Positions 1-64,000 of a stretch of 64,000 nt of DNA are shown here, piece by piece. Numbering within the stretch: position 1 is the stretch's first letter; every line of letters starts with the position of its first letter. A program made the position numbers and the translations under genes. The notes beneath the pieces are model-generated. The model did not search any database. It worked only from the letters and a program-made list of their open reading frames with translations, and had not been told where the DNA came from. Source of the stretch: Owenia fusiformis (taxonomy: Eukaryota > Annelida > Polychaeta > Sabellida > Oweniidae); the NCBI GenBank assembly GCA_903813345.2, contig CAIIXF020000010.1, forward strand, positions 29,692,828 through 29,756,827, written 5' to 3'.

Positions 1-1087
1 CTAAATGTATAATAACATTAAAAAATAAATTTGATATTTATTGGCAAAATGAATAACCAACCTCTGAGAAATGTTCTCTGTCATTCTACTTAAGTGTATT
101 CTTATGTTGACATAAGACACGGTTGCATATATGTAAAAATAGCAAAGTGTTACCTTGCATGAACAAAGTATAGAATGTGAATATAATTTCTACAACATAA
201 TATCTTCCGATCAAAGTCTTGCATGGTAGTTCTAATTTCCATTCCAAAGCAATCGGAATGGCTATTTGATAGAACTTGAAGTTTCAATCAGGAGATATGT
301 TAATATGATGTCTTTTTAGTGATGTTTTGACAGTCGTGTTCTGAAATAAAATGCTATGTTTTGCTAGAAAATCATAACTTATACAAGTAAACAGTTTAAG
401 ACCAAGAAATCTTAAGATTTTATGGAGTTTTATTTTTCTATTTTAAGTAATTTCATTAAGATTAAGAAAATAATTTAATCTAGACTATAAAAGAAATCGA
501 AGAGGTTAAATACGTGTTATAGTATATTTGAACATAGGTAACTAGGTGAATTATCAATGTAAAATGAAGTGTGGAAGCTGTAAGGAATTCTAAAACATGT
601 TAGATTTATGATCAGTAGGGCGATTCAAACGTTCGTACCTTACATATACGCACACATACAAGAGAAACGCTTGGATCATTAATTACAGTAATAAAACTGC
701 ACATTTTTACGTGATATGATGATATATTTGGTGAGTCTTACATCATTTCCTCTCGATTCTATATGAGTATATAGGCGAAACTATATCTTTGTATATTTTT
801 TAATCGTTCATAATGTTCTAGACTTGTTTCCTTGTGACTAACTATATTCTTTCTTTTTGCAATGATTATTTAAATATTCTTCTTCGGCGTTTTTTAGACA
901 TTTTTGTTTTTTCGTTAAATCATGAATTGGGTCTTTTATTAACTTGTATTTTGGTTTGATGTTTTCTAAATACTGTTTCATGATTCCTGCCATTAGAATT
1001 GTGTATAATGCTTGATCTTTTGAATGCAGGTTGTTTTCCTTATTTTCGTCCAGTTGACAAGTCTTTGCAAATGTGGAAACGTTGCAG
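1..1087. other. AT-rich sequence upstream of the Spätzle-like exons
   Basis: No coding exon could be supported here. The missing 5' part of the Spätzle-like gene (signal peptide and start of the prodomain) should lie here or before the window. An open frame on the minus strand around 838-1107 has no recognisable domain and overlaps the plausible plus-strand exon at 1088, so I did not call it. Confidence 0.5.
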
Positions 1088-4000
1088 GACCGCCTCCCAT
1101 ATTCCATCTACGTGACGGACTATCAGACGACATACAGGGGCCACCGTAAGTTTTTCACCAACATTATCCTTGGCCCATATGGACTATTTTGATCTGCGTT
1201 ATGTACCACGAAAGGGATTTTACATATTCGGATAAATGAACACCTCTTTCTAGTCACTGTCTGCTGGCATTACTTTTTGGATTTTTTTGAAAACTATTCC
1301 CGATTTACCGCTATTTCACCTTTAATTTGTTATTTAAACGGTAACCTTAACGCATAAATAATTGGTATTGCTCGGGGAGGAAAAAACTTAATTATTTAAA
1401 AGTCTATTGGCCCAATAGGGCACGAGTTTATTTAATACCCGGGGCTTCGTATTTGTACCAAACGAAATGAAATGATGCGATATCCGGGGCTTCTCATGGT
1501 CCTTACAATACTAGGGCTAACACAACCAAATGATATAACATGCGTATTCCCATCTAAATGATTCGTCTTTCAGAGAAAACTAAGATGTGTGGTCATGTTT
1601 TGCTATCTTGCCATACCCCAGGATGTGCTCTGTCAGTCAAAAAAAGTTTGAACCAAAATTCCACACGGAAATCAAAAGATCTCACCTGTCAAATACAACA
1701 TCTATAGAAAATGTCACTCTGATTTTAACAAATGTAGACAGGTCAAAAAGGTCAAATTTCTTAAAGAAAATGCACCTCAATCACATCAAATCATGTTTTT
1801 GAGTTGGTCCCACATGTTCATACACTTTTTCATTAATGTACTTAACAAAATCCAACCACTGGTGATGCTAATATAATTACAATAATTGGACTATATTCTT
1901 GTTTTTAAAATGCCATCTTATCTGCGGAAGGATCAATAAGTTGTGTGCCCCTTAGAAGATATTTTATTGGTTGGTAGAACTGATTACGGTAAATAGTCGA
2001 GCTCCAAATACATCGAATTTGCGAGAGGCACGTTCTGGGTAAAACGTTCGCCCTTGCGTGGGGCACATCACAGAAACGAACAATGTCAGTTTATAATTAT
2101 TGATTTAGTCAACAGAACAGTATTATAATATCAAACGACTGGAGTCAGAAAATGATTAATTAATGCATGAGCCTTGGAACATGCCACAACAGTAAGTTAC
2201 ATTGAATAGTAGGTAACTGGTAACTGGTAATTTTGATTAAGAGCGCTCTATCTCAAAATTAGTATTTTTAGAGGGAGTTATATATAATTTAATAAGGGTT
2301 AGATATTGCATCAACAAATGATTTAACCGGGAAATGTCCTTCAGATATATAAAATAGGACATGTTTCAATTTTACGGTATGGCCATACTTTTATTGTCTT
2401 GGTTTTAGGGTAGGCGAGTTTAATGAGCTTTTGGAGAATCTGAAAACTGACGGAGAGGAGTCCTGCGCCACTGAGGTATCGGCTTATAATCCAAATGTGA
2501 ATAATTCTGAACAATGCACGGCGCTATACACAGTCCAACAGATCAGATGCAAGTAAGTCACGTTGTCTAAATCGTATTTCACGGCGCTGTACACAGTCCA
2601 ACAGATCAGGCTCAAGTAAGTCACGCTGTCTAAATCGTAATAAACGGCGCTGTATGCAGTCCAATAGATCAGGTTCAAGTTAGTCACGTTGTCTAAATCG
2701 TAATACACGGCGCTGTACATAGTCCAACAGTTCGGATGCAAGTAAGTCACGTTGTCTAGACCGTGATACATGGCGATGTACACAGTCAAACAGATTAGGA
2801 TCAAGTACGTCACGTTGTCTAAATCGTAATACACGGCGTTGTACACAGTCCAACAGATTGGATGCATGTAAGTCACGTTGTCTAAATCGTAATACACGAC
2901 GCTGTAATTTTTTAAAGTAAACAGTCCAACAGATCGGATGCATGTAAGTCACGTTGTCTGAATCGTAATACACGGCGCTGTACAACCAAGGACGTCTATC
3001 TCGCAAGTAATTCACAGTGTGTTTGCGATGTCATGTTCGTGTTTGAAACAGTCGATGTGTGTTTAACAGTAAACGCTGTTGCGCTATCTTTTCATGTTGA
3101 ATACACTCTGCTTGTTTGACGGGGAATCGTGGCTCCACTTCTCGTATGTTTTTCTTTTATAGTTGTGTTACTTACTACTTAGTCATGGTTTAATATTGGA
3201 GACTTTTCACAACGTAACCGCGAACGCAAAGTCCATGAATCGCTACGGTAATGTATATAGCGCGCATACAAAACAAGCGTTTATTAGTCTACTTCAAATA
3301 CCGATCAGCTTGTTTCGTGTTTAAATGGGAAATGTGCAATTTCACGTTGGTGTCAACGGGAATCTATTGAATACTATGCTGGTAATTTTGATTTCATACA
3401 CAGTAGAATTATTTCTGAAGAAGATGATGTTTGACCTACATACGTTAGCTCCTAATATCTTACGAAACGAGCTTCTTTAAAATATGTATCATAGAAAACC
3501 AGCAATATAACTTTTAATGGTATATTACACGCTGCGGTGTTGTCTAAGTAACGGACTAAGAAAACACTGTAACCGAACGATTATTTATGTAAAAAATGCA
3601 TATATTTGCATAGGGCGATTTCATACGTACAGGTTGGCGTTTTGATATTATATGCAAGCTTAATATCTCCATTCATTTGTATCTAAACATTTTGCTTACT
3701 AAGACTTTTTCAATTTATGAAGGTTGATTCTGTAAATTAACAATCGTTCATGCATCATGGTGTTATCAAAAACATTGATCAATAACACACCTTTCTGTGA
3801 CGTATTAAGTGTGTTTGTATCTATCATGGGTATGGACTTTCAGTAGGTAGAAGCGTATTGACTGTTACTTTTTTACTTCGATATGAGACTGTACTAAAAT
3901 TGTACTGATATTTCAGGGCACCGATGTTAAGGTGTAAAGGTTGCAACAAGAATAGCCATTCTTACTGTGTACAGCAATACGTTAAAAACTGGTTACCTGT

Positions 4001-4094
4001 TTTTTGCAACGGTGGAGTAAGCTGGAATTATCACGAGGTCCCATCTGGTTGCGCATGCTTTAAACTTTCCAAGAAAGCATCGAAAGGGAAGTAG
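1088..4094 (+). CDS. Spätzle-like cystine-knot ligand, 5'-partial
   Basis: Three exons are readable: 1088-1145 (putative), 2409-2552 and 3917-4094 (stop TAG at 4092). Phases agree: 1088-1145 ends in phase 2 and joins the G at 2409; 2552 ends in phase 2 and joins the G at 3917. The prodomain-like part reads through DIQGPPVGEFNELLENL. The C-terminal domain has nine cysteines: three in exon 2 (one in QQIRC) and six in exon 3, including RCKGC, SYCVQQYV and PSGCACFKL. The C-x-Q-x-Y and P-S-G-C-x-C motifs and the cysteine spacing match the Spätzle cystine knot; the W...C-x-C-x-L-S-K-K tail also recalls neurotrophins. Known Spätzle proteins are secreted, proteolytically activated Toll-receptor ligands; that role here is inferred. 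An IL-17 knot (G-C-T-C near the C-terminus) is the main alternative. The start codon and signal peptide were not found. The domain is split by an intron whose 5' end is a tandem array copied from the exon edge. Confidence 0.68.
2517..2990 (+). repeat. 63-bp minisatellite spanning exon end and splice donor
   Basis: About eight copies of a 63-bp unit begin at 2517, 2580, 2643, 2706, 2769, 2832 and 2895; the seventh carries a small insertion and the last, near 2969, is partial. The first unit is the last 36 bp of the Spätzle-like exon (to 2552) plus the first 27 bp of the intron. Most later units keep an intact or near-intact GTAAGT donor (variants gttagt and gtacgt). Because 63 is a multiple of three, the array leaves long open frames on the minus strand; these are by-products. 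Confidence 0.9.
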
Positions 4095-4341
4095 AGGATT
4101 TGCTAACAGTGATGCAACTAAAGATGTCTAACATTTATAAAACCGCATGCATTCACGGAATCGTAGCCTTAGCTGTACTGAGTTCACTTTGCTCGATTCA
4201 ATAGTTTGCTTTACAGCTAAACGTATCTCTATTGGTATTACTATTTAATCTTAAATGACGTTTCATTTCTAATTTTATTTGAAAAACAAAAAGCGGCTTT
4301 AATTTCCTTCGCAAGATTTAAAGCGGGAAATCCTATTTGCA

Positions 4342-4655
4342 AGGTATGAGACTTGGACTGCATTTTTGAACTCCCCGCGGGATAGTGCATTGCAAAATAT
4401 TCCCCCTGGGTATCACGAAAAAGAACAATGAGTCCATGCATTGGAAATTACATGCTCACACGTGTTCAACAAATTAAAGCAGTTCATCCAAGCGCACTCA
4501 AACAGCTAATTACGCTGTGGCAACCTTGTCGGCTGCTCGCGTGTGTCAACCGCGTCTGCTCGTAGCTAGTGCACCACAAGAGTTCCACTGCAATATACCG
4601 TGGTATCTTTCAAAATAATTATGTGAGTGTAGGTGCGCTTGGATAAGCTATTTTT
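4342..4655. repeat. Dispersed repeat with 159-bp inverted-ended core (copy 1)
   Basis: This block of about 310 bp matches 9422-9722. Its core, 4486-4644, is bounded by perfect 12-bp inverted repeats (ATCCAAGCGCAC and its complement) and is exactly 159 bp, as in copy 2. Homology extends about 145 bp to the left of the core. It resembles a short non-autonomous element (MITE- or SINE-like), but I see no convincing tRNA B box and no target duplication. Confidence 0.7.
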
Positions 4656-5907
4656 GTTGAAAACACACAGCAAACATAAACGATGTATGTACTGGTGCAA
4701 GTTTGAAAATGAAAGATTGTTAAATGAATTTCAAATCACACTGCCTCCACATGAAGGGAATTAACATCTAACCTTTTAGACATTTCTTCTTTTTGTGTTA
4801 TATAATTTTCTTTGTTTCAATTCCTAAGGAATATATTGAAATACATAGCTTTAAAGTTTAACAAATCATATATATTATGTATATACTTTATGTATTTCAA
4901 ACAAACCTGTCATATTATTGTATTGTCAAATATTATCAATATATCATGCAAACATGTCTGATAGTGAAAGTTGTATCGAGGTACATTTGATAATTTGATC
5001 ATTGTTAAATACGATGACGCAACTCAGGAATACGAACTATGTAAGGTCATTTTTATCATATAATATAAATATTTTCATTATCATTATAATAAATTGCAAA
5101 TTTCAGTTTGTATGATACTTTGTCTACTTCTTTATGAGTTGTTTGGTTTATAATCATGTCAATGAATGGTAAATTGATTTAACCGGAGCATCGATTCATC
5201 ATAGCAGCTTTGGTGTTAATTAAATCATCTTCGAAGTATATTTTATAGTTCCATTCACTTTGTTTCGCGTACTAAGAATTCTGAATTAACATTATATATA
5301 GTATTGCATACGGTATTTTCTGTTAGGAAGCTATTAAGATTTTGACAGCCAAACAATACCTGTCATAATAGGAGGGATTCATTTATAATACTTCTTGAAT
5401 CTTGAGTATTTTATCACTTGTGATAGGTTGGCTGTTGGCTGCAACACGATTCGCTTGCAGGTGTACATTAGTTGAAGTCACGTTGTAAGAGAACAGATGA
5501 CGATTACGTGCCATAGCTTGTCCTTTAGGATGTATCGTATTTTGTACAATAACGTACGTAACCAAGGCATGTGATAGAAATGGAATTTGATTTATTATTT
5601 TAAGTTATATTCTATATTGTGCATGTATATCAAAAATACTAAGTAGTTTTTGAGCAAAATGCGATTCGCTTATTTCCAATTTCAAGTGTATTTACGATAC
5701 CTGATATATTCAAATTCTGTTTCTAGAATTATAATTAAGCCTGCGAAATGTAATGTGTCTTCGATATCAACGACTTCTAATGTGAGCTATTTTGATGACA
5801 ACGTAGCTGGTTATCATATGAAGAATATTTCATTTTTTTCTTTAAATCAGCTCTAATGAGGATTTTGACAAAAACAGTTCTGTTTATATAGTTTATGGTT
5901 AATAGTA

Positions 5908-5991
5908 CAATAACGTCATTTCGAAGGGCAATATAGTGAAAGGCCCAAGATCCGATATTTCACTACATTGCCCGCAAAAATGACGTTATTG
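5908..5991. repeat. Palindromic hairpin
   Basis: CAATAACGTCATTT at the left is repeated inverted at the right end, and the inner GGGCAAT and TAGTGAAA blocks are also mirrored. The stem is imperfect with a short loop. It is probably a MITE remnant; no coding content. Confidence 0.7.
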
Positions 5992-6276
5992 GTATCATTA
6001 CCACCGTTAATGACTAGGACTGGAACAGCAAGAAAATCTTACGCACTCAAATTTCCGGGGAAAATTGCCGGTCATTAATTGCAATCTTGACCAGCAATAT
6101 TGACCGCCGCTATGACGTCACATATTGCTCAGGTCGATATAGTAGAACGAATGCCTTCTAAACTAGCACTAAAACCCCAAGAACTGGCCCGGCAAGGTGG
6201 TAATAATACGTATTATTCCATAATAACATGTTTTCCCTGGGAAAATAACAGGGAATAAAAGTGTTATTTGAAAAAT

Positions 6277-6370
6277 CCCGTATCAGATCCCGTATCAGCC
6301 AAAATCCCGTATCAGATCCCGTATTGGATCCCGTATCAGCAAAAATCCCGTATCAGATCCCGTATCAGAA
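6277..6370. repeat. Short tandem repeat (atcccgtatcag)
   Basis: About seven near-copies of a 12-bp unit (ATCCCGTATCAG), some separated by short A-rich spacers. Simple tandem repeat with no coding signal. Confidence 0.8.
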
Positions 6371-6697
6371 ATATTCCCGGTAATTTCTCTTGAGTTTTAC
6401 GCTTTTCGTCTAGCACATCTCTACAGGAAGTAAAAAAATCGTTTGGAAAATTGAAATTATTGAAATTATTATAATCTAGTTTACGTCTATTACTGTGACA
6501 AAGGTCATTAAGACGTTTCATGATATTGTGTTTATTTTGCCATATTATGAGCCATTTTATTGTTATAAATTATTTATATTTTTAAGTAAAACTTGATAAT
6601 AAAAGTTGAAAATGTTATATGATAAATTGTATAATTTTATGTCACAATCATTGGATGATGACATACAAAAATTGAAAAAAATATATTATGAAATAAA

Positions 6698-6884
6698 TAG
6701 GTTATTGATGGTCGTGATGGAATATGGATTTATTCCTTGAGAAAATATGATATTGGCCTCAGAAAATATCATATTGACACTCGGGCTATCGCCCTCGGTC
6801 AATATGATATTTTTCCTTGGCCAATATCATATTTTCCCTCGGAATAAAATCCATATTCCATCCCTCCCATTAAATAACCTCTAT
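6698..6884. repeat. Long palindrome, foldback MITE-like
   Basis: The two halves are complementary through nested blocks: the left arm has GGAATATGGATTTATTCC, AAAATATGATATTGGCC and AATATCATATTGAC, and the right arm has their complements in reverse order. The centre holds CTCGGGC/GCCCTCG. The right flank carries ctcccattaaataacctcta, which also follows the palindrome at 49016-49103, so the two are probably of one family. Confidence 0.8.
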
Positions 6885-7373
6885 TTATTCCACTCTTGCA
6901 TGTGTTGAAAAAAATTAGTAATAAAGACCACAAAACAAATAACTCATCATGTAACTCAAAGAAATGGAGGATGTTTTAAAGTAGTATTCGCTTATGCTAT
7001 TATTTTCCGAGAATAATGCAATATGACCTTGCTTCACTTTTTCTTTAATTAGAGGCTCTTTTGAAATAACGCTAGTTTGTATTCTCTAATTGGTCGTCCA
7101 TATCGATCAAGCTCTGCTACCACCAGGTGGTTGAAAAAGTTTGATTGATCTTCAAGTATTACAACTTATACATGTTGATATCCGGTATCCACAATGTAAA
7201 TCATCAAAGAAATGTTTTGGTTTCGGGTGAAAATATATTAATGACGTAGCCTACAAGTTTACGTAGAATTTATGATAATTTAAGTGTTTTCAAAGAAATT
7301 TTTACATCAAACGTCTGGGTGGACTATACTAAGAGTCTCCGAGTACAGCGAGGAGAGAGTCTACAGTGTCAAG

Positions 7374-9368
7374 ATGGAGTTTTTTAAGACTAAATCCATG
7401 ACCAAACGTGATACTGGTTTCAAAATGCTACCAGATATTAGCATCTACAAACAACTGCACGATTACATCATTGAAGGACAGATAGAAAAGGTAGACGATT
7501 ATATTAACTTTGGGGCAGACATCAACTTTGTACTTGAGGGCAAGGGTACTGCGTTGATAACCGCTGTCGTATCAAACCAGATCCAGGTCGCTCAGTATCT
7601 GATACAAAAGGACTGCGACATAAATACTCCAGGCCAAGATGGGGTACCTCCTCTATGTCTAGCCCTGAAGAAGGGACATATGGACATGATGGCAGTCTTG
7701 GTGAAGGGAGGCTGCAGAGTCAATGTAGTTGATCCGAATACGAAAATGGCACCTCTGTGCCTAGCTATAAAATTGGGCAACTTCAACGCAGTTAAGTTGC
7801 TGGTTAGGTCAGGTAAGTTGACGAATAATGAAAACATTTTGAGTGCTATATGATTTTCTTGTTCTGTTCTTTAAAAACAATGGGGTACAATCATAGACAG
7901 GTGTTACTTTAGGTTGAGCATGTAAACCATGGTTCTTTAATGTTTTTATTTTCGTCAAGGCTGTGATGTTAACCAATGTGATGGATATGGCAACACTCCC
8001 GTTCACCTGGCTGTCACCTACAACTATATTAAAATTTTACGAATGCTGCTGAAGCAGGGCTGCAATTTGAACATATTCAACATGAACGACAAAGCTCCTT
8101 TGCATCTAGCAACTGACTTGGGGAACGTGGCCGCAATTAAGAACATGGTTTTGGCATCCACGGGAAAGATAGCGTTTGAGGCTCAATTGAGTGATCTTAG
8201 CCTCCGAGATCATGATAATGCGTCGCATGCTTGTAATCAAATGGTAAGATCTGGAAGGACATGCGTCACTTCCTGTGACCTTGACTTACAGACTCAACTT
8301 GGTAACGAAACAGCGCTCCATATTGCCGTTCGACTAAATCATGTTCAACTGACAAAGTTCTTTCTACGTTCTGGGGCGAGTGCAAATATAACAAACACCA
8401 TAAATCAGACACCCTTGTATAAAGCATGTCTCGGTGGACATATCGAAGTAGCCCGGGCACTTCTTGATGGTGGTGCAGATTTACACCACCTTCCAGACAA
8501 GCTCAGTGACACGCGAAGTATCTCTACGAATATCTCCGCGTGGAGCACCAATCGGAACCGAAATTCCACTCTGATACATGTTGCAATAGTGCAAAGCAAT
8601 CTAGAAATGGTGAAATTGTTGGTTGAGTACGGCGTTGATCTGAACGATCAGGATGAAAGTGGCGAAACTGCGCTCAGTTACGCTATTACTTCCGGAAATG
8701 TTGACATTGTGCAGTTTCTAATAAGCGAGGTATCAGAGACGGGTATAGATGTAACAAGTACAGACAACAATAGGAATAATCCTCTTCATCTTCTTAGCTA
8801 TTGTAAAGATCCAGATAATCTTGTTCAAACTTTGATTAATTTGGGTTGTGACATTAATGCTCAGAATGCAGATGGTAACACACCATTGCATTGTGCAATA
8901 CTTGGAGAACACTCAACCCTTGTCGAACTTCTTTTAGACAATGACCCTGACATGTCTTTATTGAATCAAAACGGTCTTGGGCCAGCTCATTTATGTGTCG
9001 CTAAATTTTATCAAGATGTTAAAGTGTTGATATCTTTGTTATCTCATGGCGCTGATGTTAATAGCAAAACGATAGATGGCAGGTCGATTTTAGATGTTGC
9101 CTTAGAAACAAATAATACTAAAGCGTCGATGTTTCTTGCATTACAATATGTGAATGTCAGTCGAGAGAGTCTTGCTATGGTCGATTGTTCTAATAAGGTT
9201 TTACATAATATGTTGTTTCAGTTGATTGATCAACCAAAACCCTTGTTATGTCTGAGCAGAACGATCATTAGAGAACATTTTCAGAAATTTAAGCTTTCAT
9301 TTAAAGACATGTCTTATTTACTGATACCACGTACTCTAATAAGTTTCTTGGAAATGAAAATATTTTAA
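7374..9368 (+). CDS. Ankyrin-repeat protein with SOCS-box-like C-terminus (ASB-like)
   Basis: Two exons, 7374-7812 and 7960-9368, are joined across a 147-bp GT-AG intron (phase 1; donor AG|GTAAG, acceptor TCAAG). The product is 615 aa. I chose the ATG at 7374 because it is the first in-frame ATG after the stop at 7281 and has a good context (AAGATGG). About 14 ankyrin repeats run from near residue 20 to 540, with cores such as NTPVHLA, APLHLA, ETALHIA and NTPLHCA; two repeats are separated by Ser/Asn-rich inserts. The last roughly 44 residues contain LSRTIIREHF and LLIPRTLISFLEM, matching a SOCS box (elongin-binding LCRxxIR part, cullin-binding LPxP part). ASB proteins are substrate receptors of cullin-5 ubiquitin ligases; that role here is inferred. 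The usual BC-box cysteine appears shifted or replaced by serine. No other gene overlaps it. Confidence 0.85.
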
Positions 9369-9421
9369 GACTGCATGTCATACAGTTTTAATGTCATTGT
9401 ATTTTACAAAAGCAGTGTGCT

Positions 9422-9722
9422 AGACTGCGTTTTTGAACTGCCCATGGTGCAAGTATATTGCATAATATTTAATTAGTTTCCCCCTAGATAGCATGAAAAA
9501 GAACAATGAGCCATTGCGTTGCAAATTATATGCTCAGGCGTTTTAAACAAAAGCAGTTCATCCAAGCGCACTTTCACCGCCAATTGCGCTGTGGCAACCC
9601 TGTCGGCTGCTCGCGTGTGTCAACCACGTCTGCTCGTTGCTAGTGCACCGCAGGAGGTCCACTACAATAAACTTTGGTATCTTTCAAAAGAATTACGTGA
9701 GTGTAGGTGCGCTTGGATACAT
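9422..9722. repeat. Dispersed repeat with 159-bp inverted-ended core (copy 2)
   Basis: Second copy of the repeat at 4342-4655. The core at 9560-9718 is again 159 bp between perfect 12-bp inverted repeats. It begins about 50 bp after the ankyrin gene stop, so the 3' UTR of that gene may run into it. An open frame through it (9519-9962) is not supported as a gene. Confidence 0.7.
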
Positions 9723-9884
9723 TTTTTTATTTCGAAAACACATGAGCATGTAAGTTGCACTGCTTTGCTTATTGTTCTTTTTGTGATACTTAAAAATATT
9801 ACGCATTTCACTAGCACCAGGGGCATGATAAATACAGTCCTAAACTATACTATATTGTGTGTGAGTGATTTTCGTTTCATGAAT

Positions 9885-12293
9885 TCAAGAATTTCTTTTC
9901 ATGTGTATCTCTTTATAATCAACCCGTTTGGGATTGTCAATATGATACTTTTCACGATTTAGTTTTTCGTATCCTTCTGTAATATAATCGAAAAACAAAA
10001 TGTCAGATTCAAGTTTCTTTAAAAGTCTTTCAGGGAAGATACTTCTGTCGGTCTCTGTTCTGTTTCTTTTGTATGCACCTTCTGCATTTCGAACTGCACA
10101 ATTCAGTGTCTCCTCCGAAGCTGGATGATCAAGGAAAATACAAATCTTCCTCAACTCTTCCTGGAAAGCAAAGATAAATGAGATAGTATACAATAAAGCA
10201 CACATGCAATGTACCTCTTAAGTGAGAAATATCTATTAAAAATGCGAAGTGCAAAGCAAAACATAAAACACCGCGTGAAAGGTGTCCAAATCAAAGAAAA
10301 TCCTATATTGGATAATAGCGGATAAATCCATGATCCAGATAAACGCAATAAAATGCAAGATATTCATTACACACGGGGAAATCTGATCGTGCATAACTTG
10401 GCAATGAGAACCCTGGTGGTTCAAGAAAATGCAAGGTTTGTATTAATCAGGATCACACAATACATGATAGATGTTCTATCGCATTAAATGTATGAAAGTT
10501 GAAGAGTAATTTTTAAAAATTTGAACTAATCGTTTTATTAGTCTTTAACCTATTAATATCACGTTTTCGTTTTTACCTTTAGATTTGACTGCAAATTTTC
10601 GAATTTTACAACGTGTACAGGTCCATATGGAAATGCCAGCCAATTAACTCCGTGTAAGAGCCACTTCGATCCTCTGTCAGTGACAAATGTACGCCAGTCT
10701 GCAATACCAATATAATGTTAACAGCAAGAGAAGCATCGCACCAACAAGCGTACCATGTCACAGGTTTGTTTAGTATGAGTTCTAAACGGTTTAGTATTGA
10801 CACTCCTTTGCATAATATCTAGGTAATTCCAGATTGTGTTACTTAAGAAATTAATGCAAATGGGCACTTAATAAAATACAAATGAAGACCATGCACTTTA
10901 CATATAACAACAAACCTTCGGAATGGAACAGACTTTTAGGTGCGTGTCCCGTCTTGTTTGATTTTATTCTATTGTAAGCTGCAACAAAGGCGTCCATTGG
11001 GTTCCTTACTAGCAAAATGGATTTAACGATAGGGGTTCCTACTGACCACCTTGTGTGGCGCTTCATTACTATCACAGAGTTATTGAACGGACGGTTTGGA
11101 AATATAGTCTTGTCTATGTTTGTCTCTTTGTACATGCTCCCAGTATAAATACCTATAATTCAATATTCAGTTAATTAGTCTTTTTATTAAACAATAGGTT
11201 TATTTCATTACAATATATTCTCATGCCATCATCATACGCTGTTGGCAAATCGCATTTTGGCGTTTTATGTCCGCTTTCAAATACGTAGTTACATTTCAAG
11301 TTTTAGTTTCAAGTCGAACAAAATCTCTTCGATATTCGAGTACCGTATGTGATTGTTTAAAAGCCGTTATGCGATAGTTCAGTGAACATTTCCTAAAACT
11401 ATTACATTTCCCCACTAGTGACAAAGTGTCCTTTTATTTTGACATGATTTTTTATCAATATCACACTATCAAAGTATGGATGAATATGCATATTATGTTA
11501 ACGATATGACGTAGAGGTGTATTTCCACTGAAAAGAAACGATGGTTTGCCGTTGATGTTTTTCCAAGTTGCAAATATTTTGAAGAATTCAAAAGAAGATA
11601 TCTGTCGTATTCGTCAATACTTATAATGTGTAAACGTCTTACCTGTTGCTTGTTGAATAAGATGTCTGGCCCATGTATTTCCACTCCCTGGTACACTCAC
11701 AAGAGCAATGTGTGGTAACGCCACCGGCGAGAAGTGCAGTGGAAGACAATTCCTTGGTGGCTCGCTTATTTCACCAATATCATCGTCTTCGTCTTCATTA
11801 TAAATTTCTTCATAATCTTCTTCATTTATGTCTTCGAAATTATGAGATGATTGTTCATTGAGTTCGTGTCTTGCTTTTACTATATACGGCTTGTTTAGAA
11901 GACCTGAAAACACCAGTTTAATGATTTTAGTGAACTTTGTTATGGCAACTCCATATTAATTGATTACTTTGGTCAAGGATTTTAATCGGCTTTTTCTGAT
12001 AAACGGGAGTCAGAATAATTTATTTTTTCGTGGTTGGCTGATCCGTAATTTAAGGTAACCATTAGTAAATAATTGGATACAAGTTGACCACCTTGTTGAA
12101 AATGATGAAATTAAAAAAATCTCAAATGTTAATTTCATTGTCACCAGGTTTGGCATGTCCTGGTAAACAATGTAATTATGTTAACCAGTGATTAGGATAT
12201 GCTAATAAGTGACTGACCTGCCAATGACACAACCATTACAAACAGAGCTATTGTGGGAAGGGCAGCAATGAAACCTCTGATAATATTCCTCAT
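9885..12293 (-). CDS. WSCD-family sulfotransferase-like protein A
   Basis: Five exons, in transcript order: 12293-12218, 11903-11643, 11152-10916, 10698-10577 and 10160-9885. Intron phases are 1,1,1,0 and all introns are GT-AG. The total is 972 nt, 323 aa. Exon 1 encodes a short tail and one membrane anchor (GFIAALPTIALFVMVVSLAG), implying a type II Golgi protein. Exon 2 has a strongly acidic stem (EEDYEEIYNEDEDDD) and then LVSVPGSGNTW, the PAPS 5'-phosphosulfate loop. Exon 3 has LLVRNPMDAFVAAYNR, the 3'-phosphate-binding motif. Exons 4 and 5 carry FPYGPVHVV and EELRKICIFL. The layout matches the sulfotransferase part of WSC-domain-containing (WSCD) proteins without the WSC domains; vertebrate WSCD1 sulfates sialic acid. 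The acceptor here is unknown. It is the first of three tandem paralogs and is probably active, since both cofactor motifs are intact. Confidence 0.88.
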
Positions 12294-13541
12294 TCTATGA
12301 CACGCTGGCGTACAGATTTGTTCCACATTCGGCAAAATATATAGTTTATCCCCTGTCAGATTTATTACTTTGGGTTTATATCCATTCTACACAAACCAGA
12401 TATTGTATTGTTGCGTCTTATAAATCCACACGCAAACAATGGAAGACATAATATCCGATTAACCATCCGTTTATCATTGCTTTTCACGTCACGTGAAGTC
12501 TCGAAAGAAAAAAGCCAAAATGATTATTCAACTACAGAAGCAATGTAACATACCGGGCACGGTTTAAAATCAAATGAAATATATATTCAATTAAAATTTA
12601 CGATTGATCAATAGCCCTAAATGACTTCAAAACAATTACTGTTCTGAACAATGAAATACAACCAACTTCAAATGAAAAACACCAAGAATAGAATGACAGC
12701 TATTTAATTTGATGATCGTGTATTGAAAGAGATAACAATGAGATATATTTCAATAATTTACGGCCAGACCGTATCTTGCCTCTGTTGTTGGGCTGTAATT
12801 TGATTGAACTTGACATGGTAATATGTGTGTGCTTAGTGTAGACCAAAAATGTTAAACAAGCATGTTGGAAAGAGAACTTTTAGAGAGTGTTTTAGATGGT
12901 TACTTTAAACATTGTTTATTTTTTTAATTGTTTCATTTCTATTCTTTGTATGACACCATCACTTCCCAAAGTCATTTATAAAATTTTGGCTCAGAATATA
13001 CACATGATTCTCCGAAAGGAGGTTAAGAACCCCAGTGAATAATATTTCATACTTAAGGATCCATCCTGGTCTGTCTATTAGCTATAATGTTTGTGAAGCA
13101 TTAACCGCTGACCAACACCTCTCGATTGATCTCTCATTGTTACCTTTCAATGAGATCTTTTGCTCTATTTCAGCCATCTAATGTACATGTTGATCTTGTC
13201 GTACGAATTCATCAAGACACAACGTCGGGAAAATATTACCGTTACATAACTTGGCATTTGTGTTAATAAACTTCAGGATTGCTAACTTGATTCTTGTGTT
13301 TAAAATACTTGTCTCCAGCTAATAAACCTTTTCGGAAATGCGACCAGTCATAATTAAAAACAATCGAAAGCAAATGTAAACGAACAATATCTGACCACTC
13401 ATTTTTCCTTAGCATTTAAATGGTTTTTAATGATATATTTATAGTTATGGTCTGCATTAAATTATGTAAACTTTTTGGCGAAGATATTGCTTACTTTTTA
13501 AATAAGAGATGAAACAAAGGTATCAGTATTGTGATTCATTT
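12294..13541. other. Intergenic between sulfotransferases A and B
   Basis: AT-rich sequence with no supported exon, tandem array or palindrome. It lies just upstream of gene A and just downstream of gene B, so it should contain A's promoter and B's 3' UTR. No clear promoter element was recognised. Confidence 0.5.
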
Positions 13542-15832
13542 TTATTCAAATGTATCAGCACGATACAAAACGTTGTAACCTTTAGCAATATAATCAAAAT
13601 ATATTTGATCGGCCTCTAATCGTTTCTGAATCTTTGGAGGGAAAATACTTCTATCGGTTATGGTTCTTTTTCGTTTGTATGCACCTTCAGCATTTTGAAC
13701 TACACAGTCGAGTGTCTTTTCAGAAACTGGATGACCAAGGAAAATACAAATCTTTCTCAACTCATCCTGAAATGTCGTAACATATAGATTCATCAATTGA
13801 CCTAAACGTGTTTCAATTTTCAATTAGTTGATAATTACACAATCGTTAATTGTCACATGGAACTAATAATGCATTAATATCCTTATATATGTATATGAAT
13901 AAGTACTCATGAATCTAAATCTATACTTTGATATATAAACTGTACTAATTGACCTTTTGTGATCAGAATTTAAGTATTGGTCCTCTAGGAAGACCAGGTT
14001 TGTATTGATAGAGCTACCCAGAATAAGTAGCTTTCAAATCGAATCAAATATATAATATCATCCTTACCTTAAGATTTACTTTCAGCTCTTCATATCTGAC
14101 AATGTGTATGGGGCCAAAAGGAAATGCTAACCAAGTGACACCATGGTATAACCAATACGAGCTCCGTAAACTCACAAATCTCTCCCAGTCTATAAATAAA
14201 AAGCGCAATTGTCATTTGGGGGGGACAACAGAGAAAATTCTAAAAAACGTAATAGTGTACGAATCATGCAGGAATATAACAAATATACACATTAATATCA
14301 ATATAACATGGTATGAAATTAAGTGTTAGTTTATTTATATTTCAAGGCTCTTGGAAATTGGAAATTAAAGTAATTCATGCTACAATATTTTTTCATGGAA
14401 CTGCAACATTTGGCATATTATACTCCATCGGACATATGTAGAAGGGCTTTAGGTAAGAATGAAGTCAACAATTTGTTTGACTCTGACCTTTTACCAAACT
14501 TGTACTGGTTGATTTAAAAAGGATAACCACCAACCTTTGGACAAATGTCACGTGTTTGTTATAATATCACAATATATGCCATATAATAAAATCACGAACT
14601 TTTGGACATATGTCACTTGCTTGTTATATTGTCACAATATATGTCATATAAAATCACGAACCTTTGGACAGAAATCGTTTTTTGGGCGCTGTCTCAGTTT
14701 TGTTCTTTGTATCAATCCTGTTAAAAGCTGCAACAATCGCATCAAATGGAGTACGAACCAATAGAATGGCCTTTGTAATGCCATTCTTTTCAGACCATCT
14801 TGTGTGTCGTTTCGTCACAATGACTGAATTATTTTTAGGATCATTTGGAAATATCTCTTGATCGAGTTTTGTCTCATTGTATATAGAGCCAGTGTATATG
14901 CCTGCAATAGATTGATAGTTAGGAAAAACGCTAGGTAGTATAGTTAACTAGCTAGCTAGGTGGGTAGCTAACGTATATTTATATATCTTAAAACAAATAC
15001 TCCGTAATCAAAACTTATGAAAATGTTCAAAAGAATAAGTTTATATATGAGTTCAAGTATTTCTAGATTGTTGTTAAAGTAAAATTAAAAATTGAGATTG
15101 TATACCAAATTATATACTTGTATCTAAGTTAAGATATACATAGAACAGGTACATTGAAGTTTGCTTCAGTTCGAGTTAAATCTTACCCGTTGCTTGTTGA
15201 ATGAGGTGTCTGACCCATGTGTTTCCACTCCCTGGTACACTCACAAGAGCAATGTGTGGTAAAGCCACCGGAGAGAAGTGCAGCGGGGTGCAATCCTTGG
15301 GTCTTCCAGATTTGATCAGTATTTCACCTTTGTCAATGTCCTCTTTACCTCCAATTAATTGTGGCTCTGTGTTTTGTGCACTTTTGGTAATGAGGATAGA
15401 ACCTTTCGAAAGTTCTGTAAAGGCTTGAAATATGAAGGTATGTAATCAATACTGATTTTTAAGCATGTATAGTGCAATGCAGAGAGTGTATCCGGAGTGA
15501 CTAGTATAGGAGAATAATGCTATTCAATTTACTACCATATCTCCCCTATTGCAACGATGACCATTGAATAGCCAATTAGACCATGCTTATGTTCGACATT
15601 TTATTTTTCTCAGAGAAGGTTGGGAAATGACAAAAAGGCTTTGGGATGTACAGTTGAATAGGTCTATATAAGTGGTCTTACCTGTTATCGAAGCCGCTAA
15701 TAACGCCAGTGCCATAATGGTTATGACAATCTTAAAAGCTGTCATATCATGAGCAAGCACAAACTGTGCAATTTTCCAAATAGTATTTGACCTCTCCTTA
15801 AGACTGACTTTCATATGTTTTTGCTTGTCCAT
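13542..15832 (-). CDS. WSCD-family sulfotransferase-like protein B
   Basis: Five exons: 15832-15682, 15414-15187, 14901-14662, 14189-14068 and 13766-13542. Phases are 1,1,1,0 as in A and C. The total is 966 nt, 321 aa. The ATG at 15832 is the first in the open frame; the frame extends upstream only to a TTG. Exon 2 could also begin at 15423, an in-frame AAG acceptor 9 bp upstream that would add three residues. Exon 1 encodes an N-terminal basic region and a membrane segment (IVITIMALALLAASI). Exon 2 carries LVSVPGSGNTWVRHLIQQ, the PAPS loop. Exon 3 carries LLVRTPFDAIVAAFNR, where the usual Asn of RNP is Thr. Exon 4 carries FPFGPIHIVRYEEL and exon 5 DELRKICIFLGHPVS. The donor after exon 3 (AAAG|GTTCGT) is weak. 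The gene is probably functional; its acceptor substrate is unknown. Confidence 0.86.
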
Positions 15833-17380
15833 TGGCCATAAATTAGTCAAACCTTGTATTGTTTACCAATTTTGGCTTTTTGTGATTGACATCCTGGCAA
15901 ACTCGTGATGCTATCAATGTTCCTCAACTTATATCTGCCAAAAATTTCACACCTATACATGTGTCAATTTTTATTCCACAGATTAGGTTATTTTTGGTTC
16001 CAATACAAATCATGTAGCATTATTATCCCCATGTGTAATACAATCATATCTAAATTAAAACATTTCAAGTTTATCTCTGAGAAAAGCATGGGCTAAAATA
16101 TCCATTGTCTACAATATGTGTGTATTTTAAGACTCCTTTCTTTTCGACATTATGAATGTATTACTTGATGGCAAATGTTTAAGCCATTGTAATTATTGTT
16201 CCATGTTATGCAGAGTCGTAAAATATTGCTTTATCATCTTTCCATTTACCAAAATGATATAAGTTTTGAAACGATAAAAATGAAGTAACCTATAATCCGA
16301 ACCTAAAATAATCGATTGTGTTAAATTGTGTCAAAAGAATGATTCAACTCAACATGTTTAAAACTGTATTAATTTAAAATGACCTAACCGATATTATATT
16401 TTAACGATTGTTTAATTGGGCTTTTAATTGGTTTTCAGGAGTACAAAACCAAACATTGATTTTATTGGGAACCATAATCGTATTTTGGATTCTGTCTAAT
16501 CAAAATTGCAGTTCACAAAGTTTATAATAACTTGGTTTCTGTAGTAAATATCTGAATAACTAGATGCCCTATGGAAAGTGACGATTATATACTCCATGCG
16601 CTTTGACTCGTATGTGAATTTTATTACACTGCAAATTGGCGCCGTTTCTATTACAGAATTTCTAATACGTGTATTCGGCACCGTTCTGTTTATAAAAGAG
16701 CCCCAAAACAACACAAAATATCAGTGCCAAACGTGATTTGCTCGTTTGTCAGCAAGGCAGTTTACAGTAATGTTCAACCAATACAATATACAATTGTTGG
16801 CCTCTCCAGAGGTCAACCGGCAAAATTGTTTACCAAGACTGTAAACCGAGAAACTACTATTTACAGAGACCGAAGGTCGAGGTCAACAGTAGTTTCAAGG
16901 TTTACAGTCGAGGTATATCTTGACGGCTGATTGAATGAAGACGTCTACAATTGTTTTGTTAGTCCGAAGAAACTAATAATACACATATAGACGACAATCA
17001 TCAATAGGCATATGGCTTCATTTCACAACCTTTTCTCCGAAACCACGTTAGCAATATTCTGACCGCTAATCAACCAATCAGTATCAAGGATATCAGTTGA
17101 GGTACGAACAACAGAAATTAGATAACAGCGACGCCAATGCGTAAGCAAATCCCATCAAACAACCATGGCTGCGATTTTTACAAAATCCTTCGGCTACTTT
17201 TTCAGTTATCGCAAAAATCGTGAAATAACGCACATGAAAATGGACACCAGCTAGCCACATTGTCATTAGAAAATGAAATATGCTTCTAAGTATCCACATA
17301 TAAAGGATTGGTATCGGTATGGCGAACTGAATTGAACACATGATGTTTCTCTTAAACAAGTTATCGAAAAATTCTTAAAA
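15833..17380. other. Intergenic upstream of sulfotransferase B
   Basis: No gene supported. A small inverted repeat lies at about 16836-16912 (GACTGTAAACC with its complement, enclosing a GAAACTACT pair). The stretch near 17120-17300 matches the roughly 145-bp repeat that is tandemly arranged at 37740-38800. The rest is AT-rich. Confidence 0.5.
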
Positions 17381-17990
17381 TGTTACTGTGAAATAATAAA
17401 ATAAAATAAATAGATAGTTCGTTGTAGTTGACAGTCAATGTTCTCATCTTTATTGCACTTCAATATTCACATCTCATCTCATCTTAAAAGTCTAAAACTC
17501 AATTGGTAAAATGTTCTCTAAAATACAACACTCTGCTCTACTATATGCATACATGTCTTTCACTCCACTAATACTTTCATACTAAACTCAACTCAGTCAA
17601 CCCATTCATGCACTACTGAATAATCCATTCACTCACTCAGTCTAAAAACAATCTAATTATGAAAGTAAGTCCTCCCATGTCATCCCACCGCTGCCACCAT
17701 GTGAAACAATAAAATAAAATAAATAGATAGTTCGTTGTAGTTGACAGTCAATGTTCTCATCTTTATTGCACTTCAATATTCACATCTCATCTCATCTTAA
17801 AAGTCTAAAACTCAATTGGTAAAATGTTCTCTAAAATACAACACTCTGCTCTACTATATGCATACATGTCTTTCACTCCACTAATACTTTCATACTAAAC
17901 TCAACTCAGTCAACCCATTCATGCACTACTGAATAATCCATTCACTCACTCAGTCTAAAAACAATCTAATTATGAAAGTAAGTCCTAACA
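17381..17990. repeat. Directly duplicated 286-bp block with TGTTA/TAACA ends
   Basis: The block 17388-17673 is repeated almost exactly at 17701-17986 (offset 313 bp), with a 27-bp GC-richer spacer. The whole unit starts TGTTAC and ends CCTAACA, short inverted ends like those of long terminal repeats. Two LTRs with nearly all the interior lost, or a tandem duplication of one solo LTR, would both look like this. I see no flanking target duplication, no primer-binding site and no coding region. Confidence 0.7.
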
Positions 17991-19265
17991 TCGCACACTA
18001 TATACATCATAATACCTTACAGTTACACATTGTCAATTTAATGATCATCTTTTGAATAGTAACAATTTGATTTGAAATATATCTTTATATTTGTCTCTAT
18101 ATTGTTTTAGAAAACACGTCAGACACTTTTTTTGTTCTTGGTATCATATGTTCGGAATGAAATGAAACATCTATCCCATCTTAGACATGTACATAACGTG
18201 AAATTTTGGTTCAAAATTGCACTCCTTGTAATGTTTTTATTAGTAGAGGTAAAATGTTCAAACTTTCCCCAAATATACTTCATTCGATTTACTACAACTT
18301 TGTGTAAAAACTTTAATAACCATGGTGTAAGATTGATGATGTAATTACATCATAATAAATTAATAACAAATTCGTAAAGCTGGGATGTTCAAACTTTCCT
18401 AAAATATACTTCATTCAATTCTCTACAACTTGGTGTAATAATTTTAACAACGTTGATGATGTAAGATTGCGTGATTTTATTCTAAAGACAACAGTATGGT
18501 AGAAATAGTGCTAGCCTTTTCCGATTTTGTCAATTGGAGCTGATGATTGCATCATAATTTATCAATTATCTTATGTACAATTTTGCTGATTTTTTCGGAA
18601 AACATTTCTTTTATCTGTAATTCCAGCTATTGAAAATTTTGTGATCATACCAGATGCCAATTAGATAGACCAAACTTTCCTTTGTATAATTACAACATTG
18701 AGAGACCTAAACACGTTGTATTCATGTCATTTTGTTCGAATGAGGTTGGGATAGATGTTTCATTTCATTCTCAAGGATTGGTAGAAAGGAACTAAAAAAC
18801 AATTGCGCAAAAAGCAAAGAATGTTATCAAAAGCAGTTATATAGAATATATATAATAAATTGTTAATTAAATAAATTGTGACCATTACATGAAGGAAAGT
18901 GTTTTTTACAGAATATTTTCAATAATTGGTTTAAAAGAAAAACAAGGTTGAATTCAATTCACCATATCGATACCAATACTTTCAATAAAATAGATCACAC
19001 GTACATGTAAATGGCGGCCATATTTTTTTAAATGACCGCCTACTAGCCAAAGTACTAATGTCATTGGACAGTGTGCCATCCTAATGATTATTCACAGCAT
19101 AGCAAATATGAACAAAATCGCTCTATTACTTTTTCAGTTGTAGTAAAAAATATACCACCCACAAATCATAGGATATCCTCTATATAATATATACGGGTTA
19201 ATATCGAAAAGAAGGATAACAGTATTAAATACACCAAGTCAAATAGTTTAAATATAACATACATA
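17991..19265. other. Intergenic, degenerate repeats
   Basis: No gene supported. Near-repeated phrases (cattcgatttactacaactttgtgtaa at about 18285 and cattcaattctctacaacttggtgtaa at about 18412) show a degenerate duplication. The part at about 18960-19150 is a single diverged copy of the 145-bp repeat family seen at 37740-38800. Confidence 0.5.
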
Positions 19266-20137
19266 CACTCCCCTCCATAAGTTTGGCAACCTTTTCCCCC
19301 CATTGAACTACGTGTTAAAGCCTCTTTATGTTTGAATTTTTATTTACTTAACCGTCAATGAAACAACTTATTTTATTGATGGAAACGTAACTTGACTTTA
19401 TTTCCAATACCTCCAAATTTTCTCAATTTTTTTCCTCAATTACAATAGGTCGAAAATTGATGATAAATTTGATGAATTTTTGAAAATCGTCATTCCCATG
19501 TAATCCAATGGAAAATGGAGGGTTCGGGGCAAATCAGAAATCATGATATCTTTTCAGTAAAAGATTCCGCAAAAAATATTTTATATAGAAAATTGAATTG
19601 TCTAACTTTTTTGAACACTAAGTGTTTAGTTTATTTGATGAATATTAAAGTTACAGCGCTTCAAAGTCATTTTTGAAAATAATTTTTCGCCTCCTGTATT
19701 TCAATGGGAGAGGTTTTTTTAAAAACAATTTTGACTTTAAAGCCCTGTAACTTTGTTGAACCTGAAGAAACATATCAATTTTTTGTTAAATAAATTTAGC
19801 AAATTCAATTGCCTGCCTAGGTCGTATTTTTTGCAAGGACTCGGATGGATGGATATTCTGTCATATGACTTGCTGCAAACCTACCATTTCCCATTGGTTT
19901 ACATGGGAATGTCGATTTTCAAAAAATCATCAAATTTATCATCAATTTTCAACCTATTGTAATTGAGGAAAAAAATTGAGAAAATTTTGAGGTATTGGAA
20001 TTAAAGACCAGTTACGTTTCCATTAATAGTTTAAGTATTTTCATCGCAGGTTAAGTAAATAAAAATTCAAATGTAAAGAGGCTTTAACACGTAGTTCAAT
20101 GGGGGAAAAAAGGCTGCCAAACTTATGGAGGGGAGTG
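19266..20137. mobile_element. Non-autonomous Tc1/mariner-like element
   Basis: The element is 872 bp, flanked by TA on both sides (19264-19265 and 20138-20139). It has terminal inverted repeats starting CACTCCCCTCCATAAG and extending with mismatches roughly 250 bp inward, including the tttggca, cattgaactacgtgttaaag and acatgggaatg blocks. TA duplication and the cctccataagtttggca end are typical of Tc1/mariner relatives. No transposase frame survives, so it would depend on a helper. A diverged partial relative is at 42960-43247. Confidence 0.85.
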
Positions 20138-20249
20138 TATGTACTCTTGATATAAAATAAATACGGTGTGTTAAAACAGTACCCACACAGGATTTACTGT
20201 CAACCCGGAGATGATGAACAAATTAAATAGCTATAAAACTCAACGGCAG

Positions 20250-22110
20250 CATAATAAGTCTTTCCATGAAGTTCAAATATATTAAGAAATCCCTTGCAAC
20301 TATTAATATAGACATCAAAACGACTAAAATATCAAATCCAACTTATAAACAAAAATTCACTAAAATGATCCAAACGAAGTTCACCGAACAATACAATAAA
20401 ATATGGAAAACCAAAATATCGTCTGGTCAAAACCCACCCTTCCTTAATAGCATATATGAAATTTCAGGACCATAAGCAATGCACTTCCTGAGATACATTG
20501 ACTTTAAAATTTGAACCAATGGGCCAACGGTCCATATGCATCATTAAATTGAATTAATTTTGTGAATGCCTTGATAGCCTGAAATAGTACGGCCAATCTT
20601 TGTTCTTTCAGCTGTTGGTCAGGTTATGTTATAACTAATTTATATTTAATCTAAACATAGAGTACTTAAACTGTAGTCTTTCTTTTTTAGTAATGCATTA
20701 TACTTGTAGCATTATGCCCAGTCCATTATTAAGTAAATGTCTGAACCACCCCACCTACATGTATAGGATGTTGAGCCTTTTCATAACTCTGAAATGATCA
20801 ATACGACTTTTAATACGTGTACACCTACAGCTACCCTCAGTAAATTTTACCTTCCCTTCTAATTCCATCTTGGAATACTTTGCAATGCCTATTGGAGTCA
20901 TTATATGCAATATATATTAATGCATGAATGTATAAAGTTGTGTTACTGTTTCCCCATTCTTTATCATGTATTCTATCAATGTTTTCTGCTTCAACTTTAT
21001 TATTTCGAGCCATACTCTCCAGTATTTCATGAATCATGAGAACTTTGATATCGTCATAAAATCAGGTGATTTTTTCAAGATGTTTGAAGAATATATTTAC
21101 GGTCATTATTTGGCATGATTAAAGAAAAGAAGATGGGAAAATATTGATATAAGATTCAGTTTTGTCATGAGAACAAAACAAGATATTGTTTAAATCTAAG
21201 TTGACAGTTTATGTCAGTAAATTTAGCATGGTTAGTAATATTGTTATTTATATATTACTAGTTTTCTTTTTACAAAATGATATGGACCATTGCGTCATCG
21301 CCTTGGTTACTATAGAAACCATAGAATGTTAAGTAGAAGACCTATATGAAACCTTGACAGTATAAGGGAATAAGACGGGGGCACATACATGTACCTACTA
21401 ACAATGAACAAGATTGGTTCATTATTTTTATAATTAGATATATTTGTGCAAAACGTTTTGAACAACCCTTGTATAATAACAAAATGCAAACTTATATTAC
21501 ATTCAAAAAGTCTAATGTTTTTGAAAATTATTTATTACATCAAAATATTGAGAAAAGAAACTGTTTTACTGAGTTACGGCTATCAAATCACAAACTAGAA
21601 ATTGAAACAGGTAGGTCTCGTGGTATAAAACCTTATGTAAATAATGTGAAAATCAAACCAATCAGATTGAGGATGAGTTTCACTTACTCAGAATTTTTAA
21701 TTACCATAAAAATCAAAGGAAAGTTCCATTTGATAAAATATCTATCTCAAAATAAAAAATGTAATGGGCTACCTCCAGAAAAGAAAAATTCTTATACTCG
21801 ATGTCGTACAAAACACATACATATGAAATTTTAACAATATTAATACACTCTATAAATCTAGGAGAAATGTTATTATTGGACCTAATTTAAACTAAGAAAA
21901 CGCAACTCCTCCAACCTAACCTTGATTAGTAACATCAGTAGTTACATACATTAGTTAAGATTAAAATATATATTAATAAACACTGTTCAAATGTATAATG
22001 CATGACTGTACTTCTTTATACATTTATGTATATTCTCTGTTAATTTTATTCATATTATTGTTATAAAAAATTGAAGTCATGCCCTGATAAGCAGTGGCCG
22101 TGCCAATAAA
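20250..22110 (+). pseudogene. Non-LTR retrotransposon (LINE) 3' end, broken
   Basis: The open stretch at 21469-21834 includes FENYLLHQNIEKRN, then TELRLSNHKLEIETGR, a conserved segment near the C-terminus of many LINE reverse-transcriptase proteins. A different frame of the same stretch then continues into a Cys/His segment (QIEDEFHLL), so at least one frameshift is present. The 3' tail near 22075-22120 (tgccctgataagcagtggcc, then aataaataaat) looks like a LINE 3' UTR end. An earlier short frame at 20266-20475 may be an upstream fragment; the roughly 1 kb between is not recognisably coding. Not a functional gene. Confidence 0.65.
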
Positions 22111-22470
22111 TAAATATGAAATTTGAAATATGTGTTAATAAATTATGGCAACGTCTCACAACTTAGAATCTGGAACACGTTATTTACACTTGCCATATGT
22201 CATGCCACAAAAATGTCGTAATATGTCGAAATCTAAATGGCACACTTCAAATTATGCGCAATCACCATCTCTTCATATATGGAAGCACCCATTGGTATAT
22301 TTTCAATTGAACGGTTTCATAAATACACGCTCATGGGCTCCTGGTGATCCTGTATCGTATACGAGTATGTATAAGTGCTACATACATGTCAGATGAATTG
22401 TCGGATGAATTTGACTACATGACTAAGAAACTACAAGCAGGCTACGATGCACATCTAATTTGTTGCAATG

Positions 22471-25400
22471 TTATCTATATTCTTCTAAGAAGCGATCAAA
22501 TAGTAGCATATCTGACTCTAGCTTCTGTCGTATTCGCAAAGGGAATAGCGTTCTATCTGTTTCCGTTCTGTTTCTTCTATATGCACCTTCAGAATTCCGT
22601 ACGACACAATCCAGTGTCTCCTCCGAAGCCGGGTGACCAAGAAAAATACAAATCTTTCTCATTTCATCCTAAAATTGACAAATAAATCCTTACAAAATAA
22701 AAGGCCAATCCGGTAAATCAGTTTAACTGCAGTTTAATGGCAGAAATAAAATTAAATGATTTTCAAAAACTAGAAATGCTCCCTTGCGGCACAATAGCCT
22801 TCTAACTATAGCCCACATAATGTGACAGATCACAAGCGCCGACGGGACTATTTTTAATAAATATCAAAATCTATTTCAAACGGTTCACTTAATGGAACAT
22901 AAATATTCTGTCCGTTTAGAATTATTGTTAACTAGCAACGTTATGTTCAAATCTAAATTTAAATCATCCGCATCTAGTACATTGACGTCGATTGTGAGAC
23001 TGCAAATGATAACGTACCTTCAAATTACTTTTTAAGTCTTCATACCTAACTACATGCACAGGTCCAAATGGGTACACTAGCCAAACCATTACATTATATA
23101 ACCATTTTGAACCACTGTATTCTACAATCTTGGTCCATTCTACAAAGGAAGAGAATATAATATTATATAACCATGTTTAGCAACACTATTCTACAATCTT
23201 GGTCCATTCTACAAAGGAAGAGAATATAACACTATATAGCCATTTTGAGCCACTGTATTCTACATTAATCTTGGTCCAATCTACGAAAGAAAAGATTACA
23301 GCATTATATAACCATTTGAGCCAATGATTGTATTCTACAATCCATCCTACAAAGGAAGAAAGTATAACATTGTATAACAATTTTGAGCCACTGTATTCTA
23401 AAATCTCGGTCCATTCTACAAAGGAAGACGGTAAAACATTAAATACCGATTTTGAACCATTGTATTCTACTGTCTTGGTCCATTCTACATAGGAAGGGAG
23501 TTTAACAGTATGTTACCATTTCGAGTCACTGTATTCTACATTTTTGGTCATTACAAAGGAAATTGAATAACATAAATAACTATTTTGAGCCACGGTATTC
23601 TACACGAAGAGTAAAATAGTATATAACATATTTTATATTATATAACAAATTTTGGCAACTGTATTCTACAAACTTGGTCCATTCTACAAGGAAAAGAGAA
23701 TGGCATTATACACATATAACAATTTTGAGCCACTGTATTATGTACTGTATTCAATCTAGATCCATTATACAAAACAAGAGAGTTAAACATTATATAACCA
23801 TTTTCAGCCATCCACTGTTTTCTACAATCTTGGTACATTATTCGAGGGAAATTGCATCACATTAAAAAAACTATTTTGAGCCACTGCATTCTAAAATCTT
23901 GGTCCTTTCTACAAAGGGAGAGAGTAAAATATTAAATAACAATTTTAAGCCATTGTATTTTACAATTTCTGTCCATTCTACAAGGAAAAGAGTACAACAT
24001 TATGTAACTATTTTGAGCCACTGCATTCTAAAATCTTGGTCCTTTCTACAAAGGGAGAGAGTAAAATATTAAATAACAATTTTAAGCCATTGTATTTTAC
24101 AATTTTTGTCCATTCTACAAGGAAAAGAGTACAACATTATGTAACTATTTTGAGCCACTGCATTCTAAAATCTTGGTCCATTCTAAGGAAAAGATTTAGA
24201 GTATAGCATCATATAAACAAATATATAAACTATTTTGACCCGGTGTATTCTATGAGCCTATAAATAATTCTCCTCCTGAAGATGCTGAGAAGCAAAATTA
24301 GTTATATCTTTGAAGATTTTTTGAACGGCATTAATACATACCATTGTATAATGAAACATAGGGCATTTACCTTTGGTTTGAAAATGATCTTTAGAGGCAG
24401 TCATAGTCTTATCCTTAGTAACCTCTCTGTTAAACTCTGCTAGTATTGCATCAAATGGGTTACGAACTAGTAATATAGCTTTAACAATCTTCGGACTTGA
24501 TTCAGACCATTTGTTGTGTCTCTTTGTGACAATGACCGAATTGTTCCTGGGGTCGTTAGGAAAAATCAAAGGGTCCATCTTTTGATCTCTATACATGCTA
24601 CCCGAATATAAACCTGTCAAAAGATGAACACATAGTTCATTAGTTTGAATGGTTTGTCACGTCTTGTATTCGAAATATCATTTTGGAAGCATTGACCTTG
24701 TGCGTTGTAAATAAGTGAATAATTAGGTCATGTACCACCCTGTAGGTAAAGCAATGCTTGTCAAATTTTAAAAAAATTAAAAATTCCAAAACACAACATA
24801 TTGATGCAACAAAAATTTAAAAAGCTGGAGTGGAAGGGGTTGAAAATCAGGACATTTCAGAAAAAACATGTGGGTGGGTTGTTTGCACCTTCCCTGTCTC
24901 AAAGTCGAAATTATTTTTTCATCTTTATGAGTGCTTTTCGTGTAATTAATGCATTGGCTTAACATATGCACCTGATTAAATCCTCAGAAAGTAGCCAAAA
25001 TTCAACATATGACTATCCGGCGTCTTTGTTGCGATACTTTCCCTCCTCCTTTGTGTCACACATCGCAAATATATCGCAACATCTTAGAAAGAATGAAGCT
25101 CAACGCGAAAGCATTTTGTAATTTCTTTTGATTTGACAAGCATTAAGTACATGTTGGTAATTTTAAGCACTCGTTTTCTGTGAACGTTTACCCTCGTTTT
25201 TAGCCTAAAAGAACACTGTGCTTAAAACCATACACAAATCATTGAACCCCGGACTTCCAGTTTTTAATTATACATATTCCAACGCAAATTCCCTATAAGA
25301 TGATTTTCGAGTAATGCCATTTACCCGTTGCTTGTTGAATGAGATGTCTGACCCATGTGTTTCCACTCCCTGGTACACTCACAAGGGCAATGTGTGGTAA

Positions 25401-25772
25401 CGCCACCGGAGAAAAGTGCAGTGGAAGGCAATCCTTAGGTCTATCGGATTGGTTGCTATTGATGAATTGTCTATTATATTGCATCTTTGCTTCATTTTGA
25501 GCGATGGTGTGATTGGTAGAACTCTGAAAAACTGAGAAAAGAATCATTATTTATAGTAAAATACGTTCGTGGTATAAGGTGAAGATATTAATAGCAATGA
25601 ACAGAAAAGACTGCGTAATGTGATACTTATATCTGAATTATCATTATATATTCCGAATCAACCTACCTGCGAAAAGTATAATTATACATATGGAAAGTAT
25701 AACAAAGAAGCATTTCCGTTGACATTGTGATCCTAACCTCGTCAGACGAAGGTTTCCCACACATCGAAACAT
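22471..25772 (-). CDS. WSCD-family sulfotransferase-like protein C
   Basis: Five exons: 25772-25667, 25531-25325, 24613-24371, 23139-23018 and 22668-22471. Phases are 1,1,1,0. The total is 876 nt, 291 aa, the shortest of the three paralogs. Exon 1 encodes a basic N-terminus and one membrane anchor (CFFVILSICIIILFA). Exon 2 has LVSVPGSGNTWVRHLIQQ, the PAPS loop. Exon 3 has NNSVIVTKRH and LLVRNPFDAILAEFNR, the 3'-phosphate motif. Exon 4 has FPFGP-like YPFGPVHVVRYEDL, and exon 5 MRKICIFLGHPASEETLDC and a short tail. Family and membrane topology are as for A. The odd feature is intron 3: nearly all of it, from exon 4 to about 115 bp short of exon 3, is a tandem array derived from the acceptor and start of exon 4. 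The exon 2 acceptor used (CTCAG) is fixed by phase; a second CAG eight bases downstream would break the frame. Confidence 0.87.
23072..24256 (-). repeat. About 70-bp tandem array spanning acceptor and exon 4 start
   Basis: About 15-16 units of roughly 69-75 bp fill intron 3 of sulfotransferase C. Read on the minus strand, each unit contains a near-copy of TTTGTAGAATGGACCAAG, that is, the acceptor and first bases of exon 4, then the following exon stretch up to the Trp-Leu-Tyr codons. The GGTCC landmark recurs at 23132, 23201, 23273 and about 23408. Units close to exon 4 are most like it. Local frames read EWTKIVEYSGSKWLY-like peptides, which are decayed copies of exon 4. Confidence 0.9.
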
Positions 25773-27123
25773 AGTTAAGTATGCAATTTCAACGGTGAGC
25801 CCTGGTAATATGTTTTTACACTAAAAACTTAACAGACTTTTTATTTTTCTCTTTATTTGTGTACTTAATTATTTCCCTGTATTTCAAATGTTTACATGTT
25901 TTTTTTATAACAAACTCTTTCATTTCATTTTGGCGTTCGCATAATAAAGCAAGGTGGTGCATATTCAATATATATACAATGGCGTGTCACAGCTTCAAAA
26001 AGAAAAATCGTTTAATTTTTAGATTAAAGCTGTTTCATGGCTGAAATCATTATTAATGACTTAACAATAGCTTTATTTCAAAGCATAAAGTTCCAAAGAT
26101 AACAGAATTTTTAGACATGAGCAATAACGTTATAATTAACACATTTTTGCATTGATCTAACATTGAAACATTGTCTGCTTTAGTTAAACACCCGCGTGGT
26201 ATTTACACCTTTTTAATCAATTTGAAACTTAACCATACATATTTTCATTTATCAAATTTCACTGATGCTTCAAAACTTTTGATTCTGATTCAATGGTCTC
26301 ATTTCAATGTAGATCTCAAAATTGCGTTGACTGAAAACCGAAGCCACTTCAATGGATATGGCAGCTATTCGAAAATAAATATGAAAGGAGGAAGCCAAAA
26401 CATTTGGAGCATAGAACGTAAACGAAGAGGGTGCAAAAAGTATTCCTTGTATATGTCCATCTTTTTGTATTATGTTTAGGTGTCTTGTATCGAGACTTTT
26501 AATGAGTCCGGCAGCCCAAATTCGAAGTCTGTGATTTAAGACATGAGTGTTTTAAACCATCCATAGTTCGGAAATTTGTTTAACTCATTTCAAAAGAATT
26601 TGTATTGTATTTTTGTATTGTATTTTTGAAAGGAAAATTTTTGCAAGGGTTTTGTAAGGTTTGAGCTTTCGACATTTTGACCTGCATAAGCACATACCTT
26701 GCTATTCCTGAAGAGACTAATTATGGGTTTCAACTCAATTGCCAGCTTGAAATTATGAAATTGATGAGGGTTATCAATTTCAACAAATCTAAAAATAGTC
26801 ACTCATTAAGTTACACGACTGTGCATCTCCTTACAGTTTGCTTTTCTTGTTGGGTTTCTTTAAAGTTTTTAGTCACCCTTCCCTTTGGCATTTGTGCTTA
26901 TATATTCCTCGTGCATTGCAGATGTCCAAAAATTCCAAAATGGCGATATACTGCAAACAATTCTTATTGATGGTACATATAAACATATATTTCACACACA
27001 AGCATCAGGTTTTCATATTAAGTGATTTTTTCCCCCAAACCACAAAAATCAACATATCCTTAATAAATGGTCAAAATGGGTAAGTTACTTGGTGTACACA
27101 TATTAAAAGTCGTATTTAACATT
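25773..27123. other. Intergenic between sulfotransferase C and the amidase
   Basis: No gene supported. Short open frames (26171-26479 and 26677-27083) have no domain, no splice support and AT-rich composition. It should hold the promoter of sulfotransferase C and the 3' UTR of the amidase. Confidence 0.5.
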
Positions 27124-30100
27124 TCAAAGTTTCAATCTACTCTCCAATGCCTTGGCTACTCTCAAAACAGTGGCGTCATCGTTATGGCGACCGACTATCA
27201 TGATACCTATCGGTAAACCCTCAGAAGAGCCAGCATTTAAAGATATCGCAGGATGTCCAGTAATATCAAAGGGACAGGTATTGTACACCATGTTGAGAGC
27301 TTCAGTAAGTAGACCTGCAATATAATACTCTATCATTAGCAACGGAAGAATCAATAGGTTTAGAACCTATCTGATAAAAGGACAACGATTGAACTCCATT
27401 CAACATTTTATTGGGTAATACTTGGGAATTAAATACTTCCTTAAAAATACAAGAGAAGTGAACTCGTTGACAAAAGCTTCTCAAAGTATTAAAGACAGTC
27501 AATTATCTTTTGCAACATATAACACTTTTAATACGAAACTAATCATAAATTTTGGGGCCCAAACTCTCTTGTGTTGTCAGGATAATTGTACCCGATAAAA
27601 TTAAATTTAACGGGAAGAGAGTATATCAAGCATTATGTGCAGATTACAATACAAATACCTTTTAAGTCTGTATCTGCATTTGGGAGTCTTGGGGCTTTAA
27701 ATGGTAATGTTGGCATAACTATGACGTCATACGTTTCCAATGATTTATCATATGCAGCGGTTAAAGCAAGGTTCAAGTTCTGCGCCTTCCCGTAGTGTTT
27801 TGACTGGTAGAAGCGTTTTGTATATTCTCCCCACATAGACACCAATTGAAACGTCATAGGGAGGTCATGTGGTCTCGCTTTCAATGATTTTTTAAAATGT
27901 TCCATCATTGAATTCGGATAGAATCCCTTGTTGCCGATATTAGCACCTTGGTAAAAAATATAATATACAAATATTTAGATATAAATAACTAGTAATGTAT
28001 TTATACATAGATATATTTATAACCAAATTAGACATATAATGATAAGATAAGAAAAGGGTGCTTCGTGCCAGTTCCATAATGATCTAAGGGTGCCATTTGA
28101 TGGATTTTAAACTTAGGCTTTTTTACTGCTACTTTTGTTTTTCAGATATATTGCATATGATTTTCAAGTAATCTGCCTTTGAGGTTAGGTTCACTTTCTA
28201 CGGACACCCTGTAGTTTGAATTCGCGGTAGGTGGAAATATAGAAATTTGTAGACGTACAGGGTGGGCCAAAACACATGTTTTATTTTTGAGATAACTTTT
28301 TTATATAAAATGTATGGCATTTAAGAATATTTTTGCTGGATAGGAGATGCAGGAATTAATTCTAATGTAGCGTGATACATTTTAGATGATTCTGGATAAG
28401 AAATGTAACAAATATCATTATGTCATTTTGGAACTAATCGTATAACTGATTGCTGCGACCCCTGTAAAGAGACTTAAAATAGTCCATGCATTATCAGACA
28501 ATAAACAATATGGACGGTTTGATCCACGTAGTTAAATAAAGTCTCGATTTAAGGTATGCAATTCTGTGATAAACAAAATAAAGATATTAACTTACCCACG
28601 ATTCCTTGAAGATACGCTCCTTCGAGAGTAGGTGGACTCCAAATGACTTGACCTATATTGTAATAAGATGTTAAATTTCAATTTTTAAATGATACATACG
28701 TACATGACAAGGTGGCAATCCATACTTCTAATCTTGAACTTCAAAAAATAGGTTCAGATAATGATTAAGTGGCTGGTTTTATACTTGCCATATTTATGTA
28801 AAGGAATGGACGTTTCTTCAACATTGGCCCCGGCTTTTTTAAATATATCAATGGTTGCCTTGACGACCTTTATGACATCAGCCTCGCACGTGGTAAATCC
28901 TTCATCTACAAACCCTATTTTTAGTCCAGCAACGCCTCCGTCTATCTAAAAAAAACAAAAGTAATTTCAACAAGACAATACTGTAAACAGTTGAAAATGC
29001 ATTAAATAAAACAAAAAAACATTGCCAAGTAAGATACATATGGTAAAAATAAGATAATACTGTATCTGGACATTTTAATCGTTTACATCGCAACATTGCG
29101 AGGTTGCTAATTTCAAAGTCATTTCAGCCAAACGGCAATAACGAACTCACTTGTGTCGTAAAACTAGGAACATCTCGAACCCTTTGCCTTGAGTCGAACC
29201 CATCAGAACCTGCCAACACCTCCAGCAACAAGGCACAATCGTCAACCGTTTTTGCCATCGGGCCTAAATGGTCAATAGAGCTTTCTAAAGAGAATGCCCC
29301 ACTGTAAGGCACTAGCCCATGAGTGGGCTTCAGACCTACTATTCCACACCAGCTTGCAGGAATCCTGATTGAACCTCCTTGATCGCCACCTATAGCGAGA
29401 TCAACTTTACCACCAGCCACCTATAATGTATACAATGTCAAATGCTTGTAGGAATAAACAAGAACACAAATGTGTACAAAATGTCCCCACCTATGGGTGA
29501 TCCCGTCAAATGGTTATCCTAAAAATGAGTAGACAAGACTTTACCGACACAATTTGAGGACGGAAAATCCAAAATGGCCACCTTAAAATTTACCCAGAAT
29601 GCCAAAAAAATTAGTCAGTTCTAGATTTTCATACTAAAAACCACCCCTGAAAATTTGAAATTGATCCGTCACACAGTTAACCAGAAAGCATGTAAACAAG
29701 ACTTTACAGACAAGATTTGAGGACAGAAAATCCAAAATGGCTGCCTTGACATTTATCCAGAATGCCAAAAAATTAATCAGATCTAGATTTTCATACTGAG
29801 AATCATCCCTGAAAATTTGAAATTGATCTACCAAACGGTTCACCTGAAAAAACGCGTAGACAAGACTTTACAGACAAGATTTTAGGACGGAAAAATCCAA
29901 AATGGCCGACAATAAAAAAGTGATTATGAGTTTTTGCTGATTTCTTTTTACAAAATTATCACATATAACTACTGTTAACAATAACAAAGGCTTTTACAAC
30001 AAAGTACACCTGAAATTATTTATAAAGCTACTAAATAGTTAAAGTATGAAAACTGAAAAACACCATTCAATATGATACAAAGTATTATCGTGCGCTAACT

Positions 30101-32794
30101 TTTCTTAAAACATTCAAAATGGCTGACATGACTGAGCTAACAGTTCCAAAACCTAATCAGATCTAGAATGAAGTGAGCTGAACAAGATGTTAACGTTTTA
30201 AAAGCAACTGTGAAGCCGTTTGCAGACAAGGATTTTAGCATTTGACTTCAAAATGGCCGACAGGAAGTAGGTATCGAGTTAATTTTTTTCATCCACATCT
30301 AGATGCACTCATAAGTTATCCCTGAAAATTTGAAGGTGATATCTGTAGCGGTTTTTGAGAAAACTGCCAGACGTATGGACGGACAGACGGACAGACAGAC
30401 GGACGGACGCGCCTAGGCCGACAATATGGCCCCACACTATGTGGTGGGGACATAAAAAGAGGCGACGTCTATTCAATTCATCTGATGTCGGTCGTCATTA
30501 ACAGAAACTTGTTCTATTGCCGTGCCGTCATAATTTCCATGGTTACGCCAATTGGTTTTTGAAATTAGCAATTCTTAACTTTTTCATTAATAAAACGGAT
30601 ATATTTACAAGAGCAGCTGATCCGGAACTGGAACCCCCTGTGGTCCTTGATGTATCCACTGGATTAGTTACTGGGCCACTGTTCGCCGTGAAACTGTTTC
30701 CCGAAAAACACAGGTCCTCACAAACTGCTTTTCCGGTTATTCGTCCTCCTGTTAGCAAAACCTCGAATATACTAAGACAGTTTAAAGTTGACTATTTTGA
30801 ATGATTCTAAGAGATAACGATCGATTACAGTTGTATCACAGTGATTTACTTACTTGCCTGAAATGTCATAAAATTGTTACTAGTGTGTTTACACTAATTT
30901 ACACACTTGCGTTGCCTGGTATACTATTAATCGTGACTACAGTGTTATCACACTCATTTACATACTTGCCTGTCACACTGTTAATTGTGACTACTGTTGT
31001 ATCACACTCATTTACATACTTGCCTGTCACACTGTTAATTGTGACTACTGTTGTATCACACTCATTTACATACTTGCCTGTCACACTGTTAATTGTGACT
31101 ACAGTGTTATCACACTCATTTACATACTTGCCTGTCACATTGTTAATTGTGACTACTATTGTATCACACTCATTTACATACGTGCCCGTCACACTGTTAA
31201 TTGTGACTACTATTGTATCACACTCATTTACATACGTGCCCGTCACACTGTTTATTGTGACTACTGTTGCATCATACTCATTTACACACTTACCTGTCAC
31301 ATTGTTTATTGTGACTACTGTTGGATGACATTCATTTCAAAATTTTACTATTAACTGTTGAGACAGTTGAATTCGCATTAAGCTTCTATGATCCTCCAAA
31401 AGACGGTTGCAGTACGTCGTGTCGATGGTTAATTCAACTAATTGACATACCTGCCTCTAAGACCCTGGTGACTACGGTTGCATCGAACTCAGGCACATAT
31501 CCCTCCATTGTTTTACTACCATTGCTCAGTGGAACGCCTGCAACGGCAATGTTGTCTTTCACAGCTATAGTTTTACCCGTTAGCTTGCCTTCTGCAGCGC
31601 CTTTGATGTCCGTACACCAGGCCCTGAAAAGTATGGTTTAATGTTTGACAGATTTGTGATAATGTTTAATATTTGAACTGTGAAAATACATGCATGGCTA
31701 CTTTTAATTTGGTGAAAAATATTTCTGTGATATTTATTGAACATTTGCACCTTGTTCAAAGCGTTTGAGGCGAAATTTAAGTGTTGTTTTTATGCCAGCA
31801 TTATGGTCAGAAGTAGAGACTATTGTTTTATATAAAGTCTCTCATTTTCTTGTGGACTTTGTTCGGCGGTCAACGTTGGGCGGTCGGCGTTTGGTGTCTG
31901 TAACAAATTCTTACAATTTCCAATATTACCAGCTGGCGACATTTTATCATGGTATCGCCTTGTTTTGTTTAAAATGTGTTAGGGTAGACTTATTAAATAA
32001 ATGAACAGTTCTCAACTCTGTGTTTCTGTTACACTGAACCTAACAGACTGTTAAACACAAGATTTATATCAGTTAATAATATTTACAATATTTACCAGGC
32101 ATTGTAGGGGTTTTCTTCCTTTGTTGGTTTGTGTCCCGATGTGCGAGGAAATTTAACTTCAAGTGTTGGCTCAACCAGTTCTTCCAACTTTTGATAAGCC
32201 TCGCAAAACCCCTTCAAGTAATCTTCGAAATAGTATTAATAAAAACGAATTATTAATTGATCTGACAATATGATCTTGTATTTTGAACAATGCACATAGA
32301 TATATACATATTAAAGAGCAAAAAGGCCGCAATTTGAGTTTTCGCACTATTTTGCTATTACTTTTGTATTGGAGTATAAAGATTTCTTGGGAATTTTGAT
32401 TACAAAAATTAAATACAACGTTGAAATTTCTCATGTGTTTAATCAAGGGATCTTTCATCTTGAAAGTCCCCTGTTCGAGAAGTTCACTCTTTATTTGCTT
32501 TAAAAATGTATTTTATTTTCAGAAATTCATGTTGATACCAAAGCCTATGGATGTTGCAAGTTACAGAATAGTTGTTTGCATTTAGGTCAGGGGTGATTGG
32601 GATCAATTGCCTTTGTTTGATAGCATATTCCCTTGAGCATGTTTTACAATACCTCGATGTTGTTCAAGTTGATCCTCGGTTAGGTTGAAGCCAAGCTCTT
32701 CTGATATCTCCCTAAGTTGCCGAACTGTCGGTAGCTCCACCACGGGCGTTGTATAGTTAGCAACGGGCTCATCTGAGCTGGTGTTCGAAGACAT
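27124..32794 (-). CDS. Amidase-signature family hydrolase
   Basis: Nine exons: 32794-32653, 32222-32096, 31623-31451, 30748-30609, 29420-29151, 28945-28789, 28652-28596, 27946-27659 and 27314-27124. The total is 1545 nt, 514 aa, and the frame is kept at every junction. The ATG at 32794 starts [10 protein letters not shown]; the frame upstream has no better start. The catalytic triad is visible: Lys112 (AVKDN), cis-Ser187 (GGSSSGSAA) and nucleophile Ser211 ([11 protein letters not shown]). [20 protein letters not shown] follows, and [10 protein letters not shown] sits near the end. Family members hydrolyse amide bonds to acid and ammonia or amine; the substrate cannot be read from sequence. 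The N-terminal domain and the NPYNAW segment resemble bacterial enantioselective amidases more than FAAH, and there is no membrane anchor, so it is probably cytosolic. The intron after exon 6 uses a GC donor. Two introns hold expanded repeats. Confidence 0.92.
28787..28788 (-). promoter_or_regulatory. GC splice donor of amidase intron 6
   Basis: Exon 6 ends AAATATG and the intron begins GCAAGT. Using GC keeps phase 1 and gives [11 protein letters not shown]. The only nearby GT (four bases downstream) would shift the frame and stop within exon 7. GC-AG introns are a known minor class. Confidence 0.8.
29481..30453. mobile_element. Non-autonomous repeat element in amidase intron 4
   Basis: Bounded by short inverted ends (ATGTCCCCACC at 29481 and GGTGGGGACAT ending at 30453). 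The inside holds about three diverged tandem blocks around the phrase gacaagactttacagacaag, with ccaaaatggc motifs, and a (ggac/ggac-agac)n stretch at about 30373-30405 before the right end. It has no coding frame. The aaaatggc blocks are reminiscent of the 145-bp repeat family of this window. Confidence 0.6.
30822..31335 (-). repeat. 54-bp minisatellite derived from an exon end and donor
   Basis: About eight 54-bp units plus one or two degenerate ones lie in amidase intron 3. The GTGACTAC landmark recurs at 30933 and 30987 and then every 54 bp to about 31311. On the minus strand the unit encodes [18 protein letters not shown], resembling the end of exon 3 ([18 protein letters not shown]). 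The position matching the real donor (GGCAG|GTATGT) reads GGCAAGTATGT in the units, so GT is retained. The unit length keeps open frames on both strands; these are not genes. Confidence 0.85.
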
Positions 32795-35700
32795 GTTGAT
32801 GTTCAATAGTGTTCTATGCTTGTGTTTATCAACCTCACTTACTATTATTAGAACTGTGCTCCTGAACATTACATAACATTACATGACGCGATAAGTTAAT
32901 CAAGGACCATATGTATGGTCAGGCATTGTACAGTCCATATCTATTTGTCATGTTAAACAGATTATTTCAAATAAATGAACTTGACTTATTGGCTTTCGCA
33001 CTGGGTACTTTAAAAATAGCTGCTATCGAGGGTTGTTCTACCCTTGTCAAAATAACTATTGTATTGAAATGAAAATGTCCATGCGTTGAAAAACTCAAGA
33101 TAATATAGCCACCACAGTACAATGTCGACTCAATGACAAGGAAGTTATGCATTAGATTTCACACAATTTTAGATAGAGGTCAGGTTAGTCTAATATTGTA
33201 TTTTTAGTCAAATATACAAATAATTTGACTGAATGTTCCGAAGAAACAGCTGAAAGAGTTTGTCATGAAATCAGCAGAAATTTTAAGACGTCAAAAAAGA
33301 GGGGGATTAACCCCAGAGTTCAAAGATGACATACGCTTATAATGTAAACCTGTATTGAGTAGATGACATACACCTCTGATTGGTCCAAATCGAAAAACAA
33401 AAATGGCGGATTCAAAATTTTCTAATATCGCTTCGAATCAGGGGGGGGGAGATTTCCCAAAGATGCCCTATCATATTAGCACGTTCGAAAACAAATTTTA
33501 TAAACAGGCCTCAATTTGCCGTTGAAATGGATCTCCAAATGTTCACTGTAGTTTTATGAGTATTCTCTACAAGTATGGATCGAGTAACTTCAACAGTATT
33601 ACCGTAGGTTTGAAATGATGATGTTGAACTGATGTTAACGCCATTCCAACGATTTCAAATTTAACTCTGCGCATGCGCAGCACTGAGAGAGCACGTGCTC
33701 ATGATTGTCCACGTGATCGAATCCTGCAATTTGATTGGAGATGATGCAAGAGATGATGTAATGGGGAATCCCCGAATACGATAGAATATGAAAGAATTAT
33801 GGGAGCTACTCACTCCTCCTGGCTTCGAATAATATTATGTTGATTCCTGGCGTATTAACCAATATCATGGCTTGGTTTTTCACATCAAGATAAAGAAATA
33901 TGTAAGGAATATGTTTACATCGATTAAAACATCACGACGACGCGCTATGTTCGAAAATTAACTGGTGAGAATATGTGCAAACGAAGGTGGTAAGCAAGAG
34001 ACTATTATGTCAGTCATCGCTAAAGCTCTGGGTCTTTCCCTCCTCTTACGTCAAAACCAGCTTTTCGAACATCCGCGCCAGAATATAACCCTTCACACCA
34101 TATAAAGTATGGTGTAGTAATTAAATGTATGACGTCGTTGTAAACGAGTAACTACATCTGAATGAGATTTAGTTAATACACCCCATGCAGACAGATCGCC
34201 TAAAATTACATTCGTATGATGCGAGACTCGACATTCAACAGGAAACTAGAAACATTTTGTCACCAGGCCGTCCAACTGTCCCGTTATTTGCGTATTTGTC
34301 ACGCATTTGCCGAAAAATTTGCGTGACAGAATATGTCACGCAAATACGCATTTTACCTGATTACGTCAAGAAAAAAATATTCCGATACAGCACAAAACCG
34401 AACGCCGAAAAAAACGAACGCACTTTGTTTGGACTTTTTCACACGGATACCGTATATATGTCACGCATTTTCCATGACATTTTTCGTACCTTCGTGATTT
34501 CTTTATATATACATCACATGTCGAATTTTTAAAAACAGAAAAACTTGAATAAATATTGAGGCCTGCAGGTCCGATTCACCCTGGTAGCAGTAACAAAGTT
34601 CTCGCATATGTCATTCAATCAATATTTGAAACACAGCTTTTATACGAACTTATTATCGGACATTTAAGTATGCTGTTACTTCATTACCTTGAAGTACACA
34701 TTATATTTATGCTCGATCATAAGTTCGTTTCAGTAATACAACAATTTCTATGTCAAAAGATTATGCTGCTATTCGATTTTTGAGTGATAAATATTTTGTC
34801 TGCATCCTTCCGAATTACCAATACTATTTTTGTATTCGTTTATTTATCTTGCATATTATATCTTTTAATATAAAGATGCTTCAAAAAGGATGAAATTAAA
34901 ATTTGACAGGGGAAATCTATGAAGCACCGTTTTTGCGCTAAAGTAAGGTTTTATCGAATCCGTGTCTATGTCCGGTGTAACAGCTGAGTAGTCCGTTAGG
35001 AATCATCGTCGATAACTTAGGAACGTACGAAGGTCCTAGTAGGATAGGTTGCCCCAGTCGGAGTTATATTCCTGACTTTTACATAAAAATGGATTAAATA
35101 AAATTAAATATGATTTGATCTAGGATAGACGTATACCACGGTTGCACCGGATTTTATTGACTACCGCTTACAAATCGCCACATAAACAAGCTAGTATTCG
35201 CGAATTCAACTATCGACTGACGCCTGACGGTTTGAGAGGTATTGTATGGCATGGCTTATTAAACTTATTTAAATATCACCTAGATAGCTGCTATATGCAG
35301 TCGCATCTAACCAGGTTACTGGCATACAATCGGTAGGATCTGTTCCTATAAACAGCAAACAGTGGCAGGCGGTCTCCTTATTTTCAACTAACGGCTTTAT
35401 TATAATCGATCATGTAACAGTGGCATAAAAGGGGCGTGATGACTGTTTTTTTAACTAGTGGTTTGATTGTTATATAAAAGTTAAATGTATGTATATTTAT
35501 TACCAATGATCATGTTACCGACATCCGGCAGTTGATGTCACCGAATGCTAGCTAAGTTTTCATAACTTATCAGTTCAGTGATTTTTGGACAGCATTCACA
35601 ATTCATAGTGGTATAATTTATATGCGTGTACTGTACATTTAAAAATAACAAGCATATTCACGGTTGGGTGGGGAAACACTGACTCTTAAGTAGCTTTCGT

Positions 35701-35809
35701 GTTAAAGGTATAGTGCAATATCGGTATATCTGCTTCTTGGCAATCGCAAGTACACGTACATTACATGAAGGGAAATTCAAACATTGACAACTGACACAAG
35801 CTCGCTTAT
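32795..35809. other. Intergenic between amidase and glycosyltransferase
   Basis: These two genes are divergent, so both promoters should lie here. No supported exon. An inverted repeat occurs at 34289-34350 (TGCGTATTTG with its complement, and TCACGC/GCGTGA inside). The frame at 34185-34532 runs through this palindrome and is not supported. GC-richer bits near 33660-33720 contain cgcatgcg, which could be promoter-proximal, but this is not established. Confidence 0.5.
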
Positions 35810-38800
35810 ATGTTTTGCAAAATGGTTAAATTAAAGAGGTACTTAAAATATATCGTCCTCACTGGATTACTAATAGCTATTGTGAAAATATTCTTAATAC
35901 AAAGTTCAGTTAAAATCAGGTGGAAACATCAAAGGATAACGAATACACATGGGAAAAGTCTTGAAAGCTCAAGTTTCAGCGCATCACCAAATCAAGCAGA
36001 TGGAGAATTATCAAGACACAAAATTTGGGATTCCTTACAGTGCGCCACTATTGACAAAACCCAAATGAAACCAAAGTTAAAACCGCGGACTGCACAGTCG
36101 AAGGTTCCACTTGAGCTTTATCATATGAATTGGACGAATAGTTTTCTTGACGCTCACAAAGTTATAAAATGGCCAAAATGGGATATTTGCAACGTTGGAG
36201 AAGAGGAGAATCTTCTTTTGCTGTTTGTCATAAGTCACAAAGCTGGTATGTATAATCAAACGTGCATAAAAGAGAGAAAAATGTAGAGGATCAAACAGCA
36301 ACGTAAAAAGTGGTCAAATAATGGGTTTTAAAATATGGGAAGAGTAGAGGGAGAGAGGTTAAACTCTAAAACATGAGGTAATAGTCATGTTTTACATTCC
36401 AAAATGGACCATAGATAATGAAAAGTCGGTTTTCCATCACTATTTTCACATATCACATAGTCACATACACTACTAGTATGTGAATAATGTGAGCATTGAA
36501 CATTCTCTTATTTCTAACATGGGAAACCCTCACTTCAGTTAATCCATGACTCATTTATTAATTGTCCAAACTGTATATCTCAGCCGATGTCTCAGTCATT
36601 GGACCCAGCTGTTTTCAGAGCTATAAGGTGGTTCCGCATCAGAAATTTATTACCTATCGAGACCCACGTTATTTTCAAAATGCTAAGTGTATTATAGATT
36701 GCATACAGGTGGTTCCTTTTTTCACAATGTGAGATTTTACACAATCAAGTTAACATTCGATATTCTCATATATTCTCATATTTGAATGGCTGTTTGAACG
36801 TTTAAACATATTTGATTGATAAAAGCTCACCTCATTGTAGTTTCTAGCTTCTTGTGGTCAAACATTGAGTAGGAAAACATAATTGACATTGATGTGCGTT
36901 TAAAGGGTGACGCATATCGTTTAGCAAATCGAACGCTCGTTTCTGGTGTTGCTCACCGTTTAGTATAAAAGGCCCGATCCCGGAATAATACTCAAGGGTT
37001 TACAGGTTCTAGGTCGTTGTGTCAACACCTCTAACTGTTATATAGTATAAGTATATTATAGATCGTCACACATTTATAAAAGGGTGATTTTTATTTTGAC
37101 AAATCAATTCCACATTTATGGGTGAAATTTCAGGATCTTTTATTTGTGTACAATAAGGAAAAATTGGCATCTAAATTTCCCCATAACGTAATAGCACACA
37201 GCTTGGCATATGAAATATCCTACAAATGAAACAAGGCAAGACAAACCGGTTTCTAATACAAGGATTTATATTGGCTGTTGTACATGTATTCTTTGAACGC
37301 AATCACTCTTTGGATAACGTTTTCAAAATCATTATAAACGGATTACTTTATCTCAAAGACAATTTCAATAAACTGGATTTTACAGAACTCCCCTTATTTC
37401 TTAAAAATGGACTGATCCAGTTGATTCGCCTGGAGCCGCCATATTGTTTTTATACGGGATGCTAATCGTCACCCTTTAAGCGCAGCAAGTCTCAACCAGT
37501 AGAAAATTATGAATTGTAAAAATACGAGATACAGACTGAATCGAAACTACAAATTGATATTTTAGCTACCTTCTTAGCTACTCACACTCAGCTACTTACC
37601 CAGCTACCCACTCAGCTACTTGATCTTAAATTGAACTCTGTAAAAGCAATCTTGTTATTTTTCTAGCGCTAATTGAGAAATACAACCAGAACAACGGCAA
37701 CGCCAAAGCGTGGCGAATCCCATCGAACAGAAATGGCTGGCATTTTTACAAACAAAATATATAGCAAATATCGTAAAATAACACCCATAAGGAAGGCCAC
37801 CATTTTCAAAATGATTGCTCACTAGCCAAGTTGTCATCAGAAGAAGTAATATGCTTTTGAGTAGCCACATATAAAAAAATTTAAAAATCGAACACACATA
37901 CATGCAAAATCCTGTAAATTTTTTTAAATGGCCGCCTTCTACCCAAAATGTCATAAGACAGTATGCAATCCTTACGAGTATTCACATATCAAATATGAAA
38001 AAAAATCGCTCTATTACTTTTGAAGTATAATAAAAAAAATGTAAAATAACACACATACAAATGGTGGCCATTTTTTAAAATGGCCGACTGCTCCCCAAAG
38101 TTTTATTAGACAATGTGCCATGCTTAAAGTATTCACATATCAAATATGAACAAAATCGCAACAAAATACTTTTCGAGTTATAGTAAAAAATGTAAAAATG
38201 ACAGCCATTTTTAAAATGGCAACCTACTACGCGAAGTGTCATGAGACAGTGTGCAAGGTTCATAAGTGTTCACATATCAAATATGAACAAAATCGCTCTA
38301 CTACTTTTCAAGTTATAGTAAATAAAAAACGTAAAAAATGGTGGCCATTTTTCAAAATTGCCGCCTACTACCCATAATGTCATTAGACAGTGTGCCATGC
38401 TTATAGTATTCACATATAAAATATGAACAAAATCGCGCTACTACTTTTTGAGTTATAGTAAAAAATGTAAAATAACACACATAAAAATGGCGGCCATTTT
38501 TCAAAATGGCCGCCTACTACCCAAAATGTCATTAGACATTGGGCCATGCTTAAAGTATTCACATACCAAATATGAACAAAATCGCTCTACTACTTTTTGA
38601 CTTACAGTTAAAAATGTTAAATAACACACGTAAAAATGGCGGCCACTTTTCAAAACCTACTACCGAAAATGTCATAAGACATTGTGCCATGCTTAAAGTA
38701 TTCACATACCAAATATGAACAAAATCGCTCCACTACTTTTCAAGTTACAGCAAAAATCGTAAAATGATGTGCAAAGGCAGTCATTTTTCAAGATGGCTGC

Positions 38801-40180
38801 CGTGTATTTTTTCTGTATTTACATTTCTAGCTTAATCTATGTCCTATATAACTTTTTTACATTTAAAACATATTGCTATTACAGTTTTATATGCAGAACC
38901 TAAATTACTGTAAAATCGGCACTAAAATGGTCGCCATTTTTAAATGAGCGGCCATTTTGAAAATCCGTTTTCGAGCAGAACTTCTACCCCCATTGGGTAT
39001 ATGTGTACAAAACATGAACAAAATCGGGCCAACGGTATTTGAGTTATTGCCCGGACGGACGGACGGAGTATACGCCTTTCCTATGTACTTGTCCAGAATA
39101 ATCAGAGAATAATTCAACCGATATCACATATGGTAGAGTATAAACGAACGATGTTCCGTATCTGAAACTAGAATAGTTTGTTCCTATACCAAATGTGTGC
39201 ACTGGTATTAACTTATTTTCACATATATTTGTCAATATATCCAACTATATTTGACTTTTTACTTAGTACGATCTATTTCGCCTTTCAAATAAACTGACCA
39301 CCTGGTATTATATTTTGCTTCCTTATTTCTCGATAATCCGTTACCTCTCTATTTTGTAATTTAAAACACTTACAGCTACTATTCTGACTTTTTAATTCTA
39401 GGTAAACATATGCGAGATGCAGTTAGGACTACATTCGGTTATATTAAGAAGTTTTCAAGCTGGAAAATTCGAACCGTATTTCTATACGGCGATGCAAACA
39501 ATTCAGTTCTACCGAATGAAATGGATGAAGATGTTCTAGTAGGAAATTTCCCCGATGGCTATAAACAAATGACAGAAAAGGATACATTTGGTTTTAAATG
39601 GATTCAGTTATACTGTCCGAGAGCAAAGTATGTTTTTCGAATAACACATGATGTATTTATGAACCTCACTAAAGTGGTAAACTTTCTCGATGATATCCTC
39701 GAGAAAAACGTCACGAGACTTTATCATGGTCATACACTGACCAACTCCAAGATTCGACGCAATTTTGGTAAAACAAAACTTGTGTGTCCTGTGAAGGGAT
39801 GGGAAGCCCATTACCCAAGGTACGTCACAGGCTGTGGCATACTCTTCAGCCAATCAGTGATACGGGATATGAATTTCTTATTGTGCAAACTACCACTATG
39901 TTTCCCCGATGATACATACTTTGGCTCGTTGATGGAAATGCTTGGGGTGCCAGTTACTGGAAACAATAAGTATGCTTTACGATTCTATGACAGGCATGAG
40001 GCCCGTTTAGGGCAAGATCCCAAAAATGCAGCTTCGGTTATCCCTGAAACGGCCATACTCTCCCATTATTACAACGTATCGAATCCTACAAACATACAAA
40101 AACTTTTGTGGGAAGCATATTTAGACAAGAGTCTACAACATAACTACGAAATCCAGTACCATATTCGAAAACGCAACTAG
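35810..40180 (+). CDS. Beta-1,3-galactosyltransferase-like GT31 enzyme
   Basis: Two exons, 35810-36245 and 39402-40180, joined in phase 1 across a 3.16-kb intron. The total is 1215 nt, 404 aa. A second in-frame ATG at 35822 could be the start. Residues about 12-28 (YIVLTGLLIAIVKIFLI) form a signal anchor, implying a type II Golgi enzyme. GT31 landmarks in order: FVISHKAGKHMRDAVRTTFG (R-x-x-I/V-R-x-T block), FPDGYKQMTEKDTFGFKW, the DxD position, YPRYVTGCGILFS and FPDDTYFG. The family transfers galactose or GlcNAc from UDP-sugar onto glycans in the Golgi. Here the usual DDD of K-x-DDD-x-F-x-N reads THD (RITHDVFMN, residues 227-229), so metal and UDP-sugar binding may be altered. All other motifs are intact, and the frame is clean. 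The intron is filled by a satellite. Confidence 0.87.
37740..38800. repeat. About 145-bp tandem satellite in the GT31 intron
   Basis: Six to seven diverged units lie in tandem. The landmark aaatatgaacaaaatcg recurs near 37988, 38139, 38277, 38417, 38566 and 38709 (spacings 138-151 bp). Each unit also carries a self-complementary atggcggccattttnaaaatggccgcc stem. Single diverged copies occur near 17120-17300 and 18960-19150, and a related tail with (ggac)n is near 39010-39068. Non-coding. Confidence 0.8.
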
Positions 40181-41688
40181 GGTATTGGCTAGATATTATT
40201 TTGATCAGAAATTAAAAATATGATATCCTTTTGACTAAATATAGAACATCAGACCCGTCGGCAGGATTTGCCAAGGGGGGTCACTTCTTGGAAAATTCCA
40301 GGGGGGTCACTTTTGACAATTTGGTCCAAAAATGGCCAAAATCACTTAAAATTGCTCAGAATGGTGAAAAACTGCATGATTTTGAAAGAATTTTTTGACC
40401 AGGAGGGAGGTTCGCTCGAACCCATCGAACATCAGGCTACGGGCCTGAACATTTTGATTAAAATCCAGATTACTTTTACTTAGCTCGAATCTTACCTATT
40501 GTTGGTATTTTTTGTAATTATCAATCAATACAAGGGGATATGAAGTATGTCTTTATTTTGCTAAAGAACACTGAAAATTACATACACAACCGTTGAATCA
40601 CTTTAAGTCTGTCTTGAGCGTGTTGCATATTTGGCTAATTTCCAGATAAAAAATAAGTATCTTAAAGTGTTACATTAATTTTATTTTGACATAATGAGTC
40701 TATATTTACAATGTGAATAAATAAGAGGTACATGTATATAGGTACATGTGAATTACAAGAATAAAATAATATTGTGGAAATTGGCTGAATATAAACTGGA
40801 ATGAAATATCTCTACTGGCCTATATAATATATTTCAACTTGTGCAATGACACAAAGAACCCTGCGTCCAGAGTCTAGTTACATGAAGACGAAGCCCTCTT
40901 TTAAGAAGTGAAGTAGAACGAATACAAAGGGTAGACACTAAGACTACATTTGTGTAGAACAATTAAACCTACAAAGCTAAACACCTCATGAATACATGTT
41001 GTTAAATAATTGTTCTGAAATGAATTGCAGTGAATCACTCTTGAGTAATTTATTTTAATTTAAGTAAAATGGCAGTGCGCGCTCACTGTTTGCCGCCGTG
41101 TGCGCTCACCATTCGCCACCGTGTGATTCATTTTGGAAAATAATCTTTAATAAATAAATTTTCCTATTCAGTGTGGGTCAAGGGGTTATCTTGTTATAAA
41201 ACTATTTGATTTGCCCACCATGTGTCCGTACCATTCCCGATCATCTGCCCAAAAGAATTCACACGGTGACGAATGATGAGCTGAAGAATATAAATAAAAT
41301 TACACATGATAGTACCATGTCAATGTTACACATGGATAATTCATCAACTTGCACATAAATGGCATTGAATTACACGAGATAAGTCTAAAGACACATTCTA
41401 TTTCATATAAATGGGTCATTTGGTTGAACATGAATTTGTACATGTAGATAATAAAACAGGAAAATGACCTGTACTAAAGAGCTCACTAGGTTATATAGTA
41501 GCCCAGACAAAATTGTTCAAGGGTCACTTTTTCTATAATAACATAAGTTTTTTATTTTCAGTATTATCGAAATCGGTTACATATTTGAAAACGAGAGTAA
41601 AATTCTGACATACAACAAATGATTAAAGAAAATGTGACCATTGAACAATTATATTAAGCCTTTACAGATATAAAGTTACACACACATA
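40181..41688. other. Intergenic after the GT31 gene
   Basis: Contains the GT31 3' UTR; a possible AATAAA lies near 40716. A GC-rich duplicated phrase (gcgctcac...gccgccgtg / gcgctcaccattcgccaccgtg) lies near 41080-41125. No gene, RNA or clear transposon seen. Confidence 0.5.
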
Positions 41689-44181
41689 CACGCGGTAGGA
41701 TCTCTTCGGGACGTATCGAAACCACTCCGTCCCGAAAAACCGTTAATTTGAATTTAAAAACTACCCCAGTGTTTGAAAATCAAGGATTGTGAGTCTCACA
41801 CTTCACCGTTTTTCTTCAAACTTGTTCCGTACAAAGCTTCACAGAAATACCTTTCAGTCGATACATTGTTTTCGTGTACAAAGTACCTCGTTTTAGCGGC
41901 GTTTTGGTCCCCAGCTGTGAGATAAAGCAAATTTTCATAACTTTCAACTGTAAGTCAAGTTATCTCGCCAGTCTTTTACCCATTCTCGATCATAATTTCA
42001 GAATGGACTCCCATTACAACCTTCCATCGCTACGTCTTGATTTTTGGGCATCAAACGCAGCAGTTTCTAAATCATCCACACATCTCTTCAAATTTGACCA
42101 ATACGTCCCGTCATCTTCCACTACGCCCGCCGAGTCTATCACTATACACGTAGAGTTGCATTCTAAAACAATTTGTCCATCGATGTGTCCGTTTGTAGGT
42201 TGTCATTGTCGATTCTAAATACCAATCGGATTGTGTTTTAAGATTTACCCATTCTTGTCCATTTTCAATATACCTATAATAGGGTGGTCCAAAATCTCCC
42301 TAAAATTTAAAAATCCCGATATTGCAATATAAAGATTTTAATTACTGAACAATTGAAAATATTTTTAAGAAACGTTTAAAGTGCCCTATCCTTGAAAAAA
42401 TGTTAAAATGCGAAAGGATGGGTGATGTCAATTATATTATTTTCAGCATAACGTTAGAAACATGTATCATTTTATATGGTACACGTTTCATAATGTAATC
42501 CAATGGAATCATACAGAAGAAAGGTTGACACACAACAGTTAAAATCTTTATATTACATTATCAGACCAAGTCAGTAGATGTTGTTTATATACCAATTAGT
42601 GTTGTATGATGATGCATTCTTTATATGAATCTAGAAACGTTTTTGTGCCAATATTGCTCAATTTTGATAACATCTCCGTTATTTTGAAATTAAGCGTGGC
42701 AAAGTTTCCCGATGGATTTAGCTAAAAAAAGTGGTGCCTGTAGGGTTATTGAAAATCATACATGATGAAGAAAAAATACATATTCCTGAAATACAACAGT
42801 TTAATTTTGAGTTATAAACCATTTATGAAAACGGCATATTTGTCAAAATTACCAAAACTTCAAGTGAGACGCGTGGCAAAATTTCCCAGGGGTCTAGAGT
42901 GGAAATATTTGTACCAAGAGTCAATTTGTAACTAGAATCTATCAGATGACAGATTTTTGGAAAATTTTGCAGATTTGGACAACCCTAACCTATAACTTTG
43001 TTGAACCTGAAGAAACGTATCAACTTTTTGTTAAATAAAGATAGCAAATTCAGCTGTCTACTGTACCTAACTTGTACTTTTTGCTAGTACTCAGATTGAT
43101 GGATATTCTGTCGTATGACATGCGACAAACATATCAATTCTCATGGGTTTACATGGGAATGTCGATTTTCAAAAATTCATCAGATTTATCATCCATTTCC
43201 GATCTATTGTAATTAAGCTAAGGTTGCCAAACTTATGGAGGGGACAGTATCATGTAAAAGTATATCTTGTCACCAATTACACGAAACCTGCTACTGCAAT
43301 ATTGAAACTATTATCCCGGTAAAGGACCTGTTTCAGATTCTATTACCGCCTCCCCATGAAAAAATATAAATTCATCTGATATTTCAAAATCAATGTACAG
43401 GTTTAATTATAACATTTATATGTACACTAGTATCCTGTTCACCTATATTCAGCACTGTATTGATGGTTATACCATTTATTGTTGCAAAACAAGATTCCAG
43501 ATTTTATTGTGTTTCAAACCAGACACTTGGTTTCCTCACAAAATCAAATACAGGACAATTACATATAATTAAAGTTAAAAAGCAAACATTTAAATTATCA
43601 ATTTCATGCAATCAGTTATAGTTATACTCCGTATGTATGCTAAACTTAAGACTGGTGTTAAGAATCGACTATGTAAAATTACACAACGATGAACAAAATG
43701 TTTTAGAATACAACTCCACGTTTGTAGTCATAGACTCGGCGGGGCGTAGTGGAAGGTGACGGGACGTATTGGTCAAATTTGAAGAGATGTGTGGATGATT
43801 TAGAAACTGCTGCGTTTGATGCCCATAAATCAAGACGTAGCGATGGAAGGTTGTAATGGGAGTCCATTCTGAAATTATGGGCGAGAATGGGTAAAAGACT
43901 GGCGAGATAACTTGACTTACAGTTGAAAGTTATGAAAATTTGCTTTATTTCACAGCTGGGGACCAAAACGCCGCTAAAACGAGGTACTTTGTACACGAAA
44001 ACAATGTATCGACTGAAAGGTATTTCTGTGAAGCTTTGTACGGAACAAGTTTGAAGAAAAACGGTGAAGTGTGAGACTCACAATCCTTGATTTTCAAACA
44101 CTGGGGTAGGTTTTAAATTCAAATTAACGGTTTTTCGGGACGGAGTGGTTTCGATACGTCCCGAAGAGATACTACCGCGTG
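41689..44181. mobile_element. 2.5-kb element with about 500-bp inverted arms
   Basis: The left arm (41689 to about 42190) is repeated inverted at about 43680-44181 with few differences. Both ends read CACGCGGTAG from the outside, and the flanks carry a 5-bp direct repeat ACATA (41684-41688 and 44182-44186). Each arm contains the same open frame (MYKVPRFSGVLVPSCEIKQI at its start), about 90 shared codons that then diverge; it has no family I recognise. The 1.5-kb interior has no transposase and includes a piece of a Tc1-like element at 42960-43247. The superfamily is uncertain; Mutator-like and Transib-like elements were considered but neither fits fully. Confidence 0.82.
42960..43247. mobile_element. 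Truncated relative of the Tc1-like element
   Basis: It matches the right part of the element at 19266-20137: shared blocks include ctttgttgaacctgaagaaa, tttacatgggaatgtcgatt and gccaaacttatggaggggac, and it is followed by TA. The subterminal inverted repeat has an internal deletion (attaagc joined to taaggttgcc). It lies within the interior of the long-armed element, so it is nested or was captured. Confidence 0.75.
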
Positions 44182-44211
44182 ACATACGTATATCAATGTA
44201 TTATATATTAT

Positions 44212-44362
44212 GAGGTTATATAATGGTTCTTTCTGTATATCGTGTTTATACTCGAGTGAGTATATGATATATTCACAAGTGAGCGTAGCGAACGAGTGAA
44301 TATATTATATTCTCACGAGAGTATAAAATACACGATATACAGAATGAACCATTATATAATCT
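44212..44362. repeat. Palindromic foldback repeat
   Basis: tataatggttctttctgtat and the following tatcgtgtttatactc are mirrored by gagtataaaatacacgata and tacagaatgaaccattata. The centre is gagcgtagcgaacgagtg flanked by atatattcac/gtgaatatatt. It is a hairpin-forming MITE-like sequence directly beside the long-armed element. Confidence 0.8.
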
Positions 44363-46262
44363 TATTATGCCACTCTAAGTTCAATGTACAGTTGATTCGA
44401 ACACAATCGACAATAAAAACCATAAAAATATCCCATAGCCAACTCAATAATGCTGATGTTGATCTCGAACCATTTATGACGTGGCTTGATTCTAGCAAAT
44501 CATGCCGGCACCATTTATGACGTCACTTGATTCTAGGAAATCATGAAAATTTTCATGATTTTTTTATTCATTAGTTCCCAGAATGCATTTCTACAGTGGT
44601 ATACGCTGGAGTGTATACGGAGGAGTTGTATACGATGACGATATACCACTCTCCACTGTATATCGTTGTTATAGACCCATGTTATACAACTGTAATTGGA
44701 CTTAGAGTGGTATAACAATAAATATCTTGTTATAGATAGCATGTTAATGGCTCAAAATAAACGTTTGGCCGGTACAAGAGGTGTTGCAATTACACAGGTT
44801 ATGTAAAATTTCTCCTGGACTACAGTACAGAATAATATAAAGTTACAGATATGAAAAATCCAATTAATGTATAAATATTATGTATGAATTACTATCACTG
44901 TTACATTAAAGATGTCTTAATACTAATGATTCAGTGAAAATACTTTGGGATATACAAATTCCCAAAGTAATAGAATAATACCAGCAATCGCTTGGAAATC
45001 CATCTTTAGCATAACTTTCAATGAAATGTAAATAAAGGAATAGGGAAATTAAGCAACACATCTTCAAAAAAACATGTCCTTGACCATGGAGAATCATGGT
45101 CCTCTGGGGATCATGTCTCCAATTTGTAAGATCATTGTGTCTTAATGTCCTATAACGAGTATAAAGGAAAAAGAGAAATAGTTGAAAATACATCCCTGAA
45201 AAAAATATTTAATATGCAGTTCCTGAGGTAAATAATATTACACATGCATATTTTGGTCCTCTAAAACATGTGTTGCTTAACCTCCCCAGTGATACCAGTG
45301 ATAAGTCATCTTTAATGTAATCCTGGTACAGTAGAATATTTTGTAAAAATATATCATGCATGTGTACAAAAGAATAATGCAAAATGTCATTTTCAAAATA
45401 TGGCAATACATTAAGTTACTTTCAGCAGTCACTTGTAGCATCTTTTGCACCATCAATGCAACTCGAAATCTGAGAACATTTTTTAGATAATATTTTGGCA
45501 AAAATATGGTAGTATACAAATAGTGACTGCCATTGAGGAAAATAGTGCAAAATATTTTTCCGAAGGGAAATTTTTTACACTGCGACAGTCACTATTTGTT
45601 TTATTATATACCCCATTTTACACTGCGACAGTCACTATTTGTTTTATTATATACCCCATATGCACTCTGTAAACAAAAACAAAATGAGAAGTCTTCATTT
45701 CAACATTTAATGTTTACAGGTTCTTATTGGCATTTTGCCTTTCAACTCCTGTAATCTCACCTATTGGGGAAGATAAAACCTACTAATGACTGGTCACATG
45801 ACCTAACTGGTGATTAGTATATTTCATCTTCGCTGATACCAGGGATTTAGGACTTTCCAGAGAATTAGTTCATCTATGTCATATCATGTGACCATGAATA
45901 AGCCAATGAGCATCTAGAATACATATGAGGTATATAATGATATCTCATAACTTCTCAATAACTCATATTTCTGTAAAATCTCTCTGTGTTTCTCTTTTCA
46001 AATGTACTTCTACATAAAAAGTTTTGGCAACCCATTTTATTGTTTTGAAAGCTTGACCTAAAGGCATTGTGGGTAAACCATTCTCAGCATCAGATATCGC
46101 TGTCATGGAGTCAAAATACTAGACTAGTCTTGCATGAAGCTTGACAGTATATTAGACAGTATATTTTGCGATACAAATATTACCTAGTATTCATTATCAT
46201 CCAAATCTCAACGTGATTAGCAATCCCAAACTCAGGCTTGCACTGCAATCTTACACTTTTTA
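44363..46262. other. Intergenic with small duplications
   Basis: A short direct duplication of tttatgacgt...cttgattctag...aaatcatg occurs at about 44468-44545. A 43-bp unit (acactgcgacagtcactatt core) is present twice in tandem at 45574-45660. A region at about 44590-44715 has several imperfect tatac and atacca inverted motifs. No gene is supported; the last few hundred bases are the 3' UTR side of the disordered-protein gene. Confidence 0.55.
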
Positions 46263-49200
46263 TCAAAGTTCTGTAAGTAAATTTCTAACTGGCCTGGCTT
46301 GATACATATTGACACCATAGTCTGTTTTACTCTTGGCATCAAAATCCTCATTTCTCGGTGCGATATCTCGCCTAGAGGGAGAACTAGCATATGTATCTCC
46401 CATGTTATTGCGGTTATTACGCCTTCTTGCACCTGGACTCTGATCATATGTGTTAAAATTTCCAACAAGTCCATTTGCTTGTTTATTTGGTGAAACTGAA
46501 GTGTTGTTATTGCTCTGTTGTGGGCTACCTTGTTTATAAGGACTGTTGCCATAGTTACTGTAATTTTTGCCATCATTATTATTGCTATTTACAACACTTC
46601 CATTCATACTTGTGTCCTTATTTGGAGAAATTAACCGAGAGTTCTCCGTCATGGTATAGCTTGTATATTGCTTGCTAGTACTGTTGTTATAGTTACCACC
46701 TTGGTTGCTATGTTGACTGAACTGGTTGCCATGGTGACCAGAGTTATTGCTACGGTGGCCAGGTTGGTTTCTATAGTGATTCGGTACATTCTGGTAAGGT
46801 GTTCCTTCAGACGTAGACTGGAGCATGTGCGAGGGGCTTGATTGGTCGATAGGTTGAAACAATTTTGGTGCTGGGGATTGCTGTTGGTGGCTCTGGTTGT
46901 GCACCTAGAATATAAACCCCACTATCAGTATTCATAACTTGAAGGTTTATTCACTATATCAAAACAATGATAGATTTGGGTATTAAATTTGGCCATTTAT
47001 AAGCACCTTAAAATTGTAAATAAATGTCTCTCACTTCAAAAGCTTTTACCGAATAAAAGTATACAATTCTCCTTTTGTATTCCATCTTCCCATTTGAGTA
47101 AATTTTTATATTGTTCCAATTATATGATGAAATTGTGCGGTAACAGGCAAAAGCCCTTGAAATGAGTACCATCTATTGGCAATGCAGAAGTAAAATGAGC
47201 CAAAAAGCATGAAGACAATGACCAAATTAAACAAATAATAAATATTCCACTGTTCAACATGAACCATAAATAAACACATTAATATTCCACTGTTCAACAT
47301 CAAATATTGTTGTTACTATGTTGTTATTCAAACTATCAGAACTTTGTTCGATTGGATAATTATCAAGGATTTTAGAAGTTTAAGAATATCTTTTATATGG
47401 CATCAAAATAGTTACATGCAAAAAACAAAAGCTTTATAGAAAACAAATAAATGGGACAAGCGGTGACTTTAAGCACAAAACTTCAATATCAAATGTGACA
47501 AACTATTCTAATTAAGAAATGCTTAAAAAACAAACACTAAAATTTGGATGGGGCGAAACCCAAAAATATACATATACGTTGGAGGGCCCTGATTTAAAGC
47601 AGGCTGACTTATAGTATGACACTTACCACATTTCCACTAGTGATTTTAAAGAAAAATTATCATATTTAATTTGTAATACATGATGGCATTTAAATTAATC
47701 AGAAAAATTGTCTGAAGATAACGTTTACTCTGTTTCATTACTCAATATCTCTCAAAAGTTGAATTTCCTCCTTCACTTGTGGCATTACTAAGTAAATTAT
47801 AGTGATGACTACATGTCTGTTCCCCTATTTGCTTCTCTATTTCGTATATTAAAACATAAATGCCTTGACATAATATACAATAATACACACAAATAAAATC
47901 ATAAAAAAAACATGCATCTATGTTATGAATTTGAGGAAACCCATTCTTAAAAACCGTTCTGTTACTTAGATAAATAAATCATAAAATGTTCATATATTTG
48001 ATCATATAAATATTAATTGAAAAACTAATTCTAACCTCTTTGGATGCATTATTTTGCCTATTTGTCCCATTAAACTGCATGTAACTATTGCTTCCTGGCC
48101 CGACAACAGTCTCTTCCTGGTTCTCACGAGGTAAATTTCCAGCAACAGTGCCATCCTGTCTGGATGAGTATTTGTTCTGGTAACTTTGGTAACCATTTGG
48201 GGTGCCATTTTGAGATGGTACACTGCAAAATATGAATTCAGAGATTAGACCTCATTCACCTTTAGTTAACAGCATTGAGTTATGAAAGGAGCTAATTTAT
48301 GTAGAATCATGAACAGAGAGCTTTCCAGTTTCTTTCCAAGTCGTCCCCATTTTTTCAAAACACTAACACTGTTACCACAACAATAAAGATGTTAAGCAGA
48401 TGTATAATTTATCCCATACTTAGTAGTGTTACAGGTAAATAACATGTGGGTATCTCGTATAATTGATATCTGAGGTGAGCGGGTGATATATATTTCGTTT
48501 TAAACCTGCACATCGCTCCAAAACGCAATATGTTGACATATATTGTTTTTTCTGCGTAATATCAAAGAACAATCATTTAGTTAAAAAAATAAAAAGTGAG
48601 TATGGGATTCAAACCCGGCCCTCCTGCGTGCTGAGCGAGCATTCTACCGCAAGGCCAACGAGTTGTTATCAATGATGGGAGTAATTAAACGCTACTAATG
48701 TTGAATGCTATAATTCGGAAGTGACGTCACATTCTTAATTAGAAACCTTTCCGAAATCATATCGTCGTCACCAATCGAAGCAATTCAATGGCCAATCTTT
48801 GAAATGACACATTTATCGTAAGTATTTATACACAAGATTTGCCCCATTTGTTCATCATTCTATAATCTTTCATTAAGCTCAAAATGATAAAGTTCACCCC
48901 CGAAACAACCCAAGATTGCGTTTTGGAGCGATGTGCAGATTAAATAAAAGCTTTACATTGAGATAAAATCATCATAATCTACCAAGTATAGGATAAATCA
49001 GTTATCAAATGCTCAATTTTTGATACATGGTATATCCCTCGGCAAATACAATATTTCAATATATTGTATTTCCCTCAGATATACCCTCTATCAAAAACCT
49101 CCCATTAAATAACCTCTATATATCAAACACTGAAGACAAGAATGATTTTGATCAGAACTGGTTTTAAATATTAGTTCATTCTGTTTTGCATTTACTCTTT

Positions 49201-52200
49201 ACAGAATCTCAAAAATTAATTAGAATCTGAACTATTTCTGTGAGAAAATATTATAACTCCAATGTAAACAGCAAGCACTTGTGTAAGCAGCATGAACTTG
49301 TGTAAACAGCATGTACTTGTGTAAACAGCACGCACTTACAGCATGAACTTGTGTAATTAGCATTTACTTGTGTAAACAGCATGCACTTGTGTAAACAGCA
49401 TGAACTTGTGTAAACAGCATGAACTTGTGTAACAGCATGCACTTGTGTAAACAACATGCACTTGTGTAAACAACATGCACCTGTGTTAACAGCATGCACT
49501 TGTGTAAATAACATTCATCTTGTGTAAACAGTATGCACTTATGTAAACAGCATGCACTTGTGTAAACAGCATGCACTTGTGTAAGCAACATGCTCTTGTG
49601 TAACCAGCTTGCACTTGTGTTTACAGCATGCACTTGTGTTAACAGTATGCACTTTTGTAAACAGTGTGCACTTGTGTAAACAGCATGAACTTATCTAAAC
49701 AGCATGCACTTCTATAACCAGCATGCACTTACTAGCTGGGTGTGTGGTTTGAACTGGAGTCCTTTCCATATGGGCTCTTTCCATCAGCATTATGAAGACT
49801 GCGAAAACCATGCTGAAACAAATATATAAATAGTAATAAATACATATGAAACATAATGAGTTTTGTTTGTTATTAAGTAGATATATACTGGTCAGAATAA
49901 ATACATATGTGTCTGTTAATTCACTTCATTGGTTACATGGAAAAAATAATCAGTTTTTTGTATCCTGTTAAGTATGAAATAAGATCAAATACATTATATG
50001 TCCCATGATTAAATCAACGTATTGGTTCAATTGAGAGAATGTAACTGAGATCATTGTCATTTTCAAATAGAAGTTTACCCTTTGCATTCATTCGACTTTG
50101 CTTCTTAAAAGAGAGCTTGGTAGATTATAACTAGCCTCTGTGTGCAGCTTTATTGGCACGCATGTCTGTATAAACTTCTCCAAGGAACACCTTTCAATGA
50201 GGAACAATTTCAAAAAAACTGAGAGTTTCGTATAAACTTCTCCAAGGAACACCTTACAATTTCAAACAAAACTGAGAGTTTCGTATAAACTTCTCCAAGG
50301 AACACCTTTCAATGAGGAACAATTTCAAACAAAACTGAGAGTTTCGTATAAACTTCTCCAAGGAACACCTTACAATTTCAAACAAAACTGAGAGTTTCGT
50401 ATAAACTTCTCCAAGGAACACCTTTCAATGAGGAACAATTTCAAACAAAACTGAGAGTTTCGTATAAACTTCTCCAAGGAACACCTTACAATTTCAAACA
50501 AAACTGAGAGTTTCGTATAAACTTCTTTAAGGAACACCTTTCAATGAGGAACAATTTCAAACAAAACTGAGAGTTTCATATAAACATCTCCAAGGAACAC
50601 CTTTCAATGAGGGACCATTTCAAACAAAACTGAGTTTCGTATAAACTTCTCCAAGGAACACCTTTCAATGAGGAACAATTTCAAACAAAACTGAGAGTTT
50701 CGTATAAACTTCTCCAAGGAACACCTTTCAATGAGAAACAATTTCAAATAAAACTAAGAGTTTTGTATTTACTTCCACAGTACATACAAACGCAATTTAG
50801 TGGTTAATATTATGAATGATGTTAGTCTGATCATGCTCTTAACATTTAAGTATAGAGAAAAATAGAATCTAATGATGGCATTCTTCTGAATCTCAATAGC
50901 ATGCAAAAGGTTAATATTAAAACACTGGTTCCTAGTATTATCTGTTAGTCATTGGCAATAACGCAAATGCGAGTAGGTAGTTACCAGTTCCACCACCAGG
51001 TGGCTCGTTCGAGTATAGTAGAAAGTTCCCTTTAACTTAAATTACATCTGCTTTAGTGGTTCAATTTTCATATAGCCCTTATGTATCAAAGAGTTATGCA
51101 AATTAAAGTATGTCCAGTAAAAGAAAATGTTATATGCCCAATACAAGAAAAGATATTTTTCACTTTTTGTGATTTTGTAGTATGGGGTCTCTGGGGAATC
51201 AACCCGAATTAGAAGTCACATTTTCAAAAAAGATTAAATTTTCAAAGTTGATAAACAATTTTCGAAACCATATTTTTAGATGTATTTTACATGCAGATTT
51301 CAAATATGACATCACTTTGACTGAATTTTGAATATTTAATGACGTAAATCAAGATCATTTCTACTCGCATCTAGTCTATTGTTTGGGATAATTCAATTTA
51401 TTTCTTCATGACTGTATTACTCTTGGGGATTTTTCTTTCTCATGTATACTTATACTTTCTGGGCCCTTTCTATGTTATAGATGCCAAATGCGGAACTCGT
51501 AGTGGTGACAAAAAATGAGAGAATATTTTTGCATGAATTCAAGTTTCGTCTTCCAATGGACAAATACCATATGGTATGTGAAAGGTTATTTTTAAATTCA
51601 AACTTAAGTGGCTCATTTTTATGAGTTGTCCATTAATTACCTGAGCAGTAATATGTTCTGGAGTTTCTCTAATCGGTCCAGCAGAGAGGGTCTGTCTATC
51701 AGATATAGATGGAGCTTGAGTATTATGGGGCTCACGCTAAAGGGAATGAAATTCTAAGATTAGGATCTACTGTACAAACTAAAGACCTTAGTTAAAACAT
51801 CACTTTGGTTTGGCTATTATTTGCCTCACAATTTTAAATCGAGTATGTAATTCCTTGCATTTGTATACAATTTGGAGTGTTTGCTACATGCTAATGTAGT
51901 TTTTCTCGCTATTTTCACTATTTTTTGCTCTGTTTTTTAACGCATAACCAATGTGATGTCTTACAGAATAAACGCTATGTTTAAAACAATTTTAGTTTTC
52001 TAGGGTCATTAACAGAAATTTGTAGTCAAGAATTCCTTAATCAATTGTAAACTAGGAAACAATGAGGTCCTATGGCAAAGGAATAATGGACTCGCAGATT
52101 CTTAACTTATATAGTCTCTGTTCATGAACCCCAAAAGTGTTATGTTAATTTAAACAACATGCATCAAGACGAAACAGAAAGACAATTTATCACTAGAAAC

Positions 52201-55200
52201 TTGCAAATAGAAAGGGCACAGTAAAACCTCTTTTAAGTGAACACTCTTTGAACCTCAGAAGTGAGATAAATGGTAGGAAATTAAATGAGAAATAATGCTA
52301 TAATGGTGTTTATCTTGGGGAACTGTTCAAGCTTAGGGGTTTTACTATGCCTTTCCAATAACCAGCTACCTTTACACTACAAAAGAAGCTCAGATATATT
52401 GGACAGATTCATGATGTCATAGTTTGTAGGTAGCAATGCTTGGTACTAGCAACATTTTGTACATGGTTTTCTTTAATTAATCCTTTTTTAATTGGACCAT
52501 TGCAACCTACAACCAATGACATTATGAATATATATATTTTGATTTCTTTAGCATGGCAAAGAGGGCATCTGGGTTTTCTGGAAAGGTTTAAACACAAACT
52601 GTATAAGAAACACTCTCTCCTTGCCCCTCGTTTTGTTAAATTTCCATTATCCATGTTAAATGTCTCATTATGGGCAAGAAATGCAAATAGAAAAGGAGAA
52701 TAAACTAGAAATTACATATGAACAGTTTATAGAAATGATACCATTATCAGCTCACATTTTGATTTGATATACTAAATGAATCCTTTTTTCAGAGTTGAGC
52801 CCCCTTGCACATTTTCCATTAACTTTTCTCATAAAATTTGATTCAGGCAATCAATAGTGGTTACTATATATTTGTTTAATCAATTTAATAATACTATATT
52901 TTACATCAAAAAATGTGACATTAATATCATTTAATAAGCTGGTAAAGTAAATAACTATAACACTAAATCATTTTTTGTGAATGTAAATCTCACAGTTCAC
53001 TTACATGCTTTGTAGGGGTCTGCTCAGGTTGTGTTGAAATGATCTGTGTTACAACTGCGTTTTGATCAGATTTATAGGGGCTCCTATACACACTACTAGA
53101 ATTGAACATGGATGGGGGTTTCTCATAACCCTGTGATTGTCCATGACCTTGGGAATGTCCTTGACTTTGGGGATGCCCTTGACCTTGGGGATGCCCTTGA
53201 CCTTGGGAATTTCCTTGGCCATTTGAATATCTAGACTGCATTGCTGAGTTGTATGTCGGTGGAGCCACCTTTTGATTAATATTACTGCTTTTGCTAGTGT
53301 TAAGTCCCCGTGATTGTTGAGGGTGATCGTGTACACGTAGCTGGCTGGTTGAGTCATGGGGATCTTGCTGGGGTGTAGGAGGCTCCGAAGGACCCAGCTC
53401 ACGATGGGGTGTTGATTCATGGAATGTGCTCTCAACTGGCTCTCGGTGAAAATGAGAGCTATGATCACTTAGTTCTCTGAAAAATATTCCAATTGGAACG
53501 TGAGTACACATACTGTAGTCCAAAAGTTATAAGTTACACCCCCAATCTGTATTTTGAGTATTGTACCATACAGTGCCGTTTGAGTCTACAGTACCAAATG
53601 GTACCATATTTACAGTATTGTACAGTGCAAAATGGTGGCTGTGTAGAAGAATGTAAATTTATTCAAAACATTCATGCCATTATTTCATAACTTGGTCTTC
53701 ACAATTTTATTTTCATGAAATAGAATATCAAGGATGACATTGAGCACAGTTCAACTGATGAATGCAAATCTGAGTGTGCCTTTAGTAAGCCTACTATTTG
53801 AGACCTACCCTTGACTTCTTGGTCTTGGTGATTTGTGTCGATGACGGGAATGTGGAGAGTGTTTGAATGGTGCTCTATAGTTTGGTGCTTTCGTTCTGAA
53901 ATTATAATGTGTAATTTTGAAACAAGTAGTGACTACTTTACTATTGGATAAAAATTGCTGGGCCTGGCAATGCGGAAAGGACATTAAAATTGCAACTACA
54001 ATTTCACATTATTGTGTGCTTTCAATTTTTGAAGATGAACATTTCAGTTGTACCAAGCAATGGCATTTAACATGTATTACTTTCTAAATATTATTTGATA
54101 AGACATTTCTACTATTATTGCTTGATTCTTTCAATTGTTCAAATACAACTAAATCATCAGTATAGAGATTATTACTGCCAATAGGTCACTATAGCGAGAT
54201 CAATAGTGCAAGAAAACAAGCAAATAGTTCATTCATGGAACGAAGCGTGAAACTTTCCACATATCATCAGAATACCATTCCCTTTGATTTAAGAGCCAGA
54301 GCCATTTTTGTGGTCCACTAGAATGATCAAAAAATACTAAGTACCCCCTCCCCCCAAATTCGGTGGGCGTGGGGAGAGTTAGGAATTTTTTTTAATAAAA
54401 AAATTTCTTTGAATATGGTCATACTGCAGTTTCAGTGTGCCATTTTCATGACAAAGAAGTTTTGCAACATAACAAGATGATTTATCATCGATTTTCATCA
54501 TTGTTAAAGACTAGTCATGGACGACGCCCACTTTTCATATCTTGAACATTTAGGTTATTGAATCTTTATCATGAGTTGAACAAATGAATGTACTTCAGCT
54601 TTCTGGATAACACCAGATACCTTTTTGATGTTAGGTGCTATAATCAATCTTAGAATTTGACTTCTTAAAGGCTTATAACATATCACACCCCTGTTTAGAA
54701 GAAAGAAGAAAGCAAGCAACGGATGTCCCAGATCTACAACATGTATCCACTATTCTATGTACATGTATGTCAAGTCTCTATATTCTCCTCAAGAGAGCCT
54801 ATGCTATAGATACAACTGTCCAGAATCTAGTTGATGAAGTGCCTAAACAGTTTGATGAATCGTGTGCTGACCAAGTGCCTAAACAGTTTGATGAATGGTG
54901 TGCTGACCAACAGAATGTACCAGTCTTCAAGCTTTGGTTTCTGATTATTCAAATTCAAATATTGAGCCTTGACTATGTGAGGGTTATAGGACAGGAGAAT
55001 TTTCCTCTTTATCTCCAGATGGTTTCTCTTTGATTTTCATCATTGTTAAAGACTAATCATGGGCGACGCCCACTTTTCATATGCTGAACATTTAGGCTAT
55101 TAAACCTTTTTCATGGATTGAACCAGAACCAGAAGGGCCACCACAGTCACAGGCTGCAGTCTCTAAATTCTCAAGAGAGCCTATGCTAAATATACAGCTG

Positions 55201-58200
55201 TCCAGAATCTATATGATGAAGTGATTTAACAGTTTGATGAATGGTGTGCTGACCAACAGAATGTACCAGTCTTCAAGTTTTGGTTTCCTATTATTCTAAT
55301 CAAAATACTGTGCCTTAACTAAGTGTGGGCTATCAGAGAGGGCAATTACCCTCTTTATCTCCAGTCAATATGGTTGCTGATTACCAGTTCACATAAGGGA
55401 TATGCTACAACTCCAACAAATACATCCAGAAGTCTACGAAGCCTTCACGAAAGACAACTTCACTGTTACCAATTCAAGATGGACCTTTTCAGCCATTGCT
55501 ACTGACCAGGTTCACAAGCAGAATAACAGTCTAGATAAATCAAGTGGTGGGGCTCTTTGACAACCAGACAACTCTAGTCGATGGTTGGGGGCCCTGAATT
55601 GGCCAGGCTGATCACTGAATTTGAGAACAATATAAATAATGATCAAGATGAAGACCTATCTAATCATGAACAAAGTATAAGCATACAACAAAGATTCAAA
55701 GATAATGTGAAAGCATTATAAGAAACCATAGAATAGATGAGAAATCCCTTCTGGAGACTTCAAATGACATGTACTCATTAGAAAACAAAGATATTGTATC
55801 CTCAATATCAGTCCAGAAGAAGTGAGTAGCTCCCATAATACTATCATTCTTTCGTGTACTTATAATTTATTTAAAAATCACGATCATCAGTATACGATGT
55901 CCAATCAAATTGCAGGATATGATCATGTTCAGTGCCCAAAGGTAGATGCGATGTTACCATCAAATTGGAATTTATTAGAGATGATATAAACAATGTATTG
56001 TAAGATGTATTATTATATCCCCCAATGCCCATTCAAGACATTTCCCCATCAACACATGAATAAGCACATCCACTGTGCAGTAAAGTCTGGGTAGAACACA
56101 TTGACGATTAGAACAGTAGACTGATATTGTCTGTCTGGCAGTCAGTATATCATCAGAACTCAAAGTTCAAAAATAGATAGTTTTGGAAAAGGTGAAAAAT
56201 TAAAGATATCTCACTTCCCATGAAATGGCAGCTGCCCTTGGACATGGTAGGGCTATGTGTCTCCCCTTATTTCATGCCCACACTGGTTCAGACACTACAT
56301 CTGGATTCCACGGTTAATTAAAAACAACAGCATGGAAACATTGGATTACTTATCCGAGTTGACAAATGCACTTAAAACTTTGGCTGAAGTTCCAAATAAG
56401 TTAGCCAAAGTTATGCCAATTATTGAACGTTTTGTTGTGATTTTATACAATAGAGACAACAATGAAACAACTGTAAATGCAGCAAGACAAGAAATGTTCA
56501 CAAAGAAAACAAATCAAATTGAGAGCATCCCACCAACATAAGTTGCATGCTTTACAACAGCATATCAAACATGTTCTATTCCAGGCAGTTTATTTGTGGG
56601 GCCAATTATACCTATGTCAGTCCTCCCTTCAATTGGGTTGGGAATCCATTACCACAAAGGCTGGGAAAATGATTTGGGTGCCAGTGTGAAAAACATTGCC
56701 CCAAGCTTCAGATGCATGCCAAATGCTAGTAAAATGCAGCTGCAAACAACAATGCTCAACAAAAAGATGCAAGTGCTTTAAAGCCAATCTTGCATGTACT
56801 GCCCTGTGGGGACTTGGCACCTAAGTCAGTGATAATGATAATAGAGTGTTGAAGTGCTTAAATGCACAAAATAGGATATTTGAACTGCAGTTAAGATACT
56901 TAATAAGGTAACTTGTATCAATTAGTCAAAGTGCTGTCATTAAAAGTCAAAATAATGTATCATTAATTGAGAATTCTATATTATCATATCTTTATATCTA
57001 CAAGAGGGTGTGGCCTTTCACAAGCCTTTAACAATGAAATTGACTTACTTACAGCATCCATCATCTTAACATAAATAACTGACTTAATCTTATCAATTCT
57101 ATTCAGCCTTATTAGGTAATTATTGTATTCATAATAGAAGACTCATTAACTTGTATATTTAACATGTTGATAAAGTGGGCGTCGCCCTTGGTCAGGCTTT
57201 AACAATGAATATCCATGAGAAATACTGATGCAATCCTGAAAATTGCTTTTAAACACTGAAAATAACATACTAAAAATGAAGTTAAATCATATTCAAAAAA
57301 GAAATTCAACAAAAAAATAATTCTTCCCTCCCCTCCCCCAGGATTTTTATGGGAGGGGGTATTTGCAATTTTCGGTCATTTTAGTGAACCACAAAAATGT
57401 CTCTGGCTCTTAAATCAAAGGGAATAGTGTCCTGATGATATCTGGAAAGTTTCACGCTTCGTTCCATGAATAAACTATTTTTGCACTATTGATCTCGCTA
57501 CTAAAGGTTCTGGGGTAAATATATTTGAAATAATAAAATAAAGTTACTCTAATGAAATAGCCTGTGTTTTATCATCTCTTAGTTATCGACTTACTCAACA
57601 GTAACATATGGAATATCTTGTAGCAGTTCTGGATCTACATCTTTAGGGTCCACCAACTCATAGCTGAAGTACAGAAAATATAAATATAAGAACATAACTA
57701 CAATATATAGAGGCCATCATAAACAGGACAGTGTGAGACAAGAGACAGATTCTATGTTTGCCAATAGCTGCAATTTTGCAGTCAAGACAAATAAACATTG
57801 ATTCCATGTTTGCCAATAGCTGCAATTTTGCAGTCAAGAGAAATAATCATAGATTCCATGTTTGCCAATAGCTGCAATTTTGCAGTCAAGAGAAATAATC
57901 ATAGATTCCATGTTTGCCAATAGCTGCAATTTTGCAGTCAAGAGAAATAAACATAGATTCCATGTTTACCAATAGCTGCAATTTTGCAGTCAAGACAAAT
58001 AAACATAGATTCCATGTTTGCCAATAGCTGCAATTTTACAGTCAAGACAAATAAACATAAATGGAAGCAACTTTTGGAATCTGTGCAAAATCACATTTTT
58101 ATTGATTGAAAGACAGCCATCACCACAAATGTAGCAACAATAAAATAAACAGTTTTGTTAATTATTTAACAAATGAGCATTAATTGATGCACAATTAAAA

Positions 58201-61200
58201 TAAACATACACGATCATAACTAATATTGACAATGTTTTCCCAGTTCAACAAAAAATAATACTTAGATTTTAGTCATTTAAGATATCCATACCAAATAATA
58301 GGGTGTATCTTTGTGAATATACCCTAATGACTGTGTCAAAGAGACTAACGAGTCAGAGGAGTATTTTCACCAGTAACAAGTGATTCAAAATCAAGAAAAT
58401 AATCCCTATTTTTATTTTTGACACTTACACAAAATGTTGTTTTAGTTCATCCCTAAGTTGATTCTTGGGTGATTTACTGCGAGACCTACATGCAAACAAA
58501 CATATAAACAAACAAATAAACAGGTAAACAAACATAATGATAATCTAGTAAACAATAAATACATAATAAGTAGATATACAAAAGGTAGGGTGATACATTT
58601 TGTACATTTCGAGATATCTTTGAAGGTGCTTGAGAAATGAGAAGACTACAAACGTAAAAGGACATGACCATTCCCTTAATCTAATTTTACGTGTAAAGGT
58701 GAATAAATATTCATGACAAACATTATGAGCGTGCACAAGTATACAATATATTAATACTGGAAAAAACAAAAACAATGTAATCTTAATTAATATTGAATGA
58801 TTATTGAATAACATAGAATTTCAGACAATTAAACAATATCATTGTATAAAATGTACATGTTATATCTTTTTAAACACATTATTCTTCAGAGAAATCTTTC
58901 GACATGTATCCACAAATCTTTTTAACAATGGAGTTCTTGAAGTGTTTAAAAAGATATTATATAAACCAGAGAAATGAACTTACATAGAAATACTATTATG
59001 ATTAATATGTTTCAAATAAATTGGGGGCCCATTTAATTAACCAGGAAATGGGCATTAGCTAGATTCATGATGCCATACTCAGTAATGGTGTAAACAAAAT
59101 AAAGTAATTGAAAATTAGCGCTAACTTTATCCAATTTTCTTCCTGGAAACTGCAAGAATGATATCATAACTAATAATAGGTGGCATGATTAATTAAATGG
59201 TTTTATCGACAATTTTACAACATAAAATTGGTCCTTGGTGCATATACACAATCACATAATTATCATTAACACAGTAATATAAATATTTATTGATAAATGG
59301 TTATTTGAATATTATTAATATCGATTATCAATTACTTAATTTCCTTACCTCCTTCGTCTCCTGTGACTATGTTTACTATTCCCTGAGCCCAATGAATGTT
59401 CAGAGCCATCTTTATTCTCTCCTTTCCCACTAATATAGACACATAAATGAGCAACATTTTATTCACAGATATTATACAATATGCTCTTTGCCAAAGAATT
59501 TTCTGCATTCACTTTAAGAATTGGTGACTATATAAGTTAATAATTACAATATTAATTTATTTACATATAATTGATATACATCTAGAATTTGAAAGAAATT
59601 CACACATCTCCAGTTTCCTATTGATTAAATACAATATACATTCATTTGTAGACTATGTGTCTATGCTGTCTTAGTAAAAGATTCCTGATTTTTAAATTTA
59701 TATGTTATGAAGTAGATGAATCATACTCGTACATGTATTAATCATACCTAAAAAATTTATTGTCTTTTTCTCGCTGGTTGGCAGCCCGCCACTGTGCATC
59801 TCCAGTGAGTGGCTGACCTACCGAGTTTGGCCTACGATGACGATGATGGTGTCTATGTGAGGCTTCTGATTCACTTCCACTTGTGTCTGCCCCTCGTGGT
59901 CTGAAATGTTGAGTATATTTATTTGCAAACATACATCCAAGGTCACCAGAGGGGGAATCGTAAGGAAGATGTAACATTTCAGATTGAATAATTTCTATGT
60001 TTAGTGGCTGTCCATTTAATAATTGTTAAAAGCTTTGACAGCATATAATAAATAATACATGTTTTAGTCATTATAGCCTGTGGGTGAATACATTGTCATC
60101 AATTATTAATACAGATTATCTATATACCAGACACATACTTCGTTGAACATCAATTCACTTTAAAGAGATCAAGTCTGTTATATGATGTGAAACAAATTTA
60201 CCATTTTTTTTTAAATTACAAACATTTATCTTATAACGATAACAGAAAAGCTGGATACCATCATGATGACAATATCCCAACAGTGATTCAATAAAATTAG
60301 ATGAATCAATACCTGCTTCTCCTGTTGATCCTAGCTAGCTCACTATCCACATCATCTCTTCTACTGTGATGATGCCTACAAGACAAAGAATACTGTCATA
60401 GTAATAATCATATAAACAGCTGGTATGCAATGAACTTATGCACTACAAAGAGAGTGAAATTAGCATGCATGAAACATTTGAAACAATAACATAAAATACA
60501 GGCTGTAAATACATTTGTGCTAGAAGGTGAGAAACGGTGTTATCAATTATATGATAATATAAAGAAAAAACTTAACAAGTTACCTTCGTTTGTAACCGCT
60601 TTCTGATTCGCTGACTGATTGCACACGCTTATGTCCTGGAAACATGAGCCTCTCACTCCGTACGGACACTGGGGAATCCCTTCCACTTGTGTAGAGACCA
60701 CTGATAAGAGATTTTATAAATTGTTATTGTATACACTTCTTGACAAGCTAGAGTGACGAGACAACTTTTCAAGGTATCTTTCACCAAATGAAAATGTCTC
60801 AAACTTTGACAAAAATCTGATATTCAAAAAATGTGTTTAAAAAGATATGCAATACGTTTATCTGCATTACTCTTGCTCTTACATCATAACTGGCAAATAT
60901 GAAAAATGTTCAGCCACAATCGGGTCATGTTAAAAAATAGAAAAATAGCTATTAAAGGGTTGTGTTCATACCCTTTTGGTTCATCTTGGTCCCAGGGGGT
61001 GGAGCGTACACTATGGGGAGAGTCAGGGGCCGCTGGGGTCCCACGTCTCATTGCAGATGGGCTTCAAAGAAAACATTAAATTATTGCATAACAAATAATA
61101 AATATAAACTATTAGTATTTGCTAATTCCAGTTTATCTTTTGGCAAACTGAGCCAGCAGTTGAATTCGCAAATGCTACCTTATTAAAAAATTTGGCATTA

Positions 61201-63662
61201 CAAAATGCCTGTATACTTTCATCCAGCATAATAATAAATCTAAACTATTAGCATTTGCTAATTCCAGTTTATCTTTTGGCCAACTGAGCCAGCAGTTGAA
61301 TTCGCAAATGCTACTTTATTGAAAAATTTGCCATTACAAAACACCTGTATACTTTCATCCAGCATAGTGAATGATCTGATATATTTCCAAGGGATACTCC
61401 ACATCCTGATCATTACAAAATACATAATAAATACTTACGTTCTTACAGGCTCTGGCATTGCAATATTTCCCTGGGGTGAGGTATACTGGCTATTGGGGAC
61501 CTGAAGACTATTCCCAACGCCTGTATTGCCTAAAATTAAAAAAAAGATCCAAACATTAGATTCACTTTCGGTTTGTGCTTTGTACGACATTCTGTCTAAC
61601 TCGTGTTGAATTTCACTATAATGAGTGGCCTATCAGTATTTGTTCCTTAAATAGAGGAACAGAGTTCAGAATCAGAGAAAGTAAATTTACCAGCAACATC
61701 TCAAATTGATGTAACATACACTATTTATGATCTAAAAACATTTTACCTGTACCATAAAAAAATGAATGGTAAATTTATTCAATATTCTTCAAAGTGCATA
61801 AAAATGCAAATTCTCCCAAATAAAAATGTATCAACATTTAGGATTTTTATGAAATAGAATTAAATGGCCAAAAATATCGTCGAATTTAAACTATTTACAA
61901 AGGTTGCTAACCTGCCTTTGAAATGTGTTTAATAAATGAAGTATAGTGAGAGAGTGAAATTGAGTGAATCGAGTGAAATTTGAAATCAGATTAAAATAAA
62001 CTATACTAAAGTTCACTTACTATGGAATGAGTCTCCTGAAATCCTACGCTCATGTCGTTTACTTGGTGTGCGCACAACATTTGGTTGTTGTCTGTTCATA
62101 GAAGGTACCTGATTTTCTCGCTCTGTGCGTCCACTTGAAATTCAGAAATGTCTGTTTTAAAATATGTCTCTTTTATCAATTGACAGATGGACAAGAGACA
62201 TAGAAGATAATCCTTTAATTTAAATAAGTGATTCTGACACAAATGCGTGATCCAGTGATGTGGCACCTGATGCCAAAAGGATGGGAAATTGCAAGAGATT
62301 ACTGAATAATACATAGAAGAAACACAAATCAAGTTTCAATGACATGAAGAAATGATAAAGATGTAAAATTAAAAGGGGATTTCAAATAAACTTAACACAT
62401 ACACTTTCTACATATACTATATATCTATATAAATCAAAATATTAGTCAGAAACACAAATGACATACTAACTAGTACATAGAACTTATACATAGAAGACTG
62501 TTTATTAAGTTACAACATAAAGGAACATTTAACTCTTGACAGGCTAGATCATGTCAAAGGTAAACATAGACATAGGCTATATACAACATTTTACTTTTTT
62601 ATGTGAAATTTTAATTTTCTTAAAAGGGAGGTTCTTTTACCTTTTTCCACTAACCCTTTTCCTTGAATTTTTTTAGTTTAAAATGCTGAACTGTCTGACT
62701 AGGATTAAATGAAATAGGACAAATTGTACTTCAGTACATAAGTACAACATAGATTCTATACAATACACTGTGTGGAATAATGTTGTTGTTGTATAGAGTA
62801 CATGTATATATTATGCAAAAATATCTGAGGCTACAACAATTGGGTTTATAGACAAAAAATGGGCACTGGGAATAAGGTTGGCATTGTGCAAAAAGATGGG
62901 TATAAGACAAAGTTGGGTTTAGGCAAAGAAAATGTACAGTACACATATTATTCTAAAGGTCTAGGAAACACATCTGCAAATTCATAACTCTAAAAGAAGC
63001 TTGAGTAAAATATACATTTCCAAAAAAATCCTGATATATTCCAGTGAACAAAGGAAAGTAGGGGATATTATCATATCCAACAGGTAACACAATTTATTAG
63101 ATTGATCCCAACTCCTTATATGGAACACTTTAGAGTTAAGATACTTAGTTGTACCACTCAAGCTTCCTTAAACCTCCATTAACCATTCAATATATTAACC
63201 ATCATATAAATGATTTTTCTAAATTTTCATACAAAAAAAGCTTCAGAAGAATGTATCTGTTTTCCACATACAAGTATATTATATATGCAATTACCCCACA
63301 AATCTAATATATGATGATTTATCAATGGATGGTCAATAGAGTGAGAAGGTAGTCCGTACATCAAAAAAATTAGGGCTGATTTTTAGGCTCATGTTATCTA
63401 ATTCCGCAAACAGTATTTTTGATATTGAATTGTTTTCTTCCATAATGTGTTAATATCCCCATAAAATTGTAAATAAAATAAAAAATTGCCAATAATTTTT
63501 TTTAAAAAATGATCAATTATTGGTAATTATAATTAATCATTATAATAAAATAAAAGTTCTCATTGTACGGATCTACCTTAAATCAGAAAAGACATGAAAC
63601 ATTATCAAACACAGAAACACAAGCATAACCCAACAAACCTATATCTGTGCTGAGAACCTAGA
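46263..63662 (-). CDS. 3' part of a many-exon gene for a disordered protein (unrecognised)
   Basis: Exons in transcript order: possibly 63662-63639 (24-nt microexon), then 62133-62021, 61529-61439, 61061-60972, 60700-60584, 60375-60313, 59900-59748, 59429-59349, 58485-58429, 57663-57595, 53895-53809, 53476-53005, 51736-51641, 49812-49733, 48222-48036 and 46904-46263. Every junction keeps frame; most upstream introns are phase 2. About 800 residues are visible. They are low-complexity: Arg/Ser/His-rich first (SEASHRHHHRHRRPNS, SHRRRRR), a compact acidic segment YELVDPKDVDPELLQDIPYV, then Gln/His/Pro/Gly repeats (QGQGHPQGQGHP) and a long Asn/Ser/Gln-rich end. It finishes NLLTEL, a possible class I PDZ ligand. 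There are no transmembrane segments or folded domains. The start is beyond the window. A scaffold or cytoplasmic tail is plausible, but I do not recognise the family. Confidence 0.75.
48506..48938. mobile_element. Small inverted-ended element containing a tRNA-like sequence
   Basis: Perfect 24-bp inverted ends (starting CTGCACATCGCTCCAAAACG) lie at 48506-48529 and 48915-48938. Between them, at about 48603-48668 on the minus strand, is a tRNA-like stretch with A-box-like TGGCCTTGCGGTAGAATG and B-box-like GGTTTGAATCC, most like tRNA-Ala with AGC. It sits inside an intron of the disordered-protein gene. No clear target duplication. Confidence 0.65.
48603..48668 (-). pseudogene. tRNA-Ala-like sequence (SINE head or tRNA pseudogene)
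   Basis: Read on the minus strand: GTTGGCCTTGCGGTAGAATG, then GCTCAGCACGCAGGAGG, then CCGGGTTTGAATCCC. The D arm, anticodon region (AGC) and T arm order matches tRNA-Ala. I cannot pair a proper acceptor stem or find a CCA-compatible end, so a pseudogene or SINE-type promoter is more likely than a working tRNA. Confidence 0.55.
49016..49103. repeat. Palindrome related to the 6.7-kb foldback repeat
   Basis: tttttgatacatggtatatc and caaatacaatattt are mirrored by the following half (aatatattgtatttcc, gatataccctctatcaaaaa). The right flank ctcccattaaataacctcta is the same as after the palindrome at 6698-6884. Confidence 0.75.
49262..49736 (-). repeat. About 20-bp minisatellite starting at a splice donor
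   Basis: About 23 units of roughly 20 bp (minus-strand unit ACACAAGTGCATGCTGTTT). The exon 49812-49733 ends at the array, and its donor reads GTAAGTGCATGCTG, the same as a unit from AAGTGCATGCTG onward. The frames it opens on the minus strand (49251-49633) are repeat artefacts. Confidence 0.88.
50160..50760. repeat. 53/63-bp minisatellite with alternating unit lengths
   Basis: Ten units in an intron of the disordered-protein gene share cgtataaacttctccaagga. Successive spacings are about 62, 53, 63, 53, 63, 53, 63, 61 and 63 bp. The short unit lacks the tcaatgagga piece. The first part is therefore a higher-order repeat of a long-short pair. Confidence 0.88.
53160..53215 (-). repeat. In-frame 18-bp coding repeat (QGQGHP)
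   Basis: Within exon 53476-53005, about three imperfect 18-bp copies encode QGQGHP, QGQGHP and QSQGHS. The repeat is a multiple of three and keeps the frame; it lengthens a low-complexity Gly/Gln/His stretch. Confidence 0.8.
54192..57500. mobile_element. 3.3-kb DNA transposon with roughly 170-bp inverted ends
   Basis: It is inserted in the intron between exons 57663-57595 and 53895-53809. Ends read TAGCGAGATCAATAGTGCAA and its complement, and homology between the ends continues about 170 bp (tggaacgaagcgtgaaactt, tttgatttaagagccagag). Both flanks have CTA (54189-54191 and 57501-57503), a likely 3-bp target duplication. An inner block (gatttt catcattgttaaag... gacgcccacttttcatat) is directly repeated at about 54491 and 55031, with inverted relatives near 57160-57215. 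It carries a decayed gene. Confidence 0.82.
54767..56840 (+). pseudogene. Decayed transposon-borne gene
   Basis: Separate open pieces in different frames align in order with a large protein family common in invertebrate and fish genomes, usually left as uncharacterised and probably transposon-encoded. Pieces seen: FPLYLQSIW and HPEVYEAFTKDNF with FSAIATDQVHKQNNSL (about 55340-55540), LQRFVV-like IIERFVVILYNRDNNE and TKKTNQIESIPPT (about 56425-56541), and a Cys-rich end CSCKQQCSTKRCKCF with ACTALW (about 56738-56802). At least three frame breaks plus an internal duplication (54767-55033 versus 55150-55390) show that it is dead. Confidence 0.7.
57740..58075. repeat. 52-bp tandem repeat in an intron
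   Basis: Six units of 52 bp (gccaatagctgcaattttgc core) lie in the intron just upstream of exon 57663-57595. Each unit contains GCTGCAATTTTGCAG, a small palindrome with CAG ends. Non-coding. Confidence 0.85.
62134..63638. other. Intron sequence upstream of the last firm exon
   Basis: About 1.5 kb between exon 62133 and the candidate microexon at 63662-63639. No other exon with matching phase was found. The segment is AT-rich with no tandem array or palindrome of note. Confidence 0.45.
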
Positions 63663-63738
63663 CTGAAAAGTTTCCCAGCTGTTCCTACATAACTCTGTAC
63701 CTGTGTCAACCTAAATACAACCATGCAGTATGTGTTAC

Positions 63739-64000
63739 TATGGCTTGCCAACCCAGATTCAATTTAGTTTGTATGGCTTGCCAAACTAGAATCATTCATT
63801 TAGAATGGCTTGCCAACACAGAATCATTATCATAATGACTTGCCAATATAGAAGTATTCAATTAAGATAACATGCCAACCCAGGAAAATAATTTAGGTAT
63901 GGCTTGCTTGTAGGTCAAAGTCAGTAAGACTTGCCAAACCTGCCAAAAATACATGCAATAAGTATGGATTGCCGATAGAACAATGTTAGTTAGTATGGCT
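63739..64000. repeat. Degenerate tandem repeat (tatggcttgccaa)
   Basis: About eight diverged units of roughly 30-35 bp sharing atggcttgccaa run to the window end and may continue beyond it. Non-coding. Confidence 0.75.

Follow-up and report, generated by a model that had tools for sequence, protein, structure and literature searches.

Why do minisatellites in neighbouring but different genes repeat the exon–intron borders of the genes that hold them? The original prediction for this locus held that four unrelated genes within 64 kb (the window, meaning the whole stretch of DNA analysed) carry intronic arrays built on their own splice junctions, that selection or a junction-seeding mechanism might be responsible, and that no named system does this. 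On the last point there is a named precedent, because two papers (PMC3087553, PMC3902484) describe tandem repeats spanning exon–intron borders in lancelet genes as 'mirages'. The arrays described here belong to this known kind, and we use the name for any array whose unit contains sequence from both sides of a junction.

TRF returned 37 rows for the window, and merging overlapping rows (score at least 100, period at least 15) left 15 arrays by hand count. We aligned the 70 bases around each candidate junction to its array and compared the score with those of 500 dinucleotide-shuffled versions of the array and of 33 to 39 neighbouring segments (33, 33, 36 and 39 for the four junctions named next). 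The Spätzle-like, sulfotransferase C, amidase and sulfotransferase B junctions scored 90, 104, 34 and 41 against best shuffles of 25, 33, 26 and 24, and in each case 0 of 500 shuffles and none of the control segments reached the score. The junction of a disordered-protein gene scored 27, a value that one of the 500 shuffles and one of the 37 control segments also reached; the array beside it (49263–49730, minus strand, 19-bp unit; TRF) starts at the third intron base and holds no exon sequence, so we do not count it as a mirage, and the adjoining exon has no homology support. Three of the four predicted cases thus stood (Spätzle-like, sulfotransferase C and amidase), the disordered-protein case did not, and the array of sulfotransferase B (14528–14670) joined them. 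Altogether, of the five window arrays beside a junction, four contain exon sequence; they belong to four genes, two of them paralogs of each other. Elsewhere in the window, TRF found further tandem arrays at 17387–17986, 37920–38765, 50168–50775, 57747–58059 and 61094–61366, and an 18-bp repeat at 53138–53217 in the disordered-protein gene falls in an open frame and encodes a Gln-Gly-His-Pro rich repeat.

The four mirages differ in which side of the intron they occupy and in how much exon they repeat. In the cysteine-rich Spätzle-like gene (plus strand), an exon with an open frame (2409–2552, its start placed by eye) ends in the first copy of the array, and its donor GT begins at 2553 in the junction alignment. 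The donor mirage (2513–2982; TRF and junction alignment) contains 7 junction copies of a 63-bp unit composed of ~40 bp of exon end, the donor and ~22 bp of intron. The name of this gene is a weak label that we could not confirm: no Pfam or NCBIfam family matched the protein, and the best PDB matches were marginal (RNF38, E = 0.049; ovulation-inducing factor, E = 0.087). The sulfotransferase B donor mirage (14528–14670, minus strand; TRF and junction alignment) has 3 junction copies at 62–65 bp spacing, with a unit that holds 9 bp of exon end and the donor, which lies at 14661. The acceptor mirage of sulfotransferase C (23091–24185, minus strand) comprises 15.8 copies of a ~69-bp unit (TRF) made of a pyrimidine tract, AG and ~50 bp of exon start, and tblastn also matched the exon-start copies; the real exon (23018–23139, minus strand) stands behind the last copy and starts as in the paralogs at 14190–14068 and 10699–10577. 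The amidase donor mirage (30912–31337, minus strand; TRF and junction alignment) has 7.9 copies of a 54-bp unit that match the end of the exon at 31451–31625 (minus strand, start approximate; donor beginning at 31450), from which the array has diverged and is separated by ~113 bp.

These units occur at a single locus each. In a whole-genome DNA search (498,259,871 bases in 525 contigs; very common words may be skipped and only the best candidates are scored), the Spätzle-like unit gave 7 matches, all at its own window locus, and the other four units of the window, joined into one query, gave 19, again all at their own window loci. Dispersed satellite insertion predicts units at other loci, and none were found genome-wide by this search, which may skip very common words. 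Since the units matched only where they stand, the arrays look born in place.

For sulfotransferases B and C and the amidase, the introns that house the arrays are older. Three sulfotransferase paralogs, A, B and C, lie side by side in the window with exons common to all three, and the intron separating the third matched exon from the fourth measures, by eye, ~217 bp in A, 472 bp in B and 1231 bp in C. TRF found no array in this intron in A, an array at the donor end in B and an array at the acceptor end in C, indicating that B and C acquired their arrays independently, in an intron already present before the genes duplicated. For the amidase, 18 of 20 sampled paralog stretches contain a match in which this exon ends near the same point of the profile (91–95), and none of the 18 has a TRF array scoring at least 100 at that junction; two stretches (L002 and L003) have arrays deeper within the same intron, and another (L019) carries a donor mirage elsewhere in the profile, at ~108. 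Amidase paralogs form two clusters, at C4:11.11–11.23 Mb and C12:10.48–10.63 Mb, with ~15 genes in the stretches taken. Because these introns are common to array-free paralogs, the arrays of sulfotransferases B and C and of the amidase entered old introns. This observation bears on whether the arrays are relics of intron birth, in which an intron is created when a segment with AG and GT is duplicated in tandem (the Rogers model) and the array is the remnant. Such a route has been published, and fission yeast genes are reported to have introns lying across copies of a 24-bp segment, but a new intron made of the duplicate is not what we found for the sulfotransferase and amidase introns, and the four window arrays stop short of the other intron end. 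We therefore regard an origin as intron-birth relics as highly improbable.

To place the window in context, we measured how often arrays straddle junctions in 296,876 bases beyond it, chosen by protein family (kinesin, myosin, amidase and chaperonin); the sulfotransferase and P450 families were left out. The primary set was built from Pfam exon positions (92 matches for the myosin head, 76 for amidase and 144 for kinesin), with 220 listed matches used in 67 stretches totalling 243,617 bases (35 per cent G+C, compared to ~41 per cent in lancelets) and matches outside the stretches left out. Tandem copies in one kinesin stretch, L035, were left out by hand except for two, although tblastn among family members restores tandem copies; after tblastn the set held 323 exon matches and 488 splice junctions, computed by a caller with hand-set weights that misses weak exons. 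An array was scored as straddling when it extended 4 bp or more to each side of a junction, and the expectation was obtained by placing a founder of the array's period uniformly. The replication set, for which this rule was fixed beforehand, was the Cpn60_TCP1 family (60 matches, 49 used; 9 stretches, 53,259 bases, 90 junctions). Among the sampled myosins, one muscle myosin gene at C9:37986009–37994334 (low end in L021) has ~11 unevenly spaced copies of a myosin-head exon (profile ~27–81), perhaps a large alternative-exon cluster; the best PDB matches of the L021 protein were chains of 1dfk and 1b7t (509.7 bits), which we take to be bay scallop myosin, followed by myosin-6 and -7 entries (493 bits and less).

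In the primary set, 13 of 37 arrays straddled a junction compared to 4.95 expected (P = 2.3e-4), and in the replication set 6 of 13 did so compared to 1.18 expected (P = 3.3e-4). Pooling gave 19 of 50 compared to 6.13 expected (P = 4.9e-7), a frequency of junction placement about three times that predicted by uniform placement, with straddling arrays in all four sampled families (kinesin 9, chaperonin 6, myosin 3, amidase 1). The enrichment at splice sites that the original prediction proposed as a check was therefore present in a separate sample of the genome. The primary result was similar at TRF score cut-offs of 80 (13/49, P = 6.6e-4), 100 (13/37, P = 2.3e-4) and 150 (12/29, P = 5.8e-4). 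The L035 array was known before sampling, as kinesin matches had shown ~19 copies at 159-bp spacing; excluding it left 12/36 in the primary set (P = 5.6e-4) and 18/49 pooled (P = 1.3e-6). Arrays within one gene are not independent, and the 19 include three in L046 and two in L074. A subjective count by eye gave more junction arrays (18/37 primary, 8/13 replication, 26/50 pooled), because the caller misses weakly conserved exons.

Could density alone produce this overlap? With many tandem arrays and many exons, random founders would often include a junction even with no preference for one, and 6.1 of the 19 overlaps, about a third, are expected on this basis, a share that would grow if the caller missed many junctions. 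Doubling the junction density raised P to 0.12 in the primary set, 0.013 in the replication set and 0.010 in the pooled set. A per-point test likewise favours coincidence: local copies were present at 13 of the 305 points on junctions, compared to 81 of 1599 in introns and 26 of 902 in exons, with no junction excess. We hold that this test works at the wrong level, because an intronic array counts with every copy and a junction array only with its one real junction; it nonetheless counts as a result against a junction excess, and readers may weigh it differently. Against coincidence stand the pooled excess, which persists at doubled density, the separately drawn replication set, and the ratio in the primary set of 13 straddling arrays to 5 near misses within one unit. 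Of these near misses, the one in L036 (2434) is by eye a mirage of a junction that the caller missed, and the one in L046 (6344) begins exactly at a donor misplaced by the caller. We consider density coincidence unlikely as a full account. A dedicated mechanism that seeds duplications at junctions is possible; part of the overlap is attributable to density, and the per-point result goes the other way.

Several sampled loci illustrate the range of structures. The kinesin gene in L035 (C2:23266345–23269188) holds an array of 159-bp units (17.9 copies, 97 per cent), each made up of an acceptor and ~130 bp of exon. L074 (C11:134700–142700) holds one CCT chaperonin gene with several junction arrays, including ~20 copies of a 53-bp unit of exon end plus donor. 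At L047 901–3219 and L076 5589–6735 (C1 and C7), a common repeat motif recognized by eye constitutes a dispersed minisatellite, unlike the mirages.

High identity raises the question of whether such arrays are assembly artefacts or clusters of alternative exons. Some are 97 to 100 per cent identical, and one published lancelet mirage was reportedly mis-assembled in a draft; the four window arrays, however, are diverged, with ~69 to 93 per cent matches in TRF. Units such as those of L035 have an acceptor and, by eye, lack a donor, which would not suit cassette exons. An explanation by artefact or alternative exons is scarcely credible to us.

If the extra copies were retained for a role in tuning splicing by competition for splicing factors, as selection for serial decoy splice sites would have it, their splice dinucleotides should bear on the matter. 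We analysed 22 junction arrays picked by eye (4 from the window and 18 from the primary sample), and both donors and acceptors are affected in the window and in the sample. The anchored junction was the exon-side end copy in 20 of the 22; in L030b and L030c the anchor string fell on an inner copy, and the last copy leads, by eye, into the exon. GT or AG was kept in 107 of 111 decoy copies over the 22 arrays, a count that omits copies too diverged for the cut-off, which is the retention expected of selected decoys, but GT was kept in 0 of 2 decoys of L040. Over 11 arrays, most of them little diverged, decoy dinucleotides carried 3 substitutions compared to 9.0 expected (P = 0.056), a deficit that shows neither selection for the decoy GT and AG nor their purging. 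An ungapped version of this count (3 compared to 15.7 expected) was dropped because it counted misregistered columns.

Predicted consequences of decoy use also speak against selected decoys. Read-through of 23 arrays gave a reading frame for 22 (L075 gave none), and use of a decoy is predicted to lead to an in-frame stop in 14 of these 22: 10 of 12 donor arrays and 4 of 10 acceptor arrays, the latter scored as a stop in frame within one unit. The ten donor arrays are nine computed as truncating before the next copy and the amidase, whose stop lies 14 bp on and which the program labels differently; donor arrays L044 and L046c stay open. There was no preference for unit lengths that are multiples of three (8 of 22 arrays by hand count). 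Arrays also differ among paralogs. Selection for decoys, the other cause suggested in the original prediction, thus found little backing here, and we judge it very unlikely.

What is left is, in our view, the likely explanation: the arrays are mirages, products of local tandem duplication that is widespread and falls on junctions in excess, and they are tolerated. The structures are real, common in the sample and found on junctions more often than uniformly placed founders would be. The founder would be a local tandem duplication of roughly 30–260 bp that spans an exon–intron border by chance or by direction, with the duplicate landing within the intron, where slippage or unequal exchange could multiply it. 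The copy adjoining the exon would remain used and coding, and the other copies would be carried neutrally as intron with splice dinucleotides mostly intact. The array would be tolerated because the gene can still rely on the exon-side copy. Such duplication is widespread in this genome, hits donors and acceptors alike and adds to existing introns; its reach beyond the sampled families we infer from the sample.

The lancelet mirages offer the closest comparison. They have been described in Adh3, the globins BflGb6 and BflGb9, and, from PMC3902484, PGBD5 and troponin C; they are minisatellite-like, sit at donors or acceptors with AG or GT kept in many copies, show traits that include length instability between haplotypes or in soma, and are suggested by RT-PCR to be spliced regularly. 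The arrays here resemble them in having units that span the exon–intron border, in affecting donors and acceptors, and in keeping AG or GT in many but not all copies. Lancelets, however, are chordates, whereas the present genome looks lophotrochozoan (a COX1 search for a mitochondrial contig matched nothing); splicing was examined there by RT-PCR and is here deduced from DNA; and here genes chosen by family were counted and tested against random placement. Our searches of the open-licence literature showed no report of mirages outside lancelets. Three other studies describe related phenomena. Intron gain by tandem duplication, including the potato RdRp gene (PMC4974935), also involves tandem duplication across an intron–exon border, but there the duplicate becomes a new intron, whereas here it enlarges an existing one in 2 to ~20 copies. 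Internal tandem repeats that alter human genes in segmental duplications (PMC2812944) likewise include minisatellites at exon–intron borders that change intron structure, but they concern recent paralogs found through variable repeats, and the sections seen contain no test for a junction excess. Earthworm metallothionein has intronic minisatellites and silent exon-4 duplications, with no border-spanning repeats in the passages seen.

In the reports consulted, mirages amount to a handful of cases in lancelet genes, and here they occur in all four sampled families. With this many cases, one can ask whether tandem duplication favours splice junctions and whether arrays of this kind contribute to the lengthening and the gain of introns. 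The arrays also offer numerous natural experiments on spliceosomal choice between nearly identical sites, and gene prediction in such genomes should be expected to yield false exons at them. More tentatively, and with somewhat less than even confidence, we suggest that a non-chordate animal, probably an annelid, has an active process that preferentially duplicates DNA in tandem across splice junctions, which would load a noticeable share of them with spare splice sites, lengthen introns and supply raw material for new ones, and which it may have in common with lancelets by descent or by convergence.
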